A stretch of DNA of 64,000 nt, from the IMG/VR virus record IMGVR_UViG_3300029319_000016, positions 1 through 64,000 of that record, one strand, 5' to 3'. Each line of letters starts with the position of its first letter. Within the stretch, counting starts at the first letter, position 1. Positions 1 to 64,000 of the stretch are shown one piece after another. The translations under genes and the position numbers were made by a program. The notes under the pieces are model-generated. The model was not told the origin of the DNA. It made no database searches and worked only from the letters and a program-made list of their open reading frames with translations. The stretch is from a virus.

Positions 1-1711
1 TCATTACGCCTTTACGTGGCACAAAGTCTTCGACACCGAAGATTGTAGGTGTTGTTTGTAGTGGAACGTAAGGAGCATAAACGTATCCTGATTCAAGGAA
101 TGAACCACCTTTACGTCCAACAAGAATAGCATTTCTTGGGAAGTAAGGATCAACGATTACGTCAAACTTACGAGAAAGAGAACCTGCTTTAACAGCGCCA
201 ATAGTTCCCTTGTCAGCATCAGCTGTAACGTTAGCACGGAATCCAGAAGTAAATTCTAAAATGTTAGCAACTTCAGGAGAACAAACAATATAGTTAGCCC
301 CGCCACGAAGTGTTTTTAAGTGGATTTGTGCAGAAACATCATTAATGGTTTCAATAAGAGTTTCATACCATTCTGAAACTGTTCCTGTAAAGTCAGGAGC
401 AGCCGAAGAAGCACCAAGCTCAGCACCATTAATTCTATTTACAAAAAGACCAGGTGAACGAGACCAGTAATATGTTGCAGCAGTTGCACCATTTACAAGA
501 TCCGCAAGAAGTTCACGGTCAATTTCTAAAGCAATTTGTTCAGAAAGAATAGAAGTCAATTCTACCTCGGCATCCAAGTTGTGATAAGCATTCAAATCTT
601 GACCCAACTCAGGTGTCCATTTAGCTTTAAGCTTTTTGGTTTGAGCTGTAATCGCGATTGAATCAACTTTGATGTCGATTTCTGGCATTGCGCCTTCTGC
701 TTCAAATGGGAAATTAAATGAATCAATTGTTCCGATTGTAGCATTTGTAGAAACTGAAATTCCATCTTGAACTGGGAATGTACCAATTTGAAGTTTTCCA
801 CTAATAGTATCAGTAGCAAGAGCACTATTTTCAGATACAAAAACAAATGAAACATGCTTATCTGCACCTGATCCAGATACTTGAGTCAAACGACGAACTT
901 GTTTCGTATTTACATCAGTATAAGTTCCAGCGGCTAGCAGACCAACAGTAACATTCAAAGCAGAACCAGAAATGCTAAAAGCAGCTAAGTTGTCATAGTC
1001 AGCATTTAAACCGTCATATACAACATTTGAAGCTTTTGTAGAAATTTTAATTACATGACTACTGGTTGCTGCCAATAAATCAGGATCATATTGAATAGCT
1101 TTCTTTTGAGCTTCTGTAGCAGATGCAATTGAAAATTGGCTCACAATTGAACAAGATGCGCCGTTAATAATAACAGAACCTGTTGGTGATCCATAAGCAT
1201 AACCAACTTGTTGACGAACACCTTGAAGGTTTTCACCAAGTCGACCAGTTATGTTAACACCACCGGTGATTTCAGCACCTGTACGGTCTGTACCATAAAT
1301 TGATTTGGATTTTGTATTACCAAAACGTTCTGTTGCACTACCTGCATCAGTTGCGTTATCATCACCAATTCTTGGTGAATAAACAAAATCAAGAAAGAAG
1401 ATCAATCCACTTGGAAGAGACATCGGTTGAACCGATACCAAATCGTTTGCGATCAATCCAGCAAAAACACGACGTACAATTGGAAACGCAACTGAAGCAA
1501 AACCTTCAATTTGTCCATTTGACATTGCATTAGATTCACGAAGAAGTTCCTTCGCTTGGTTTTCCAAAAGACGTGCCATATTGTGCTTGCCTTGTTGGGT
1601 ATCAATACCCTCAAGAAGTCCGGTAGCTTCCCACTTAGTGAGTAAAGCTTGCCCTTCTTTTTTCAAATCACGATTGACGATGCCTTCTGATAATTTTTGA
1701 ATTATAGACAT
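1..1711 (-). CDS. 23: Major capsid protein, gp23-like (3' end cut by window)
   Basis: I translated this frame from an ATG at 1711, preceded by AGGAG, and it stays open for 570 codons to the window edge. It forms the capsid shell. The N-terminus (LLTKWEATGLLEGI, then ARLLENQ) and the block IVRRVFAGLIANDLVSVQPM match the T4 gp23 pattern, as does the C-terminal part (VDPYFPRNAILVGRKG, YAPYVPLQTTP, PRKGVM). T4 gp23 has 521 residues, so probably only a few tens of residues are missing here. In T4 the protein is cleaved near residue 65 by the prohead protease; an L-R-E motif at residues 57-59 is a candidate site. It follows the scaffold gene by 18 nt and is probably co-transcribed with it. Confidence 0.95.
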   Translation of the reverse strand, partial: MSIIQKLSEGIVNRDLKKEGQALLTKWEATGLLEGIDTQQGKHNMARLLENQAKELLRESNAMSNGQIEGFASVAFPIVRRVFAGLIANDLVSVQPMSLPSGLIFFLDFVYSPRIGDDNATDAGSATERFGNTKSKSIYGTDRTGAEITGGVNITGRLGENLQGVRQQVGYAYGSPTGSVIINGASCSIVSQFSIASATEAQKKAIQYDPDLLAATSSHVIKISTKASNVVYDGLNADYDNLAAFSISGSALNVTVGLLAAGTYTDVNTKQVRRLTQVSGSGADKHVSFVFVSENSALATDTISGKLQIGTFPVQDGISVSTNATIGTIDSFNFPFEAEGAMPEIDIKVDSIAITAQTKKLKAKWTPELGQDLNAYHNLDAEVELTSILSEQIALEIDRELLADLVNGATAATYYWSRSPGLFVNRINGAELGASSAAPDFTGTVSEWYETLIETINDVSAQIHLKTLRGGANYIVCSPEVANILEFTSGFRANVTADADKGTIGAVKAGSLSRKFDVIVDPYFPRNAILVGRKGGSFLESGYVYAPYVPLQTTPTIFGVEDFVPRKGVM

Positions 1712-1729
1712 ATCATTTTCTCCTTTATA

Positions 1730-2782
1730 TTAGTCTATGCCAGCAAGTTTTTTCATTCGATTGGCAAATGAATGCTCTTCGATTGTATTCTCTTGCTTGC
1801 GTCTTGGCAGATGTGCGGAAAGAACTTGCTTTCTCTGTACCGACTCACTAAGTGATTTTGGTCCACTCTGTTTAGGTGTTCCCACTGTAGTTTCTTTAAG
1901 AGTTTGATAAAGAGTTTTAGCTTCTTTCAAAGTCTCTGCCTTAGCGATGGCTTCAACAATTTTAGATTTTTGTCGCTCATTCAAGGAGGCATCGCGTAAA
2001 ACTTTATTGCTATAAATTAATCTAGCATTTTGTGTAATCATTTCTTCTAACTTACCTTTCATGTCATCAAGAACAGTTCTCATTTTTTCTTGTTTGTCTT
2101 GATACATTAGGATGGAGTTACTAAGTTCCCCAACCTCTTTTTCTAATTCTTTTGCTTTTTCCTGAAACTCTGTTGACTGCTGTTTAGCCATTGCTAATTC
2201 TGCGTCATATTTTCTAGCTCCATTATCAGTAACAAAATGTCCGTGCTTAACTTCATCAACATCAACAGTTAGTGATTCATCTAGTACACCATCTTCCTCA
2301 TCTAACAAAGAAAGTAATTCATTTAATAAATCTTCATCTTCATTGTCAGATTCTTGTAAAAGGGCTCCTAAGTCTCCTCCAGCTCCTTCAGCAGGTTCAG
2401 CCCCAAGGTCACCTTCGGGACTCTCTAAGCCTATGTCAGAGGCCAAAGATTCGGTATCTTGAGGTTCTTCTCCGCCACTTTCTGGGTCTTCTTCCGCTTG
2501 TTGCTTGATTGATTCAAGATCAAGTTGAAAATCTTCTGGGTTAAATTCAAATTCTAATTCCATTTCAACTTCTTTATCATCTGCCATCGAAGGATCAGAT
2601 GCAAATGGTAATTCCATTTCTTCATTTATTATTTGTTCGGGTTCGTTATTTTCTAATAACTCATTCACAGCAGCTTTAATTTCAGACGAATACTTATCAA
2701 TTACAGCTTGTTCTGCATTTTTAAGTGCCGCTTCTTTTAGAGCTTTCGCATCAATAATTGCTTGTTCCAACATAGATGACAT
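1730..2782 (-). CDS. 22: Prohead scaffold (core) protein, gp22-like
   Basis: A 350-residue, highly acidic, probably mostly helical protein directly upstream of the major capsid gene, which is the position of T4 gene 22. Residues about 45-175 are rich in Asp, Glu and Gly. Residues about 190-270 look like coiled coil with Lys/Glu heptads, and the C-terminus is basic. The first 40 residues (MLEQAIIDAKALKEAALKNA) resemble the helical, Ala-rich start of gp22. Such scaffolds organise capsid assembly and are then degraded by gp21. The assignment rests on position and composition more than on residue identity. A CTATTTA motif lies 35 nt before the start. Confidence 0.8.
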   Translation of the reverse strand: MSSMLEQAIIDAKALKEAALKNAEQAVIDKYSSEIKAAVNELLENNEPEQIINEEMELPFASDPSMADDKEVEMELEFEFNPEDFQLDLESIKQQAEEDPESGGEEPQDTESLASDIGLESPEGDLGAEPAEGAGGDLGALLQESDNEDEDLLNELLSLLDEEDGVLDESLTVDVDEVKHGHFVTDNGARKYDAELAMAKQQSTEFQEKAKELEKEVGELSNSILMYQDKQEKMRTVLDDMKGKLEEMITQNARLIYSNKVLRDASLNERQKSKIVEAIAKAETLKEAKTLYQTLKETTVGTPKQSGPKSLSESVQRKQVLSAHLPRRKQENTIEEHSFANRMKKLAGID

Positions 2783-2817
2783 CTATACTCTCCTATTTAA
2801 TTAAACGTTTATCACAA

Positions 2818-2824
2818 TAAATAG
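2818..2824 (-). promoter_or_regulatory. Candidate late promoter motif before scaffold gene
   Basis: The coding strand reads AAACTATTTATTG, 35 nt before the scaffold start. It is one of about a dozen CTATTTA sites that all point the same way and lie in gaps before structural or tagged genes. Confidence 0.5.
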
Positions 2825-2854
2825 TTTGATGATTAAGAAAAGAACTATACAATG

Positions 2855-3289
2855 TCAAGACAGAGCAATAGTACCTGTTTTAAGTTGCCCATCCGAATAT
2901 TTTACTCTAACTTTTAATTGATTGTTTCCTTCATCTAAATAAAAAGATATGCTTCCATTTTCTAAAGCACTACTAGCTGTTTCTGACCCAGCAACTTGCA
3001 TCATCTCTACATGACCTGAACCATCAAAAGAGATGGCAGGGTTCCCTGAGTTATCTCGTATGTCATTTCCTCTGACTCTGATGTCTCCTTGGATATCAAG
3101 TTTGTAAGAAGGTGATGCAACACCAATACCAACTTTGCCTTGCGAACCAGAAACAACCATTCTTACTGAACCGCTAGTTTCAAAACCAATGTAGTCTTCT
3201 TCAAAATCAATTTTTGTGTCTCTTTGTTCATCATCTGCTGCTTTGAGATCTCCGATGATTTGAGATCCTCTTGTAAATTTATATGACAT
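2855..3289 (-). CDS. Small tail-fibre-like structural protein
   Basis: A 144-residue protein. I place the start at 3289 (MSYKFTRGSQ), preceded by CAGGAG, because the longer frame to 3352 would run through a hairpin terminator. The N-terminus resembles that of the next fibre gene (MAYKFQLGTA), suggesting a shared attachment segment. Residues about 50-85 (KVGIGVASPSYKLDIQGDIR) look like the beta-helical shaft repeats of phage fibres with the GIG-x-x-x-P-x-x-x-L motif. It is the last gene of a four-gene fibre cluster, separated from the others by its own terminator and promoter motif. The exact role, such as tip, adaptor or minor fibre, cannot be told. Confidence 0.65.
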   Translation of the reverse strand: MSYKFTRGSQIIGDLKAADDEQRDTKIDFEEDYIGFETSGSVRMVVSGSQGKVGIGVASPSYKLDIQGDIRVRGNDIRDNSGNPAISFDGSGHVEMMQVAGSETASSALENGSISFYLDEGNNQLKVRVKYSDGQLKTGTIALS

Positions 3290-3305
3290 GTTTTTTCTCC
3301 TGCTA

Positions 3306-3312
3306 TAAATAG
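3306..3312 (-). promoter_or_regulatory. Candidate late promoter motif after a terminator
   Basis: The coding strand reads TTCTATTTATAGCAGGAG, 16 nt before the start at 3289. It follows directly on a hairpin terminator, which is good evidence that transcription restarts here. Confidence 0.6.
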
Positions 3313-3339
3313 AAAAAGACCGAGCAAAAACCCGGCCTT
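3313..3339 (-). terminator. Rho-independent terminator
   Basis: On the coding strand AAGGCCGGG and CTCGGTCTT form a 9-bp stem with two G-U pairs around a TTTTTG loop, followed by a short T run. It lies after the fibre gene that ends at 3375 and before the gene that starts at 3289. Confidence 0.75.
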
Positions 3340-3374
3340 CTTTTGAGAACATAAGATAATAATCTTTTTTTACA

Positions 3375-4736
3375 TTAGATAATTGACCAAAATAAAGAAG
3401 TTAATGAACCTTCAGTATTCTGTGCCCAATGTATAAGAGTAACAGCAGCGTCATTAGACTCTAATACAATAGCTGCTTCATCATCAGCATCAGTTCCTAA
3501 CTGAGCCATGTTTGAGCCTGAAGTATCTGATTGAATGTTTTCAATAGAGTGTGCGAAATCTCCATGTGATGAAGATTGAGCATAGATTGAAATTTTTCCA
3601 CCAGAAGCAAATGCAGGTGCTTTAATTCGAATTGTATCTCCAACAGACCATCCGGAACCAGAAAGTAAGTAAACACTTTCGTAAGCAAGTCCATTTTGAT
3701 CTAATTCAGCAGATGCATTATAGTAAAAACCACTACCACTTGTAGGACCAATAATACCATCAATAGTACCTGAGCCTGAAAGTTTATAAACATTTGTACC
3801 AGCAGCATACGTTTTGATATCAGATGCTAAAACTTTTTTACCAGTATTACTATCTGAAGCGTCAAACATAATGAATCCATCACCAGCAGCTATAGAAACA
3901 GAAGAACCTGCTCCAGCGTCAAGTAAATTTAATTCCGCAGCAGTAGCAGTGATAGAACTACCACCGATTTGAAGTGTTGTGGCGTTTACTTCACCACTTG
4001 AACCATAAATAACAGCTTTACTGTTAACAATAGTTCCAGCAGAAGAACCATCAACCAAATTAATTTCAGCAGCAGTTGAACTGATGTCAGCATCAATAGT
4101 AAAGTTACCAGCAACAGAAAGTTTTTTAGCAGCAGTGAACTCAAGCTCACCAGCAGCATCCATGTCGATGGTCAAAGTATTGTTGTTTGCAGGAGCTTGC
4201 AATTCAAACTCAGCTCTATCAGCAGAAGTTTTGATAAAACCTGTAGCAGATCCATCTTCTTCAAATTCAATACCAGCACCACCAGCAGAAGAGGCAGCAC
4301 CACCATCGTTAATAGTGATAAGCTTATCTTTAACAAGTAAGTTTGTTGTATCAACTGTTGTGGTTGTACCGTTTACAGTTAAGTTACCAGCAATAGTAAG
4401 ATTGTTAGATGCATCTAAAAGAGCACATCTAGCAGCATTAGTATTGTTTGATGTTGAAGCACCATCAAGAAAAGCAATTTCTGCGTTGGAAAGGTCGCAG
4501 AGAGTGTTTAATTTTGTAGCAGTAACATCAGCATCTGCTCCGTCAAGCTTGTTAAGCTCAGCAGCAGTAGCTGAAATCGCTGTTCCGTTAAAGTTAATAG
4601 CATCAACGTAAGCTGTACCGTCAATGTATAGATCTTTCCATTCTTTACCAGCTTCACCTAAATCTAACGCATCATCGTCAGTAGGAATAATAGAACCACT
4701 AAGTTTAGCAGTCCCTAATTGAAATTTGTAAGCCAT
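3375..4736 (-). CDS. Tail fibre protein with ATAAELN repeats
   Basis: A 453-residue protein, rich in Ala, Ser, Thr and Gly, with recurring shaft segments: ISATAAELNKLDG near residue 53, ISSTAAEINLVDG near 215 and ITATAAELNLLDA near 257. The segment LTIAGNLTVNGTTTTVDTTNLLVKD, read as two adjacent short motifs (LTIAGNLTVNG, TTTTVDTTNL), is also typical of marine phage fibres. Residues about 330-453 look like a distinct C-terminal domain (SGSGWSVGDTIRIKAP), probably the receptor-binding or tip part. It starts MAYKFQLG after GGAGG and is followed by a terminator. Virion location is inferred from composition and neighbours. Confidence 0.75.
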   Translation of the reverse strand: MAYKFQLGTAKLSGSIIPTDDDALDLGEAGKEWKDLYIDGTAYVDAINFNGTAISATAAELNKLDGADADVTATKLNTLCDLSNAEIAFLDGASTSNNTNAARCALLDASNNLTIAGNLTVNGTTTTVDTTNLLVKDKLITINDGGAASSAGGAGIEFEEDGSATGFIKTSADRAEFELQAPANNNTLTIDMDAAGELEFTAAKKLSVAGNFTIDADISSTAAEINLVDGSSAGTIVNSKAVIYGSSGEVNATTLQIGGSSITATAAELNLLDAGAGSSVSIAAGDGFIMFDASDSNTGKKVLASDIKTYAAGTNVYKLSGSGTIDGIIGPTSGSGFYYNASAELDQNGLAYESVYLLSGSGWSVGDTIRIKAPAFASGGKISIYAQSSSHGDFAHSIENIQSDTSGSNMAQLGTDADDEAAIVLESNDAAVTLIHWAQNTEGSLTSLFWSII

Positions 4737-4817
4737 ATTTTAATCCTCCATGAATAATATGTACATATGAGAGTTGTATCTCTCGGTTTTTAAATAGAAA
4801 CTAGTTTTACAATCGAC
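4737..4817 (-). promoter_or_regulatory. Structured leader with candidate late promoter motif
   Basis: This 81-nt gap holds CTATTTA at 4791-4797. Downstream of it, towards the gene, is a short hairpin (GAGAG ATACAA CTCTC on the coding strand) and then a 12-bp palindrome ATATGTACATAT, before GGAGG and the start at 4736. The motif is 54 nt from the start, farther than in other genes, so the transcript would have an unusually long leader. Confidence 0.4.
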
Positions 4818-5936
4818 CTAATAAATAAAGAATTTTGACGTTCCATCGGAATATAAATTGACCGCCGCAAAGGGTGATTCTAATACTATTAAAGATTCAC
4901 CATCAATCGTTTGTGAACCAGATGCTAAAATAGTTATGTTTTTGGTGTCGGCTGCACCGCTTTCATCTTTTACCGTAAAGTATTGTCCTGCACTATAATC
5001 TGCTGCTGATGGAAGTCTTATGTTAATCGCTGATGTTCCTGAGACTGCAAGTATTGCTGATGAAACAGAAGCCGTAATTGTTGTGGTAACAGCTGTTCTA
5101 GAATAACTTATTCCTCCTGGTACTGTAACAGTAACGTCGTCACCAGAGTTTGTAGCTGTGACACCAGGACCAACAAAATCAAATGAGGAGGCCTGAGTGG
5201 TAAGAGCAGATCCACCTTCATTTTTAACAGTAATGTTTGTGGAAGTACTTGAAGAAATTTCAGTTAATTTTTGATCCAAGTATTTACCAACATAAAGATA
5301 AGCTGAAGCCGTTACAGGAATTTTTGTTGAATCGTAATCTTGAATAAAAATAATTCCTGAGTAGTAATCAAATTGCCAGTCTATTCCAGAAGTTGATGAG
5401 ATCTTATTAGCAGGGTTTGTAGGATCTCCAGTATATAGTTCAACATAATAGTAGTTGTTACCGCTTGCCCCAGGAAGACCAGCATCAGTAGCAAATGGTG
5501 GAACTAATTGTAAACCACCTTTAGATAAATAAAGTCTTTTACTATTGACGAAATTGCCAGAACCTTTGTTAGGGTTGGAGGAAGTTGTTTGATAATTTGA
5601 AGGTAGTTTTAAATAATAAGCGTGATTACCTGAAGTTTGTGATTCATCTCCACCATCAGATGCCGCAGCATCTGCATCATAAAAACCATCAGAAATAGCT
5701 ACACAATCAAAATAAACTCTTTCAACCGTCGCAGGAGCTCCAGCAGAAGCAGAATACAGTGTAAACATTTCCGTTCCTGGTTCTCTTGGAATTGTTTCTG
5801 AAAATACGCCTCCACCAACTACTGAAACATTTGAAGGATATGCTTCTTCGGCATCAGTCAAAGACGGTCTTGTCTGTGTCTTGCCTAGAAGTTTTTTAGC
5901 TGCGAAATTTGTCGATGTAACGTTTGTCTTTGCCAT
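4818..5936 (-). CDS. Tail fibre or fibre-associated protein
   Basis: A 372-residue protein. Residues about 1-215 hold a globular-looking domain with SVVGGGVFSETIPREPGTEMF and a section ending IDWQFDYYSGIIFIQDYD. Residues about 230-270 (VKNEGGSALTTQASSFDFVG, then SGDDVTVTV) match a module in the 1540-residue fibre that is encoded upstream (IIKEEGSNITTSAASINFVG, SGDDVTVTV). The C-terminal 100 residues look like a fibre-tip domain (GQYFTVKDESGAADTKNITI). The shared module suggests the two proteins use the same fold at the shaft/globule junction. It lies 7 nt after the large fibre gene and is probably co-translated with it. Confidence 0.7.
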   Translation of the reverse strand: MAKTNVTSTNFAAKKLLGKTQTRPSLTDAEEAYPSNVSVVGGGVFSETIPREPGTEMFTLYSASAGAPATVERVYFDCVAISDGFYDADAAASDGGDESQTSGNHAYYLKLPSNYQTTSSNPNKGSGNFVNSKRLYLSKGGLQLVPPFATDAGLPGASGNNYYYVELYTGDPTNPANKISSTSGIDWQFDYYSGIIFIQDYDSTKIPVTASAYLYVGKYLDQKLTEISSSTSTNITVKNEGGSALTTQASSFDFVGPGVTATNSGDDVTVTVPGGISYSRTAVTTTITASVSSAILAVSGTSAINIRLPSAADYSAGQYFTVKDESGAADTKNITILASGSQTIDGESLIVLESPFAAVNLYSDGTSKFFIY

Positions 5937-5943
5937 TTTATTC

Positions 5944-8900
5944 CTAACTGTAAGCTATGGTTATTTGTGATAGATAACCTGTCCAATCTTTATGTGCGGA
6001 AACTTTTACCACAACATATTGGTTTTGTTTAATTCTTCTAGCACCAAGAGTAAGAGAAAGATCTAAGCCAGACGGAGAGTCTATAGTTTGATCTTCACCA
6101 GTCGTTTCACCAGATCTAATTCCTGCTCCATCATTAGAAGTGGTTGGTTGAGCTGAAGCATCAAAAATCTTTGCACAATCTGCCCAGCCAGTAGATTGAT
6201 CATCTGCACCGGAATAGTTTGCATCATAAGGTACTTTTAGTTCTATAAAAACATTTTTATTTGCTCCAAGTGCAGCTGCATAGGTACCTGTTTTGGCCAC
6301 TAAGTTTGCATCACCTTTTATGTTCATAGAAAAACTAGCAACAGTTGATGCAGATGTGTATTTAAAATACCTGTAAAAAGTTCTAACATTATTTGTTAAA
6401 GATGAATAGTCGGGATTTCCAGCTGGTGCTTGTAAAGAAGCATGGCCGGTGTTTCCAGCTACACCAATTTGAAATGGAGAGATTGCAAAACCAGCAGCTG
6501 TAACCATACCATCATCGTGTGATCCACCTCCATTCATTTGAGTCTGTGGGTTCCACGCGTTTGCGGATGAAGTAGTATCAGTTTGATTTGCATAATTACC
6601 AGAAACAATTCTGTAAGTTTCTGTATTAAAGTGTTCTTCTGTTTCAATTGTGGTGCTTCCAATCGAACCTGAATAAACCATTAAAGCAGTTTTAGAACCA
6701 ACAGAGGTGGTTTTATCTGATTTAAATGGATGTAAAATTCTACCTGTAACACTAACATCATTGGCTGTAAATAAACCAAGACCTCCACTAATTGATGGTG
6801 TACTACCATCATACTGAACCGTTCCTGTTATTTGAATTGTGGTTATTTCACAATCTGTTGAGTTATTTAAATTAGGCATTCCTGCTTGAGAAACAGCACT
6901 ATCAAAAGTAGTAATCCCAGATCCAACTGCTCTTATGTTAGTTACAGAACAGTTTGTTGTTGTTGGAAAAGAAATAGCCGCACTATCATTAGAATATACG
7001 TTAGAATAAAAATTAGAACCACTAAAATCAAAACTAGCTGTTGGGTTTGGAACAAAATAGCGAATACCTGATTGATAATATAAAGTTGTATGTCCAAAAT
7101 CAGAGATGGAAGGAGCAGAAACAGCAGTGTTGTCAGTAGATCCAGTAGTATCGACAATCCATTCAACATAATTGGTTTGCACTTTTGTCGTTGCTGTTAT
7201 ATTTAATTGTGTTGTACCACCCATGTTTGGATGAGATGTGCAGTAGGGATACAAAGTTACTGCTGCTTCTGGAATTATTTGTATGTAACCAGCACCACTA
7301 GTCACACCTGTTGTATAAGCAGAACCTCCACCATGTGATCCATCTGAAGTTGTGCTAAATGCTAATGGGTGCGATCCATTCGAAGAATCAGAAGTATCAA
7401 ATCTATAAGTATTTCCAATTTTTAAACTTAATGTTGTGTCTTTTACACCATCAAAGTAAAAGATACCACCAACTACTGTAACTACAATAGTCTGCATAGC
7501 TACTCTATCTAAATCATGAACAACTCTAGCATAGTTCCAACCTAGTCTTTGATCACTAGTTCCTATTTGATAAGTCCCAGTTCTATAAGGCTTGGTATAG
7601 TCAGGTATACCATCTGTAGTAGTACTAAACGAAAGAGCCGAAACACTAAAACCGGAATTGTTTCCATTGAAATCATTTGTTTTCGCTCCAATTGTATCAT
7701 AAAGTATTACTTCGTGTTTTTCTGAGCCATTAACTTCTATACTTAAAGCTCCTCTGTAAGAATCTTTAAAAGAATCAGCAGGATAGTTGGTTCCATTTGC
7801 AGAAACATTTTCATTTAAAGTACCACCCATGTTTTCAAATGCTTTAAACACACCTCTTTTTGTTGTACCTTGATCACTGTATAAAGCATTTGAATCGTAA
7901 TTAGCCATACTTCCAATTCCACTACCTTGAGCATTACTATATCCAACAACACCATTACTAGCACCAAATGATAGTTTTGCGTCTACACCAGCAGTATCGT
8001 CTAAATCAATGTCATCTAAAGCTAGAGATTCTGTTGCTGTGTTTGAAGTTGCTCCAACAGAAAAAGATAATTCAGTAAGGTATCCTGCCCAAGATTCATC
8101 TGCAAGGGCTTTTATCATAACATAGCCGCCGTTTGTTACCGATTGTGTTCCAAAAGAAATGCAATGAGTAGAATTTCCACTATCTGTACTAGCTGTATTG
8201 CTATTACTGGTAGCTCCATGTATTAGAGCTCCATGGCCATCAGAAGATGAACCATAATTAAAAGGTTGTGATATGTCCATCCATCCTGTCGATCCAGGTA
8301 TTTTAGCAAAAAAGTGTATGTTAGAAGCTCCTAAAGTAGAATCATTATATCTTGTACTATTTTTTGTAGAAACTATTTTCATGTCTCTTTTTGTAACACC
8401 ACTTGAATTTGTAATAATTCTATAAAATGTTCTTGTACCAACTATAGAAGAATAGTTTGGTTGTCCTGTTTCTACATTACTCATTCCTCCAAAATTACCA
8501 CCATTTGGTATGTCACCATCTACAGGACTATAAAGTCTTTGATTGTGATAAAGCAAACCATCAGTGTGACCTGATGCTCCACCACCTGTCATGTGGTTTT
8601 GAGAGTTCCAAACAGCTGATGCTGCTATAGTAGAACCTTGGGTATCGTAAGAACCAGAAGTTTTTCTATAAGTTTCATCATGAAATTTTTCTTCTAAATT
8701 AGTACTAGCCAAGGTTCTATTGTCTATTAAAAATCCATTTCCTGTTGTAGCTGAGCCTTGATTTGTTATAGTGTTTTTCAAAGGGTGTGTTACTGTAGTG
8801 TTGCAAGTAATTGCTCCATTAAACAAAGTAGATCCATTAAAATCTAACGCACCAGTTACCCCTAATACTTTTGTATTATCATCACTACCACCTAAATCTG

Positions 8901-10566
8901 GAACTGCTTGTGAAGATGGATTAGAGCTATTTGTAGCAGTAAAAGAAATAGGATTACCACTTGCAGCATAAATATTTCTGTATAAATTGTTTATGTCTGC
9001 CTTGTAATTTGCGGTTGCATCTGTATTATATTCAACACCTGATAAAAATTTGGAACCAACTAAAGCAATGTTTTCAATTCTTGCGTTTGTTACTGATAAA
9101 TCATTAACTGCCCCAGACGGATCATTTATCCATTCAATGTAATTTGTGTTGTTATCTGTAGATAAAGAATGAATAACTCTAAGATAATTCCATCCAACTT
9201 TTTGCTGATCTGTGTCTACTTTAAATTTAGCAGTCCTATGTTTAAAAATGTACCATTCTGAATTGTTGCCATCAAAAGATGAAGCCGTGACAGAAACATT
9301 AGTAAACCCAGATTGACTAGTTAGAGAATTAGCGGAACCTGTGTTAGGATTACCTGTTCCTGCTAAACCAGATAAAGCGACAGAATGGATCACTGTTCCA
9401 TTTAATTCTAATTTTAAAGTACCCTCGTTTGCATTTCCAAATGCATCATTTGAATAAGCTAAATAACCATTGGTAACTGATTCCACAACATGATGATTTA
9501 TTTCCCCTGTTATGTCCTGTGTTCCATCATAAATTCCCAATCTATAGTTTGAACCTAAAGTGCTAGAAGAATAGATACCTGTTGCATCAACAGCAGGAAA
9601 ACCAGCTGTCGTAGCAGAAGAAGTATAATCTGCCACAGTTTTGGATGACCCAAATGAAAGTTTTGCTGTTATTCCGTTACTCACAGATGATGTGATTGTA
9701 GAAACAGCTGGAGCTGGGGAAGGAGCAAGAATTTTTAAAACTTCATTAAATCTATCTACAGCTGTTCCTATTGCAGTTCCTGTTGTAAAATCTGTATAAA
9801 GACCGTCTGTGTAGTCTCCATCCTCTGCTGCGCCGATTGTTGAACTTCCACCACCAGCATTAACCGTAACAGTTACATCATCTCCTGAAGTCGAAGCAGT
9901 AATAAATGCGCCAACAAAATTAATACTTGCCGCACTTGTTGTAATGTTTGAACCTTCTTCTTTAATAATTAAAGGGCTACTAACATTTGTCAGATTAGAT
10001 CCGTCTCCGTAAAAGGCAGAAGCTGATAAATTTGCTGATGAAGAAAGCTCTCCATTAAGAAATACAGAACCAGTAAATTGATGAACATCATCAGAAGTGT
10101 CTCCAAAGATTGTTGAACCAGTTGCTGTTAAATTAATTACACTTCTATTTGTAACATTAACGTTATAAGCATTTGCATTTACAGTTCCAGATACATTAAG
10201 TGTACCTGTCAATACCATAGTGGTACCATCAAAAGTCAAATTACTCTCAGCTGTTAATGTATTGTCTCCATCAGATGTTAAGACTCTATTAGCACCATCA
10301 GATGAAATACTAAGACCAGAACCTATTCCACTTAAATTGGAGCCATCTCCATAATATGCAGATGCAGAAATCTCGGCTGAAGCCGAGACGTTTCCGTTTA
10401 CAAGAACAGATCCTGTTATTTTTAAATTGTCATTTGTATCAAAAACAAGAGCACTAGATCCACTAAGAGAAGTATCCCCTGCTTTTTTTAACTGGACTGA
10501 TCCGTCTATTCCTTGTGCAGCGGAAAGATTACTTCCACTAATATATGCCCAACCAAATTCACCCAT
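5944..10566 (-). CDS. Large tail fibre, internally duplicated, with cupredoxin-like domain
   Basis: A 1540-residue fibre protein. Residues 1-270 are shaft-like (YGDGSNLSGIGSG and YGDGSNLTNVSS, SGDDVTVTV). Residues about 300-865 and 865-1540 are diverged copies of one large module: each has KLSFG, GWNYxRVxH, NYxEWIxD, FxxETYRxxSGxY, a W-N/P-x-x-x-M-x-GGG motif, PxYSS-x-x-x-x-x-RTFYR and W-x-GYL near the end. Only the second copy carries an extra domain at about 1022-1125 with H1066, C1109, H1112 and M1115, the ligand pattern of a type-1 copper site. The protein is presumably a trimeric receptor-binding or side fibre. It is followed at once by two smaller fibre genes. Confidence 0.8.
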   Translation of the reverse strand: MGEFGWAYISGSNLSAAQGIDGSVQLKKAGDTSLSGSSALVFDTNDNLKITGSVLVNGNVSASAEISASAYYGDGSNLSGIGSGLSISSDGANRVLTSDGDNTLTAESNLTFDGTTMVLTGTLNVSGTVNANAYNVNVTNRSVINLTATGSTIFGDTSDDVHQFTGSVFLNGELSSSANLSASAFYGDGSNLTNVSSPLIIKEEGSNITTSAASINFVGAFITASTSGDDVTVTVNAGGGSSTIGAAEDGDYTDGLYTDFTTGTAIGTAVDRFNEVLKILAPSPAPAVSTITSSVSNGITAKLSFGSSKTVADYTSSATTAGFPAVDATGIYSSSTLGSNYRLGIYDGTQDITGEINHHVVESVTNGYLAYSNDAFGNANEGTLKLELNGTVIHSVALSGLAGTGNPNTGSANSLTSQSGFTNVSVTASSFDGNNSEWYIFKHRTAKFKVDTDQQKVGWNYLRVIHSLSTDNNTNYIEWINDPSGAVNDLSVTNARIENIALVGSKFLSGVEYNTDATANYKADINNLYRNIYAASGNPISFTATNSSNPSSQAVPDLGGSDDNTKVLGVTGALDFNGSTLFNGAITCNTTVTHPLKNTITNQGSATTGNGFLIDNRTLASTNLEEKFHDETYRKTSGSYDTQGSTIAASAVWNSQNHMTGGGASGHTDGLLYHNQRLYSPVDGDIPNGGNFGGMSNVETGQPNYSSIVGTRTFYRIITNSSGVTKRDMKIVSTKNSTRYNDSTLGASNIHFFAKIPGSTGWMDISQPFNYGSSSDGHGALIHGATSNSNTASTDSGNSTHCISFGTQSVTNGGYVMIKALADESWAGYLTELSFSVGATSNTATESLALDDIDLDDTAGVDAKLSFGASNGVVGYSNAQGSGIGSMANYDSNALYSDQGTTKRGVFKAFENMGGTLNENVSANGTNYPADSFKDSYRGALSIEVNGSEKHEVILYDTIGAKTNDFNGNNSGFSVSALSFSTTTDGIPDYTKPYRTGTYQIGTSDQRLGWNYARVVHDLDRVAMQTIVVTVVGGIFYFDGVKDTTLSLKIGNTYRFDTSDSSNGSHPLAFSTTSDGSHGGGSAYTTGVTSGAGYIQIIPEAAVTLYPYCTSHPNMGGTTQLNITATTKVQTNYVEWIVDTTGSTDNTAVSAPSISDFGHTTLYYQSGIRYFVPNPTASFDFSGSNFYSNVYSNDSAAISFPTTTNCSVTNIRAVGSGITTFDSAVSQAGMPNLNNSTDCEITTIQITGTVQYDGSTPSISGGLGLFTANDVSVTGRILHPFKSDKTTSVGSKTALMVYSGSIGSTTIETEEHFNTETYRIVSGNYANQTDTTSSANAWNPQTQMNGGGSHDDGMVTAAGFAISPFQIGVAGNTGHASLQAPAGNPDYSSLTNNVRTFYRYFKYTSASTVASFSMNIKGDANLVAKTGTYAAALGANKNVFIELKVPYDANYSGADDQSTGWADCAKIFDASAQPTTSNDGAGIRSGETTGEDQTIDSPSGLDLSLTLGARRIKQNQYVVVKVSAHKDWTGYLSQITIAYS
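7190..7492 (-). other. Cupredoxin-like domain within the fibre gene
   Basis: The encoded segment (IVVTVVGGIFYFDG, then YRFDTSDSSNGSHPLAF, then TLYPYCTSHPNMGG) has the plastocyanin-type order His ... Cys-x-x-His-x-x-Met, at residues 1066, 1109, 1112 and 1115. It interrupts module 2 of the fibre exactly where module 1 continues without it, so it is an insertion. Confidence 0.7.
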
Positions 10567-10575
10567 CTAAACCTC

Positions 10576-11025
10576 TTAAAATGTGCTACACGCAGCAAAA
10601 ATATTAACTTCAGAAGCATCAGCACACACAAAGGCAACTCTATCAATTCCAGCAATTTCATAACAACGATATTGTCGTTTATCTGGTGTTTGGGAAGCAG
10701 GTGCTGTACTAGAAGCATCCTCCCCAGCAATACTCACCTCTGTTGCACCGCCAATTGTTGTGCTCAATGGAAACCATCTTAGAAACGCGTGACAATATCC
10801 AAATACTGTTACTGTTTCTCCATCGTCTTCAGCACTGTCTTCTACTAAAACATGTAAAAATCTTTGGTTTTCAGTTGCATATCCTTGCACACCAGATGTT
10901 GCAGCAGTAACGCCGGCTAATGAGGATAAAGCCTCAACTGGTGTTACTGTTCCACCTTGAGATCCTGCTAAATTTTTGGGACTTCTTGTTCGTCCCCAAC
11001 TACTATGTCTATGTACTGCCATCAT
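10576..11025 (-). CDS. Small probable virion protein, unknown
   Basis: A 149-residue protein starting MMAVHRHSSWGR after AAGGAG; either of the two adjacent ATGs could be used. It lacks membrane segments and is rich in Ala, Ser, Thr and Val. FLHVLVEDSAEDDGETVTVFGY and the closing VAFVCADASEVNIFAACSTF suggest a small beta-sandwich. It sits between bS21 and the large fibre, behind its own CTATTTA motif (20 nt), and probably starts the fibre transcript. A head decoration protein or fibre adaptor are both possible; I recognise no family. Confidence 0.55.
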   Translation of the reverse strand: MMAVHRHSSWGRTRSPKNLAGSQGGTVTPVEALSSLAGVTAATSGVQGYATENQRFLHVLVEDSAEDDGETVTVFGYCHAFLRWFPLSTTIGGATEVSIAGEDASSTAPASQTPDKRQYRCYEIAGIDRVAFVCADASEVNIFAACSTF

Positions 11026-11045
11026 TAACTCCTTAAAAACTATTG

Positions 11046-11052
11046 TAAATAG
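11046..11052 (-). promoter_or_regulatory. Candidate late promoter motif
   Basis: The coding strand reads AGACTATTTACAA, 20 nt before the start at 11025 and just after the bS21 stop codon. Confidence 0.5.
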
Positions 11053-11053
11053 T

Positions 11054-11260
11054 CTATTTTCTTCGTTTTTTCTCTTCTTTTATTCTTCTACGAATTGCTC
11101 TTTCTTTAGCTCTTCGTCTTTTCTCCGAGGGTTTTGTATAATGTTGACGATCTTTTATTTCGTCAATAATCCCAAGTTTTTTACATTTTTTGATAAAGCG
11201 TTTTACCACTCTATCTAAATTGTCTTTTTTCTTAACACGATAAGTGTAATTATTTGCCAT
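11054..11260 (-). CDS. rpsU: Ribosomal protein bS21 homologue
   Basis: A 68-residue, very basic protein. It carries the bS21 signature in order: DNLDRVVKRFIKKCKKLGI near residues 13-31, E-I-K-D-R-Q-H-Y at 34-41, KPSEKRRRAKERAIRRR near 43-59, then a Lys/Arg tail. bS21 binds the 30S subunit near the anti-Shine-Dalgarno sequence and helps initiation. Phage copies are known from marine phages and are thought to replace host bS21 and bias translation to phage mRNA. The start overlaps the end of the preceding gene by 11 nt, and the gene lies inside a late head/fibre region rather than an early one. Confidence 0.92.
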   Translation of the reverse strand: MANNYTYRVKKKDNLDRVVKRFIKKCKKLGIIDEIKDRQHYTKPSEKRRRAKERAIRRRIKEEKKRRK

Positions 11261-11669
11261 TTTTACCTGCCATTTTTTCCCAAATTAATGAAGATTTGCC
11301 CATAAATGAAGAAATGTCAACACCTGGGTCGTTAGGGTCAACATCAGATAAAGCACCTCTACCTGATTCTCGCGGAGCAGGAGCAGGTGTTGTTCCTTCA
11401 AAAAGGTTTACACCATTATATGCATCTTTTCCTACTGCTTCCATCATTTTTTTTCTTTGTTTGTCTAATCTTGCCTTTGCTTGATCGTCAGTTTCGTATT
11501 TAGGTTGTTGTTTTTTTGGATAACTTTGTCTATTTTCAACAATAGGCTGTCCAACACCTTTTACCACTTCACTTATAATTGACGAAAGAGTTCCATCTTC
11601 GAAAATTACTTCTTTAATGCACTCTTTTATTAATGGTTTAAGTATTTTTTTTAATTCTTGCTTTTTCAT
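11250..11669 (-). CDS. Probable prohead core or minor head protein
   Basis: A 139-residue protein whose first 40 residues form a charged amphipathic helix (MKKQELKKILKPLIKECIKE). This is followed by I-F-E at 22-24, a possible gp21 cleavage site, and a second one (L-F-E) near residue 94. The middle is Lys/Gln-rich. The C-terminus (DPNDPGVDISSFMGKSSLIW) is well defined and could be a docking peptide. It starts by overlapping the last base of the prohead protease gene, TAATG-style, which points to tight co-expression with head assembly. No family is recognised; a small core protein like T4 gp67/gp68 or IP proteins is my guess. Confidence 0.6.
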   Translation of the reverse strand: MKKQELKKILKPLIKECIKEVIFEDGTLSSIISEVVKGVGQPIVENRQSYPKKQQPKYETDDQAKARLDKQRKKMMEAVGKDAYNGVNLFEGTTPAPAPRESGRGALSDVDPNDPGVDISSFMGKSSLIWEKMAGKNGK

Positions 11670-12298
11670 TAGTCCCTCAAGATCTTATTAAATAGGTTAT
11701 CAATGTTATTTTCTTTACCCTCGGCGATTTTAAATTTAACTGCGCCTCTGTTTATTCCTGATCTGTTGTTTTTTGGATAAACATAAGCATCTGGTGTTGA
11801 GGGCTCTGCTACAATATCGAAGCAAATTAACTGAAAGTCCTCTTCTACAACCGTATCACCCATTGATTCTTTTACCGATCCTAGTCCACGTGAAGAAATA
11901 CCAAGCTTAACACCGGCGTTAATTAAGTCCTTAAGAATACGACCAGAAGGTGTATCAAGAACTTTAATTTTACCCATAACATCTTTACCTTCCCACCAAC
12001 AATCAGTAATCATGTGTGAAACATTTTTTAGATTAATTACTGAATCATCAGGATGATCTAATTCACCTGTGGCTCTTCCATCAGCAACAATTTTTTTGTA
12101 ATTGTCGACTTCTTTCTTGAGAACTTTCATTGGATAAACGCGACCATTGCCGTTCTTCTTATCAGCAGTTTGAATACGACCAACAAGATAAACAGCTCCC
12201 TCTTGGATTACCTCACGTTTTTGAGCTTCACTCAAACGATCAAGGCAACGCCCATCAGGACATAGTTCAAAAAATTCTGTTAATAATTGTTTACTCAT
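11669..12298 (-). CDS. 21: Prohead core protein protease, gp21-like
   Basis: A 209-residue serine protease of the T4 gp21 family. Visible landmarks are NGNGRVYPMKVL (residues 49-60), GELDHP with the catalytic-type His at 82, and GISSRGLGS with the Ser at 135/136. The rest (FDIVAEPSTPDAYVYP) also fits the family. In T4 it assembles in the prohead core, cleaves core, shell and internal proteins after [L/I]-x-E, and then destroys itself. Here L-T-E occurs at residues 6-8. This enzyme would be the one to process the L-x-E-bearing tags found on many neighbours. It starts directly after the 2H phosphoesterase stop. Confidence 0.95.
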   Translation of the reverse strand: MSKQLLTEFFELCPDGRCLDRLSEAQKREVIQEGAVYLVGRIQTADKKNGNGRVYPMKVLKKEVDNYKKIVADGRATGELDHPDDSVINLKNVSHMITDCWWEGKDVMGKIKVLDTPSGRILKDLINAGVKLGISSRGLGSVKESMGDTVVEEDFQLICFDIVAEPSTPDAYVYPKNNRSGINRGAVKFKIAEGKENNIDNLFNKILRD

Positions 12299-12796
12299 TT
12301 ACTCTACCTCTTCCACTGTTCCTGTAACTGTTAATGGTTGTGGCAAAGGTTGAAAGTTCTCTTGTGGTATTTTATTAGAATTAAAAGGTTTTCCATCAAC
12401 AGGAATGGCTATTGTAATATGTGGAAACTTTACTTTTTTAGAAATCGGAGCAGGTGGTTCGACTTTAGCAGCCATTGCTTTATCATCAAAACCAATATGT
12501 GTTACTTGCAACAACACTTGTCCACCAACAGGATAATCAGCACTAAAGTCATGCTTTCCTTTTGGATGAACAATAGGCGAGAAAGGCACAATTGTCATAT
12601 GGTGTGGCAAAGGAGCACCAGCTTTTGTTTCGTGAACAAAACCTTCAGGTACGCCAAACTCAATAGCAGCTTGTTTTAAAGCTTCTACACTTTGAGGGTC
12701 AAGAACAACTCCGGAATAAGAAACTTTTCCTTCACTTAAAACAGCATCAAGTTCTTCTTTAATTATTCTTCTTAATTGTTGATTCGTTATTTGCAT
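12299..12796 (-). CDS. Tagged 2H phosphoesterase
   Basis: I place the start at 12796 (MQITNQQLRRIIKEEL), preceded by GGAG; an upstream ATG at 12823 in the same frame has no site and would bury the tag. The protein has 165 residues. The tag ends L-S-E at 20-22. After it come SYSGVVLD (26-33), HHMTI and FPHITIAI, giving two H-x-T-I motifs about 60 residues apart, the hallmark of 2H phosphoesterases, which cleave 2',3'- or other cyclic phosphodiesters. Known phage members include Acb1, which degrades CBASS cyclic nucleotides. Whether this one does so is unknown. The tag suggests packaging in the capsid, and the gene abuts the protease gene. Confidence 0.75.
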   Translation of the reverse strand: MQITNQQLRRIIKEELDAVLSEGKVSYSGVVLDPQSVEALKQAAIEFGVPEGFVHETKAGAPLPHHMTIVPFSPIVHPKGKHDFSADYPVGGQVLLQVTHIGFDDKAMAAKVEPPAPISKKVKFPHITIAIPVDGKPFNSNKIPQENFQPLPQPLTVTGTVEEVE

Positions 12797-12879
12797 TATT
12801 TTCTCCATTAAATGCGGGCGCAACCCGCGTGAGTCAGCTGCCTGAACAGCAACGACGAACTGGTTGTAGCATCCATTTT
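12797..12879 (-). other. GC-rich structured spacer
   Basis: This gap is about 58 per cent G+C across 12808-12876, far above its surroundings. On the coding strand it can form two hairpins: GTTGCTG/CAGC-T-GAC around TTCAGG (12833-12853) and GCGGG/CCCGC around TTGCG (12814-12828). No T run follows, so it is not a classical terminator. It also contains a 22-codon open frame starting at 12876 that lacks a ribosome binding site. A regulatory RNA structure or a foreign fragment are both possible. Confidence 0.45.
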
Positions 12880-13194
12880 TTATTCATCTTTATCTCCAAT
12901 TTTTGAAATACGAAAGCCAAAATCATCAACCAACATAGAGATTAGATAAGATGTTCCAGCAGAAATCCAACCGCAAATAAAAAAATTAGCGATTGTATAA
13001 TCAAATGTAAATAGTTCCGTCCACTTGTTAATGCAAAATAAAAAACAACCAACCCAAAAGCCTATACACAAAGGACAATGAAAAAGTGTGTTCCATTTCT
13101 TTGTGTAATCTTTTTCAGGTCGAAAATCTTCAAATATTTTACCGTAAACAAGAATAAAAGTCAAACCATAAGCGGCAAGTATAAAATTTATCAT
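12880..13194 (-). CDS. Small membrane protein, CPLCIGFW motif
   Basis: A 104-residue protein with three likely membrane segments, near residues 3-19, 41-56 and 68-88. The motif H-C-P-L-C-I-G-F-W-V-G at about 39-49 resembles the CPFC-x-GFW motif of small DUF1360-type membrane proteins. I infer location in the host inner membrane; the function is unknown. It lies 7 nt after the metalloprotease-like gene and is followed by the GC-rich spacer. It could equally be a superinfection or lysis-modifying protein. Confidence 0.6.
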   Translation of the reverse strand: MINFILAAYGLTFILVYGKIFEDFRPEKDYTKKWNTLFHCPLCIGFWVGCFLFCINKWTELFTFDYTIANFFICGWISAGTSYLISMLVDDFGFRISKIGDKDE

Positions 13195-13201
13195 CTAACA
13201 C

Positions 13202-14347
13202 CTATTTTAAAAATCCATATCTTTTGTCAACATAATTTATAATATTACTTTCAAATTTACTTATAAGATTTGAAGCTGTAGTCCAGCTTTCTTCAAGATT
13301 TACTTCATCAATGCCTAGGTTTGCTAATTTCATAAAAAGATCATCATTGTGATCATTCATCATATTTATGTAATCATCTAATCTAGATGAAAAATGTTTT
13401 TTAATTAGATCTTTTCTGTTTACTTTTTTTCCACTTTTTCTCAAAATAACTAGTTCTTTGTCTGCTAATAGTGTTGCTTTTCTAGTAAACCCAACTGCAT
13501 ATGCTTCTATCTCAACTGGCTGTAAGTAGTACAATACATACTTTTGTGCCTCAGTTGAAGCAGAATACGCTTTAAGTAATTTTTTAAAATCCTCTACACT
13601 TTCTTTTAAAATTTTATCATATTGTTCTTTATAGGATTCTTTCTCTTTCTTTGTAACTAAATTATAGAAAAAATCTGTAATTTTTTTTCCAATAGATTTT
13701 GTAGTGTTGTTTAGCATTTTCAATCTTTTTGACGGGTCTTTTTCTTTTATTATTTTATCATATAAGTCAATCGTTTTGTCAAAACCTGATCCTTTTATAT
13801 TTTGTAGTGAATGTTCTATTTCGTGTCTAACGTTTTCTTGTAATGTAATTTTAATCTTATTCAACACACCAAGATTGTTGTTAACTGATCTTTTGTTGTC
13901 ACTACCTTTAATTTGTTTTTCACTAGTTTTGTCCCAACCTATTGTATGTTCAAAGTCAATCTTCAAAGTTTGCTTACCAGGCATCCAGCCAGCACCAGGA
14001 GATTTTAAGACAAATTTATTTTTATTACCACCACTTAGTTCTTTAAAAGTTAATTTATAGTTTTTTATAAGTTTCAAATATTTTGAGTTTTTCAACTTTT
14101 TTAGACGACGTTTCATAAAATTGTTAAAGTTTTTTTCTGAATAGAAAGATGGTCCAAAATTTTCAGCAGTTAGCTCACCACCTGGATCGCCATCTGGGAC
14201 TTGATCTTTTCGGCTTATAATTTCTTTATGCTGAGCTTTTATCATAAGGGCCAAAAAGTCTATTACACTTTTAACAATGACACCAGCTTCTCTATCACCA
14301 GATCGAGCTTCATTTAATTTTAATTTTTTTATTATTTTTATTTTCAT
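13202..14347 (-). CDS. HExxH metalloprotease-like protein with short tag
   Basis: A 381-residue basic protein. Near residues 175-184 it reads NVRHEIEHSLQ, an H-E-x-x-H zinc protease motif. About 100 residues later YLQPVEIEAYAVGF offers an acidic residue as a third zinc ligand, the order seen in gluzincin-type peptidases. The first 13 residues (MKIKIIKKLKLNE) form a short basic helix that ends in L-N-E, a possible gp21 cleavage site. Residues about 200-260 are Lys-rich. The start overlaps the previous stop as TAATG. A protease carried in the virion is my reading; the motif alone does not prove activity. Confidence 0.6.
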   Translation of the reverse strand: MKIKIIKKLKLNEARSGDREAGVIVKSVIDFLALMIKAQHKEIISRKDQVPDGDPGGELTAENFGPSFYSEKNFNNFMKRRLKKLKNSKYLKLIKNYKLTFKELSGGNKNKFVLKSPGAGWMPGKQTLKIDFEHTIGWDKTSEKQIKGSDNKRSVNNNLGVLNKIKITLQENVRHEIEHSLQNIKGSGFDKTIDLYDKIIKEKDPSKRLKMLNNTTKSIGKKITDFFYNLVTKKEKESYKEQYDKILKESVEDFKKLLKAYSASTEAQKYVLYYLQPVEIEAYAVGFTRKATLLADKELVILRKSGKKVNRKDLIKKHFSSRLDDYINMMNDHNDDLFMKLANLGIDEVNLEESWTTASNLISKFESNIINYVDKRYGFLK

Positions 14348-15030
14348 TAATATGTATACCTTCCATAGAGGTATGGAGCAAACATATTGTGTTGCAAAAT
14401 TGAACCCTTTTCTTCAGAGTGTGGAACTTCACCTAGTTCTGTTGAGTTTTCATTATCAGGTTCTAGTTGAGCATCTTGCATTATATCATCATGGCCTTTT
14501 TTCATCTTTGATGATGGAATTTCTGATTTTATCCATTCTGACAATTGATAAACTGTGGATTTTATTGGATCTCTTTCTTTTGATTCGTGTATCTTGCCTT
14601 CAAGAGAACCATAAACATTACCACCTTGGATTGAATCGTATTCAATTACACCATTTTTTCTCATCCATTCCATTAAACGTGACTCCGCACCATAAACAAC
14701 TTCAGACATTAAGTCTTTTGGAAACGCAACAATCTTCTTTTTCTCAACCATTAGGACTATGTCAATGTCTGCATGATCAAAAATAAGTAAATCACCATTA
14801 AGAGCTTTACGTATGTTCATTTCAAATTTAGTTTTTCTTTCATTTGGATTGTTAATTTTAACACCGATTGGTCCTGGTGTAAAACGAACTTCGGTATCTC
14901 CTTTTATTTTAACATCCAAATCTCTTTCTTCTGGTTCTGTTTTCACATTGACACTAGTAGGAGTCCGAATGTCAATCCCAAGATCTTCTTCTAGCAGGTC
15001 TGAAATTATGTTTTGTGGTTTTTTATACAT
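14347..15030 (-). CDS. Conserved-looking unknown in head gene cluster
   Basis: A 227-residue protein with no family I can name. Residues about 32-65 hold alternating charged beta segments (VNVKTEPEERDLDVKIKG, then VRFTPGPIGVKINNP). A section near 80-130 (ALNGDLLIFDHADIDIVLMV, FPKDLMSEVVYGAESRLMEW) looks globular, and the C-terminus ends in an aromatic motif (FAPYLYGRYTY) that could dock to a partner. It starts one codon after the previous stop and overlaps the next gene, so it is translated with the portal-protease cluster. I expect a virion or assembly protein. Confidence 0.5.
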   Translation of the reverse strand: MYKKPQNIISDLLEEDLGIDIRTPTSVNVKTEPEERDLDVKIKGDTEVRFTPGPIGVKINNPNERKTKFEMNIRKALNGDLLIFDHADIDIVLMVEKKKIVAFPKDLMSEVVYGAESRLMEWMRKNGVIEYDSIQGGNVYGSLEGKIHESKERDPIKSTVYQLSEWIKSEIPSSKMKKGHDDIMQDAQLEPDNENSTELGEVPHSEEKGSILQHNMFAPYLYGRYTY

Positions 15031-15825
15031 TTATTTAATCTCCGATAATAGTTGTTGAATGTGAAAGACATCTTTAACTACTTCCTCGGTTAAAGGTTTC
15101 TTTTTAAAGTTTTCAAGTTTTTCTTTAACTAGTTTTATCTTATCAGACCACTGCCCTTCGCTTAAATTTTCACATTGTTCTCTTAATCTTGCAATTTCTT
15201 CGTTCATAAACGTTTTAAGCCCAAGTCCATTATCAGAAAAAGACGTAATGTAGTTAGTCAAAAGATCTCTCTGTTCTTTTAAAAGAGACTCCTTATATGT
15301 ATCATTAAATTTATTAACAAAGGTACTATAAGTAAGACTATCTATTGTCTTCAATTTTTGCTCTTTAATCGCTTGAGGATGCGAAATAACAAGTGTTTTG
15401 ACCCTTTCCTCTATCAATAGACGGGTTTTTGCTTTAAGACCATTAGAATTGAAATACTGTCCAACTGTTGCTATTGATTTATAATTGGGAATAAAATTAC
15501 CAAATGCCTCTGGGATGTTGTGATTAAACTCTTTGATTAGACTGGTTTGTTCATTAAAAATTTCTTTTCTGTCTAAAGCTTCCCAGTCTTCTTTTACTTC
15601 TTTCATGTAACGAAGTCCAAGAGATTCTTCAAGTTTTTGAGGTTCCATTAACTGTTTATACAATTGGAGATCGTTGTAAAGAGGCTTTCCTTTTGAGAAA
15701 TATCTCTTAAGTGTCTCAACAATTTGTTGTTTCTTTTGAAGCTCTCCTCTTACAACAGCCTTGGTCATTTCTTTGATTAGGCATTCGTAAAGAAAAGCGG
15801 TATTTCTTTTCTTATTATGTTTCAT
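15031..15825 (-). CDS. Unknown helical protein between portal and protease genes
   Basis: A 264-residue, largely helical protein (MKHNKKRNTAFLYECLIKEM, many Leu/Lys/Glu heptads, C-terminal VVKDVFHIQQLLSEI). No catalytic motif or membrane segment is seen. The C-terminus ends in L-S-E-I-K. Its place between the tagged genes and the protease suggests a head component, perhaps a core or neck factor, and a good ribosome binding site (AAGGAG) precedes it. T4 has no obvious counterpart at this position. Confidence 0.5.
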   Translation of the reverse strand: MKHNKKRNTAFLYECLIKEMTKAVVRGELQKKQQIVETLKRYFSKGKPLYNDLQLYKQLMEPQKLEESLGLRYMKEVKEDWEALDRKEIFNEQTSLIKEFNHNIPEAFGNFIPNYKSIATVGQYFNSNGLKAKTRLLIEERVKTLVISHPQAIKEQKLKTIDSLTYSTFVNKFNDTYKESLLKEQRDLLTNYITSFSDNGLGLKTFMNEEIARLREQCENLSEGQWSDKIKLVKEKLENFKKKPLTEEVVKDVFHIQQLLSEIK

Positions 15826-15839
15826 TTGTTTCTCCTTTA

Positions 15840-16226
15840 TTACTTTCTATAAAAATCTTTTCTTCGTCTACTAAGACCATCATATCTGTATCCTACACCT
15901 ATCGCTTGAGCCACAGCTCTACGCATCATTGAGAGTTTACCTTGCATTTCTCTTCCATATTCCATTTCTTCACTACTAGTACCTCTGTGAAATACACCTG
16001 CTGATTTTATCCTGTTATTTAAGATTTTTAACAAATCCATTGCTTTAAAATGCTCTGGTGAGCCGTCAATTATATTAGGGTTGTCACTTAAAAATTGCAT
16101 ACAGTGTCTATACAAGTCTTCATTAGAAAATTCATGAGGAAGTCCTAATCCTACTTGCATTTCTTGAAGTGTTTTTTCTAACTCTTCTTTTATTACTTGT
16201 CTTAGTTGTTTATTGGTTATTTTCAT
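15840..16226 (-). CDS. Tagged protein of unknown function
   Basis: A 128-residue protein. Residues 1-22 (MKITNKQLRQVIKEELEKTL, then Q-E) are the shared tag, with L20-Q-E22 as the candidate prohead protease site. The remaining 106 residues (GLPHEFSNEDLYRHCMQFLS, DLLKILNNRI, AVAQAIGVGYRYDGLSRRRK) are helical with a basic end, which would suit contact with DNA. I recognise no domain. It is the third of three consecutive tagged genes after the portal. Confidence 0.6.
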   Translation of the reverse strand: MKITNKQLRQVIKEELEKTLQEMQVGLGLPHEFSNEDLYRHCMQFLSDNPNIIDGSPEHFKAMDLLKILNNRIKSAGVFHRGTSSEEMEYGREMQGKLSMMRRAVAQAIGVGYRYDGLSRRRKDFYRK

Positions 16227-16240
16227 TATTTTTTGTCCTT

Positions 16241-16765
16241 TTATAGTATACCTGCTTTTTTTAAAATTGCTTGAATTCCCTGTTCAGGAATGCTTGGAAA
16301 TTCAGTTTTTAGTTTTTCTATTACTTCTTCTACTGGTGTTCCTCTAAAATGTAAATCCCAAGCATAAGCAGCAGCAGACTTTATTCTTATTACTCTCGGT
16401 CTGCTGAGGCCGGGCATTCCAAACTTCCTGTGTATTTTATCAACATAATCAAAAACCAATCGAGCTTCTTTAACTTTTTCAACATCGCTACCTCGATTAG
16501 TATAATCATCAACATAATAGTCCATGGCTCTTTGAGTCATGTTTTTTGCATTAACTTCATTAACATTCACAGTACTGCTTGTGTTCTTTATCATTTTTCC
16601 TCGAAACAAACCAACACCATAGCTACTCATCATCAGATGAACCCAACACCTACGCAAAGCTATGGCGGTTTCAGGAGTAATCCCTTCATCTTCTCCAATC
16701 TCTAAGAGTAAGTTTTCTACTTCTTCTTTAATAATTTGTTTTAATTGTTTATTAGTTATCTTCAT
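16241..16765 (-). CDS. Tagged protein of unknown function
   Basis: A 174-residue protein. The start at 16765 is chosen over 16789 because TTAGGAGA precedes it and because it puts the tag (MKITNKQLKQIIKEEVENLL, then L-E) at the N-terminus; L20-L-E22 is the candidate cleavage site. The body is helical: TPETAIALRRCWVHLMMSSY, a linker, VEKVKEARLVFDYVDKIHRKF, and a final PEQGIQAILKKAGIL. No enzyme motif is visible. The first bases of the gene lie 10 nt after the previous stop. Confidence 0.6.
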   Translation of the reverse strand: MKITNKQLKQIIKEEVENLLLEIGEDEGITPETAIALRRCWVHLMMSSYGVGLFRGKMIKNTSSTVNVNEVNAKNMTQRAMDYYVDDYTNRGSDVEKVKEARLVFDYVDKIHRKFGMPGLSRPRVIRIKSAAAYAWDLHFRGTPVEEVIEKLKTEFPSIPEQGIQAILKKAGIL

Positions 16766-16775
16766 TTTTTTTCTC

Positions 16776-17129
16776 CTAAGATCCGCCATAAGTTTTCATG
16801 GCATAAACAATCATTAATCGTTCTTTAATCTCACCATTTAACAACTGCATGTCAAGTTCACTTAATCCATATGAATTAATCTTTGCTTGTTCAGCTATTG
16901 TTGCAAAGATCAATCTTCTAAGTGAACCATCATTAGCACCTATCCTCATCGCGTAGTGACTTCTAAATGCATCATCATCTTTCATTAACTCTATGACATG
17001 AGGATGTGCCATCAAAGCCTCAACACAATCTCTAGTAAAAAGTTTTTCTGCCTCTGACAACTCTTCTTTGAGAACTTTTTGTAATTCTTCTTTAATTATT
17101 TGTTTTATTTGTTTCTTAGTTATCTTCAT
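16776..17129 (-). CDS. Tagged protein of unknown function
   Basis: A 117-residue protein with the tag MKITKKQIKQIIKEELQKVL followed by K-E; L20-K-E22 is the candidate gp21 site. The 95-residue body is helical (FTRDCVEALMAHPHVIELMK, AFRSHYAMRIGANDGSLRRL, KERLMIVYAMKTYGGS). The function is unknown. Its ATG overlaps the portal stop codon (ATGA), so it is translationally coupled to the portal, an essential head protein. This supports a head-related role. Confidence 0.6.
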   Translation of the reverse strand: MKITKKQIKQIIKEELQKVLKEELSEAEKLFTRDCVEALMAHPHVIELMKDDDAFRSHYAMRIGANDGSLRRLIFATIAEQAKINSYGLSELDMQLLNGEIKERLMIVYAMKTYGGS

Positions 17130-19078
17130 TCTGTTTTTTCCTTTACGTTTAATGACTCGATAAGTATTTCCACTTCGCGAGACACAGTTTCTAATTTTTG
17201 TTCTTCTTCTAAATAACCACCAGCAGCTTGAGATAGTGAGTATTCATTTCCAACGTAGCCTTTATAAATGTTACGACCTGTGGATCTTGCTGTTTCAATT
17301 CCTGTGGAGCCGAGCATAGATTTTTTCATGCCGCCTTTATCATAAGATGATCTATGTCTCTTGTATGGGCCTCGTTTAGATGGAACATCAACATATCCTG
17401 GTGAGTCATCCCGCTTCGCAGAGGGTTCGGCGAGCAGATCAGTGTCACCCCCTTCGTCGCCGCCGACATCACCTCCGCCGGTGTCTCCACCGCCAAGATC
17501 TCCTCCAAGGTCTCCACCAAGCTCACCACCTAGATCTCCACCTGCTTCATCGCCACCACCTCCACCGAGGTCGCCAAGTCCACCAGCAAGGCCGCCGCCT
17601 CCACCAGCATCTTCACCAGCTTCTCCACCAGTTGCAGCGGCTTCAAGCTTGGCTCCAAATTTTTTGTCAAAGAACATTTCTCGTTGATTGCGAAGAAATT
17701 CATCTTCTGATAAGCCAAACATGTTTTCAGCGATCCAGCGTTTTGAAAAGTAACCTTCAGTTGCATTACCAGCAACAGAAAACTTTTTATCCCAATGTTC
17801 AAGTTCTTGTAGTTCAGCAATTTTAGATGGATTATTTAGCTGTAATTTAAATGTTAATAAATCATCGTTTCTATAACCAAGAGTATAAAGATGTATAATA
17901 CCAATTTTTTCTAGTTCAGAAATAGCAACACGTTGAAGTCTTTGTATAGTCCTAGCAAAACGAATATCTTTTTGTGCTAATGTAGTTTTATCTTCTGTTG
18001 CTCCTTCTCCCATAGTTAGGTATGATTGTGGTATTTTTAGAGCAGCAAACAATTTGTCTCTGAGATACTTGACATCATCGATACCACCATTATAAGAAGC
18101 TCCTGGGAGACTGCTTATGTCAGTAGCTGATTGTCCTCCACGAATTGGTACATAATAATCTTCTTCAATTGATAAAGGATTATAGCGTAAGTCAACCCGA
18201 CCTGTTTTTGGATCAACAATAGAGTGTCTTTTTAACTGTGTCATAACTTTTTGCATGTACTGTTCAACTTCCTGTGGAGGAATACCACCAACGTCAATTT
18301 TAAATAAACGACGCTCAGGAGCACGAACAATTCTGTATGCCATCATGGCATCTTCTAATAGTATAAGTTGACGGTGAATGCGTCTACAAGCTTCGAGAAC
18401 TGATGTTCCGTAAGGAGCATGCTTATCATTACCAAGGATTCTGAAGTGGGCAACTTGCCAATTCTCCAGAGTTAGTCCTGCTGTGTTCCACTGGTACTGG
18501 ACGTAATTAGGATTACTTTGGTCCTCTCCTTCTAGACGTTCGATCTCTCTAGTAGGTAGCCCTATTGCAGATCGAATTCCCATATCCTCATCAATGTCAA
18601 GATATAGAAAGAAATCACCGTACTTACACATTGTTCTTGCCCAACCAAAAAGATTGTGTTCGATGTTTAAAACATTGTGATACAAATTATGGAGGATATG
18701 TTTAATTTCTTCGTTCGCACACTTAATGTTAAGCATTGGACGAAGAGCTGTATGGGTTGTCATTTCATCTGCATAAATGTCTAAAGATGAAGCTATCTCT
18801 GGCATGTATTCCATTTCATCAAAATCAACATAACGTTCAGCTCTATTTCTATTTGAAATCATGTTGAGCGTTACAGAGTTTATTGGGTTATATTCCCATT
18901 TTTTAAATTGAGCACCTGTAGCTGATTTGAATTTTGTAGCATAATTATCTAATTGCCGTCTACGTAACATACGACCTGTTTGTGTCCTGCGTTGCGTAAT
19001 TGGACCTGAGAACAGTTTTGTTAAAGCCTTAAATAAATCCGATTGCGGGTTATAAGGCGACTTTTTATATTTTGCCAT
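17126..19078 (-). CDS. 20: Portal vertex protein, gp20-like
   Basis: A 650-residue portal. The family pattern is clear: YNPINSVTLNMISNRNRAERY, EMEYMPEIASSLDIYADEMT, VAHFRILGNDKHAPYGTSVL, EDAMMAYRIVRAPERRLF and YLRDKLFAALKIPQSYL. Portals form the dodecameric ring at one capsid vertex through which DNA is packaged and ejected, and nucleate the prohead. Compared with T4 gp20 (524 residues) this protein is longer, mainly because of a Gly/Asp-rich segment at about 480-546 and a C-terminal extension. The gene follows a sigma70-type promoter and also a CTATTTA motif, 18 nt before the start. Confidence 0.93.
   Translation of the reverse strand: MAKYKKSPYNPQSDLFKALTKLFSGPITQRRTQTGRMLRRRQLDNYATKFKSATGAQFKKWEYNPINSVTLNMISNRNRAERYVDFDEMEYMPEIASSLDIYADEMTTHTALRPMLNIKCANEEIKHILHNLYHNVLNIEHNLFGWARTMCKYGDFFLYLDIDEDMGIRSAIGLPTREIERLEGEDQSNPNYVQYQWNTAGLTLENWQVAHFRILGNDKHAPYGTSVLEACRRIHRQLILLEDAMMAYRIVRAPERRLFKIDVGGIPPQEVEQYMQKVMTQLKRHSIVDPKTGRVDLRYNPLSIEEDYYVPIRGGQSATDISSLPGASYNGGIDDVKYLRDKLFAALKIPQSYLTMGEGATEDKTTLAQKDIRFARTIQRLQRVAISELEKIGIIHLYTLGYRNDDLLTFKLQLNNPSKIAELQELEHWDKKFSVAGNATEGYFSKRWIAENMFGLSEDEFLRNQREMFFDKKFGAKLEAAATGGEAGEDAGGGGGLAGGLGDLGGGGGDEAGGDLGGELGGDLGGDLGGGDTGGGDVGGDEGGDTDLLAEPSAKRDDSPGYVDVPSKRGPYKRHRSSYDKGGMKKSMLGSTGIETARSTGRNIYKGYVGNEYSLSQAAGGYLEEEQKLETVSREVEILIESLNVKEKTE
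17440..17640 (-). repeat. Gly/Asp-rich low-complexity repeat in portal gene
   Basis: Codons for repeated GGD, GGE and GGG units encode residues about 480-546 of the portal. The DNA is locally GC-rich (gg-t/a units) and unlike the rest of the gene. The segment is probably a flexible linker. Confidence 0.8.
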
Positions 19079-19096
19079 GGTTCATCCTTTTCGTAA

Positions 19097-19103
19097 TAAA
19101 TAG
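19097..19103 (-). promoter_or_regulatory. Candidate late promoter motif before portal
   Basis: The coding strand reads GAACTATTTATTACG, 18 nt before the portal start and just downstream of a sigma70-type -10 box. Confidence 0.5.
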
Positions 19104-19107
19104 TTCT

Positions 19108-19136
19108 ATTATAGCATAAAGTAAGTCATTTGTCAA
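19108..19136 (-). promoter_or_regulatory. Sigma70-type promoter before portal
   Basis: TTGACA (19136-19131), 17-nt spacer, TATAAT (19113-19108), both perfect consensus. It is the only such promoter here that stands before a structural gene. Confidence 0.8.
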
Positions 19137-19137
19137 G

Positions 19138-20724
19138 CTAGCCTTTAAAAATCCAAGCAAAGTCTTTATATGTTTTTTCAAAATCTTCAAAAGCTTCTTG
19201 AGTTTTGTTTCCTACATACCCACGCATACCTTTTATTGATGTATTCATAGTCGTTTGAGAAGACTTAATAGAAGTAACCATAGCCTCTTGATACATCCGA
19301 TCTTTCTCAGATACTTCAAGAGCAGTGTCTCGAACCCAACAAGCAATCGCTAGAGACATTATTAAGTCATCATGATACGATCTCATAGCTTGAGGCTTTC
19401 CATTGTTCCAGATAAAAGTTTTTACTTCATGAAACAAACGAGAGGACTTTGGTTTGACCAATTTATTTCTTATATATTCTTCTAGTTTAGCAACTATAAG
19501 AGGTCTTGTCTTTGTTGATGTTGTAAATCCGATAACTGCTCTGTCATTGTATTCGCCTTCTAAAGAGTCAACATATTCATGTGTAGATTTGATTGAGTAA
19601 TAAAGATTTGGATACCCAAGATCTCTTACTTTCTCACAAGCTGCTATGCCTATACCTACATTTTCAATAACCATGAGACAGTTACCATATTCTTTACCAG
19701 CATCAAATAAAATTTTAGCAAAATGATCCATAGTTGGTTTACCTTGATATTCAGCTACTACACTCATTGTATCTGTTCTTAGTATGTGAAAGACAGATGA
19801 GTCAGCTCCATCGCCACGAGCCACATCAGCAACCATAAGATAGGGAACACCTTCTTGATATTTTTCCCAGATCCATAAATTTCTGTCCCAGCTTGTCTTG
19901 TATTCTGGTTCTTGTTGATTTTCAAACAACCAGTGTATATCATCAGGATGTATCACAGTTTCACCAGAAGTGTTAAAGTTACACTCAAGCTCTTGTGCTA
20001 TTTGTCTTCTCGACATATTCTTAGTTTCTTTAACAAACCAATCTTCATCACGTTCAGGGTGAACATCCCAAGGTAAAGACACAGGGTGAAACTCATTATC
20101 TCCATTCTCTGCATCAACATAAGTTCTATGAAACCAGTTTCCAACTCCCATGGGTGTTGATAAAGCTATACAACGACCCCCTGTTGATAGAGTGGGGTAA
20201 AGACCTGCCCACAGATCATCAAGACCGTCAACGTGTGCTGCCTCGTCTATAATCAATAAAGATAGGGCTTCCGAACGACCAGCATCTGCTGATGTTCCAA
20301 CAGCTTTGATTGTAGAACCATTGGATAATTCAAACGAAGTTCTGTTGTCAATAACGATACTGGCAACCTGCATCCATTTTGGCAAATTTTTCATTACCAT
20401 CTTTACTTTCTTTACTAAATTAGCTGCTGTTCCAAATTTGGTTGCCATGACCAAGATGTTCTTTTCTTTATGAAACAACATAAACCAAACAGCATAAGCT
20501 GCCGAAATAGTAGAAATACCAAGCTGCCTTGCTTTAAGAATAACTGTGAAGCGATAATCATTAAAGTCTTTGACTAATTGGTCTTGGTAAGGATAGGTGT
20601 TAAAAGGGATTAAACCCTTGAGTGGGTGAGAGATCCGACAATAATTATTTATAAAGTATAATGGATCTTTTCCGCACTTAAGGATTTCTTTTATTATTTC
20701 TTGCTTTGATAGCTTGAGGGTCAT
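19138..20724 (-). CDS. 17: Terminase large subunit, gp17-like
   Basis: A 528-residue packaging motor. The N-terminal ATPase shows Walker A-type KARQLGIST at residues 64-72, Walker B LLIIDE at 156-161 and coupling motif LSTP at 188-191. The C-terminal RNase H-like nuclease shows D300 in VADVARGDG, E355 in VIENVG and a late acidic HDDLIMSLA near 455. The enzyme binds the portal, pumps DNA into the prohead and cuts the concatemer. Its ATG overlaps the stop of the preceding gene (TAATG). T4 gp17 has 610 residues, so this one is compact. Confidence 0.96.
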   Translation of the reverse strand: MTLKLSKQEIIKEILKCGKDPLYFINNYCRISHPLKGLIPFNTYPYQDQLVKDFNDYRFTVILKARQLGISTISAAYAVWFMLFHKEKNILVMATKFGTAANLVKKVKMVMKNLPKWMQVASIVIDNRTSFELSNGSTIKAVGTSADAGRSEALSLLIIDEAAHVDGLDDLWAGLYPTLSTGGRCIALSTPMGVGNWFHRTYVDAENGDNEFHPVSLPWDVHPERDEDWFVKETKNMSRRQIAQELECNFNTSGETVIHPDDIHWLFENQQEPEYKTSWDRNLWIWEKYQEGVPYLMVADVARGDGADSSVFHILRTDTMSVVAEYQGKPTMDHFAKILFDAGKEYGNCLMVIENVGIGIAACEKVRDLGYPNLYYSIKSTHEYVDSLEGEYNDRAVIGFTTSTKTRPLIVAKLEEYIRNKLVKPKSSRLFHEVKTFIWNNGKPQAMRSYHDDLIMSLAIACWVRDTALEVSEKDRMYQEAMVTSIKSSQTTMNTSIKGMRGYVGNKTQEAFEDFEKTYKDFAWIFKG

Positions 20725-21290
20725 TATGCCTTCTTCTGGTTAGCACCTTTCTTTCGTGTATCGTTTTGTGGACGCTTTTTATTGTCTTTAAACTGTTCTA
20801 AAAACTTTCTTGTAACGTCTCTTGTTTGGTCAATTGAAGGTTCAAGGATAGGCATAGCTTCAATTCCACCAATTTTAAAATGCTGATTAGCTTCAACAAA
20901 AGAGCGAACTCTTGATGTTGATTGAACAAGAATGCTTGGTTCACCTTTAGAAGTAAGAGAGACAGATTTACCTGTAACTGCTCTGTATTCTTTTTGTAAA
21001 AAGTTTTTGATGTCGTTTAGCATGGACTCGATGTCTTGTTCAAATTTACCTGCATAAACTTCTTTAAGAAGAATATCTGATTGATAAGAAAGAATCATTG
21101 AATCCCCATAAAATCGAACTTTAAATCCATCCATAACACGTTTATCCATCAAGGGACAACCTTCCTCTCTTTTCAATCCCATGGTTCTTGATTCTCCATC
21201 ATAAGAGTATCTTTCATCATGAGCTCCGTCATAAACATTTGCGGCTGCTTGAGCAAGCCCTTGTATAATTTCTAGTGTTGTACTACTCAT
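20724..21290 (-). CDS. Unknown protein directly upstream of terminase
   Basis: A 188-residue protein. Position next to gp17 would suit a small terminase (gp16), but I see neither a helix-turn-helix nor the central coiled coil of gp16. It has a mixed alpha/beta look: FKVRFYGDSMILSYQSDILL (about 55-75), MLNDIKNFLQKEYRAVTGKS and IGGIEAMPILEPS. It ends in a Lys/Arg/Asn-rich tail (RPQNDTRKKGANQKKA) that may bind nucleic acid. Its start overlaps the end of the zinc-ribbon gene, and its stop overlaps the gp17 start, so it is coupled to packaging. Confidence 0.5.
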   Translation of the reverse strand: MSSTTLEIIQGLAQAAANVYDGAHDERYSYDGESRTMGLKREEGCPLMDKRVMDGFKVRFYGDSMILSYQSDILLKEVYAGKFEQDIESMLNDIKNFLQKEYRAVTGKSVSLTSKGEPSILVQSTSRVRSFVEANQHFKIGGIEAMPILEPSIDQTRDVTRKFLEQFKDNKKRPQNDTRKKGANQKKA

Positions 21291-21657
21291 TTGGTCTCCA
21301 TCCTTTTAGCCATCGTTCTTCACGATCTTCTACCCATTGGATGTAACATTTTTCACAACAATCAAATTTTGCCATATAAACATCATCGTTTGATTTAAAT
21401 GAATAAGTATTACAAACAGGACAAGAACGTTTAGATTCTTTCGTAATTAGTTTCTCTGCAATAAAAACGCCACCAACATCAATTTGGAAGTCGTCTTTTT
21501 CATTTGAGGTTTTGTAAAGATCTTTTAATTGCTTTACATATTCTTTCTCTTTTTCATCGGTCCAATGTCGTTTCGGATTATCAATTGCTTCTTGACCGTA
21601 CTTTTCTGCAATTGCTTTTTCTACTTTTACAATATAGTTTGGATCATTCTTTTTCAT
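21283..21657 (-). CDS. Zinc-ribbon protein, unknown role
   Basis: A protein of about 124 residues from the ATG at 21657 (MKKNDPNYIVKVEKAIAEKY), preceded by AAAGGTGG; an in-frame ATG at 21681 preceded by AGGAG is an alternative. The first half is helical and charged. The second half holds C-P-V-C and, about 18 residues later, C-C-E-K-C, which would form a zinc ribbon. No catalytic motif is seen. It overlaps both neighbours and is transcribed towards the terminase. DNA or RNA binding is plausible, as in many phage zinc ribbons. Confidence 0.6.
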   Translation of the reverse strand: MKKNDPNYIVKVEKAIAEKYGQEAIDNPKRHWTDEKEKEYVKQLKDLYKTSNEKDDFQIDVGGVFIAEKLITKESKRSCPVCNTYSFKSNDDVYMAKFDCCEKCYIQWVEDREERWLKGWRPNE

Positions 21658-22288
21658 AATCCCACCTTTCTGAATTGCCATATTTCTCCTCATCAGTTTC
21701 GTGTGTTGTTCTCTCAGGTGAATCCATGTCTCTATAAACTTTCATCCAGTATGGAGTTTCTAAATTCTTTGGACTTAAAGAATTGTCTAAGAACCTCATC
21801 TTGTTGTTTGGACCACAGCACAACACACCATCATGATCGTCAAAAAAATAAGTTTTTGTTTTATGTTCGTGCCAACATTCAGATTGCCCATGATCATTTA
21901 CATCTCTTGGTCTCTGAGGGTCACAAGTCCAAAGATAAGTCCCTTCCCATTTGTGCCCTGCTCTGTTGAACATTTCTACATCTATTCCTCGAAGTCCTTG
22001 GATCTGTGTCATTTGCCAGTAGTCTGAAATACAATCCCACCAAGCCACATCAGGCATTTTAATTTCTTTATTTGGTGTTTCTTTTCTGTTAAAGATGGCA
22101 CACTGATCTACTTTATCATAGAAAGCTCCCATTGACGGAAGATAAACTAAATAAAGCGGTGCTCTACCTCTAATAAATCTTATTGCGTGTAAAACGCCAA
22201 AAATAGTTTCGTCTTTTCCATAATTTGGATCACCTGATAAAAAAGACTTTTTAACATAACATTCGGTATAAGGTGTTGATACGATCAC
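21644..22288 (-). CDS. Conserved-looking unknown with GTG start
   Basis: A 214-residue protein. The start is GTG, overlapping the upstream stop (GTGA), with AGGAG seven bases before. The N-terminus (YVKKSFLSGDPNYGKDETIFGV, shown here as YVKKSFLSGDPNYGK) and RFIRGRAPLYLVYLPSMGAF look like a well-folded, Trp- and Tyr-rich domain; Cys and His residues (WTCDPQ, ECWHEHK, CCG) could bind metal. I recall similar proteins near terminases of marine T4-like phages but no function. It is part of a tightly overlapping run leading into the terminase. Confidence 0.6.
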   Translation of the reverse strand: MIVSTPYTECYVKKSFLSGDPNYGKDETIFGVLHAIRFIRGRAPLYLVYLPSMGAFYDKVDQCAIFNRKETPNKEIKMPDVAWWDCISDYWQMTQIQGLRGIDVEMFNRAGHKWEGTYLWTCDPQRPRDVNDHGQSECWHEHKTKTYFFDDHDGVLCCGPNNKMRFLDNSLSPKNLETPYWMKVYRDMDSPERTTHETDEEKYGNSERWDYEKE

Positions 22289-23343
22289 GGATCACTCCTA
22301 GCTTTTCTTATTGCCCTACTGATATCTGTAGGATTTTTTATATCTTTTATTCCTAATTCTCTTTGTGCTCTAGAGACATTAATATTTGACGATAGGCTTG
22401 CTACTTCATCACTGGTAGTTATTATCTCTTTAACGTGCGAATACATATTAAAGAAAGCTGTTATTAACTGCCTAGTATCATCGATAGCTGTGTGTAGCTG
22501 AATGTAATCAGGTCCCGGACCATAAACATCCATCATTCTTTGTAGTTTTCCGTTAAAAGAAATAATTGTTTTTATTTCACCATTTACTTCTTTCTCTTTT
22601 TCGTCAAAAAATTTAACCAACCTTCTGTCGCCTTTACTTGCTTCATATTCTGCTATTCCTTTAAGAACTTGTCTTTGAAAATTAACTGTGTCGAAGATGT
22701 CGATTTGTTGAAAAGAAGTTGTGTCAATTCCAAGAGCTTCACCTTCTTTGATTATTTTATTTCTATCAAAAGTTTTTATATTGTGACCAACAGATACGAC
22801 ATTAGGACCTAGTGCTTCAACCCAAGCAAGAAACTCTTCCATGGCTTCATACTCATCTCTATCATCTTCTCTTGTTTGATAGTTTGTGTAACCAATCATA
22901 TCAGCAACAGTATAAGGTCTACCTTCTTCTTTTTCTTTTTGAACCTTTAATAAAAAATCAACCTCTCTTGTGACCTGACCTGTTCTTTCATACTCATCAA
23001 AAATCTCCTCGGCCCTATCAATCATGTCTTGCTGTGCAATATACTTTTCTAATGTTTCTTGATTTAAGGCAACATTGACATCAAACTCTGCTATTGGTTG
23101 TTCGGGAATAGGCCCATCGATATCATCAATTTTAAAAGCAATTGCTCCATACTGAGTTATTTGTCCATCAAAACCTATACTTTCCAAATCCCAAAAGAAC
23201 CATGTCTTTCCATTTAATTCTCTTCTCATGTATTCGAGTACATCGCCGGGGGTCATGTCTCTTAATAAAGATAAATCTTCCATAAGAACTTTTTTTAATT
23301 CTTCTTTTATCATTTTCATGACATCTTTTTTTGTTATTGCCAT
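22285..23343 (-). CDS. Tagged DnaQ-like (DEDD) 3'-5' exonuclease
   Basis: A 352-residue protein. The start at 23343 puts the tag (MAITKKDVMKMIKEELKKVL, then M-E) first, giving L20-M-E22; the longer frame to 23409 has no support. The nuclease fold follows: motif I FFWDLES with D52 and E54, motif II GHNIKTFD near 187-194 and motif III HTAIDD near 283-288, together the DEDDh set of DnaQ/RNase T enzymes. It would degrade single strands of DNA or RNA from the 3' end. A region at 95-165 is an insertion of charged helices. The tag implies a nuclease carried into the capsid. Confidence 0.8.
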   Translation of the reverse strand: MAITKKDVMKMIKEELKKVLMEDLSLLRDMTPGDVLEYMRRELNGKTWFFWDLESIGFDGQITQYGAIAFKIDDIDGPIPEQPIAEFDVNVALNQETLEKYIAQQDMIDRAEEIFDEYERTGQVTREVDFLLKVQKEKEEGRPYTVADMIGYTNYQTREDDRDEYEAMEEFLAWVEALGPNVVSVGHNIKTFDRNKIIKEGEALGIDTTSFQQIDIFDTVNFQRQVLKGIAEYEASKGDRRLVKFFDEKEKEVNGEIKTIISFNGKLQRMMDVYGPGPDYIQLHTAIDDTRQLITAFFNMYSHVKEIITTSDEVASLSSNINVSRAQRELGIKDIKNPTDISRAIRKARSDP

Positions 23344-23732
23344 CAATTCACCGCCTGTGCAATTGCTATTGTAATTCCTACTCCAGTAAATAGTCCAAAA
23401 GAAAACCAAAATTTCTTTTTTGGTGGTGTTTTTAACTGTTCTAAACCTTTTATTCTTTCTTCCAAAGCTTGAACTTCTGCTTCGAGTGTCCCTCTATCGA
23501 GTTTGTGTTGGGACTTAAGTTTGTTTATTTCTTGCTCTTTGTCTGCAAGAAGTATACCAATCTGATAATCCATTTCTATTTGACATCTGTCTGTTGCATC
23601 TGCTATTTGATCGGCTAATAGTTGTGATGCTGTGTCGTTAAACAAACGACCAGAAAACGGAGCTTCCATTCCTTTTTCAAGATAGGTATATTCAGGTGCG
23701 TCTGCAAATGCTAAAGATAGTAAAAAAATCAT
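23343..23732 (-). CDS. Secreted coiled-coil protein with C-terminal membrane segment
   Basis: A 129-residue protein. The N-terminus (MIFLLSLAFADA) looks like a short signal peptide with a signal peptidase I site after ADA. Residues about 55-97 are a coiled coil (IGILLADKEQEINKLKSQHK and the following heptads), and residues about 108-127 are a membrane segment (FWFSFGLFTGVGITIAIAQA). This topology, periplasmic with an inner-membrane anchor, resembles spanin-type lysis proteins, although there is no lipobox Cys. Start and upstream stop overlap as ATGA. It lies three genes after the holin candidate. Confidence 0.5.
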   Translation of the reverse strand: MIFLLSLAFADAPEYTYLEKGMEAPFSGRLFNDTASQLLADQIADATDRCQIEMDYQIGILLADKEQEINKLKSQHKLDRGTLEAEVQALEERIKGLEQLKTPPKKKFWFSFGLFTGVGITIAIAQAVN

Positions 23733-24355
23733 ATTGTTTTAATCCTTCCTTTTAAACAGGGTAATGTTGTAATATTTTTTTTGCGATACCCTTTAGTAAA
23801 CGGAGATCTAAGAAATGCAGGTTTCATTTTATCAGATTTTTCAAATTGATCTATTTCATATGGCCAGAGCTCTAAAGAATCAAAAAATGTATTTTGTTCT
23901 GCGTTGTCTATATTTGAAGGTGTTAATAAGTTACTTTCGGTATCAAGTTGGAATTGTTCATAATCATTAGAAGAAGCATAATATCTCCACTGACTTCTGG
24001 CTTCTTCGCTAACTTGGTTCCTATCACATGCTAGATAGCTATCGTGTTCTACTACTAGTTCTGTTGCAATGTCATATATTAAAGCCCCAAAACCAGTATC
24101 ACGATATTCTCCATCAATTTCAGTCCAACCAATAACAAAACAAGGATTATAGTCCCTAGTTGCATGTAGCTCTCCTACTAAAGAATTATCCCATTTTCTT
24201 ATAGCATAAATTTTTATTGTATCTCGCTCACTTTTAATTTCAAAAATAAGATCATTTTTTTCAACTACTTTTAATCCTTGATTTATCTTATCATTTGCTT
24301 CTTCACAATAAACTTCAAGAATGAGATTGTGTAACTTTTTTGATGTTAATTTCAT
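23729..24355 (-). CDS. Tagged GNAT-like acetyltransferase
   Basis: A 208-residue protein. The first 16 residues (MKLTSKKLHNLILEVY) are a shortened form of the common tag, with I12-L-E14 as the possible protease site. Residues about 30-130 look like a GNAT fold: strands around VGELHATRD and FVIGWTEID, then the acetyl-CoA loop EYRDTGFGALIYDIA with the R/Q-x-x-G-x-G/A pattern (R85, G88, G90), then an Asp/Arg motif (LACDRNQVSEEA). GNATs move acetyl groups to amines of proteins or small molecules; the substrate is unknown. Its start overlaps the previous stop (ATGA). Confidence 0.6.
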   Translation of the reverse strand: MKLTSKKLHNLILEVYCEEANDKINQGLKVVEKNDLIFEIKSERDTIKIYAIRKWDNSLVGELHATRDYNPCFVIGWTEIDGEYRDTGFGALIYDIATELVVEHDSYLACDRNQVSEEARSQWRYYASSNDYEQFQLDTESNLLTPSNIDNAEQNTFFDSLELWPYEIDQFEKSDKMKPAFLRSPFTKGYRKKNITTLPCLKGRIKTI

Positions 24356-24687
24356 TTCTTCGTTATTCCTAGATCTTTAAAGACATCATCAGGATTAGAT
24401 TGTTGTTTTTCTAATTTTTCTAATCTTTTTTCTTTTTCAGATTCAAGAGCAATCTTTACAGCTTTAGCTTTTTGTTCTGCTCGTTTATCTCTAACTTTTT
24501 TTGCTTTCTGTAGACGCTCAAGTTCTTCGTTCTCTTTCTTGTATTGATCTTTGGCTAAGTTAGCCATTTCCAAATAGTTTTGGTTTGAGCGTCTTCCAAG
24601 CACATAAGATAAAATAAATAAACCCATGAGAATTAACCAGTTCTTATGAGCTACAATCCAATTCTTTGCTTTGTATAACCAGATCAT
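24352..24687 (-). CDS. Membrane-anchored coiled-coil protein (possible inner-membrane spanin)
   Basis: A 111-residue protein from the ATG at 24687, which lies 2 nt after the previous stop with GGTGG before it; the longer frame to 24708 would overlap the holin-like gene. One membrane segment (residues about 18-33, WLILMGLFILSYVLG) is followed by a long, strongly charged coiled coil (residues 45-100, Glu/Lys-rich) and a short tail. N-terminal anchor plus periplasmic coiled coil is the layout of an inner-membrane spanin (T4 pseT.3, lambda Rz). No outer partner with a lipobox is obvious. Confidence 0.5.
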   Translation of the reverse strand: MIWLYKAKNWIVAHKNWLILMGLFILSYVLGRRSNQNYLEMANLAKDQYKKENEELERLQKAKKVRDKRAEQKAKAVKIALESEKEKRLEKLEKQQSNPDDVFKDLGITKK

Positions 24688-24689
24688 GA

Positions 24690-24965
24690 CTAACCACCGT
24701 GTCGCCACATTTTAGCAAAGTCAACAGCGGTTTGTCCACCGATGTACATCATAGCAATCATTCCCCAAGTTTCAGGGTCTAGTTGTGCATTCCACAATAA
24801 AGCTGTTGCTGATACAAACACAAGCAGCTTACGAGAGATCGCTTTCTCTTGTAAAGCATCAAGAATACCTTTTTGTTTGTTATCGAGATATAATTGTTGT
24901 TTTAATTTTTCTTTTTTTTCTTGTTCCATTTTTTCTCCTGCCTGTAAAAACTCTTCTCTGGTCAT
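24690..24965 (-). CDS. Putative holin
   Basis: A 91-residue protein with a charged N-terminal helix (residues 1-43) and two close membrane segments, near 46-60 (KLLVFVSATALLWNA) and 67-85 (WGMIAMMYIGGQTAVDFAKM), ending in a short basic tail. Size, hairpin topology and the adjacent coiled-coil membrane gene fit a holin that permeabilises the inner membrane at lysis. The start overlaps the previous stop by one base (TAATG). No endolysin is recognisable nearby, so the call is based on topology alone. Confidence 0.5.
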   Translation of the reverse strand: MTREEFLQAGEKMEQEKKEKLKQQLYLDNKQKGILDALQEKAISRKLLVFVSATALLWNAQLDPETWGMIAMMYIGGQTAVDFAKMWRHGG

Positions 24966-25285
24966 TAACTTTCCTTTAAGATTTGCATAACTCTTTCTGT
25001 AATATAATCTGCATGCTCAGGACTTTCTTCGGCAACATAGTGATAGATATCATTTTCAAACATATGTCCAAAGCCTTGCTTAATCATTGGTGCAAGGTGC
25101 ATAAATTTGCTGACGGTCTGCATAATAATTCCACCAACATAGTCATAGTCAGGATGATCAGGTCCCATTCCTACTGTCATTCCACTGAAGGAGTCCATAG
25201 GAGGTTCCATGCCCATCATTTCATTCATGACTTTGTTAAGCTCTTCTTTGATAATTTGTTTAATTTGTTTATTTGTTAATTTCAT
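24965..25285 (-). CDS. Tagged protein of unknown function
   Basis: A 106-residue protein with tag MKLTNKQIKQIIKEELNKVM, then N-E, so M20-N-E22 stands where the others have L-x-E. A Met-rich linker follows (EMMGMEPPMDSFSGMTVGMG), then a helical body (IIMQTVSKFMHLAPMIKQGF and the C-terminal ITERVMQILKES). No domain is recognised. A double CTATTTA motif lies before it, directly after the fused SbcCD nuclease gene, which has its own sigma70 promoter. The two genes therefore seem to be switched on separately. Confidence 0.6.
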   Translation of the reverse strand: MKLTNKQIKQIIKEELNKVMNEMMGMEPPMDSFSGMTVGMGPDHPDYDYVGGIIMQTVSKFMHLAPMIKQGFGHMFENDIYHYVAEESPEHADYITERVMQILKES

Positions 25286-25304
25286 TTTTAATCTCCATAA
25301 AATG

Positions 25305-25338
25305 AAAGCCTAAATAGCTTTTACACTAAATAGGCTTT
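25305..25338 (-). promoter_or_regulatory. Inverted repeat holding two late-promoter motifs
   Basis: AAAGCCTA and TAGGCTTT (8 bp, 18-nt loop) flank the gap between SbcCD and the next tagged gene. CTATTTA occurs twice on the coding strand, at 25327-25333 and 25311-25317; the second is 25 nt before the start. The repeat could terminate the early nuclease transcript while the motif starts a late one. The T run is poor, so termination is uncertain. Confidence 0.45.
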
Positions 25339-25348
25339 TGAAAGAGAT

Positions 25349-28300
25349 TTAGCAGTTTACTTTTGCATAACCACCAACTTTCTGTATGTCGATGGTTCTA
25401 TCTACACAGTCTTTTAAAACATCGAGGTGAGAAATCAACAGAACGGTTTTAAACTTATCTTTTATCATGTCAATCAAACGAACAAAACCCTCCATGTGTT
25501 CCTGATCCAAAGCTGTGGCAGGTTCATCCATGATAAATAGAGTGGACTTAGGCAAGTTGGTTATCTCAATTAGAGCAAGACGTATAGCCATAGCTGCAAT
25601 AGTTTTCTCAGCACCTGATCCCATAGATATAGGTCGAGAGTCATACTTCGGATGCTTAATATTGATATCTAAATTACGACCATCTTCTTCAAACATAACT
25701 TGAAAATCAACAATGTTTGCAAGGCATTTTTGAATTTCCTCGTTTATAAGAGATAATTTTTGTTTGATTATTTCGTAAGCAATTCCATTTGGATGCATAC
25801 AACGCATGAATAACTCATAGGCTATAAAAGATTCTTCGAGTTCATCTTGCTCTCTCTTTTCAACATGAAGTCTCTTAATGGTACTCTTAACAGCACCAAG
25901 TTCAACAAGATAATCTTGGATCTTTTTATCACATTTTTCTTTTCTTTGTTTAGCTTCTGTCATTTTTGTTTTGACAGCGTTCTTGGATTTAATAAGAGAC
26001 GACAGATTCTCAATTGCTTGACGATTTGCATTGTATTCATCTCTTTGTTGTTCAAGAGAACCTTTTTGATTAGTCATGAGAGAGATCTTTGATATGATTG
26101 ATTCATTTGTTATTTCTAAATTATGATTTTTGGCTAAAAAACTTTTGCGCTTGTCAACATTCTTCTCCAGAACTTCTAGTTCTTTTTCAGCGACTTCTTT
26201 ATCTAATCCATAAATCTTTAATTTATATCCATCAATTATCTTTTCAACCTCTTCTATTTCTTCTTCAAGAGTCGGAAGATAATCTTTAGCTTTTGTAGCA
26301 TCTTTAACAAACTTATTATTAGAACAATATTCACAATCAGGATCATACTCATGGTCATGAAGCATGTTAATCTTTTTAATAGATTGTTTTTCTATTGTTT
26401 TAAGCTTCTTGAGCTCCTGTTGTGAGTCTTTTAAAGACTCTTCAAACACCTTACACTGTTCTATGATTTGCGTGAGTCTATGCTTGTTTATGGAGCTTAC
26501 AATGTCATCAGCTTGTTGGATGGCAAGTTCGTTTTGCTTTATCTGTTGTTTGTTTTCAGATACTTTTACACCAGCTTTGTGTATTTGTACGTCAAGCCGA
26601 TCAATCTCATCTTCTAATTCATCGATGTCAATAATATTTTGAGGAATAGAATTAATCTCTTCTTCTATCTTTAAAAACTCTTCAAGTAATTCTTCATAGC
26701 GATTGTTGTGTTTTTTGCACAAATCTGTTTGATGGTCTATATCATCGTTAATTTCTTCTATCTCTTCTTGTTTGGCTACTAATAGTTCTGCTATCTTTTT
26801 ACTTTTAAACCTTTTGATCAAAGTGGAGATTTCTGAGGAGTCTTTCTTTGCAAAGTTTAATTTTTGATCAAAGATGTCTAAGTCGAGAAACTTAGCTAGT
26901 TTATTCTTTCTTTTTGTTGAACCTTCTTTAATGAACGCAAGAGAATCTAACTGCGAAGCCATTGATGTGATCATAAAGTCTTCTATGTTTCCGAAGATCT
27001 TTCTTATGTTGGCCTCAGTATCTTTTACAGAATCGCCGTTACAAGAACTATTGGTAGTGAGATTGTGGAAATCAAGATCACCAGAGGCCACAGGGATGGA
27101 CTTTCCTCGTTGGGTTTTATAAGATTTATTGAGATTCCGAGTAATTTGATAGTCTTGACCGTCTGCTTCGACCACCATCTTGATAGAGGCTTTAGTTTTG
27201 TTTTGATTGACGAGGTGAACGTTTTTCTTCTCGGCTTTGCTGGTTCCGCCATAAATGCCATAAAGAGCAGAATCAATAACAGAAGACTTCCCACTGTAGT
27301 TTTTGCCAAAAATGCCAACGATTCCAGAAAGATTTGCAAAATCCAAAGAATTACTTTGTCCATAGTTAAATAAATTTGAGAACTGCATCTCTTTAATATT
27401 CCATTTGACGTTTCTTCGGACTTCTTCAACCTTCTCTACCTCTTTATTATACTTAGTATTGAGATCAAGCACTTGACTCATCAAGTCCTCATCTAGATCA
27501 TAATCTTTTAAATAATCACGAATATATCTTTCTTGAACAGAAACATCACGCATGTTTTCCATTTTGTGTTCTTGTCCGTCTGAGGATGTGAAATTAGACG
27601 TTCCTTTATTTAAGAAGGACAAAGACACCGGATTGTATTTAGAACGTGCTAAATCGGTAATCTTGCGTATGGAAGAGCTATCCATGTTAACAGTCGAGAT
27701 TAATCGAAGACGACAACCATGAGGAACATGATAATGTTGAGGTATCTTTCCTTTGTCATCTAAATTAATTGTAATAAAAGGTCGGGGATTGGTAAAGATA
27801 ACATGTTGAACATCAAAATCATCTTTAGATCTAATTGTCCAAAGCTTATAGCCTTTTCTTCCGTCCTCCGAAAAATTCTGCTGAATTGTAGAGCCAGCAT
27901 ATTGAGCACGACCTTCTTCATCTAAAATCTGTGGTTTGTGAATGTCACCAAGCATAACAAAATCGTGACCTTTAAAAATCTCTATGTCATCATCGCCATG
28001 TTCCATAGCCCAACCTGATCCTGTTTTAGAACCCATAATTGCACCATGATAAAGAGCAATGTTAATGTCACCAGTTTTTGGCCTCATCCAAGCTCCTCTA
28101 TCAAAGATTGATAAGACATTTAATGATAATCCTACTTGAGGAGATACACGACCAGAGTTTTTTAATAGATGCAAATCAGGATGGTTCAATGCGTTAACAA
28201 TAGGAGACACAGCATCTTCCCTATCTGAGTTCTTTAGATTACCGTCATGGTTTCCAAGAATGATATAAGTTGGCGCAATGTCTGCTAGGTTTTTTAAGAA

Positions 28301-28489
28301 CTCAGAAGCCAAAGCAAAATACTCTGGTGACAACTGAGTTTTTGTGTGAGCCAAATCACCACAATGAACAATATAGTCAGGTTTTTGGCTTAGTAATTTT
28401 TTATAAATCTGATTAAATACAAATCTGTATTCATCATGAAATTTAAGATTACGAATATGTGTATCCGCAAAGTGTGCGATCTTAATCAT
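25349..28489 (-). CDS. Fused SbcD-SbcC (gp47-gp46, Mre11-Rad50) nuclease
   Basis: One 1046-residue protein holds both subunits. The N-terminal metallophosphoesterase shows D9-x-H11, GD at 44-45 and GNHD at 79-82, as in Mre11/SbcD/gp47. A linker with an adapter region leads to a Rad50/SbcC ATPase: Walker A GKNYSGKSS near 394-402, long coiled-coil arms, zinc hook C-E-Y-C near 718, signature SMGSGAEKT near 960 and Walker B LFIMDEPATALD near 980-991. In T4 the two are separate genes and process DNA ends for recombination-dependent replication and host DNA breakdown. It has its own consensus sigma70 promoter. Confidence 0.93.
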   Translation of the reverse strand: MIKIAHFADTHIRNLKFHDEYRFVFNQIYKKLLSQKPDYIVHCGDLAHTKTQLSPEYFALASEFLKNLADIAPTYIILGNHDGNLKNSDREDAVSPIVNALNHPDLHLLKNSGRVSPQVGLSLNVLSIFDRGAWMRPKTGDINIALYHGAIMGSKTGSGWAMEHGDDDIEIFKGHDFVMLGDIHKPQILDEEGRAQYAGSTIQQNFSEDGRKGYKLWTIRSKDDFDVQHVIFTNPRPFITINLDDKGKIPQHYHVPHGCRLRLISTVNMDSSSIRKITDLARSKYNPVSLSFLNKGTSNFTSSDGQEHKMENMRDVSVQERYIRDYLKDYDLDEDLMSQVLDLNTKYNKEVEKVEEVRRNVKWNIKEMQFSNLFNYGQSNSLDFANLSGIVGIFGKNYSGKSSVIDSALYGIYGGTSKAEKKNVHLVNQNKTKASIKMVVEADGQDYQITRNLNKSYKTQRGKSIPVASGDLDFHNLTTNSSCNGDSVKDTEANIRKIFGNIEDFMITSMASQLDSLAFIKEGSTKRKNKLAKFLDLDIFDQKLNFAKKDSSEISTLIKRFKSKKIAELLVAKQEEIEEINDDIDHQTDLCKKHNNRYEELLEEFLKIEEEINSIPQNIIDIDELEDEIDRLDVQIHKAGVKVSENKQQIKQNELAIQQADDIVSSINKHRLTQIIEQCKVFEESLKDSQQELKKLKTIEKQSIKKINMLHDHEYDPDCEYCSNNKFVKDATKAKDYLPTLEEEIEEVEKIIDGYKLKIYGLDKEVAEKELEVLEKNVDKRKSFLAKNHNLEITNESIISKISLMTNQKGSLEQQRDEYNANRQAIENLSSLIKSKNAVKTKMTEAKQRKEKCDKKIQDYLVELGAVKSTIKRLHVEKREQDELEESFIAYELFMRCMHPNGIAYEIIKQKLSLINEEIQKCLANIVDFQVMFEEDGRNLDINIKHPKYDSRPISMGSGAEKTIAAMAIRLALIEITNLPKSTLFIMDEPATALDQEHMEGFVRLIDMIKDKFKTVLLISHLDVLKDCVDRTIDIQKVGGYAKVNC

Positions 28490-28518
28490 AAATCCTCCGT
28501 AATTAATTAAGTATTTTT

Positions 28519-28547
28519 ATTATAACACATTACGAAAGATTTGTCAA
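28519..28547 (-). promoter_or_regulatory. Sigma70-type promoter before SbcCD
   Basis: TTGACA (28547-28542), 17-nt spacer, TATAAT (28524-28519), both perfect, followed by GGAGG and the start at 28489. Confidence 0.88.
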
Positions 28548-28548
28548 G

Positions 28549-28857
28549 TTATTTTTTTGGTACGTGTCTCATATCTCCGGAAGATTGCGCTCTTCTCAAA
28601 TAAGTTCTAACAAGATCAGCTTCTTGGTATCCATACTCTGTTTCAAACTTTTCAATGTTCTTGGGATTAAAAACATGTCTTCTCTGAAGTCTTCCAGTTT
28701 TTCCAAGATCAAGACCTGTTGAAGGAAATTGTAAAAAACCCATGTATTTTCTAAATGCTTGAAACATTCTTTCCTGATGATGAAGACCTTCTCTCATCTT
28801 GATTAAGCCCAACTCTTCTTTAATTATTCTTTTTAATTCTGTGTTTGTTATTTTCAT
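28549..28857 (-). CDS. Tagged protein of unknown function
   Basis: A 102-residue basic protein. The tag is MKITNTELKRIIKEELGLIK; the acidic site is shifted by one residue to M21-R-E23. The body (LHHQERMFQAFRKYMGFLQF, GRLQRRHVFNPKNIEKFE, DLVRTYLRRAQSSGDM) is Arg-rich and could bind DNA. The function is unknown. It stands between primase and SbcCD but has a CTATTTA motif 20 nt before its start rather than a sigma70 promoter. Confidence 0.6.
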   Translation of the reverse strand: MKITNTELKRIIKEELGLIKMREGLHHQERMFQAFRKYMGFLQFPSTGLDLGKTGRLQRRHVFNPKNIEKFETEYGYQEADLVRTYLRRAQSSGDMRHVPKK

Positions 28858-28877
28858 AGCAAAATCTCCTTTACAAA

Positions 28878-28884
28878 TAAATAG
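28878..28884 (-). promoter_or_regulatory. Candidate late promoter motif before tagged gene
   Basis: The coding strand reads TAACTATTTATTTG, 20 nt before the start at 28857. A second copy at 28886-28892 overlaps the primase stop codon. Confidence 0.5.
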
Positions 28885-29820
28885 TTAAATAGCGTTTAAT
28901 AATTTATCAAAGAAAAAATAATCGGGATCAATTGGTTGAGCCCTATCTTTTGCGTTCTCAAATTGTCGTGGGGTCATAGATCCAACATCTTCAACAGCAG
29001 AAGTGTCTATCTTATAGACCTCCATGTCGTATTCAATCATCTTCTTAATCATCCACGATGCTTTCTTCTCGGCATCTTGGTCAAGCCCTATGTAGACTGG
29101 TGTATCGTTTATTGCAAGAGCTTGAAATAAGCGAGACTGTGGCCTAAGGGTTGAGCCAAGAATAGGAATGCCTTGTGTTCCTGCAACGATAGCGTCAAAG
29201 GCACCTTCAACAATTGTTACAGGTTCATCCCAATCAATCATCAGTTCATTAAATATAATGTCTTTGGTTGCCCTAGGGTTCAAATATTTCATTCGGTGTC
29301 CAACATAAGAACGAGCAATAAAGAAGTTTGGATCTCCATTTAAATTAAATGACGGGATAATAATTCTACCTCCATATCTTCCCTCAGTACAATAACCAAT
29401 CTTCCATAGTTTAATTTGTTCATCATCAATTCCTCTACTATAAAGATAATCAAGTGCTTTTTGTGATGAGCGTGGGAGTCGTTTGTTGCAAAGAGAAATT
29501 AATTCTTTTGGCAACTCACAAGTTGGCTCCTCTTGAATTTCATTTATTTCTTTGTAGATTCTATCAAAGTCTGTTAAGTCAAGACGACCATCAAGTTCTA
29601 ACCAGCGTTGTCTTTGTTTATAGTTACCAAACTTTCTTACAATCCTGTAAATATTCTTTCCCCGAACATCACAAACCCAACATTTAAAGAATCCGTTTGC
29701 AAAATTTACAGACATTTTTTTCTTGTGGTGTTTACAGTAAGGACAATGATACAAGTGCTCATTGCCTTTACGATGATAAGAACCGAGAAGATCGGTTAGT
29801 ATCTTTCTTTTTTCCTCCAT
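28885..29820 (-). CDS. 61: DNA primase, DnaG/gp61 type
   Basis: A 311-residue primase. The zinc-binding domain has C-P-Y-C at 26-29 and C-W-V-C at 47-50. The TOPRIM catalytic domain has VTIVEGAFDAI near 202-212 with the key Glu, and GLDQDAEKKA near 244-253 with the metal-binding Asp pair. Primases make RNA primers for lagging strands, working with a replicative helicase that is not in this window. The short length (T4 gp61 has 342 residues) leaves little room for a helicase-binding domain. It has its own sigma70 promoter and a GGAGG site. Confidence 0.88.
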   Translation of the reverse strand: MEEKRKILTDLLGSYHRKGNEHLYHCPYCKHHKKKMSVNFANGFFKCWVCDVRGKNIYRIVRKFGNYKQRQRWLELDGRLDLTDFDRIYKEINEIQEEPTCELPKELISLCNKRLPRSSQKALDYLYSRGIDDEQIKLWKIGYCTEGRYGGRIIIPSFNLNGDPNFFIARSYVGHRMKYLNPRATKDIIFNELMIDWDEPVTIVEGAFDAIVAGTQGIPILGSTLRPQSRLFQALAINDTPVYIGLDQDAEKKASWMIKKMIEYDMEVYKIDTSAVEDVGSMTPRQFENAKDRAQPIDPDYFFFDKLLNAI

Positions 29821-29838
29821 AATTTCCTCCGTGTTTTT

Positions 29839-29866
29839 ATTATAACACGTTTTAAAAATTTGTCAA
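29839..29866 (-). promoter_or_regulatory. Sigma70-type promoter before primase
   Basis: TTGACA (29866-29861), 16-nt spacer, TATAAT (29844-29839), both perfect consensus, 18 nt before the start codon. Confidence 0.87.
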
Positions 29867-29875
29867 GAAGTTTTT

Positions 29876-30775
29876 TTAAGAAAGATAATCATCAACGTTT
29901 GGAGTGCCTTTTACTCTCATTCCTGTACTTATCTTATTTCCATAAGTTATTATAACAGTATTATTATCATCAACGAGAGCTTTTTTGTTACTATCTTTTT
30001 TACTTGTTTTAATCTTTTCTTTGTTATTGGCAATTGTTTTATTTATAATGTTGCTATATTGATCAATAAGTTGACCATCAAAAACATCTACAAGTTTATC
30101 TAATCCAAGGTCATGGTGAAAATCCAAAAAAGTAAAAAACTCTGTTTCTGCAACATTTGCTATTTTTTGTTTTAACTTTACAAACGTGTCTTTAAGATTT
30201 TTATAATTTACTTTGTTTGAATTACCAATCATTTCGTTAGCAATTTTAGGTAACTCTTTATTATAAAACTGATTTTCTCTTGCTTTGTATTTTTTTAGGG
30301 TTTGAAAATCTTTGTTAGCAGCTAAGGTTTTATAATCAACACCATCTTTTTTCATTATTTCTAACCATTCATTTTTTAAATTTTCTAAAGATTCACCATA
30401 AGATTTATTCATTTTATAAGTTTTTACTTTTCCCTTAATGGGTATTCTAATATATATGTCTTTACCAGCATTATAAAGTTTTTCAATTTTTTGTTTAAAA
30501 CTTTTTATGTGATTGTCAATAGGTATTTCTTTGAATTCTCTTGCATGCTTAATAGCATGAGAAACAAGTCCGTGATTTTGTCCATCTGGTTTTGGATAAG
30601 GTTTATCAACAAGTTCAGGGTTTAAGATAAACAAAGTAAAGCTACCCATGCCTCCTTTCTTATCAATACCAAAATCACTATCCTTACCTTTATTCCAGTT
30701 TACTTCATCTGAGAAATCTTCTTGTAAAACTTTCTTTCTCCAAGACTCCATAATGAGCTTCATTTGATTAGACAT
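29876..30775 (-). CDS. Protein with second tag type, unknown (possible nuclease)
   Basis: A 299-residue protein starting MSNQMKLIMESWRKKVL then Q-E, a second kind of N-terminal tag shared with the upstream neighbour. L17-Q-E19 and I8-M-E10 are candidate gp21 sites. Residues about 60-80 carry a His-rich motif, NHGLVSHAIKHAREF. The middle is Lys-rich and helical, with LDFHHDLGLDKL near 220, and the C-terminus has a strand NTVIITYGNKISTGMRV. The order His-helix-Lys ... strand is a little like the small Barnase/EndoU/RelE-fold RNases, but I cannot show it. A CTATTTA motif lies 19 nt before the start. Confidence 0.55.
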   Translation of the reverse strand: MSNQMKLIMESWRKKVLQEDFSDEVNWNKGKDSDFGIDKKGGMGSFTLFILNPELVDKPYPKPDGQNHGLVSHAIKHAREFKEIPIDNHIKSFKQKIEKLYNAGKDIYIRIPIKGKVKTYKMNKSYGESLENLKNEWLEIMKKDGVDYKTLAANKDFQTLKKYKARENQFYNKELPKIANEMIGNSNKVNYKNLKDTFVKLKQKIANVAETEFFTFLDFHHDLGLDKLVDVFDGQLIDQYSNIINKTIANNKEKIKTSKKDSNKKALVDDNNTVIITYGNKISTGMRVKGTPNVDDYLS

Positions 30776-30809
30776 TTGATTTCCTCTTTATGTCTAAATA
30801 GTTTCTAAT
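30735..30809 (-). repeat. Direct repeat, copy 1 (tag and leader)
   Basis: 75 nt that match 31253-31327 with only two differences. It covers the leader with CTATTTA motif, the ribosome binding site and the first 14 codons or so of the tagged gene. Confidence 0.9.
30795..30801 (-). promoter_or_regulatory. Candidate late promoter motif before tagged gene
   Basis: The coding strand reads AAACTATTTAGACATAAAGAGG, here the motif with its ribosome binding site (shown as ACTATTTAG and AAGAGG), 19 nt before the start at 30775. Confidence 0.5.
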
Positions 30810-31293
30810 ATAACATTTGAAAGAACAGATCTTCTCCTTCTCTTCCCACATATCTATGTATAAATTCAGGTATTGTAAGTCTCTCCATCTTAACCTGAGG
30901 TTTCATAACGCCAAACAAAACATCATGAGTTTCTATATCTTGTGAAAGCCAAGTAGAATATTTTCTACACTTACTCCACATGTCGCACATTCCATTAAAT
31001 TGTTGAAAAGTTAGTTCATCCCAAGAAGATGAACCAAAAAACAGTTCGTTCGCATTAGAAACTTTGATCCAACCATCGGGTATTGTATTGTCTTTATATT
31101 CCTCGTCATGGTAAAACCACATGTGGTTTCTCATCCACACATTGTGTATTGGCACATCATCCTCGGTTATGTCATGGAAGGTGCCCTCAGGATCAATCCA
31201 ACCTAAAGAGTGTTTATTGCAACCCCAATCAGTAATTTCTTTTAATACTTTTTTTCTCCAAGACTCCATAATGAGCTTCATTTGATTAGACAT
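30805..31293 (-). CDS. Protein with second tag type, unknown
   Basis: A 162-residue protein starting MSNQMKLIMESWRKKVL then K-E; L17-K-E19 is the candidate cleavage site. The body is rich in Trp, His and Met (GWIDPEGTFHDITED, HNVWMRNHMWFYHDEEY, DGWIKVSNANELFF) and ends RYVGREGEDLFFQMLY. The WID-PxG and WIKVSN segments look like a small repeated fold seen in phage proteins of unknown role. No catalytic motif can be named. It lies between the RuvC-like gene and the second tagged gene. Confidence 0.55.
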   Translation of the reverse strand: MSNQMKLIMESWRKKVLKEITDWGCNKHSLGWIDPEGTFHDITEDDVPIHNVWMRNHMWFYHDEEYKDNTIPDGWIKVSNANELFFGSSSWDELTFQQFNGMCDMWSKCRKYSTWLSQDIETHDVLFGVMKPQVKMERLTIPEFIHRYVGREGEDLFFQMLY

Positions 31294-31327
31294 TTAATTT
31301 CCTCTTTATGTCTAAATAGTTTTTAAT
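31253..31327 (-). repeat. Direct repeat, copy 2 (tag and leader)
   Basis: 75 nt, two mismatches to 30735-30809. It runs from the stop codon of the RuvC-like gene through the motif and ribosome binding site into the tag codons. Confidence 0.9.
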
Positions 31328-31836
31328 CCAGCATTTGCTATAACAACTGAGTCTGCTTTATCATCAGTTCCTGGTTTTGGATTTCCGTGTCTTGTATACT
31401 CTACGATGAATTCTTTTGGATACTTATTGCTAACCCACTCAATAACCTTGAGCTTCGTGTTATCACCCCTTTTGATTTTGAGATCAACGAGGCCCCTAGC
31501 TTTGTTTGCCTGAAGGAGTATCGCAGGGCTGCCAAATAAATTGTGAACCACATAGCTACACATACCATTAAAACGTTGTAGCTTGGCCATTGTCGCTGCT
31601 GTTGTCTTTCCTCCCGAGAATGCCATGAATGGTTGTTCGATGAAAACATAATCTACCTCCTGTTGTTGTAAAGACCTTTTTATACATTCCATTTCTTTTT
31701 TAAAAATGTCTGCTCGTTCTTCAAGAGATTGAGATGGTTTTAATTTTATCTCATCAACAAGAAGTAGGTCTTCGTTTTCGTTTATCAAGCAATAACCTAT
31801 TCTGCTTGAGCTTATATCTAATCCTAAAATAATCAT
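31312..31836 (-). CDS. RuvC-like Holliday junction resolvase
   Basis: A 174-residue RNase H-fold nuclease. The catalytic acids stand as D7 in LGLDISSSRIGY, E67 in DYVFIEQP and D158/D159/D162 in GTDDKADSVV, the order of RuvC. It would cut branched recombination intermediates before packaging, the job of gp49 in T4, which is an unrelated enzyme. The ATG lies only 8 nt after a consensus -10 box, so the mRNA is probably leaderless; there is no ribosome binding site. The stop codon overlaps the late motif of the next gene. Confidence 0.85.
   Translation of the reverse strand: MIILGLDISSSRIGYCLINENEDLLLVDEIKLKPSQSLEERADIFKKEMECIKRSLQQQEVDYVFIEQPFMAFSGGKTTAATMAKLQRFNGMCSYVVHNLFGSPAILLQANKARGLVDLKIKRGDNTKLKVIEWVSNKYPKEFIVEYTRHGNPKPGTDDKADSVVIANAGLKTI
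31313..31319 (-). promoter_or_regulatory. Candidate late promoter motif before tagged gene
   Basis: The coding strand reads AAAACTATTTAGACA, 19 nt before the start at 31293, overlapping the stop codon of the RuvC-like gene. Confidence 0.5.
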
Positions 31837-31844
31837 AATAATCT

Positions 31845-31873
31845 ATTATAACATATTGTTTTTGATTTGTCAA
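31845..31873 (-). promoter_or_regulatory. Sigma70-type promoter before RuvC-like gene
   Basis: TTGACA (31873-31868), 17-nt spacer, TATAAT (31850-31845), both perfect. The -35 box follows directly on the stop codon of the structural gene upstream. With normal spacing the transcript would start 0-3 nt before the ATG at 31836. Confidence 0.9.
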
Positions 31874-33280
31874 CTATAAATCTAATTTTAATTTAAAAGT
31901 ATATTGACGATCTTCTGTTTTTCGAACAGGGTTGGCTAAAGAAGCAACTCCAATTAAGTTTCTTTTATCATCATAGATTGCAACTTTTGAAATGTACGTT
32001 TCTCTTTTAAACTCAGGTTCGTATTGTTTTAATTCTGTGTGTGCTGTATTGTGTATGGTTTGTTGGTGTTGTTTGAAAGAACCAGGCGAAATAGAATAGT
32101 TATTAACATCAGAGGAACTGCTTAAATAAGTTGGATTGTTAGACCAATTTAATTTTCCATAATCTGCATTACACATCATCATTAAAGTTTGTTTTTGTGT
32201 TATTCCTTGATACTTTATTTCAAAAGCAACATTTTTTATTGCTGGAAAGGCAACAACATTCTTATGGAGTCCAGCACCAAAATGCATCCATTTGTTGATT
32301 CCTCCACCTGAGCCTGGTAGTGAATAGGAATCGTCTACTCCAAGTTGATAAGAACCAGTAAGTATAAAAATTCCTTCATTATATAAAACAATACCAGCTG
32401 TTGATCCACTATAATCAACAGGAGAAGATGACGTTGAATAAGTTTGCACCAATTCTCCATTGCCTTTTATGTCTTTAAGGGTGGCTATAAGCGAACCAGT
32501 AACATAATAGTTTAACTCAACAGTTCTTTTCTTAATCTTTTGCCCATAAAAAATAGACGGCACAACTATAACATTTGTCTCGGCAGTGTAAAAATCTCTT
32601 TCTGGAATTGGTGCTTGAGATGAGAAAACCATGTGTGGTGATTTGTATCGATACCTTTCCATAGCATTTTTTAACGAATAGGCAACTTCGTATGTTATTT
32701 CATCTGTTAGAGCTAAATCTTTTCTACCAACAGTGATCCTAGAAGGTCTATCATTAGCAATATTGTATGGATAATGATAGCGAGTGATAGAAGCACTTAG
32801 ATTATAATCACCTTCTACTATGTCTCCAAAATCAAATAACGTATTATATTGTGATTTTAAATTTACTTTTAAATTATTTCTAACACCATCTTTTACAACA
32901 AAAGGTCTTATCATCGAGCCTGTAGGATCTGTTTCTGATATTCTTGTAGAATTTATTTGAGGATGAGCATGTGGATCGTTGAGAGTGTCAGAATGTGAAG
33001 ACGATGTCTCGTTAATACCGTATATAACAGAACCAGATGGTCTGTTAATATTATATTCATACAAACTTATCCAACCAGTATTACCTCTTTGTGGGTGGTA
33101 TGTATGGTAAATAGGCCAGTTACCCACCTCTCCTTGTTGGTATATACCATGAGCAGAACCAGATAGATTAGGTCGTTGATCAATGAAAACAGTTCCACTT
33201 GTTATTAAAAAGTTGAACTCAGGATAAGATTCCAAAGTGTTTATAAAAACATTTTCATCTTCTAATTTAAAAATAGCCAT
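31874..33280 (-). CDS. Virion structural protein (paralogue of next gene)
   Basis: A 468-residue protein, Ser/Thr/Tyr-rich, with no catalytic motif. Its C-terminal third matches the gene at 33306-34406: LNWSNNPTYL against FNYSANPTYL, then YISKVAIYDDKRNLIGVASL against YITTIGLYSAANELMAVAKL, and both end in an L-D-aromatic/Leu pair. Central parts (DYSGSTAGIVLYNEGIFILTGSY) align as well with SPAGEYGVLYVTAS-like text in the neighbour. I infer a duplicated baseplate or tail component. A CTATTTA motif lies 16 nt upstream of the start. Confidence 0.65.
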   Translation of the reverse strand: MAIFKLEDENVFINTLESYPEFNFLITSGTVFIDQRPNLSGSAHGIYQQGEVGNWPIYHTYHPQRGNTGWISLYEYNINRPSGSVIYGINETSSSHSDTLNDPHAHPQINSTRISETDPTGSMIRPFVVKDGVRNNLKVNLKSQYNTLFDFGDIVEGDYNLSASITRYHYPYNIANDRPSRITVGRKDLALTDEITYEVAYSLKNAMERYRYKSPHMVFSSQAPIPERDFYTAETNVIVVPSIFYGQKIKKRTVELNYYVTGSLIATLKDIKGNGELVQTYSTSSSPVDYSGSTAGIVLYNEGIFILTGSYQLGVDDSYSLPGSGGGINKWMHFGAGLHKNVVAFPAIKNVAFEIKYQGITQKQTLMMMCNADYGKLNWSNNPTYLSSSSDVNNYSISPGSFKQHQQTIHNTAHTELKQYEPEFKRETYISKVAIYDDKRNLIGVASLANPVRKTEDRQYTFKLKLDL

Positions 33281-33296
33281 CTTAATACCTCTAGAA

Positions 33297-33303
33297 TAAA
33301 TAG
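33297..33303 (-). promoter_or_regulatory. Candidate late promoter motif
   Basis: The coding strand reads ATACTATTTATTCTAGAGG, 16 nt before the start at 33280, in the 25-nt gap between two paralogous structural genes. Confidence 0.5.
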
Positions 33304-33305
33304 TA

Positions 33306-34406
33306 TTAGTAGTCTAATCTAACTCTCAAGGTAAATTCTTGTGATGGGGTTTTTTTCAAAGGTTCTGACAATTTTGCAACAGCCATCAACTCATTCGCAG
33401 CTGAATAAAGTCCTATTGTTGTTATGTAAGAAATAGGATCTTCTGAGGCTTTTGTTTTAATTCTTATCTTTGAGTTATTTAAATAAGTTGGATTTGCTGA
33501 ATAATTAAATTCATCATGGTTAACACGACAAAAGTAAATAGAAGAGTTGAGTTCTGTTGTGTTATTGAATGAAAGATTGTACAATCTTGTTCTAAAGTTA
33601 TCAACAGCTCCTGTGATTAGGGAACCTGTTAAAACAGCGTCTACATCTTCTGCTGTGCTTGAAGGCCCTTTCATTAAAACATGTCCAAAGCCATTATTGA
33701 GTAATCCACCCAAGGCAGCATCTCTAAAAATAGAAGCTGTGAGAACAGCTATTCCTGCTTGGTAATATAGCAATCCAGCTGGGTATCTTCTATTGGCTTT
33801 TAGAATGTTGTTATGTGTAGAAGCGGTTACATACAAGACACCATACTCTCCGGCTGGGGAATTGACAAAATATCCATCAGATCCACTAAAGTCTGTAATT
33901 AAAATTCTATTTGCAAATACGGTACCGTCTTCTGCATAAGCAGGCTTAACACCAAGTTCTAAATTAAAAGAACCTTTCTTTATTTCATCTTTCACTAGTA
34001 ACCTAGACAAAGGCATAATAAAAACGTCTTTAAGTTTACTACCACCAGCAAGTATGTTTCCATCTTCGTCAAAATCTAATACAGATCCTGTGACATCATA
34101 TCCAACAAGAACTTGTGCCATTTGTCCGTAAATGTTTTTCTTCTTTTTATATTGTGTATAAGTTGTGTTATATAATCCAGATGAAGCAGCAATACCAACA
34201 GTTAAATCAAAAATGTGGTTTGCTGAAGAAGATAGGTATGGATAGTCGTAAACAGTTTCAAACATACCATGAGAATGAAACTTGACGTTATTATCTGAAT
34301 AAGTACCAGATACTATAGTCCCTGTTAAAGGAATTGCTTCGTGTAAAAGCGTTCGTGTCGACACTATGTCGTTACCACCTAAATTTTTATATGAGCCATT
34401 TGCCAT
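33306..34406 (-). CDS. Virion structural protein (paralogue of following gene)
   Basis: A 366-residue protein that shares its C-terminal architecture with 31874-33280 (NPTYL, then Y-I-x-x-I/V-x-L/I-Y, then a closing R-V/L-x-L-D). Residues about 200-235 (YPAGLLYYQAGIAVLTASIF) resemble the GIVLYNEGIFILTGSY segment of its paralogue. It lacks enzyme motifs and is rich in Gly, Ser and Asn. It sits 16 nt after the next structural gene upstream and is probably translated with it. A baseplate-proximal role is inferred from the neighbours gp6 and gp25, further upstream. Confidence 0.62.
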   Translation of the reverse strand: MANGSYKNLGGNDIVSTRTLLHEAIPLTGTIVSGTYSDNNVKFHSHGMFETVYDYPYLSSSANHIFDLTVGIAASSGLYNTTYTQYKKKKNIYGQMAQVLVGYDVTGSVLDFDEDGNILAGGSKLKDVFIMPLSRLLVKDEIKKGSFNLELGVKPAYAEDGTVFANRILITDFSGSDGYFVNSPAGEYGVLYVTASTHNNILKANRRYPAGLLYYQAGIAVLTASIFRDAALGGLLNNGFGHVLMKGPSSTAEDVDAVLTGSLITGAVDNFRTRLYNLSFNNTTELNSSIYFCRVNHDEFNYSANPTYLNNSKIRIKTKASEDPISYITTIGLYSAANELMAVAKLSEPLKKTPSQEFTLRVRLDY

Positions 34407-34422
34407 TTTTTATCTCTCTTTT

Positions 34423-35379
34423 TTATGATTTATATTTAACAAAACGAACAGGCAAGTCTACTGTATAACCTGTTGTTATTCCTGTAACCCTTACAATACT
34501 ATCAATGTGATATACCTCAGATGAACCATTACCCCTATTGTCTAGTCTTGAAGTGCTTCCAAGTTCTGTAAATAAGTAGTTACTGGTATTTAAATCCAAA
34601 GATGCTCTAATTTTAAACTCTAAAATAGTTCCTCTAGGTCCGGCAATTACTTGACCAGATCCACTAGAACTAGCTGCATCAGTAGTATTAGAGTTGAGAC
34701 TAAACATTGTGCTTTGTACATCAGTAATAGTATAGAAAGCAATGTCGTCATCATCAACATAGTCAAAGGAAATGGCTGATCCGTTTTTATCAGCAATAGA
34801 TCCAAATCTGTTGTCAATTTGTATTGTATAACCGCTTTCAAACATGTCTTCAGGCAATCTAGTCGCATAACTTAGAGCAGTAGTATCTAAGCCCTGATCA
34901 AGTCTTATCATTCCACCATCAGATAATGATGCTCCAAAAAGAATACCATTAACTAAATTACCATTGGTAAAACCAATACCTACTTGTGTAGCATCTAAAG
35001 AATTATCATCTTCTGTTATTCTATCAACAGCAACAATAAAAGAGCCACTAGAGTGCATCTTTGTTGAATTGGAGCTTTCGTTTAACTTAATAACAGGTAG
35101 GTACAATAACCCCAAGTCATCATATGTCACTAGCTTAGATTTCATAGAAATAGCATTGTCTGTGAAGGCTTCTAAAATTGGTGTTTGTAAAATCTCCAAA
35201 TCATAATAAGCAGATCCATTTGCATTTGAGCTATCATATAAAGAGTAGTCTATTTCTTCATCTCCAAGTGCGAATTTTACTATCCTAAAAGTTCCATCAC
35301 CTCTAGATAAAACTTTTCTGCCGTGGTCAGTTAAAACAGCGTCTAAGATTATATCACCCGAATTATCTAAAAAACCCAT
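34423..35379 (-). CDS. Virion structural protein with LTxxGRxxLSRG motif
   Basis: A 318-residue protein. Its N-terminus (MGFLDNSGDIILDAVLTDHG, then RKVLSRG) matches the N-terminus of 40593-41699 (VLDIKLTPYGRHLLSRG), and in both a stretch ending F-x-L/F-x-D-E/D-E/D-x-x-Y follows. This shared domain presumably binds the same partner in the tail. The rest is beta-rich (VIAGPRGTILEFKIRASLDL, TGYTVDLPVRFVKY). No T4 counterpart is recognised. A weak form of the late motif (TTATTTA, 35398-35404) lies 18 nt before the start. Confidence 0.62.
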   Translation of the reverse strand: MGFLDNSGDIILDAVLTDHGRKVLSRGDGTFRIVKFALGDEEIDYSLYDSSNANGSAYYDLEILQTPILEAFTDNAISMKSKLVTYDDLGLLYLPVIKLNESSNSTKMHSSGSFIVAVDRITEDDNSLDATQVGIGFTNGNLVNGILFGASLSDGGMIRLDQGLDTTALSYATRLPEDMFESGYTIQIDNRFGSIADKNGSAISFDYVDDDDIAFYTITDVQSTMFSLNSNTTDAASSSGSGQVIAGPRGTILEFKIRASLDLNTSNYLFTELGSTSRLDNRGNGSSEVYHIDSIVRVTGITTGYTVDLPVRFVKYKS

Positions 35380-35397
35380 TTTTTATCTCCTAATTTG

Positions 35398-35404
35398 TAA
35401 ATAA
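35398..35404 (-). promoter_or_regulatory. Degenerate late promoter motif
   Basis: The coding strand reads GTTATTTACAA, one base off CTATTTA, 18 nt before the start at 35379. Confidence 0.35.
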
Positions 35405-35417
35405 CTAGTTAATTACA

Positions 35418-37511
35418 TTAATTTTTCTTTAAAAGAAATCTTACATTTAAATCTAATTTCCTGCCTGTATCGTTAGATACAATTCTTATTTTAAATTTTT
35501 CACCTGTTTCTTTTATGGTTCCGTTCTCATTGATAACTGTCCAAATTTTATTTCCAACAGTATCTAGACCAAGAGTCGGTAATTCTTGATTTAAATAAGG
35601 AAACAATCCAGCAACATCAGAAACATCTCCAGTAAAAAGAGGTTGTGACAAATTTGGATTTTTATATTCCTCGGGTGTGTCATCAAAAAATATTACCTCG
35701 TCTTGATTGTATTCATCCTTATAGAAGCCAGTTGTGACATAAACACCATTATCATCTTTAAAACCAACAGTTGAGTACATTTTATCTTCAATAATCACGG
35801 TGATAGGTTCTTTTGTGTTAATTGTTGTTTCTAGCAAATTACTTGAATCGAAAGTAGTTTGATTACTTGAAGGTATTATTTGTAACATTCTCATCATTGA
35901 TTTGAAAGGTTTATATTTATCTTTAGCCAAGTTTGCAAAATTAACAATCTTCATGTTTAAAAAAACTTCATCAGCATCTTCAAACAACTCTACCTCATAA
36001 ATGTCTGTTGGGTTGGATGGGTACTCATAAAAATTAATCGCCCTAAAGACATAGTAATATTTTTTAAAAGGAATTAGCTCATCTATATGAACCAATTGAG
36101 TTCCAACAAATGAAGTTTTAACAACAGGAGAAACATTGATATCTTGATAGTTTCCTTGAGGTTGTGAAGACATTTTATAAATTTCAAATTTTCCTTTTTG
36201 ACTTTCATAAACAAAAGAAGGTTTGCTTTTCATAATGTCAAAACTGTTTTTTCTACTTAGCCACTCATCTTTTGTTTCATTATTAGTAGAACCATCTGCA
36301 TTCATTTGAACAAAATCTTGAAATCCATTGTAATAGTACTTTCCATTTTCTGAATTTTTGTTTAAATTTAATAAAATTTTTATTTTATATTTGTTTAAAT
36401 CATCCTTATAGGTTTCAAAACTAACATCTGGAACTGGTAAACTAGGTTGTGTAATTTTTAGCGTTTGTATAAAGATAGGCTCAGTGCTCTTAGAAATAAA
36501 AACTGAAAAGTTTTTACTAATGATTCTCCAACTGTAAATTTTATAAGTATATTGTTTTTCTACTTTTACTTGTGTATCATAAAAAGACCAGCTTGATGCC
36601 TCATCTGTTAAAAAAGAAGTATAAAATGTTTGTATTACATTATCATTCTGATCGCATTTTAAAATTTCAAAAAACAAATCTTCGTCTTTTTCTGTATTGA
36701 ATAGTGGGCTATTATTAGCATCAGCAATTATTGTATAAAGATCGTCTCCATCCCATAAGTCATCACCATTCACACCTTCAGGTCTATCTTGTATTGATAA
36801 AGGACAACAAGAGTTTATGGGATTATCATAAGCATCATCAAAAGTTTCATAAAACAAATCATCACTTGTTATTCTATTAAATGCAATGCTTTCTGATTCT
36901 ACACCACTTGGCAAACCATCGAATTTTTGGTTAATTTTATCGTATTTTTCAATAATACTTTTTACAAAAAAAGGAAACACACCCCTATTCTCAGGTCTTC
37001 CAAAATTATTTATTAGTTTTTTTAAATAACCTTGACTAAGAGGTTTAACAGTACTATTGAGTGTTATTTTAACTGCTTGAGGGTGATAACCAGAAATTTC
37101 ATCTGTTCCTTTCCCACCCCTAAAATACTTTTCTTGGGACATAACCGAATCATCAAAGTAAAAAATTGATTGCATTCTTGATTGTCCATCTTCGGGTCGA
37201 CTCACATAAGAGTTGTTTATAAAACTTGGTCTTTTTGATTTATCATCAGACTCTGGTGCGAACTCTTGTGTAAAGTTTTCAATTGTATCTGGAAACGCCT
37301 CTGCGCTTGATTCTGTGGAATCAGGATCTTCTCGTGATGCTCTGTCATATTCAACATAACCATTGACCATGTTTAATTCATTTCTTTGATTATATTCATC
37401 AGCTATGTAGTTAAAAAATGGATTTATTGAAACTGTGTATTTATATTCATCTGAGCCCTCAGTTCCCACTAGAACTGCTTTATCCCAAATGTTATGAAGT
37501 TTGGTTGACAT
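35418..37511 (-). CDS. Large virion structural protein, unknown
   Basis: A 697-residue acidic protein without recognised domains. Its N-terminus (MSTKLHNIWDKAVLVGTEGS) is followed by a section addressing PFFNYIADEYNQRNE. Residues about 290-440 look like tandem fibronectin-type segments (YTYKIYSWRIISKNFSVFIS, FKKYYYVFRAINFYEYPSNP) and the C-terminus (FKIRIVSNDTGRKLDLNVRF) is a beta strand pair. Asn/Asp-rich composition is like that of the other tail genes here. It overlaps the next upstream gene by one base (TAATG). I take it to be a tail or baseplate component. Confidence 0.6.
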   Translation of the reverse strand: MSTKLHNIWDKAVLVGTEGSDEYKYTVSINPFFNYIADEYNQRNELNMVNGYVEYDRASREDPDSTESSAEAFPDTIENFTQEFAPESDDKSKRPSFINNSYVSRPEDGQSRMQSIFYFDDSVMSQEKYFRGGKGTDEISGYHPQAVKITLNSTVKPLSQGYLKKLINNFGRPENRGVFPFFVKSIIEKYDKINQKFDGLPSGVESESIAFNRITSDDLFYETFDDAYDNPINSCCPLSIQDRPEGVNGDDLWDGDDLYTIIADANNSPLFNTEKDEDLFFEILKCDQNDNVIQTFYTSFLTDEASSWSFYDTQVKVEKQYTYKIYSWRIISKNFSVFISKSTEPIFIQTLKITQPSLPVPDVSFETYKDDLNKYKIKILLNLNKNSENGKYYYNGFQDFVQMNADGSTNNETKDEWLSRKNSFDIMKSKPSFVYESQKGKFEIYKMSSQPQGNYQDINVSPVVKTSFVGTQLVHIDELIPFKKYYYVFRAINFYEYPSNPTDIYEVELFEDADEVFLNMKIVNFANLAKDKYKPFKSMMRMLQIIPSSNQTTFDSSNLLETTINTKEPITVIIEDKMYSTVGFKDDNGVYVTTGFYKDEYNQDEVIFFDDTPEEYKNPNLSQPLFTGDVSDVAGLFPYLNQELPTLGLDTVGNKIWTVINENGTIKETGEKFKIRIVSNDTGRKLDLNVRFLLKKN

Positions 37512-40500
37512 TAATATCCTCCCCCTCTGCTAGGCCCTCGACCTCTTGAAGGACCTCTTGAGGGTCCTCTTCTAGGTCCTTGACCTCTTGAAGGTCCTCT
37601 TCTACCCCTGTTTCTAGAGGATCTTTCTCTATTATCAGAAGGTCTATTTGTACTTCTAGCATTACTAGGAGGTGGTCTTGATGGTGGTGGAACAGATGTT
37701 GTAGTAGCTTGTTCAATCTCATTATCTTGTTTCTTGTTTTGTATTTTTGAAAAGAATGTTGATTTAATGCTGCTAACTTTTTTTGGTTTTAGTTTAGAAA
37801 TATAAGCATTTTTATCTTTAATTGATTTTGGTGGCTTTGTTTTATTTAACATAACTTCTAAATTATTTTCAATTCTTCTATTTCTTCTATTTCTAGGATT
37901 CTTTCGTCTTCTTCTGTTTATTCTTCTGGCTCGCTTTTTTGCTACAGATGATCTACGACTCGTTGGTCTTTTTGATAATGCTTTTAAAACCATAGGTTGT
38001 CTATAACTATTTTCTACAAAAAACAAATTTTTAGCAAATTCGTATTCATAAAAATCTTGTATGTTATAGAGACGATAAAAAGAATTAAATGCTTGCATGT
38101 TCATAGGATTCGAATCAACTCTGTTACTAGAAGTTCGGTTATAATTATTAGGATAAATTACAAAATAAGAGTTGACAACGCCATAATCTTCAAATTGATT
38201 AGATGGCGAGTTGAAACTTGGATCATAATGTTCAAACATTCTACACACTATAGGGCTAGTTAGTTCTGCTAAAACATCAGTTGTTAAATCTTGATATTGT
38301 ACATTACCAATGCCTTGCTCTGTGTCTATTGTATAATATTTTACTCGTTGTAAATTAAAAAACATTGCATCTTTAGTATATTGTTTTTCATAAAAAAACT
38401 CTTGGAGTTCTCCAACAATAGGCAATGCAACATCAGGGTTTAATAGAAAAACATGTTGAATTGGTAACTCACTAAACTCTGATTCTGTTTTACTTTGTAA
38501 AACTGCACTGTTTCTATTTAGAATAGAAAATCTGTTGGAACCTCTAGATGCCACTAGTGCTTTTCTCATTGCCTTGGCGATAGGTACTGGTCTACTATCT
38601 TTATCTAAAGCTTTTTCTTCAGGTTCATCAAATATGTTTGTGTTCTCACCTAGCAAGTTATCTTCAAAATTATATTCTTCCCTAAATCTTTCAGCCCTAA
38701 TGTTTTCTCCAAATAACGCACTAAGTTCACTTTCTCCTAGCAAAAGAGAATCAGCAAATTTTCCTAGAGCTTCTTCGTTAATTTGTGATAAATTTTTTAA
38801 AATAAACTTGTCTCTTCCTTTTGTTATTTCGCTTGGGCTTAATGTTGCATGTTCTACAAACCTAGTATCATCATTCGTGTTTAAAAAGTTTTCATTAGAA
38901 AATCTTCTTTTTTCATTTTCTAAAATTCTAACAAACTGTGAAACGTTAAAAAAATTAGTATACATTTCGGCGCGATTGTTACTTTTTAAATAATTTTTAA
39001 ATTTTTTATTAATTTTTAAATTAACTCTATATCTTTTTCTAGATGATGGAAAACTAATTCTTGTTCTGTTTGTGTTTCTTCCATAAGAATAACTTCCTCT
39101 ACCTGTAGAAAGACCATACATTCTTGACATTTTTTTAATTATTTTCATACATAAAAACAATAAACCGTTTAAAGATTCAAACGTACAAGTCTTGGGAGAT
39201 CCCATCGCACTAAGGTTTCTTATTATTTCAACCTCATTGGCTGAGTCTTTTCCACAAACTACATGAATTCCTTCTATTAAAGTTTTAATACAAGTTGACC
39301 ATGGTGCTATTTTTGTTCGCTTGTCAAAACTAGATACTATTTTATCTCTATTATAGGTTCTTGTAGTTCTATCAAAATACTGATCGCTTAAAATAATAGA
39401 ACTTATTTTTTTTAAATAAGCGGCGGTTTGAGCTTTCATTCTAGTAACCAAATCATTTAAATATCTTTTTATGGGGTTATCTGTTTGCACTCTAATTTCC
39501 AAATCTCTCATTCTTCTATTTTCAAAAACACAATCAGCAGAATAAATAAATCTTTCGTTTGACATTTTTATGTTTTTAATTTTTGCAAATGCTGTTCTGT
39601 TGAAGTTAATTTTGTCTCCACTAGACCTAGTATAAATTATTGGTCTTCCGTTTGAAAAGACTTCTAATTTTTTTATTTGTACATCTTGGAATTTATCTAA
39701 AATTTCAGGATATATGGAATTTAGTATCAAAGCTTCTTTAGAATTTTGAATTAAAATTTCTCTAGCATTTATTGAAAAAATAGCTCCTATTTTTCCATTT
39801 TCTAATTGAGTTGTTTCTAAAGGTGAAAAGATCTTTCTATTATCTTTTGGAATTTGTTTTATTTGTTTTTGATTAAAGAGAAACTTAAACCTATAATCTT
39901 TTGTTTTTAAGTTGTAAACATTGGTAGTATCTAAAGCACCATGGCTAATGTTATTAAAATGAAAAGAATTTTCCATGTAACCTCTACGATGCTGATGGAC
40001 AGCACTTGGCCAAACTTCCTTAGTGTTTTTTTTCAAAAACAATGATGTGTTTAGAGGTATTTCATTATCTTTAAAGACCATTTCAACTATTGTTGGTCCA
40101 AATTTTTCTTTTGTATTAGATTGTTTTTTAGAAAGACAAGCAAATACAGCTAAGTGACCTTTTGTTGAAATTTTTTCAATTTTAATAAATTTATTAATTT
40201 TTTGCAAAGTGTTTAATTTCAAATATTTACCATGGTCTTCATCATTCAATGTTATTTCTATAAACTGATTATTGGAGTTTTGTAGTAATCTTTGTAGTCT
40301 AGGTTTGGTAAAAATTATATTATTTTGTCTCAAATTCTCAGTTGTTGCATGGTCAGTTGAAACAAAAATTTTTATTTGATTAACAGAATTTTTGTTATTA
40401 AAATAAGGTCTTCCTGAAAAATTTAAAGAATTAAAGATAGAAAAATTTATTAAAAGATTAACAGTTTCTTTATCTTGTAATCTAAGTGTTTGTGTTCTTG

Positions 40501-40579
40501 AAGCAGGAAAGACACCTATAGAAGTAATATAGAGGTTTGGTACATTTTCTCTTCCTATAATGTTTAAATCAAAAGCCAT
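37511..40579 (-). CDS. Large virion structural protein with Arg/Gly-rich tail
   Basis: A 1022-residue basic protein. The first 120 residues (LYITSIGVFPASRTQTLRLQ) look beta-rich; residues 120-700 are Lys/Asn/Phe-rich with no family match. Near residues 890-915 is a very basic patch (SRRSSVAKKRARRINRRRRK). The last 60 residues are a low-complexity tail of PSRG and RGG-like repeats. Such tails bind nucleic acid or phase-separate in other proteins, and their role in a tail protein is not known. Start at 40579 after AGGAC, 13 nt from the upstream stop. Confidence 0.6.
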   Translation of the reverse strand: MAFDLNIIGRENVPNLYITSIGVFPASRTQTLRLQDKETVNLLINFSIFNSLNFSGRPYFNNKNSVNQIKIFVSTDHATTENLRQNNIIFTKPRLQRLLQNSNNQFIEITLNDEDHGKYLKLNTLQKINKFIKIEKISTKGHLAVFACLSKKQSNTKEKFGPTIVEMVFKDNEIPLNTSLFLKKNTKEVWPSAVHQHRRGYMENSFHFNNISHGALDTTNVYNLKTKDYRFKFLFNQKQIKQIPKDNRKIFSPLETTQLENGKIGAIFSINAREILIQNSKEALILNSIYPEILDKFQDVQIKKLEVFSNGRPIIYTRSSGDKINFNRTAFAKIKNIKMSNERFIYSADCVFENRRMRDLEIRVQTDNPIKRYLNDLVTRMKAQTAAYLKKISSIILSDQYFDRTTRTYNRDKIVSSFDKRTKIAPWSTCIKTLIEGIHVVCGKDSANEVEIIRNLSAMGSPKTCTFESLNGLLFLCMKIIKKMSRMYGLSTGRGSYSYGRNTNRTRISFPSSRKRYRVNLKINKKFKNYLKSNNRAEMYTNFFNVSQFVRILENEKRRFSNENFLNTNDDTRFVEHATLSPSEITKGRDKFILKNLSQINEEALGKFADSLLLGESELSALFGENIRAERFREEYNFEDNLLGENTNIFDEPEEKALDKDSRPVPIAKAMRKALVASRGSNRFSILNRNSAVLQSKTESEFSELPIQHVFLLNPDVALPIVGELQEFFYEKQYTKDAMFFNLQRVKYYTIDTEQGIGNVQYQDLTTDVLAELTSPIVCRMFEHYDPSFNSPSNQFEDYGVVNSYFVIYPNNYNRTSSNRVDSNPMNMQAFNSFYRLYNIQDFYEYEFAKNLFFVENSYRQPMVLKALSKRPTSRRSSVAKKRARRINRRRRKNPRNRRNRRIENNLEVMLNKTKPPKSIKDKNAYISKLKPKKVSSIKSTFFSKIQNKKQDNEIEQATTTSVPPPSRPPPSNARSTNRPSDNRERSSRNRGRRGPSRGQGPRRGPSRGPSRGRGPSRGGGY
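37514..37640 (-). repeat. PSRG/RGP low-complexity repeat in coding region
   Basis: A tandem array of units like RGPSRG and RRGPSRG at the very C-terminus of the 1022-residue protein. The DNA repeats (aggtcctcttgaagg-type units on the + strand) are locally near-identical. Confidence 0.85.
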
Positions 40580-40592
40580 TTTTTAGTCCTTA

Positions 40593-41699
40593 TTAACATT
40601 GTTCATCTGGGTCTTCACAAGCTTCACCACTTGGTAAAATTGTCTGTACTGCTGATTCTAGATCAACATCAGGACACTTAATTTTTAAATCATCTATCAG
40701 TTTGTTTGTTGAATCTAGTTTGCTCAATACTTTACAAATATCTTTTTCTGGTATTTCTTTATCAACTCTTAAGTCAAAATAATATTCCACTGTTGATGCG
40801 TCTGGTTCTAGAGTTGTAGAAAAAGGGTTTTCAAATAAAATGTCTTTTTCAATTTTATAAGCTGATACTTCTTCTACCACTTTGTTTAAAAACTTTAATG
40901 GTTTATAAGTATTTGTAAACCCACTTTCATTTTTATCATATTTAAAAACTTGTATTTGAAATGAATCTTTTTTTATAAACCCATTTTCTTCTAAAATTAA
41001 AGATAAAATTTGATCTTCGGTTATGTTTAGATAAGTATCATCTCCATAAACTATTATAGGTTCTAAGTTTGGACTGTAATTAGCAGTTTCAACATCTTGG
41101 TCGTAAGACTCTCCAACAATTTTTACTTGAGTTTCCCATTCTATATCAATTTCTAATTGCGGAATGTGTATAACAGATGCTGATGGTGATGGAGCATACA
41201 AATTATTAGATGGAATAGATGAAGTATAGTTTGTAGAAATTTCTGGTTTTATTTCAGCAGCAAACATTTTCAAGTCCCAACTTGGTGAATGCGATGATCC
41301 CACTTTTGATGACCCTAGAGTGTTTTGCAAAAACTTAGTATTCATGTCAGAAACAGGTCTATATTGGGTATCATAAACATTTTTGTAGGTTTCAGTAGTT
41401 TCAGCAGTTTCTTCTGTATTGTTTACCAATAAGATTGAAGAGTCGGCTAATTCGGTCTCAACTGATAACATTGTATACTGAGGTTTTAAAGAGGGAGTGT
41501 TGTTTATTATTCTATCTTTTATTTCAGAATTATACTCATCGTCTAAGTCTCCGACAGTTTGCTGTTTTATGTTGTAGACAACATCATCATCTAAAAAAGA
41601 ATAAAATTTAGGCATTAACTTGCCTCTGGACAGTAAATGTCTTCCATAGGGTGTAAGTTTTATATCTAAAACATCTTCTTTTTTATCAAAATAGCTCAT
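40593..41699 (-). CDS. Virion structural protein with LTxxGRxxLSRG motif
   Basis: A 368-residue acidic protein. Residues about 10-45 (VLDIKLTPYGRHLLSRG, then FYSFLDDDVVY) match the N-terminal domain of 34423-35379, so the two are paralogous in that part. The centre (YSPNLEPIIVYGDDTYLNIT) and the C-terminus (KCPDVDLESAVQTILPSGEA, ending CEDPDEQC) have no known family. Two Cys in the last nine residues could bind metal or form a disulfide. Its start overlaps the upstream stop by one base. Tail or baseplate location is inferred. Confidence 0.6.
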   Translation of the reverse strand: MSYFDKKEDVLDIKLTPYGRHLLSRGKLMPKFYSFLDDDVVYNIKQQTVGDLDDEYNSEIKDRIINNTPSLKPQYTMLSVETELADSSILLVNNTEETAETTETYKNVYDTQYRPVSDMNTKFLQNTLGSSKVGSSHSPSWDLKMFAAEIKPEISTNYTSSIPSNNLYAPSPSASVIHIPQLEIDIEWETQVKIVGESYDQDVETANYSPNLEPIIVYGDDTYLNITEDQILSLILEENGFIKKDSFQIQVFKYDKNESGFTNTYKPLKFLNKVVEEVSAYKIEKDILFENPFSTTLEPDASTVEYYFDLRVDKEIPEKDICKVLSKLDSTNKLIDDLKIKCPDVDLESAVQTILPSGEACEDPDEQC

Positions 41700-44600
41700 T
41701 ACGATTTAACAATTGGTGGTGTAGGAAACAGGATAGTGTCATTTAGTCGTTGACTTTCGCCACTGTCTACGTTTCCAAATTCCACTTCTGCGTCTATTTT
41801 AATTAGTTCTATAAGAGAAAAGAAATCATAAGGCCAATTGTAAGCTAATTTTTGTTTTCGACCCGTGGCAGTAGCAACAATCTCATCACTAGAAACGTCC
41901 GCACCAGACTCATTTCTTTCAAACATTTTTTCAAAATAATTGTTTCTAGCTCTCTTTTTAACCTTAAATACCATCCATTGTAAATCTGTATTAATGTCAG
42001 ATAGTCTTGTTATTTTTTGTAAATCACCTTGATTATTCAAGATAGCTCCTCTTCCAAAAAATTCTTGAGAGAACAAATCGTGTGAAAATGTAGATGTAAC
42101 GACCTCTTGCTTGTTACCAATTGAAGGTGGTAAGTTTTGCCAGATATCTGCAAGGTCTTGTTTTGACAATTTATGAGAAAACTCAAATACATACATAACA
42201 ACAGGATCTACATCTTTAAAAGAGACAAAATCAAATTGTGGAGGGAAAACATATTTTCTTAATTGTTTAACTAAGTCTGAAATTGTATCGCCTACTTTAC
42301 TTTCTTGATTATTTAAAGCTGCTTCTACATCTTTTTTGTTAATTTTAAAAAATCTATTTTTACTACGGTCGGCTACAAAAGGAATCGCAACAACAGCTTC
42401 TTCAATTATTTTAGATTCTTTTATCTCTCCAACTCTAACTGGATCAGTAGAAAAACCACATAGATTCAATAATGATCCTGTTGCATCAAAATCTCTATTA
42501 AGAGCACCTTCAGTCCAATTTCTTGGTACTTCTTCTACTTGTATGAAGATACCTTCATCTGTACTTTGAGGAAGTCTACCGTATTGATGCCACATACCAA
42601 TTGGAACAGAACTTGTTGCAATGTTTGGCATGGTTATTGTATCATGTGAATGATGATTAAAATTCAATGTTGGGCATTCAAATTTTGACTGCATTATCCA
42701 TCTATATTTGTTTTCAAATTGGGTGTCAACTGTAACATTGCGAGCATTCGTTATGTCTTGTCTTAGAACACCTTTTGAGAATATATTCATAGATGAAGCA
42801 ATTTGCATAGCCATGTCATTATTTACAACAGTAGAGACATCAAACGGCTCAACACCGCTTATAATTCCTCCGACAGTTCTAGTACTATTTGCTCCGTCAA
42901 CACCTGTTGCTGCGTCTACTAGAGGACCAAAATCGTGAGTAAATCTAGCTGACTCGTCAGCTTCCATTACAACAAGAAAGTCTGGTGATACAGTTGTACT
43001 ATCAACAGTGGCAGAATATCCATCAACACTATTTAAAAGAGTTGCTAAGTTAGTTGCAAATAGTTCTTTAGTCAAGGTAGATGTCAAGCCAACATAAGCT
43101 TGCCCTGAAGTGAAAGTGGCTTGAGAAGTTATGGTATTAGAGCCGGTAACTCCTAGGAACAAAGATCCATTAGATGCCGTTATTCCTATTGTTTGTCCAT
43201 TAGTTATGACACCATCAATTTTAATTTTTAATTGCGCTTTGGTACTACTTGAAACAACAAACTGACTTGATCCTGAATTATAATATCTACAAAATTCAAC
43301 AGAAGAATTGTTTATAATTTCTGGTAGTGTATATTTTTTGGTTCCCTCGGGTGGAACAAAGGTGATGTCAGCCCATGCTTCTCCATGATAATAGGGAGGA
43401 GTAAATGGGTAATTGAACCCATTATTAGCACCAGAAGATGTAACATCAGTATAGGTTGAGCCGGTTTTATAAGAAAAATCCACAGAATTTTCTTTTTTAA
43501 AGACATTCCAGTTTTTAGTTTTAAAAAATGAACTGGAAAAGTGTGTAGGCGGTCCGAACGCAGAGGGTCTGGAATACATGGTAAATCCTTCACCCATGTT
43601 TCCTGTATCTTGTGGTACACCAAACTTTATACCATTATTAGCTTCTTGTGGTGATTTACTACCTGTAATTGTTCTATACATTTTTAGTCGTAACGAATAT
43701 ACTTTATCACCTTCAGCGTTTCCAAAGTTTGGATCACCTTGTGGTAGGGAAGTTATTGTAGTGTAGTTTTCATTTTCTAAAAAGAAATCTCCAACCTCAG
43801 CTAGAAAATTATTCATCTGTAATTTATAGTTATTATCACCTTGTCCATTCCATAAAACTTCTGTTTGTGTATTGCCTAAGGAATCTGGTTCATTTGAAAA
43901 TAATGAAATATTTGCCAAGTGTTTTTCTGGTTCTACTAAAGCCTCAAATGGTATTCTTTGGTCAAATCGATCGTTTATATAAAATTCAATGTTATCATCT
44001 GTAGCGGTTGTCATGGAAGAAGTAATTACTGGATAGTCACAAGCTATACCTGATTTTATTGTATTAAACAGAACGCCTGGTCCAAATAAAGGATTTAGTA
44101 AATACTGTGTTGGATAGTTGTTGCCTATAACGTATTGTCCCAAATAATCACCAGAACTCGTTATAGTTAGGTTAGAACCATAAGATGAATAAAATTGTTT
44201 AGCTATTTGAACTGTTCTTTGAGCAGGATAAAAACCGTCATAAGGTAAAAACTTTTTTATCGCTTTGCAGCTTAAAGTTATTCTATAAGGATCAAAAAGT
44301 TTACTATGGTCTCTTTTCACTACATCAAACATTTTTAAAAACTCAGTATTAGAATAAGTTTTATAAAAATTATCCTGAGAGCTGTTCTTAAGAGTCTCTA
44401 ACCCTCCAGATAACTCAATAAAATTGTTCTTAGCATCTAACGGACCGTGAGACAAAAAGAAATCTAAGTGGTCGTTAATCCTAAATTCTGGAACGATGGA
44501 ATAGTCTTTACCTACTCCTCTAACTTCTTCCATAAATTCACCATAAGTGTCATAGAAAGGTTTTTTAGAACTACTAACAAAGTTTCCATTTTCATCAAAA

Positions 44601-47600
44601 AACCCAGCTTGATCGCCTGCTTCCCATTTAGCTGTTCCAAGAAACTTGTGTCTACTTATTAAAGGATAAATTGTTCCACCAGACAAATTAGTAAAAAATG
44701 GATTAACTACAGTTGCAGCACCAGTTAAAGAATGTCTTCTAGAATAGAAACAAGATGCAGAAAACTGAGCATCGACAATTGTTGTTTTTGAAAAAGATCT
44801 TGCAAATTGAGAATATGAGTTTTGTAATATACCAGCTCCCTTGAAAGAATTAAAACCAGTTGATCCTCCAATAGGAGAAGCTGCCGCGTCTGGAGACGTA
44901 AAATTTTCTATTGTCTTAGGGGCAGCATCTACACTTTTACTTAAAGTTACCACATAAGTATTGAAATTTGAACCAGGTAAAATACTAAAATTTGCATACG
45001 AACCATTATCTAATCTTAAGCTTTCAGGTACACTATCTACATAGCCATAAATGTTGGCAAAACCTGTTGTATAGTCACCAGAAGAAGAGTAATCGTAATG
45101 AGTTCCATATTGCATGTTAGAAGAAGAAACACCAAATTTCACCGCGTTCTCGCCAAAATCTTCATTTAAGTGTGTTTTTTCAAAATCATACCACAAAATT
45201 GGTCCACTTAACTCAGTTAAGCTTTCGCAAACATTAGAATAGTTTTCAAATCTTAGACCAGTATTTCCATCAGTTTTAGATTCAGTTCCAGTTACGCCTC
45301 CACAAAATCTTTTAACTTTATTATTCATTTGCGTTGTTGACAAACTATTGTGATCAAAACATCCACTTACCACAGCAATGTCTGATATATAAAACTCATT
45401 TAAATATTGTTGAGTTAAATTATTACCAGAACTAAACCAAAAAACATCAGTTGGTATAGAGCCTGTGTCTGCTGCTGTCCATGATGATGCTGTGTATGCT
45501 TGATGTGCTCCGGGGGCAACGTGTCCAGGGCCATTAAAAAATCCCCACTGATCGTTTACAGCACTAGCGGACATAAATTCTCCATTTATAGCTAATTGAA
45601 CTGCTCCAGATGGATTTAAAGTAGCTGCTATCATAGATTGACTTAAAGATAAATAGAAATGCTGTTGTCTTCCCAAAATTGGTTGTAAATAATAAGTACC
45701 ACTACTTTGAGCCCCCACTGGATTATTATCCGTAAAAACATCATCAAAAAAGAATTCAACTGCTCCACTTCTAGGAACATTTCCATAGTGTACTGTTCCG
45801 TCGTTTTTAAACCATTTGGTACCAAGTCTAACCACTAATCTGGGTCTTCCAATGGTAGTGTAGCCAGAGTCAGAAAGCTTAACAGATGATGTGGTATAAT
45901 ATACCTGCCTCCTCAATGCCTTAATGGTGGACAGATTCCCAGAGTAACTAATAGTATCTTCAGATCTTATCCCTGAAAAATCCACGGACGAAGAAATGTC
46001 AAAAAATAGTGTGTGATAAGCATCTGTAGGATAGTTGGCTAAAGAATTCCAGTAGGTTAATCCACAATCCACAGAACATGAAAACCAATGTTGTCTGTAT
46101 GTTTCAGTTAGTCCTGTTGGGGCTGCTGTGTCTCTCCAAATGTTTTGAATTGTTGTAAATCTTCTTGCGTAGTTTGGTGATGGAAGATCTCCGAGATCGC
46201 TAAGATACAAGCCTTTCCTAGTTATTTTGGTTTCAGTAACTTCAACAGAGTCATATGAATATGTCTCTAGAAATGCTCCTTTTATCGCATCCCAATAGGC
46301 CTGAGCTCCTACTAATAAATGACTACCATGGGAACTGAGGATAATGTTACCAATGCTACCTCTCTCAGCAAAATCTACAAAGTTTGTGTCATAGCCTAAG
46401 TCTCCTATTTCTGTAACATTTCCTGCGCCATCTCTATAAGATAAGTAAATACCAGAAGCAGGATAAAAAGGAAAATGAAAACCAAAAGCATCAGCTTTCG
46501 TAGTAGATGCTGTTGCAAATGATGGTCCATAAATTTTAAAAGAACCAGGATTTCCTTGCAAACCTTGATTTTGGAAATCTTTATCTGTATCTAAAACCCA
46601 CATAGACTGTGATGGAATCAAATGTCCAAATCCATTGTTTTGATTTAACTCTACTCTTTCATTTCTATCATCTTTCCAATAACCAGAAATAAAATTTGGT
46701 CTTTGTCTAACATAATTTTTTGTGGCATATAAAGAAGTTGGAAAAATTGTTTGACATAATTTAACACTATCAATACTTTCTATAATTGAATTAGTTGGGT
46801 CTATAGCAGTGTAGAACCTTTTAATATCACTATAATTTTTGTGATTATTTCTCTCTATACCTAATTCTCTATTTAAAAAGTTATTGTGGAAATACTGTAT
46901 TTGACTTTGAAAAGGAGTGGATAAAACAATTTTATCGTCATATTCTTCTTCTCCATCTTTAATCAATATGTTAACAACAGCTTCGAAAGGTTTGTTTTTA
47001 AATGTTATTGGAACTTCATTATAATTTGTTAACTTTCCATATTTGTCAAAATGTGTTGATAAAATTCTTTCATTTCTAATCGTTCTTCTTGCTTGTCCAG
47101 TTTCTGAAACGTGAGAGAAAATACTGTTTTTATTATGAAATCTTGTAATTGGATTTTGATGTGTTCTTATTTGCTTAAATGTTGAATAGCCATAAAGACC
47201 GTTTCTGTGTATGTTTAAAGCTGAAAAATAATCATTGCTCGATATGGTTGCAATTTTTTTGTTTCTTTTTTCAACTAATTTATTTGTTTTTATTATAGAT
47301 GGTGGAAGTCGTGTACCTTCAGTTACTACAGAAACATTTCCAACGATTGCTTTTATTTCTGTCTGCTCTGGCAAATCTTCTCCATCTGATATAAAAGACA
47401 ACTCTTTTTCTGTTCCTAAAAGAAAATATAAAAAAATGTTTGAAGAAACTGAAGTATTTCTAACATCATTAATAAATCCATTTGAATAAATCTCTTGAAC
47501 CTCTTCGTATGAAAGTTTTTTACTAATAAAACACAAGTTTGATAACAATCCATGAAAGCCATTATATCCAGTAGGAATTGTTCCTATATTGATACTATCT

Positions 47601-48127
47601 TGTATTTGTCTAACATTTCCAGTATTTGGATCACTATCTGTTGAAAAGGTTGTTACTCTTTCTACTCCGTTTATATACAACAGAGCAGTATTTCCTTCAA
47701 AATTTCCATCCCAAGTAAAAAGAAAGTGCGAGAACTCTCTAATTTCTGCCTGTGAGAATTGAAATTTATAGTCTTTGGTGTTTCCACTATGGTCAGTAAC
47801 ATTGACAGTAAACCTAGGAGTACTCAACGATGGGTATAAACTAACACGTATTGATAGCGATCCTGATGATGAGCACTGAAAAACGTTATTGAGTCCTACC
47901 GCGGAAGGATCGGTTAATTTTGCCCAAAACGAGAAACTTATACCACCAGTTGTTGGAAATAAATCGGTTGGGATTGTACCTTTCAAAGTAGTTCCACTTG
48001 ATCCACCAGAGTCTATGAACGGAAATTGTATCATTCTAGTACTATTTTCGCCAATCGTATTGGTATCTGTATCTATCTTTTCATTTACCAGTGTGTTGAG
48101 ACCTACAAGGTCTAAGTATATTGACAT
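41699..48127 (-). CDS. Giant virion protein (2142 aa) with LamG-like domain
   Basis: Residues about 65-225 form a LamG/concanavalin-like domain (GGISFSFWAKLTDP, FLFTWDGNFEGNTALLYING, FHGLLSNLCFISKKLSYEE). A second lectin-like segment lies near 800-920 (VEFFFDDVFTDN, FYISDIAVVSGCFD). Near 1630-1720 is a small domain, ATNLATLLNSVDGYSATVDS, of a type also present in the next giant protein. LamG folds often bind sugars, which would suit a baseplate or fibre contact with the host envelope. No lytic enzyme motif was found. It starts 1 nt after the 2669-residue gene ends, and the two probably form one complex. Confidence 0.65.
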   Translation of the reverse strand: MSIYLDLVGLNTLVNEKIDTDTNTIGENSTRMIQFPFIDSGGSSGTTLKGTIPTDLFPTTGGISFSFWAKLTDPSAVGLNNVFQCSSSGSLSIRVSLYPSLSTPRFTVNVTDHSGNTKDYKFQFSQAEIREFSHFLFTWDGNFEGNTALLYINGVERVTTFSTDSDPNTGNVRQIQDSINIGTIPTGYNGFHGLLSNLCFISKKLSYEEVQEIYSNGFINDVRNTSVSSNIFLYFLLGTEKELSFISDGEDLPEQTEIKAIVGNVSVVTEGTRLPPSIIKTNKLVEKRNKKIATISSNDYFSALNIHRNGLYGYSTFKQIRTHQNPITRFHNKNSIFSHVSETGQARRTIRNERILSTHFDKYGKLTNYNEVPITFKNKPFEAVVNILIKDGEEEYDDKIVLSTPFQSQIQYFHNNFLNRELGIERNNHKNYSDIKRFYTAIDPTNSIIESIDSVKLCQTIFPTSLYATKNYVRQRPNFISGYWKDDRNERVELNQNNGFGHLIPSQSMWVLDTDKDFQNQGLQGNPGSFKIYGPSFATASTTKADAFGFHFPFYPASGIYLSYRDGAGNVTEIGDLGYDTNFVDFAERGSIGNIILSSHGSHLLVGAQAYWDAIKGAFLETYSYDSVEVTETKITRKGLYLSDLGDLPSPNYARRFTTIQNIWRDTAAPTGLTETYRQHWFSCSVDCGLTYWNSLANYPTDAYHTLFFDISSSVDFSGIRSEDTISYSGNLSTIKALRRQVYYTTSSVKLSDSGYTTIGRPRLVVRLGTKWFKNDGTVHYGNVPRSGAVEFFFDDVFTDNNPVGAQSSGTYYLQPILGRQQHFYLSLSQSMIAATLNPSGAVQLAINGEFMSASAVNDQWGFFNGPGHVAPGAHQAYTASSWTAADTGSIPTDVFWFSSGNNLTQQYLNEFYISDIAVVSGCFDHNSLSTTQMNNKVKRFCGGVTGTESKTDGNTGLRFENYSNVCESLTELSGPILWYDFEKTHLNEDFGENAVKFGVSSSNMQYGTHYDYSSSGDYTTGFANIYGYVDSVPESLRLDNGSYANFSILPGSNFNTYVVTLSKSVDAAPKTIENFTSPDAAASPIGGSTGFNSFKGAGILQNSYSQFARSFSKTTIVDAQFSASCFYSRRHSLTGAATVVNPFFTNLSGGTIYPLISRHKFLGTAKWEAGDQAGFFDENGNFVSSSKKPFYDTYGEFMEEVRGVGKDYSIVPEFRINDHLDFFLSHGPLDAKNNFIELSGGLETLKNSSQDNFYKTYSNTEFLKMFDVVKRDHSKLFDPYRITLSCKAIKKFLPYDGFYPAQRTVQIAKQFYSSYGSNLTITSSGDYLGQYVIGNNYPTQYLLNPLFGPGVLFNTIKSGIACDYPVITSSMTTATDDNIEFYINDRFDQRIPFEALVEPEKHLANISLFSNEPDSLGNTQTEVLWNGQGDNNYKLQMNNFLAEVGDFFLENENYTTITSLPQGDPNFGNAEGDKVYSLRLKMYRTITGSKSPQEANNGIKFGVPQDTGNMGEGFTMYSRPSAFGPPTHFSSSFFKTKNWNVFKKENSVDFSYKTGSTYTDVTSSGANNGFNYPFTPPYYHGEAWADITFVPPEGTKKYTLPEIINNSSVEFCRYYNSGSSQFVVSSSTKAQLKIKIDGVITNGQTIGITASNGSLFLGVTGSNTITSQATFTSGQAYVGLTSTLTKELFATNLATLLNSVDGYSATVDSTTVSPDFLVVMEADESARFTHDFGPLVDAATGVDGANSTRTVGGIISGVEPFDVSTVVNNDMAMQIASSMNIFSKGVLRQDITNARNVTVDTQFENKYRWIMQSKFECPTLNFNHHSHDTITMPNIATSSVPIGMWHQYGRLPQSTDEGIFIQVEEVPRNWTEGALNRDFDATGSLLNLCGFSTDPVRVGEIKESKIIEEAVVAIPFVADRSKNRFFKINKKDVEAALNNQESKVGDTISDLVKQLRKYVFPPQFDFVSFKDVDPVVMYVFEFSHKLSKQDLADIWQNLPPSIGNKQEVVTSTFSHDLFSQEFFGRGAILNNQGDLQKITRLSDINTDLQWMVFKVKKRARNNYFEKMFERNESGADVSSDEIVATATGRKQKLAYNWPYDFFSLIELIKIDAEVEFGNVDSGESQRLNDTILFPTPPIVKS

Positions 48128-48128
48128 T

Positions 48129-51100
48129 TTATTCTCCGTATGTAGCGTATATTTCTGATGATGAAGGGAAGGTAATTGCTGATTCTATTTTATCATTGAT
48201 TTTATTTAGCCCATCTTTTGGCCAATAACCAAACATCTTTTGTACCCCACTTCTTACACTATAATTATTTCCAAGCGAAGAAGTTACCCAACTATAATTG
48301 TAATCAGAAGCAGGCAAAACAGAATTGTAATTATAATTATTGTTCTTTTCTCCTATTATAGAACCCGGTTGGTGTCTTGGTAGCTCAGCTGTCACCAACT
48401 GAAGTCTTTGAGGTTGAGTAGATCCTGTTATGTCATAGATGCTGTCTCGAGCAGAAATCCGAGCTCTGTTGGCATAATCTGCATCAACATTCCATACTTT
48501 TGCATATTCTACTTCTTTTCCTGCTCCGAAACTATAACCCTGTATAGACCCAGTTTTATAAAAATTACCGGGACTATCAAAATTACTCACAAATGTTCCT
48601 GGGTTTAATGGGTTTGGTTCTTTATATATGTTTTCACCCAATGTAAAATACGCTTGAATTTTATAGGACTCATTAATTGAAAGTACATCAGCATTTGGAT
48701 TTTTATATAAATACTCTATTGTTGAAGGTTCAGGCAAGTCCCACCAAATAAGAGTATCCGCTATCATGCCTGAAAATTCAGACTCAGTTGTATCAGCGTC
48801 TGCATCTGAAATACCAGATAAATTTCCTCCCCAAGTGGCGTAACTAATATTAGGATAGCTTCCACCCCCAGTATAGCCACCATTATCTGTAAATTTTCCA
48901 TTTTCAGTGCTCGAATCGTATCGCCAAGTGTATGGCTTTACTACATCTTTACTACTTACTCCATTTATGTAAATTATCGGCTCAGCATTAAGTTCTTTTC
49001 TGTAAAAGAATGCAATGTGATACCATTTGTTAAACTGTATTGGGGCATCTCCTTGTGGTATCGCATCTGGATCATTTGCACCTAAAAAGTTTTTTAAATT
49101 TATGTTCATTACATCGATGTCTCTTCTATTGACTTGTATACCCATCGAATAACCAACCTTCGGGTAAGTTGTTCTTTGAATATAAAGACCTGTGGTGACC
49201 ATCGAGTTATTAACACCGAAATAAAATGGATAAATTTCGTGTGTGCTGGTAGTATAGCTTTGTAATTTATCAAAGTTAACCCAATACGAAAATCCAACCC
49301 AACCTTCATTTCTTGCTTTCGTGGTTTTCCTCACAGCATCTATGTTTCCCCAATAATCATTGTAGGTCGAGACTTGTATAGCTGAATAAGTCTCAGCTGG
49401 ATCTGTGGGATGAAATCTAAAAACTTTTCTTTGAAAAGTATCATTATCTGTTGTAGCTATTGGGCGAACTAAAGTGTTTCTTGGAATTTTATGAAAAGAG
49501 GCACTATAAGCGTAATCTGATTGATCTGGTAATCCATAAACGCCATCAGTACCAGAACGACCCATAGGACGTTGATAAAGAGCTCTCAGACCATCTCTAG
49601 TGTTAATCTGGCTGTTCGCTCTTATCGTTCCAGATTCACCGCTTCCTGAGCCTCTAATAGATAAGTTTCTATAGTTTAAAGAGTTGTGAACAGAATATTC
49701 TCTTGCATATGCATCTAAGTATCCGTAAGATTGAACTTCAGGACCACCAGGTGCGGAAAATCTTGAAGCTATTACTGTTTTGTTTCTTTGAGATCCTGTT
49801 AAGAAGTCTGACTCTCTTTGAACTAAATTTAAAGGCCCTTCGATAGCAGTGGTATTAGACAATACCGTAAACGATGGATTAACATGATTACTGGCTGAAA
49901 TTGAAATTCTGGCTGTTGTTGAGTGATAATCTTTTCTGGGTTTTATTGTAAAAATTGCTCTTTCAGATCCAGAAACATAAGGAAATTCAAAATCTTTAAA
50001 TTGATGTTCTAATTTTCTTTGGGCTTGGTCCCAAATTTCTGTGTTTGTTAGATAGCCTAAGCCTTTCGTAAAGTAGAACCTATGGTCTTGGTCGTAAGGA
50101 ATGCGTAATGTATTGTTGTGTGTTCCAAAACTAGAGGAAAGAAATTTATCTCTATTATTATGGTGATTATGAAGTCCTCCTGATACCTCATAACCATAAT
50201 GATAAGTATCCCAATATGATTCGTCTCCATACTTCCACCAACTAAGAATGGTTGATGCCTTAGAATGTGTGGAAGGATCTTTCCAATTACCATTATTATA
50301 TAATTCAGCTATTTCACCAGAACCAGTTAACAAAGTTTTCCAAATTACAATGTCTTGGAGTGTTATTTTATCGTCATTGCGTATAATGAACTCATTGATT
50401 TGAGGAGTAGTCCCACCTACAGGACTGTAGGTAGTACCAGATGATGTCACAGGGTGTCCATTTTGATATAATCTAGGTACCTTAGTGGCACTAGATAGGT
50501 CATCTACTTCAAAAACGGCTACATAGTGTACCCATTGACTACCAGATACAGATCCATTATTTGTATCAAAAATTGTTTCATCTTTTGCATTTGCACTATT
50601 TTCAAAATAGATTTGTATGTCATTATCCAAGAAAATTTGATGCCTCCATGTATCTCCATCATCTTTAAATCCTATGTGAGCAGTGTTGGATAATTCATTC
50701 ACGGGAGTTTTCATCCACCAAGAAATTGAAAAGTTGTCTGTATTTAGGCCAGAAAGAGAACCTGTTGCGTCAGCTGTGAACGTGTTAGGACTTCTGAAAG
50801 TTTTTCTATATGTATAAAGGTTGAACAACTTGTTGAAATCTTGAGTTTTTGGATTTCCATCGGTATCAAGCCAAAGTGTTTTCTGGTATCCTCCTACTTG
50901 ATCAGCCAAAGGATGTACCACTTGACCAAAAACATTTCCAACTGATAATGTTAGATTTAAATAATGATTATCTGTTAGGGAAGAGGCAGTTGCAATCGTA
51001 AAGCGAGGATAGCTTATTCTTTTAGGCATTGCTCTACTAGTTATACCGCTACCAAAATAATTTCCAAAATCAGAGGTATTTGATCCTATAAGAGTTAAAG

Positions 51101-54100
51101 GATGGGTTGTCACCGGTAACGTTGTAGAAATATCTGTTGGTAAAAAGTTACCGCTTATCTGATAATTTGCATCTGAAGCGGCTTTTTTCAATCTATTGTT
51201 ATTCTCTAGTCTACCAACTGTATTGAAATATTCATACTTCTCTTTGTAGTTACCTTGAACTCTTTCTGAACCACTTATGTTTTGTATGTTATATGGGCGC
51301 TTAGCTCTAAATCCTCTATAATAGATTGCCCATTGTCTTGAAGGATCAGGATAGGGTCCACCATAGTCAGGACCAACAAGACCTAAAGCACCATCTTTTA
51401 CTGATTCGTCAGGGTGCTCACCAAACAAAATTCTATAAGCTTCAGGTCTAGAATATTGGTCATCTAAATTATTTAAAGTCGCTGCTCCACCTTCTGTTTT
51501 CAAATTAGTGTCATGTCTATTAACTGGTACGTGTCTAGACTGATGTCCACCAACCCAAGTTTCAGCAAAGGGTCCTTGCAATGGAATGTCATTTTGCAAA
51601 TAAGTTGTGTCTGAATGCAAGTTGGTTAAGACAACGGAAGCTGAGTAGTTATCAAAAACTTTCTTGTTGGCTCCTCTCGGTTCAGAACCAGAGATTAAAT
51701 TAAACGGAGCTGCGTAGTGGCCCTTAACTTTGTAAATGTAATCCAAAGAAGCTGTGGATGGAGCATTACCATCATTTGAAGAGTCTTTACCAACTGTTAT
51801 AACAAAATTATACTCATCAACTTGATTAGGATCTAAGACATCGTTTGAGATGTTTGTGTTAACTATGCCCTGTCCTGGACCAACACCAACAACAGCGACA
51901 TTGACTGGTACGCCTAAATTTGTTTTAGACCCATGAGGTCTAAGAACATCATAAACAAAATCTCTATTTTTATTTTGATTGTAGTTTATACCTGAATGTA
52001 TTGTACTTTGTACATCAAAAGACAGTTTATAAGGTCTAGAAAATCTTCTTAAAGTGTAAGTAGGTTTAAGATAAATTCCACCATCATTGTTTAGTAGATA
52101 TTTGTTGTAAGTTACGGTTTCAGTGGTAACGACTTCTTGAACTGTTTGGATTTCACTAGCCAAAGGACCAAGTCTCTCCGACCTTTCTTTTTGCCATAAA
52201 GAGTGATCGTTTTCTGATCCGTTTTTATATTCCGGAGAGTGACCAACTTTCCAGTTGTAAGTTAAGGGACCAATGCTTTGAATTGTACCAACAGTGGCTT
52301 GAACCTTATTAACAGTAGGAAATTTTCTATCATACTTTGGTCTTTCAAAAATGTGACTCTCAACAACATTAGAGACATTTTTTGTAAAAGTTACTGATGC
52401 TGGTTTCAGTTGTTCAATAAAGAAAGACAAAGACGAGTCTATCCACTTAAAGTAATCTGTGTATCTGTCTAAATCTGGATTGCCTGTAACTCTTTCAAAA
52501 AATAAACCTCGAGCAGTTCTTAATTTTTTGTATTCCATTCTATAATAGTCAACAGGTTTGGCAAACAGATTAGCTAACTCTTTCATCGAAGAAAAGGTTC
52601 TTAACATTTCATCTGAAATTGATTGGTACATACTTTTTTCTAGAGCAAAGATGTTGTCTGTTGTGTCCTCATCTTCTAGAAAATATTCCATCTCATTATC
52701 AAAGATAGAAATCCTATCGTTTGTAAAGGAAATTTCGGGTAGTTCTTTTCTTCTAGAGTAAATAAAATCTAGCTTTACAGGATTTGTGTCATTGCTTGGA
52801 AAACCCAAGGCTCTACCTAGATTCTCTCTTTCTATTATGTTTGAAACCCATCCATATTTATTACCAACAACTTTAACTGTTTTTCTACCACCTGTTAAAC
52901 CAGAAAAAACAATAGTATCGCTTGGTAAAGAACCAGGTGTAATTGCAATATTTCCCTGTGAGCCTTTTTTAATATGAATTAAATCTATAAAATTTTTATT
53001 AGGTGGATTTCTTTGTAAAACTTTTATTGTATTTGTACCATTAGTTCCATGCCCATTAGAGCTTTCTATAGCAATGGCGATTTGTGAAGCAATTAGAACA
53101 GCTTGAGTTATACCATTAATTTGTACAACTACACCATCAGAGGTGACTGTCCCGCTTGCTCCTTTTGTTCCAGTATTATCAAAAAAGTATTCTATTGCAT
53201 TCCCATCTGAATCAGTTATTGTAAACCCATCGGTAGTTGGGAGACTAGCGTGTTTTGCTAATCCACCACCAACATCTACTACTTCTATTATACCTGTTGC
53301 TTTTGAAATTATTTCCACTCCCGCAGAACCACTTGAAAAGTCTTGAACTGTAAACTCTCCCAGAGAGTTAGCTGATGAATTTTTATCAAAATTCCAATGT
53401 AGTATTAGTGAATCGTAGCCTGGAATCTCAACGCTACTAGAAATACCATAATTGAAGTTTGTTGTATTTGAATAAATTTTATCATGACCATAATTAAATG
53501 CGTCCAAATTGTGTGCTTTAATTGATTCGTTATTAAGCTCATCCATCCAAACTCTTAAAGAATCAACAATCACATCTGTTTCATCAATAACTGAACCTGT
53601 GTTGTTTTGTGCGTGTGCACCAAGATAAAAACGCTTTGAATTGCATAAAATTGCTGAGCCTGTTGTAAAGTTTGCACTAGCTGTTATTTCAAACTCGTGC
53701 TTTACATTTCCAAATGCATGTGTGACACCATAAAGTCTAGCAGTATATTTTGGTTGTGAACTTTGTAATACTCCAATAGTCGGATAACCTTGAGGTTTAA
53801 TAGACATTTGAAGGTTCCATCTTTCATCATTATATACATCTTCATAAAGACCAGTCTCAGCGTAAATACTATTGTCATAATTTTTTATAACAAACTTTAC
53901 ATTTGGTGATTCTACATGATCTTTTACAGCAAAAACTTGCAAGTTTGCAACATCGTTTGAATGCCAAGAGTAATCAGAAGAATCATCAGAATTGGCTTGG
54001 TGAAAACCAAATAAGGAAGCTGATACGGATTGCAATGTATAAAAACCAGATTTCCCAAATTCTAATTTTCTAGGAAAAATGAAACCACCTTCCATAGAGA

Positions 54101-56138
54101 AAGCAGAAAATCTTTCATTTTTTATTGTCTCGCCTGAACCGGAAATAAATGTAAAAGAATTGGCACTTGAAGAAGTTTGGATTACTCTTCCATAAGTTCT
54201 ATTTTTTTTGTTAAAGTTCAAAACTTTTGTTTTTACTGATGAGTCTTTGTATCTATCTTTTAGATAATGAGTACCATAGTCAGTATAAACATTTAATTTT
54301 ATTAGTTCGTCATCAACCCCATAACATCTTAAAAGGTTTCTAAAAGACTTTTCCGTTCCTTTTGTTTTGTAAATGTATTCTAAATTATTATAAATGTTAT
54401 TATAAATTAATCTCTTTGTTTTTTCTATGTTTTGTTCAAAATGTTCACCAGTTTTAGATCTATCCCAAAAATATTCTAAAACATCTCCCTCTATAAACGA
54501 ATTGGGTGTTATCAAACCTTGGTCATTTAACAAGCGATCAACAAAAAAGTAAGGTTCAGCAGAAGCTGTGTAATAATTTTTGTCCTTTAATTTTGGTAGC
54601 TCTCCTATTTGCACATAAAGAGTATCAAGATAGGATGAAAGTATTTGATGCAAATATTTTATGTTACTATTTTGCTCATCTTCTTCTCTCAACCATGATG
54701 GCACTGCATTATATAAGTTAGAACTATTGCTTTTATCATAAATAGAACCACTTCTAGCCATTTCGGTGACCAAGGACTTTACAGATGGATGATCAGACCT
54801 AATGATTGGGTCACCAGGCTCTTTCTGTGTAAATGCTGTGCCTGTCGATCTAGAATAAGTATCATAACCAACCCATCTACCATTCGATACTCTTCCTGAG
54901 TAATCTAAAACTACTGAATCGTAGGAAGAAGATCCGACGATACCTTCGTTAAATTTATAATATACACCTAGGTCTGTTCTGAAATCATCAGAATTTGATC
55001 CACCACCCACTGGATAATACCAAGTGTTGTAGATATATTCATCTGTTAAGTCTTTTTTCCAATACCTAAAATCATCTAAAGAAGCAGAAAGTTTTCCAGC
55101 TCCAAGCATGTTAGCAGCCGCATAAGTACTACCAGACGGACTTGTAGATAAAGCGCCGATGTAGCCGTCTATTTTTCCTGGTATCTCCTCTATGTTGGTT
55201 GCTGTGTCAAAAACAGAAGCACTGTTCAACAATCCATTTTGGAAATATCTAACAAAAAGTTTTTGTTGTTTGGATTTAATCGTAACTGTATGGTGTGTCC
55301 AAGTATTGTTTGCTAGTGAAGCAGCATTATAGGTAGACAAGCAAATTGGTTGATTAACTATACCTTTTGATCCAGATTGTAGGGTTAAGTACATGACTGA
55401 ATTTGGTGTTGAATTACTTAATCCACCAGATAGTTCTAAGGTTAATCTTCCATAATTATGGACTATAGCAGTAGAATCAACACCTGCTGGAACCGTATTG
55501 CCATTCCACAGATCTAGAATTACTTCTTTGTCTGTTTCAGTGGTACCGAAAGATTGTTTTTTCATCCAAAACTGTATTGTGATACCATTTAAAGGATTTA
55601 TTCTATAATTTATAGTTCTATTTTTATTTGGATCATAAACAGTACCTTTATCAAAAGCTTTTGATAAGGCAAGTGTGCCAATTCCTTGAGAAGATGTGTG
55701 TTGTTCTACAGAAGCTGTGTGTAGTCCACCAGCTGTATAAATGTATTCTTTGGATGAAGGAATACCATATTGGCCGACTGTAGTGCCAGATCCCCATCCA
55801 TTAGCTGAAAATAAAGCATAACCTGTTGATTTTGGATATTTGTTATCCAATAACCATTGATCTAAGTAGGTTGAGTTGTTTTTAAATTGTAGTTTCTCAG
55901 CTTCGGAACCATCGTATGGGTAAGAAGAATAGATTCTTTCTATAGAAGATCTATAATATTCCTCAGCTGAACCGAAGTGGACAAACGATTCTGGGTCGGA
56001 AAAATCTAAATTTGGATAAAAAGTTTTGTTTCTTTTTACAACTTCTTTTACCAACTCAGGTGATTCTACACTTTTGGTTAATTCTGTTACTGAGTTTTGT
56101 AATACATTTTTTTTATTAAAATAATCTCTAATAGACAT
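48129..56138 (-). CDS. Giant virion protein (2669 aa) with several LamG-like domains
   Basis: The largest gene of the window. I see three LamG-like segments: about 190-370 (GITIQFWMKKQSF, TWTHHTVTIKSKQQKLFVRY, LDDFRYWKKDLTDEYI), about 1800-1960 (FSISWWMKTPVNELSN, WVHYVAVFEVDD, LQDIVIWKTLLTG) and about 2280-2470 (FSYWVNFDKLQSY, WYHIAFFYRKELNAEPIIYI, MIADTLIWWDLPEP). Near residues 540-640 a helical block (YNNIYNNLEYIYKTKGTEKS) resembles the neck between modules. A small domain near 950-1040 (GFTITDSDGNAIEYFFDN) is also found in the neighbour. Start overlaps the previous gene by 11 nt. A large baseplate or long-fibre protein is likely. Confidence 0.65.
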   Translation of the reverse strand: MSIRDYFNKKNVLQNSVTELTKSVESPELVKEVVKRNKTFYPNLDFSDPESFVHFGSAEEYYRSSIERIYSSYPYDGSEAEKLQFKNNSTYLDQWLLDNKYPKSTGYALFSANGWGSGTTVGQYGIPSSKEYIYTAGGLHTASVEQHTSSQGIGTLALSKAFDKGTVYDPNKNRTINYRINPLNGITIQFWMKKQSFGTTETDKEVILDLWNGNTVPAGVDSTAIVHNYGRLTLELSGGLSNSTPNSVMYLTLQSGSKGIVNQPICLSTYNAASLANNTWTHHTVTIKSKQQKLFVRYFQNGLLNSASVFDTATNIEEIPGKIDGYIGALSTSPSGSTYAAANMLGAGKLSASLDDFRYWKKDLTDEYIYNTWYYPVGGGSNSDDFRTDLGVYYKFNEGIVGSSSYDSVVLDYSGRVSNGRWVGYDTYSRSTGTAFTQKEPGDPIIRSDHPSVKSLVTEMARSGSIYDKSNSSNLYNAVPSWLREEDEQNSNIKYLHQILSSYLDTLYVQIGELPKLKDKNYYTASAEPYFFVDRLLNDQGLITPNSFIEGDVLEYFWDRSKTGEHFEQNIEKTKRLIYNNIYNNLEYIYKTKGTEKSFRNLLRCYGVDDELIKLNVYTDYGTHYLKDRYKDSSVKTKVLNFNKKNRTYGRVIQTSSSANSFTFISGSGETIKNERFSAFSMEGGFIFPRKLEFGKSGFYTLQSVSASLFGFHQANSDDSSDYSWHSNDVANLQVFAVKDHVESPNVKFVIKNYDNSIYAETGLYEDVYNDERWNLQMSIKPQGYPTIGVLQSSQPKYTARLYGVTHAFGNVKHEFEITASANFTTGSAILCNSKRFYLGAHAQNNTGSVIDETDVIVDSLRVWMDELNNESIKAHNLDAFNYGHDKIYSNTTNFNYGISSSVEIPGYDSLILHWNFDKNSSANSLGEFTVQDFSSGSAGVEIISKATGIIEVVDVGGGLAKHASLPTTDGFTITDSDGNAIEYFFDNTGTKGASGTVTSDGVVVQINGITQAVLIASQIAIAIESSNGHGTNGTNTIKVLQRNPPNKNFIDLIHIKKGSQGNIAITPGSLPSDTIVFSGLTGGRKTVKVVGNKYGWVSNIIERENLGRALGFPSNDTNPVKLDFIYSRRKELPEISFTNDRISIFDNEMEYFLEDEDTTDNIFALEKSMYQSISDEMLRTFSSMKELANLFAKPVDYYRMEYKKLRTARGLFFERVTGNPDLDRYTDYFKWIDSSLSFFIEQLKPASVTFTKNVSNVVESHIFERPKYDRKFPTVNKVQATVGTIQSIGPLTYNWKVGHSPEYKNGSENDHSLWQKERSERLGPLASEIQTVQEVVTTETVTYNKYLLNNDGGIYLKPTYTLRRFSRPYKLSFDVQSTIHSGINYNQNKNRDFVYDVLRPHGSKTNLGVPVNVAVVGVGPGQGIVNTNISNDVLDPNQVDEYNFVITVGKDSSNDGNAPSTASLDYIYKVKGHYAAPFNLISGSEPRGANKKVFDNYSASVVLTNLHSDTTYLQNDIPLQGPFAETWVGGHQSRHVPVNRHDTNLKTEGGAATLNNLDDQYSRPEAYRILFGEHPDESVKDGALGLVGPDYGGPYPDPSRQWAIYYRGFRAKRPYNIQNISGSERVQGNYKEKYEYFNTVGRLENNNRLKKAASDANYQISGNFLPTDISTTLPVTTHPLTLIGSNTSDFGNYFGSGITSRAMPKRISYPRFTIATASSLTDNHYLNLTLSVGNVFGQVVHPLADQVGGYQKTLWLDTDGNPKTQDFNKLFNLYTYRKTFRSPNTFTADATGSLSGLNTDNFSISWWMKTPVNELSNTAHIGFKDDGDTWRHQIFLDNDIQIYFENSANAKDETIFDTNNGSVSGSQWVHYVAVFEVDDLSSATKVPRLYQNGHPVTSSGTTYSPVGGTTPQINEFIIRNDDKITLQDIVIWKTLLTGSGEIAELYNNGNWKDPSTHSKASTILSWWKYGDESYWDTYHYGYEVSGGLHNHHNNRDKFLSSSFGTHNNTLRIPYDQDHRFYFTKGLGYLTNTEIWDQAQRKLEHQFKDFEFPYVSGSERAIFTIKPRKDYHSTTARISISASNHVNPSFTVLSNTTAIEGPLNLVQRESDFLTGSQRNKTVIASRFSAPGGPEVQSYGYLDAYAREYSVHNSLNYRNLSIRGSGSGESGTIRANSQINTRDGLRALYQRPMGRSGTDGVYGLPDQSDYAYSASFHKIPRNTLVRPIATTDNDTFQRKVFRFHPTDPAETYSAIQVSTYNDYWGNIDAVRKTTKARNEGWVGFSYWVNFDKLQSYTTSTHEIYPFYFGVNNSMVTTGLYIQRTTYPKVGYSMGIQVNRRDIDVMNINLKNFLGANDPDAIPQGDAPIQFNKWYHIAFFYRKELNAEPIIYINGVSSKDVVKPYTWRYDSSTENGKFTDNGGYTGGGSYPNISYATWGGNLSGISDADADTTESEFSGMIADTLIWWDLPEPSTIEYLYKNPNADVLSINESYKIQAYFTLGENIYKEPNPLNPGTFVSNFDSPGNFYKTGSIQGYSFGAGKEVEYAKVWNVDADYANRARISARDSIYDITGSTQPQRLQLVTAELPRHQPGSIIGEKNNNYNYNSVLPASDYNYSWVTSSLGNNYSVRSGVQKMFGYWPKDGLNKINDKIESAITFPSSSEIYATYGE

Positions 56139-57558
56139 CGCTTCTCACTTTAAAGTTGAATTTATAAGATTGCTCGTTCCATGATCCAACCCCATCGTCA
56201 TAAAATGCAAATTTTATGGTATACATTTGATCTGCTTCAAATAGCGACATGTCTAGATCAAAGTAGTTACCAGAAACGTTATAAGATAACATAGTGTGGT
56301 TATCAGATCCGGTTCCAAAAGGTATTACTGGGAAATTATCAGATGCTCTGCATACTTCGTATGAAGCACTAGAAATAGTAGTTGTTTCTGGTGTATTTTT
56401 AGCTACTGTATAAATATTTGGTGACCAATTTCTAGGACGAGCATATAGTTTAAATCTAGCAGTTTCGTTTGTTCCATAATACTCTCTTAAATTAGAAATG
56501 TTGAGAACATAACGGTCTGATGGGTTGTAAATTCCAGTAGAAAAGGTGTTAACTGTTATCGAACCTGTTCGATATTCAACTCCTCCGGAGTGCCAAACGT
56601 CTACAAGCGATGTACTTGTTGTTGATGCGGTAACTTGACATTTATAAATTCCTGTTTTTACATGAGAACCAGTAAAATTGTGACCAACTTTTGAACCACC
56701 GGCAGAATCGTATAGAGTAACAAGAATAGGGTTTGTGCCAACAGCAGGTATGTCTCTTAAGCGCCCTCTAATGCTATTGTACAGGTATAAAGTGTTATAG
56801 TTATCAGGACCAGGGGCAAGAGAAGAAGACGCGAAAAAATAGGCTCTATCGTCCTTTATTGAGTTGTCCCATCTAGCTTCCAAAACTGGTCTCTTTAATT
56901 TGAATTCTGAGCTTCTTGCGAAGAATTTTTTTGTATAATAAGATTTTTTCTCTGCTTCAAAAGCATCTGTTAATCTTATTCCAAAACCATAATTTTCTTT
57001 TGTACCAGCTAGCCACTCTTCTACTAAAGGTGTGACATCGACTTCCAGATCTTCGTAACCCTCAACAAAGTTGTAATTAAACTTTGGACCAGAATGGTAA
57101 ACACCACCAGTAACATTCCATTCACCCATAGAACCTCTACGAACCCAATTAGATCCAGTTAAGCCATAAGTTTTATCTGTATAGTTGACCATGTCTAAGC
57201 CATTTCCTTCTTCCCATGATTGAGACACAGCTGAAATGGTCATTGAGTAATTTTCTGGTAATGTGGTTGCATGTCTGGCGTTGTATAACTTAAGATAAAA
57301 CGAAACAGAACCAGATGCTGGTATAGTTCCAGCTGATCTTTGAGTAGAGATCTCAGTAGTATTAAATTGTATGAGGACTCTGGCCAGTTCTGAAGACAGT
57401 CCTGCCGAAGATGAGTTTTGACCATATAGTTGAAAAACTTCAAGTATATCAGCCTCTCCCATGTTTGATCCTGTTGCTCTGTTGGAAGACAATAGAGATT
57501 GATCAAAAGCGTTGGAAATTGTATTATCTGCTGTTGCAAAGTATCTTTTTATAGTCAT
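56128..57558 (-). CDS. Virion protein with DNRLRE-like domain
   Basis: A 476-residue protein. The first 200 residues have the pattern of carbohydrate-binding DNRLRE/CBM96-like folds: ARVLIQFNTTEI, VSFYLKLYNARHATTLPENY, SQSWEEGNGLDMVNYTD, VDVTPLVEEWLAG and NYGFGIRLTDAFE. The remaining 270 residues are beta-rich (GSKVGHNFTGSHVKTGIYKC, then YVLNISNLREYYG and MYTIKFAFYDDG). The gene lies immediately after gp6 (one base overlap) and before the giant LamG proteins. I infer a baseplate-attached, possibly sugar-binding component; no exact T4 equivalent is seen. Confidence 0.65.
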   Translation of the reverse strand: MTIKRYFATADNTISNAFDQSLLSSNRATGSNMGEADILEVFQLYGQNSSSAGLSSELARVLIQFNTTEISTQRSAGTIPASGSVSFYLKLYNARHATTLPENYSMTISAVSQSWEEGNGLDMVNYTDKTYGLTGSNWVRRGSMGEWNVTGGVYHSGPKFNYNFVEGYEDLEVDVTPLVEEWLAGTKENYGFGIRLTDAFEAEKKSYYTKKFFARSSEFKLKRPVLEARWDNSIKDDRAYFFASSSLAPGPDNYNTLYLYNSIRGRLRDIPAVGTNPILVTLYDSAGGSKVGHNFTGSHVKTGIYKCQVTASTTSTSLVDVWHSGGVEYRTGSITVNTFSTGIYNPSDRYVLNISNLREYYGTNETARFKLYARPRNWSPNIYTVAKNTPETTTISSASYEVCRASDNFPVIPFGTGSDNHTMLSYNVSGNYFDLDMSLFEADQMYTIKFAFYDDGVGSWNEQSYKFNFKVRSDVY

Positions 57559-59363
57559 TATGTAGCTCTTCCTGTAATATCGTCATCTGGGTATTTTAAT
57601 TCAAAAACAACATTTTTTGGTGCTTTATAGTAAGTTGCATCATTGCTTAAAATTTCTGCCATTACAAAAGGTATTGAAGAATAACCAGAGCCATCATTAG
57701 ATGATTTGTTGTTAACCTTTACCTCAATTACATCTATCACACCTTCTGTTTTTGATAATATGTTATAAATGTCATTTATGTAAAGAGGTTCTCCAATATA
57801 AAATATTTCGGTATAATTATCCTTTAGTCTTTGAATTGCATCTGCTAGTACCATAGTTGTATCATATCTATTGTCTGTTTTTACTGCAAAGTCAATAGAA
57901 AAATTAATTATTTTAGCATGTTTAATTTTAATTATGTCGTTTATAGAACTGTATTGTTCTAGCCATGTTTTTAGATTACTGGCTGTTATTGAGTTTGTAG
58001 GCACAAGATGTCCTAACTCGTTTTGAGAAATAACATACATTACTAACTCTTTGTTTGTTGCAAATGGGTTATTTATTATGTTAACTCTCTTCAAGGAGCC
58101 AAATTTATTTGGCATGTTATATGCAATAGCTTCGTAGTCTTGCTTTGTAACTGCTCTGTTTTGAGTTGCGAAAAAGTTTTTAGACCTTACTTTCAACTCA
58201 TCTGTTGTTACGGTAAAACTAGGAGAAGTAAAAGACTTTTCGTTACTACATTCTAAAGATGTCTCAACTGCTTCAACTTTTGAATCAACCAAGCTTTGCC
58301 TGTTCATAAACTTAAAAATTGAATTATCAATGTTTCTTATTGTATTAACAGCAGCAGCTGGGTTAGCAGATACATTTTTCTTATATGTAACAGTTAGTAT
58401 TGTTCCTTGGGGAGAAATACCAAGCTTATCAGTAGCTAGTAATTTTGTTGGATCTATTGCTCTGTGGGTAATGTGATCTTTTGCATGCAAACTTATTGCA
58501 ACTTTTGAAGGATCAACAAGACCAGCATCGTCATCATCATCAGAACCAAAACCAAATTGTAAAAAAGTACCGGAATTATCTTGAAAAACTGTAAACCTTC
58601 GAGCCGTAACAAATGGTTTCATTATGGACCTAACGCCATCTGACATTGCACTTTGATTTGTTGTTTCGATAAATACAGTTTCTTGACTTAAATAATCTAC
58701 CTCGTAAAAAATGTTTCCCTCTGAATCTTCAACTTTTATTATTTCACTTACATTTCCATTATCAACTCTTACTTTTTTAAATTTTTCAAATGTATCACCG
58801 GTTAAATCAATTGTTGCAACATAAACCTTACCGGAACTTACCATACCAAAAGCTCGAACAGCAAAGAATGTTGTTCCACCATTTACATCAAACTCTATTG
58901 CTACTCTATCAAACTGGGGATCTGAGAAGTTAACATCTTCCAATAAGGTGTATACAGTGCCATTACTAGAAGAAAATTCTGATCCTTTTTTCAATATGGG
59001 AAAATAAAGAGAATCTGGTGTATTAACTTCAGCTGATGCTGGTATTCTTAGGTAAAAAGCCAAAATTCCTTCAGCAACTGGAATTCCTGCGAACTTATAT
59101 CCTAAATTCTTAGCATGTTTTTTTACATTATTAAATTCAATAGCTGTGTCTAGAAAACTTTCATTTACAGAATAATCTAGATAGTAAGATAGGACATCCC
59201 CAACGTATGCCACAGTATCAAACATAAGAGACCCAAAGGAGGATTCTGAGAAATCATTATAATCGTCTGGATAGTATCTCTTTGCATGTTCTATTAAATC
59301 TTTTTTTATTGATTCAAAATCTCTACTAGTGTATTTTATTGGTATGTTTTTTGATTTCGGCAT
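57558..59363 (-). CDS. 6: Baseplate wedge protein, gp6-like
   Basis: A 601-residue protein. The N-terminus is typical for T4 gp6/baseplate J proteins: YTSRDFESIKKDLIEHAKRY, DYNDFSESSFGSLMFDTVAY, VGDVLSYYLDYSVNESFL and AKNLGYKFAGIPVAEG. Residues about 385-430 (NRAVTKQDYEAIAYNMPNKF) and the C-terminal YNILSKTEGVIDVIEVKVNN also match the family. gp6 dimers form the inner ring that holds the six wedges of the baseplate together and with gp25 join the wedge to the hub. A CTATTTA motif lies 20 nt before the start. Confidence 0.93.
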   Translation of the reverse strand: MPKSKNIPIKYTSRDFESIKKDLIEHAKRYYPDDYNDFSESSFGSLMFDTVAYVGDVLSYYLDYSVNESFLDTAIEFNNVKKHAKNLGYKFAGIPVAEGILAFYLRIPASAEVNTPDSLYFPILKKGSEFSSSNGTVYTLLEDVNFSDPQFDRVAIEFDVNGGTTFFAVRAFGMVSSGKVYVATIDLTGDTFEKFKKVRVDNGNVSEIIKVEDSEGNIFYEVDYLSQETVFIETTNQSAMSDGVRSIMKPFVTARRFTVFQDNSGTFLQFGFGSDDDDDAGLVDPSKVAISLHAKDHITHRAIDPTKLLATDKLGISPQGTILTVTYKKNVSANPAAAVNTIRNIDNSIFKFMNRQSLVDSKVEAVETSLECSNEKSFTSPSFTVTTDELKVRSKNFFATQNRAVTKQDYEAIAYNMPNKFGSLKRVNIINNPFATNKELVMYVISQNELGHLVPTNSITASNLKTWLEQYSSINDIIKIKHAKIINFSIDFAVKTDNRYDTTMVLADAIQRLKDNYTEIFYIGEPLYINDIYNILSKTEGVIDVIEVKVNNKSSNDGSGYSSIPFVMAEILSNDATYYKAPKNVVFELKYPDDDITGRAT

Positions 59364-59383
59364 CGCATGTCCCTCTTACTAAA

Positions 59384-59390
59384 TAAATAG
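59384..59390 (-). promoter_or_regulatory. Candidate late promoter motif before gp6
   Basis: The coding strand reads TTGCTATTTATTTAG, 20 nt before the gp6 start, in the 43-nt gap after gp25. Confidence 0.55.
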
Positions 59391-59406
59391 CAAAACACAA
59401 ATTATT

Positions 59407-59826
59407 TTATAACTCATCAGCAGAAATGGACAATGAAAAGGTGTCTACTATTAATGGGTTGTTAATTTTGTATTTTATTTCTACATGCAAAGAGTCTCTG
59501 GCATTGTTTATGGTTACTTTTACATTGAACTTATTTAACCAAGGCAAATATCTACTTATTTGTTTTTTTATAACCTCTCTTAATAAAGAAACTTTTTTTG
59601 AATTAGACAATTCAAACAAATAAGTCTTTAAACCAACGCCAAAATTTTTATCGAACCTTTCCCCAGGTATAGTTAGCAAAACAGACTTTAAATTATGATT
59701 TATAACTTTTGTCATCTCTTTTTCATTTAAAGTTTTAAATCCTGGATTATCGCTATCTAGACTTAGTGGAATTTCAACAGTTATATCTTTTGTTATTGAA
59801 TTATTAAAAAATTTATCACTTGACAT
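59407..59826 (-). CDS. 25: Baseplate wedge protein, gp25-like
   Basis: A 139-residue protein of the GPW/gp25 family. The motif SVLLTIPGERFDKNFGVGLK (residues about 48-67) is the family signature, and the following helices and strand VEIKYKINNPLIVDTF fit as well. In T4, gp25 clamps gp6 and gp53 in the baseplate wedge and starts sheath assembly. T4 gp25 has 132 residues. It lies 14 nt after the large upstream gene, with AAGGAG before its ATG. Confidence 0.92.
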   Translation of the reverse strand: MSSDKFFNNSITKDITVEIPLSLDSDNPGFKTLNEKEMTKVINHNLKSVLLTIPGERFDKNFGVGLKTYLFELSNSKKVSLLREVIKKQISRYLPWLNKFNVKVTINNARDSLHVEIKYKINNPLIVDTFSLSISADEL

Positions 59827-59840
59827 TATTTATCTCCTTG

Positions 59841-62800
59841 TTAGAAAAATCTTTTGAGGGGAGCTGAAGCGGCTCCAGAAATCATTTCTTCAACCACACT
59901 TTCAGAAATTTCTTCATTTATAGGAGCAGTTGCAGTGCCACCTTGATTACTACTTTCTGATCCGCTGGATGGATCTGGGATTACTTCACACAGGTCAGGT
60001 AAAACATAAGTTGTATAAGGAGTTTGAGATCCATCTACTATATTGTAGGAAGATCTTGAAAAACCTTCTTGTTCGGGATTGTTACTATTTAAAGTATTAT
60101 CAGGTGTTGATTGGTTTAAAGTTCCTAACGCACCATCGGTACAATACTGATCGTATTTATTGAAAGGTCTTTCTCCAAATTTTATTTTTCTTCTTTGCCA
60201 CCAACTTAAAGATCCAAAATCTAAATTAATATTAATGTCAGGTATGTTAAGTTTTAACCATTCCCATGAATGCTTTCTTCTATTTCCTTTTAATCTATCT
60301 AATTCTCGAGATCTATAGAAAGTACTAAAAGTATTTCTTAGTTCTTTTCGGGTATGACTCATTACTTTTTCTTTCCACTCTTCATCTTCGTCATCAACCC
60401 CCTCATACCTTTCGCCATCACCTTTTCCAACAGATCTCAAATAGCCATCAAATGCTGAAATGGAGCTTGCAGCTGTCACTCTTTTTATAGGCAAGCAAAA
60501 ATCTGTTAAGAATTTGAACTCTGGTTGTTCACACATTCTATCTATGTAACATTTTAAATCTTCACCTACATTTTCCCACATGCTTCTGTTCATTAAGAAT
60601 TCATACATCGTGTAATCAGGAAGATCTTGTTCGTAGTGAACTATTGGAATTGGATAAAAAGCCTTCTCAGGTACAATGTTGTTTCCTGGATTTGGAATCA
60701 TAATTCTATCAATTCGTTGTCTTTCTATTTCACTATATTGTTCTCTGTGTAGTACAAAATTTGAGTTAACAACATTAGAAATTATAGAGAGCCTAACTCC
60801 AAACTTTATACCTATTGTCCCAGAATAACCTCTTGGATCAGTATCATCTAATTCTGCATTTCCAAAAAAATCTGAGATACTAGTTGTATTATTTGCAGAA
60901 TAGTTTATTCCAGAGTTTCTCACTTCTTGTAGTCTTTCTTGAAACTCTTCTATAGAAATCATTTTATTGTTAATTGAGCCAAATTGAGTATTAAATGCAT
61001 CACCCGTAGCAGTATCACCCATTATGCTACCTTCCAATACAACACCATCTACCATTGTATAATTAACGTCTTTTACATCAGTAATGACATACTTTTCAAC
61101 AAAAAATGCAAAAGCAGGGTTTTCATATGAGACAAGATTATTTATTATTTCACGAGACTCTGGGGTATAAAAATTTAGGTCTTGTTGGGGTTTTCCAAAG
61201 TCATTAACATCTCCATATAGTTCAGCTGGTACTCCGCTTGTAAACCTCTCCACCTCAGTATCTCCAATTTTGTTTTTAGGTCCAATTGAAATATTAGAAC
61301 TTGAATTAAGAGCAAACTTATTTAGATTTGCAATCCTTGGAGCTCTTTTTGACCCAGATTCTATATCTTTCTTTTGTTGTTTTTTATGTTCTTTTAAATA
61401 AATTTCAACCTCATTCTTTATAAAATACATACTAATTTGTCTAGCTAAGGCATTGTTTCTATAAATTCTATAAACTTTATACAAAAGTTTTAATTTTGAC
61501 AAACCAATAATTGACGCATTAAATTTTTTAAAATTACCATTACATGCCACTTCTAGTGCTGATAGATAGTGCGGCCCTAAAGCAGAGAATAATACACTTT
61601 TAATTAAATTATGTAGATAAGTAACATAACTTTCTGGTAGCGATGACTCTACATCAACATCATCCTTATACCTAACTTCTAGATTAAATGCTTTATTGCT
61701 GCCATATCTATTTCCTTCTTCATCAAATTCTAAATTGTCATACTTTGATACATAAGTTCCCGATGTAATTCTGATTTCGGAAACTTTTCTTAACATTTGT
61801 AAGTCTGCAAAACTGGGTTGTCTAAAATTTTTTCTAACTTCAATTAATTGAGTAAAAAGTGCATCCAAATCATTATCTTTAATTATGTTTCCAAGTAAAA
61901 CTTCTCTTTCTGTTGATTGAACCATTTGTTCTAATACTAAATACCAATATTGTTCTCTATTGAACTTCATAAAAGTTAATTCATCAGGCTCTTCTTTTAT
62001 AGCTTTTAGCATTAAATTGTAAACCATCCCCGGTATAAAATTATCTACATTATCTTTAGATAGGAAAACTTTTTCAAAAACTGGTAAGCATTTTAAAAAT
62101 AGTTCAATTATGTAGGTTCTTACTATTAGTTTAGTTGAAACATGTAAATAAGCAAGGTCTGATTTACTAGCAATCAAATCAAAGGGTGGTTCCACAACAC
62201 AAGAAGGATCAGTATTATATCTTTTGTCTTGTTTTAGTTTGTTTTCTACTTTTCCAACTAATTCTGCCGCTTCGGACAAAAATAACATGTTTTGGTTTCT
62301 TGGTGAACAAGCGTCAATTTCTGGTACATATTTTTGAAAAACACCTAAAATACCACCATAATTAGCTGGTTTTATGTAAATTTTTGGATCTTCAGGATCA
62401 CCTCCATAGATTGTTGGATTTAAAAACACAACTCTTTCATTTTCTGTTGCTGATTTTCCCATTTGTCCAGGTGGTGGTTTTTGCCAAGTAGATCTCTTGT
62501 TTGGATTTGCATCTTCTTTAACATATAGAAGATCATCATAAGTTATAATTTCTTTTGGATCGTATCCGAAACTTCCAATACTACTGTAAGCGTCTTCAAC
62601 AACGTTCTTATCATAACCAAGTGAACTTGGGTCTCCCATTTTTTCTAATGTGTCAAGTATGTTTCTATTGATTATAGGGCTTCTATAGGAAGTTATTCCT
62701 TTTGGAAAGTTCTGCATTATAAGTTGACTAAAAGCCTCATGAAAATACCCTTGTATAACAGAAGTTGAAAAGTTGTCATTATCATTTATTCTAGTATTTG

Positions 62801-64000
62801 TTGGATTATAAATCGATAAAAAGTGTTCATCGTTTCCTGGTCTATATTCATTAATTCTATCTCTCAAAAACTTTCTTCCTGCATAAGCTTGAAGAGGTTC
62901 TGGTTTTGTTGTTGTAGTGTATCCATTTATACCACTATTTCCTAAATGTTCTGAGGCCCAGTTCTCTGTATATTTATCGTATAGTTCTTGATATTTGGAC
63001 ACATCTATTGGAACAGAAACTTTTATTACTTCTTTTTCATAAGTAATATTTCCAAACTGACCAGTGGGACCACTAGGGTTATAGCTCTCAGGTGGAGATT
63101 CGATTTGATTATAATAGTTCCCATCTTCATCAAACTCTTTTCCGTTATTTTCAACATATCCATCACTTTGCCAAATTGGTGTTGTTACTCTGTTTTCAAC
63201 AGACAAAGAAAGATAATAGTGAGGTCTTGTTATTGTTTCTGGTGCATCTTCATTGAGGTAATAATAATCAGAATAACCTAAAATTGATGTATAATTTATT
63301 TTTTCAATAAACATTTGAGTTTTAAAATCAGGTCGTTTAACAAAAGTTCTAGGAAAATCAAATGTAACCCGGCCCAAGTCTACTGCATCGAGATCCATTA
63401 TTGTTGTAGATGTTCCACCTGGATTATAATTAAAAGTTTTAAATTTTGACCTTACTGAGCTTTGGTTGCCAAAAAAAGCAGAACCAACAGTTACAGGAAA
63501 CAAGTTTGTTGGAGAGGGAAATTTTATTCTAAAAATTTGTAAAAATGATACTATAGGTCCAGAAATTAATAAATCAATTTTTCTTTTAATAAAGTTTCCT
63601 ATTTTTTTAAAAACTCTATTAATAACTCCAGAGCCTTCTCCCTCTATTGCATCGGCTTCATTATCATAAACTTCATTAACAGTGCTTCTAGTATCTACAT
63701 AAGATTGTGTTGCATGTGAAATTCTCATTAAAAGCTTCAAAGGAAACATAGCTCTTCGCCACTTGTTCTTATGTTCCTTCATACTGTTGTTGGCGTTTGG
63801 CCAAATGTATTTCATCTTAACTCGAGTTTGATGTGAGGGGTCAAAAATCCAACCCTTAATAAGTTTTTTACCATCCTTATCAGCCAAAAGATTATTGAAA
63901 AAACCCAATTGAGAAGTAGACATGTCGTTCAAATATGCTATTTCTAGGTTTTCAAAAATTGCACCTGATACGACATCATCCAAGTCTTTTAAGACTTGTG
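59841..64000 (-). CDS. Large virion protein, start beyond window
   Basis: The frame stays open to the window edge (codons for Q-V-L-K-D-L precede any ATG), so the gene begins beyond base 64000; a TTG at 63983 is not needed. At least 1380 residues are encoded here. I recognise no family: there are Lys-rich helices (YFIKNEVEIYLKEHKKQQKK near 895), Asn/Asp-rich loops and an Ile/Phe-rich N-terminal part. Near the C-terminus are Ser/Gly stretches (PDPSSGSESSNQGGTATAPI) and a final SAAPLKRFF-like end, which might be processed. It lies directly upstream of gp25 and gp6, so a baseplate or tail component is likely. Confidence 0.6.
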   Translation of the reverse strand, partial: QVLKDLDDVVSGAIFENLEIAYLNDMSTSQLGFFNNLLADKDGKKLIKGWIFDPSHQTRVKMKYIWPNANNSMKEHKNKWRRAMFPLKLLMRISHATQSYVDTRSTVNEVYDNEADAIEGEGSGVINRVFKKIGNFIKRKIDLLISGPIVSFLQIFRIKFPSPTNLFPVTVGSAFFGNQSSVRSKFKTFNYNPGGTSTTIMDLDAVDLGRVTFDFPRTFVKRPDFKTQMFIEKINYTSILGYSDYYYLNEDAPETITRPHYYLSLSVENRVTTPIWQSDGYVENNGKEFDEDGNYYNQIESPPESYNPSGPTGQFGNITYEKEVIKVSVPIDVSKYQELYDKYTENWASEHLGNSGINGYTTTTKPEPLQAYAGRKFLRDRINEYRPGNDEHFLSIYNPTNTRINDNDNFSTSVIQGYFHEAFSQLIMQNFPKGITSYRSPIINRNILDTLEKMGDPSSLGYDKNVVEDAYSSIGSFGYDPKEIITYDDLLYVKEDANPNKRSTWQKPPPGQMGKSATENERVVFLNPTIYGGDPEDPKIYIKPANYGGILGVFQKYVPEIDACSPRNQNMLFLSEAAELVGKVENKLKQDKRYNTDPSCVVEPPFDLIASKSDLAYLHVSTKLIVRTYIIELFLKCLPVFEKVFLSKDNVDNFIPGMVYNLMLKAIKEEPDELTFMKFNREQYWYLVLEQMVQSTEREVLLGNIIKDNDLDALFTQLIEVRKNFRQPSFADLQMLRKVSEIRITSGTYVSKYDNLEFDEEGNRYGSNKAFNLEVRYKDDVDVESSLPESYVTYLHNLIKSVLFSALGPHYLSALEVACNGNFKKFNASIIGLSKLKLLYKVYRIYRNNALARQISMYFIKNEVEIYLKEHKKQQKKDIESGSKRAPRIANLNKFALNSSSNISIGPKNKIGDTEVERFTSGVPAELYGDVNDFGKPQQDLNFYTPESREIINNLVSYENPAFAFFVEKYVITDVKDVNYTMVDGVVLEGSIMGDTATGDAFNTQFGSINNKMISIEEFQERLQEVRNSGINYSANNTTSISDFFGNAELDDTDPRGYSGTIGIKFGVRLSIISNVVNSNFVLHREQYSEIERQRIDRIMIPNPGNNIVPEKAFYPIPIVHYEQDLPDYTMYEFLMNRSMWENVGEDLKCYIDRMCEQPEFKFLTDFCLPIKRVTAASSISAFDGYLRSVGKGDGERYEGVDDEDEEWKEKVMSHTRKELRNTFSTFYRSRELDRLKGNRRKHSWEWLKLNIPDININLDFGSLSWWQRRKIKFGERPFNKYDQYCTDGALGTLNQSTPDNTLNSNNPEQEGFSRSSYNIVDGSQTPYTTYVLPDLCEVIPDPSSGSESSNQGGTATAPINEEISESVVEEMISGAASAPLKRFF

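Follow-up and report, generated by a model that had tools for sequence, protein, structure and literature searches.

Why should seven genes of one virus, encoding proteins that are otherwise unrelated, all begin with the same short peptide? This question is raised by the window analyzed here, a 64,000-nucleotide stretch of the 88-kb IMG/VR record IMGVR_UViG_3300029319_000016. A preliminary description of this DNA had reported seven genes with a common N-terminal tag ending in [L/M]-x-E, with the peptide rather than the DNA conserved and with unrelated bodies thereafter. Each of the seven ORFs with this tag (tag A) is present; all lie on the minus strand and start at 12796, 16226, 16765, 17129, 23343, 25285, and 28857. 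The tag occupies positions 12731..12796 of gene 12299-12796 (MQITNQQLRRIIKEELDAVLSE; identified from sequence and alignment) and 23278..23343 of gene 22285-23343. It is also found at 16161..16226 (gene 15840-16226), 16700..16765 (gene 16241-16765), 17064..17129 (gene 16776-17129), and 25220..25285 (gene 24965-25285), where the functions of the bodies are unknown, and at 28789..28857 of gene 28549-28857. The interval given in the preliminary description begins at 12299, where the first tagged gene has its 3′ end. Residues 20-22 are LSE, LQE, LLE, LKE, LME, and MNE in six genes, and the seventh has M21-R-E23 in a register that is one residue longer. The reported arrangement of sites (five with L20/E22, one M20-N-E22, and one M21-R-E23) was therefore correct.

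The remaining descriptive claims also held. Pairwise identity among the seven copies over residues 1-22 averages 58% at the amino acid level and 68% at the nucleotide level. Of 245 comparisons in which two copies share a residue, 154 have the same codon; independent draws from the codon usage of the phage would give 131. It is therefore the tag A peptide that is conserved and not the DNA. A coding pattern for I-K-E-E-L matches the 88-kb record seven times, always at the start of a tag A gene, and the reversed pattern used as a control matches once, so the occurrence of this pattern at these gene starts is not due to chance. The bodies have unrelated folds, such as those of a 2H phosphoesterase and a DEDDh exonuclease. 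The preliminary description missed two genes with a second tag, the tag-like N-terminus of the protein encoded at 11250-11669, and the location of the S77 protease at 11669-12298.

The second tag, tag B (MSNQMKLIMESWRKKVL[QK]E), is unrelated to tag A and is carried by exactly two genes in the record, both on the minus strand. These are gene 29876-30775 (start 30775; tag MSNQMKLIMESWRKKVLQE at 30719..30775) and gene 30805-31293 (start 31293; tag MSNQMKLIMESWRKKVLKE at 31237..31293). Wider scans yield the tag B consensus MKLIMENWRxYLxE. The N-terminus (...LIKECIKEVIFE; 11598..11669, minus strand) of the core-like 139-aa protein 11250-11669 is related to tag A and is conserved in relatives, with [IM]-F-E at its end in most of them. 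Furthermore, a 208-aa protein (23729..24355, minus strand) has a truncated tag A (MKLTSKKLHNLILEVYCEE), and its homologues carry tag A-like sequences or tag B. A GNAT-like relationship is inferred for this protein.

The preliminary description called for an alignment of the tagged proteins across related genomes. A search of the window and of 80 related loci that encode the protease yielded 141 ORFs with tag A from 60 sources, representing 95 distinct bodies, and wider scans counted 362 bodies with tag A and 104 with tag B. Across the 95 bodies, conservation stops sharply at the presumed scissile Glu: residue 22 still carries 1.5 bits of information, residue 23 carries 0.5, and later positions carry 0.1-0.3, so that background is reached immediately past residue 22-23. 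The tag A junction (residues 21-23) has [LIMV]-x-E in 82 of the 95 bodies, versus 4% (maximum 8%) in equal windows within the bodies, and the tag B junction has this motif in 78 of 104 bodies, versus 6% inside them. No clean site is present at the expected place in 13 of 95 tag A bodies and 26 of 104 tag B bodies. Among 238 distinct bodies in an independent, distant set from loci outside the earlier counts, [LIMV]xE falls within residues 18-27 in 63%, versus 9-16% downstream. At position P3 of the junction Glu in this set, L is enriched 5.2-fold, M 3.7-fold, I 2.7-fold, and V 1.5-fold, with every other residue at 1.2-fold or less and no enrichment of [AGS]xE. Thus, P3 is limited to L, M, I, and weakly V, which is the specificity of gp21.

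A protease of this family is encoded in the same operon. The gene for the prohead core protease (peptidase S77, T4 gp21 family; 11669..12298, minus strand; PF03420 E=6.9e-33) is located directly downstream of the first tagged gene, and its score of 114 bits against a curated cut-off of 27 establishes family membership. Also on the minus strand are genes for the portal protein (T4 gp20 family; 17126..19078; PF07230 E=3.5e-76) and for a scaffold-like protein in the gp22 position (1730..2782), which has candidate sites including LLQE|S and VLDE|S. The predicted propeptide of the major capsid protein (1535..1711, minus strand) ends in ...KELLRE59|SN. This gp23-like site, [LIV][LI]x-E|[SA], is found in all homologues with an intact N-terminus, and the [LI]-x-E at the propeptide end is invariant among homologues. 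In addition, the promoter-like sequence CTATTTA precedes minus-strand starts by 10-60 nt at 13 sites, versus 0.8 expected, including those of the portal, the scaffold, and several tagged genes. The operon context is shown by these data; actual cleavage of the tags is inferred.

Linkage of the tags to the protease is likewise shown beyond this record. S77 is present in 12 of 14 tag-bearing contigs of at least 120 kb. Among 12 tag-bearing contigs without S77, 10 look like fragments because gp23 is missing as well. No S77 was found in contig G028 despite the presence of gp23, which lies about 5 kb from the contig end. In G021, which also yielded no S77, the gp23 match is only weak. Among 257 Gb of cellular genomes, the tag pattern occurs in only six stretches, most of them in marine MAG contigs, and S77 is also present in three of the five cellular genomes with the pattern. 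At least 120 rows of IMG/VR carry it. A Paenibacillus match (L089) was rejected as chance, being a short reading frame without the site. Searches of phage isolates with the bare tags by tblastn gave no useful match, and because such short queries are uninformative, coding patterns were used for the tag searches. Neither tag was found in 11 isolate genomes or records (T4, cyanophages, Pelagibacter and Flavobacterium phages, RM378, and others), and the tag motifs are absent from phage papers in the open-access literature searched.

One alternative is that the tag sends proteins elsewhere in the cell, such as to host RNA polymerase, the membrane, or a replication compartment, and that L-x-E is incidental. 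Capsid placement is indeed without experimental support. However, the restriction of P3 to L/M/I/V at the boundary Glu, the same site in the capsid protein, the S77 linkage, and the promoter-like sites common to tagged and head genes make this alternative very unlikely. Another possibility is that the tag directs proteins to the tail or baseplate instead of the head. One tag B cargo matches M23 peptidase, a class that is also found in tails. However, a T4-type prohead protease works inside the prohead, and the genes closest to the tag cluster at 12-17 kb belong to the head module and not to the tail, so we consider a tail destination to be equally remote.

Less remote, but still unlikely, is the proposal that the tag recruits assembly or core proteins that are clipped or shredded in the prohead core like T4 gp67 and gp22, rather than delivered effectors. 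T4 has gp67/gp68 directly before its protease, and one tagged gene is often found in this same place. The body of this pre-protease protein starts Ala/Lys-rich in several relatives (L014, L026, and L039). Moreover, the neighboring 139-aa protein combines its tag-like start with eight [LIM]xE sites, versus 1.6 in shuffles. In the portal-to-protease interval, a 264-aa protein (15031..15825, minus strand) has 17 such sites, versus 5.8 in shuffles, and has positional counterparts in L354/L355; it might be a core protein. Against this proposal, the tagged bodies are mostly variable and accessory and include enzymes, which is unexpected for a core scaffold, and the conserved site is located at the tag end only. 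Regardless, it is possible that some tagged proteins are core components and not ejected effectors.

The enzymes predicted among tagged bodies include a kinase, a DEDDh exonuclease, GNAT proteins, a 2H phosphoesterase, an HD hydrolase, and a methylase. PHROGs gave only weak or generic matches for the tagged proteins. The first cargo (12299..12796, minus strand) is 2H phosphoesterase-like (tRNA-ligase CPD/CNPase type), with two HxT motifs, H66-M-T68 and H126-x-T128, that fit H-x-[ST] and are invariant in an alignment of five sequences. Model-based support for the 2H fold is weaker than that for the motifs: Pfam PF08302 (E=3e-4) is under the cut-off, and the best Foldseek matches, to CNPase (E 3.5e-3), rest on a low-confidence model. 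The fifth cargo (22285..23343, minus strand) resembles DEDDh 3′-5′ exonucleases. Residues D52, E54, D193/D218, H284, and D289 fit DxE, a later Asp, and HxAxxD and are invariant in seven orthologues, as are tag residues L20 and E22. TREX and ExoI are among the best Foldseek matches.

Homologous bodies also exchange the two tags. The P-loop kinase carries tag A in L053/L003 and tag B in L291, with 70% identity just past the tag, and the 2H phosphoesterase carries tag A in the window, L053, and L054 and tag B in L291. A further exchange pair, L330/L076, is 52% identical, and tags A and B are exchanged in the GNAT-like family as well. The seven genes are clustered and have similar starts, as would be expected of ancient paralogues whose bodies diverged while the N-terminus was kept by descent. 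However, this explanation is very unlikely, and common paralogy of the bodies was rejected, given the unrelated folds (2H phosphoesterase, DEDDh exonuclease, P-loop kinase, and GNAT) and the swapping of two unrelated tags between homologous bodies.

We conclude that tags A and B are likely to be two new families of capsid-targeting sequence with varied enzyme cargo in an uncultured marine T4-like lineage. Their packaging, clipping, and ejection are inferred without virion data. During prohead assembly, the N-terminal tag, which is probably helical, would dock its protein onto the inner core that the gp22-like scaffold and the core proteins form, although this docking partner is itself an inference. 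Two AlphaFold models place a helix at residues 5-22 and 5-19, with the tag at low confidence in both. The gp21-type S77 protease would then cut after the [L/I/M]-x-E that ends the tag, as at the propeptide of the major capsid protein. The cargo thus freed inside the head, predicted to include enzymes of the RNA-end-healing type (2H phosphoesterase and PNK-like P-loop kinase), a DEDDh exonuclease, and acetyltransferases, would be ejected with the DNA.

The earlier proposal of a capsid-targeting, protease-clipped tag is therefore supported, and nearly all of its testable sequence-level predictions were borne out. The operon encodes a gp21-family protease, conservation ends at the presumed scissile Glu, P3 enrichment is limited to L/M/I/V, the capsid protein has [LI]-x-E as well, homologous bodies exchange the two tags, and the tag pattern is all but missing from cellular genomes. 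Side predictions either failed or received weak support. The cargo lacks a basic character (net charge of about -0.04 per residue), amphipathicity is unclear (the hydrophobic moment of tag A does not clearly exceed that of shuffles, median p 0.165), and the [LIM]xE density of the scaffold alone is marginal (p 0.06). That these proteins are packaged by means of the tag, are clipped, and are ejected with the DNA into the host is still an inference, as there are no virion proteomics and the lineage is uncultured.

A bolder reading, toward which we lean slightly, is that the whole lineage preloads its virions with fast-changing enzymes (RNA-end repair, exonuclease, acetyltransferase, nucleotide signaling, and others) by using two interchangeable zip codes for the head. 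Judging from sequence alone, the cargo plausibly functions in host takeover or counter-defence in the first moments of infection. If this bolder reading is true, the packaged proteome, and probably an injected counter-defence arsenal, could be read from metagenomic sequence. Provided that the tags are indeed capsid-targeting sequences, they would allow head-packaged proteins to be searched for generally among uncultured marine phages, which are abundant, and hundreds of functionally uncharacterized proteins could be tested for roles in early takeover or counter-defence. Capsid targeting in T4 is known for only a handful of proteins, and the same enzyme behind two unrelated tags resembles a natural experiment on what such a signal requires.

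The closest known system is that of T4, which likewise encodes an S77 protease and has short N-terminal tags ending in [L/I]-x-E on unrelated gp21-cut proteins (IPI, IPII, IPIII, and the Alt propeptide). IPII and IPIII start with MKTYQEFIAE|A. The first 10 residues of IPIII are required for incorporation, and positions 4 and 7 of the T4 sequence matter for targeting and positions 8 and 10 for cutting (PMC9026906). Tag B (W8..[FY]11-[LVI]12-x-E14) has the same spacing as T4 (Y4..F7-I8-A9-E10) with different residues, giving a common register of aromatic-x-x-aromatic-[LI]-x-E, whereas tag A is longer (22 residues) and has no recognizable similarity to the T4 sequence. Unlike T4, this phage has two tag families in one genome, 9-10 tagged genes in 88 kb rather than three or four, and cargo that is largely enzymatic where identifiable and is not basic. 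The inner-body or ejection proteins of the giant phages phiKZ and SPN3US, which are packaged along with the genome, are comparable: they bear propeptides that are cleaved off by a diverged gp21-like protease (PMC9026906). Their sites end in Glu with an S/A-type residue at P3, whereas P3 is L/M/I/V here and the propeptide is one conserved tag on unrelated proteins. Polyvalent proteins and the head-packaged P1 anti-restriction proteins DarA and Hdf resemble the proposed cargo in being early effectors that the virion delivers and whose genes lie close to late genes, and their domain types overlap with those described here (PMC5512222, PMC12810830). However, those systems place many domains on a large polypeptide or use other routes into the head, whereas this lineage has many small, single-function proteins with one tag.

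All seven genes described as sharing one N-terminal tag were found at the places reported in the preliminary description, whose positions for L/M-x-E in the seven tags were also correct. The core pattern of this peptide (tag A) has seven matches in the whole 88-kb uncultured virus record, whose first 64 kb make up the window, and all seven lie within the window. When the window and 80 related loci fetched by their protease were searched, tag A was found to start 141 ORFs in 60 sources, and 95 distinct bodies (the protein parts after the tag) remained once similar ones had been removed. The counts for tag A and for tag B (see below) are lower bounds. Among the 95 bodies, conserved tag positions carry 2-5 bits of information; residue 22 (Glu) still has 1.5 bits, residue 23 only 0.5 and later positions 0.1-0.3. 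In 82 of the 95, an [LIMV]-x-E motif terminates at residue 21-23, versus 4% in equal windows inside bodies. The proposal that the peptide rather than the DNA is conserved was likewise upheld. When a tag residue is shared by two copies, its codon also matches in 154 of 245 comparisons, versus 131 expected from codon usage, so it is the protein sequence that has been preserved.

A second, unrelated tag (tag B) is represented by MSNQMKLIMESWRKKVL[QK]E, common to two adjacent window genes that start at 30775 and 31293; these are the only two matches to its pattern in the 88-kb record. In an IMG/VR pattern scan, its consensus, MKLIMENWR-x-[FY]-[LVI]-x-E, occurs on 104 distinct bodies and is terminated by [LIMV]-x-E in 78 of them.

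Homologous bodies can carry either tag. Two related loci (L053 and L003) encode a P-loop kinase with tag A, and in a third (L291) the kinase carries tag B; identity is 70% from just past the tag. Similarly, a 2H phosphoesterase has tag A in the window and in loci L053-L055, and its homologue in L291 has tag B. Proteins from L330 (tag B) and L076 (tag A) are 52% identical across 190 residues, and the family related to window 23729-24355 includes tag A-like, tag B and truncated forms. Such exchange is hard to explain unless both tags share one job and the body has another.

Cargo families were assigned via Pfam and structure comparisons, which yielded no family match for most tagged bodies. Window cargo includes a DEDDh exonuclease and the 2H phosphoesterase (weak PF08302; top Foldseek hits to CNPase, on a low-confidence model). 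Relatives carry P-loop kinases, GNAT acetyltransferases, an HD hydrolase, a cytosine-methylase match, an M23 peptidase and others, and the kinase, GNAT and CPD classes are found behind both tags. One tag-B protein on a phage contig (L297:2212-2883) resembles HD-domain (p)ppGpp hydrolases; PF13328 matched one member of the tag-B set, and its assignment to this protein is inferred from sequence. At L053:8780-9993, the tagged 2H phosphoesterase adjoins a tagged PNK-like P-loop kinase, and the same pairing occurs in L291 with tag B. Taken together, the pair is like the two end-healing domains of fungal tRNA ligase. Perhaps the cargo participates in tRNA repair or counter-defence, but this is only an inference.

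The structural genes of the window occupy the minus strand. These include genes for the major capsid protein (1-1711, at the record's edge), a scaffold-like protein (1730-2782), a 139-aa protein (11250-11669), the S77 (gp21-type) prohead protease (11669-12298) and the portal (17126-19078; PF07230, E=3.5e-76), and the tagged genes are on the same strand. The minus-strand gene at 19138-20724 we take to be the large terminase on the basis of its sequence and position. A phage-encoded ribosomal protein, bS21 (11054-11260, minus strand; PF01165, E=2.8e-14), lies inside the head gene cluster, and bS21 is also annotated close to the protease in Microcystis phage Mel-JY01.

Predicted cleavage preferences were assessed with 238 distinct bodies from loci outside those used for the other tag counts. 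At P3 of the junction Glu, L (5.2x), M (3.7x), I (2.7x) and V (1.5x) are enriched; among these bodies no other residue exceeds 1.2x, and [AGS]-x-E is not enriched at the junction. Furthermore, [LI]-x-E followed directly by [SA] closes the N-terminal extension of the capsid protein in every homologue with an intact N-terminus. This extension, 59 residues long in the window, corresponds to the gp23 propeptide. Compared with shuffles of their own sequences, the 139-aa protein has 8 [LIM]xE sites versus 1.6 and a 264-aa protein (15031-15825) has 17 versus 5.8, a pattern expected of core proteins that get cut up. The excess in the scaffold is marginal.

S77 is present in 20 of 32 tag-bearing contigs; of the 14 measuring 120 kb or more, 12 have it. 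Ten of the 12 contigs without S77 also lack gp23, and those missing both are likely fragments that do not include the head module. At least 120 IMG/VR rows show the tag pattern. Across 257 Gb of cellular (bacterial and archaeal) genomes it is found in six stretches, several of them on marine MAG contigs; three of five cellular genomes bearing it contain S77. Within the window, CTATTTA occurs 10-60 nt ahead of the start of a minus-strand gene at 13 sites (2824, 11695, 19103, 28892, 30801, 31319, 33303, 59390 and others) versus 0.8 expected. Among the genes so preceded are the portal, scaffold and 139-aa genes and several tagged genes, and this sharing suggests common late expression. CTATTTA is likely to be a late-promoter element, one that differs from the T4 late promoter TATAAATA.

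Directly upstream of a tagged gene and the protease is a mini-ORF of 17 codons (MNKKWMLQPVRRCCSGS and a stop; 12834-12887, minus strand). Its peptide, W-x-[LI]-Q-P-V-R-x-C-C-[SK]-G-S at the C-terminus, is shared by 77 of 80 related loci. The 88 distinct DNA versions of it include many synonymous changes. It is absent from 11 isolate phage records and was not found in the open-access literature searched. This appears to be a conserved micropeptide, of unknown function. A G+C-rich hairpin, GCGGGTTGCGCCCGC, follows the mini-ORF (12814-12828, minus strand); in many relatives it lies ahead of the ribosome-binding site that serves the tagged gene or the protease.

The preliminary description also held that the tagged proteins are packaged, clipped and ejected with the DNA. 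This remains the most likely reading by analogy with T4 (PMC9026906), but docking, cutting, packaging and ejection have not been shown. By that analogy, the tag would dock the protein into the assembling core, S77 would then cut after the tag Glu and the tag peptide would depart, and mature cargo would remain with the DNA and be ejected along with it. This proposal has weak points: the cargo lacks a basic character, the amphipathicity of the tag does not clearly exceed that of shuffles, and in 14-25% of tagged proteins the expected position holds no clean site.

The open-access literature searched, which omits most subscription papers, yielded no description of the two tag sequences, of their occurring together and being exchanged, or of a cargo set this large and enzymatic. 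The capsid-targeting principle itself is already known from T4, in whose tag residues 4 and 7 are important for targeting and residues 8 and 10 for cutting (PMC9026906). Tag B has the same register as T4 MKTYQEFIAE: when positions are numbered in reverse from the Glu, P7 and P4 of tag B are aromatic and P3 is branched, and T4 has Y at P7, F at P4 and I at P3.
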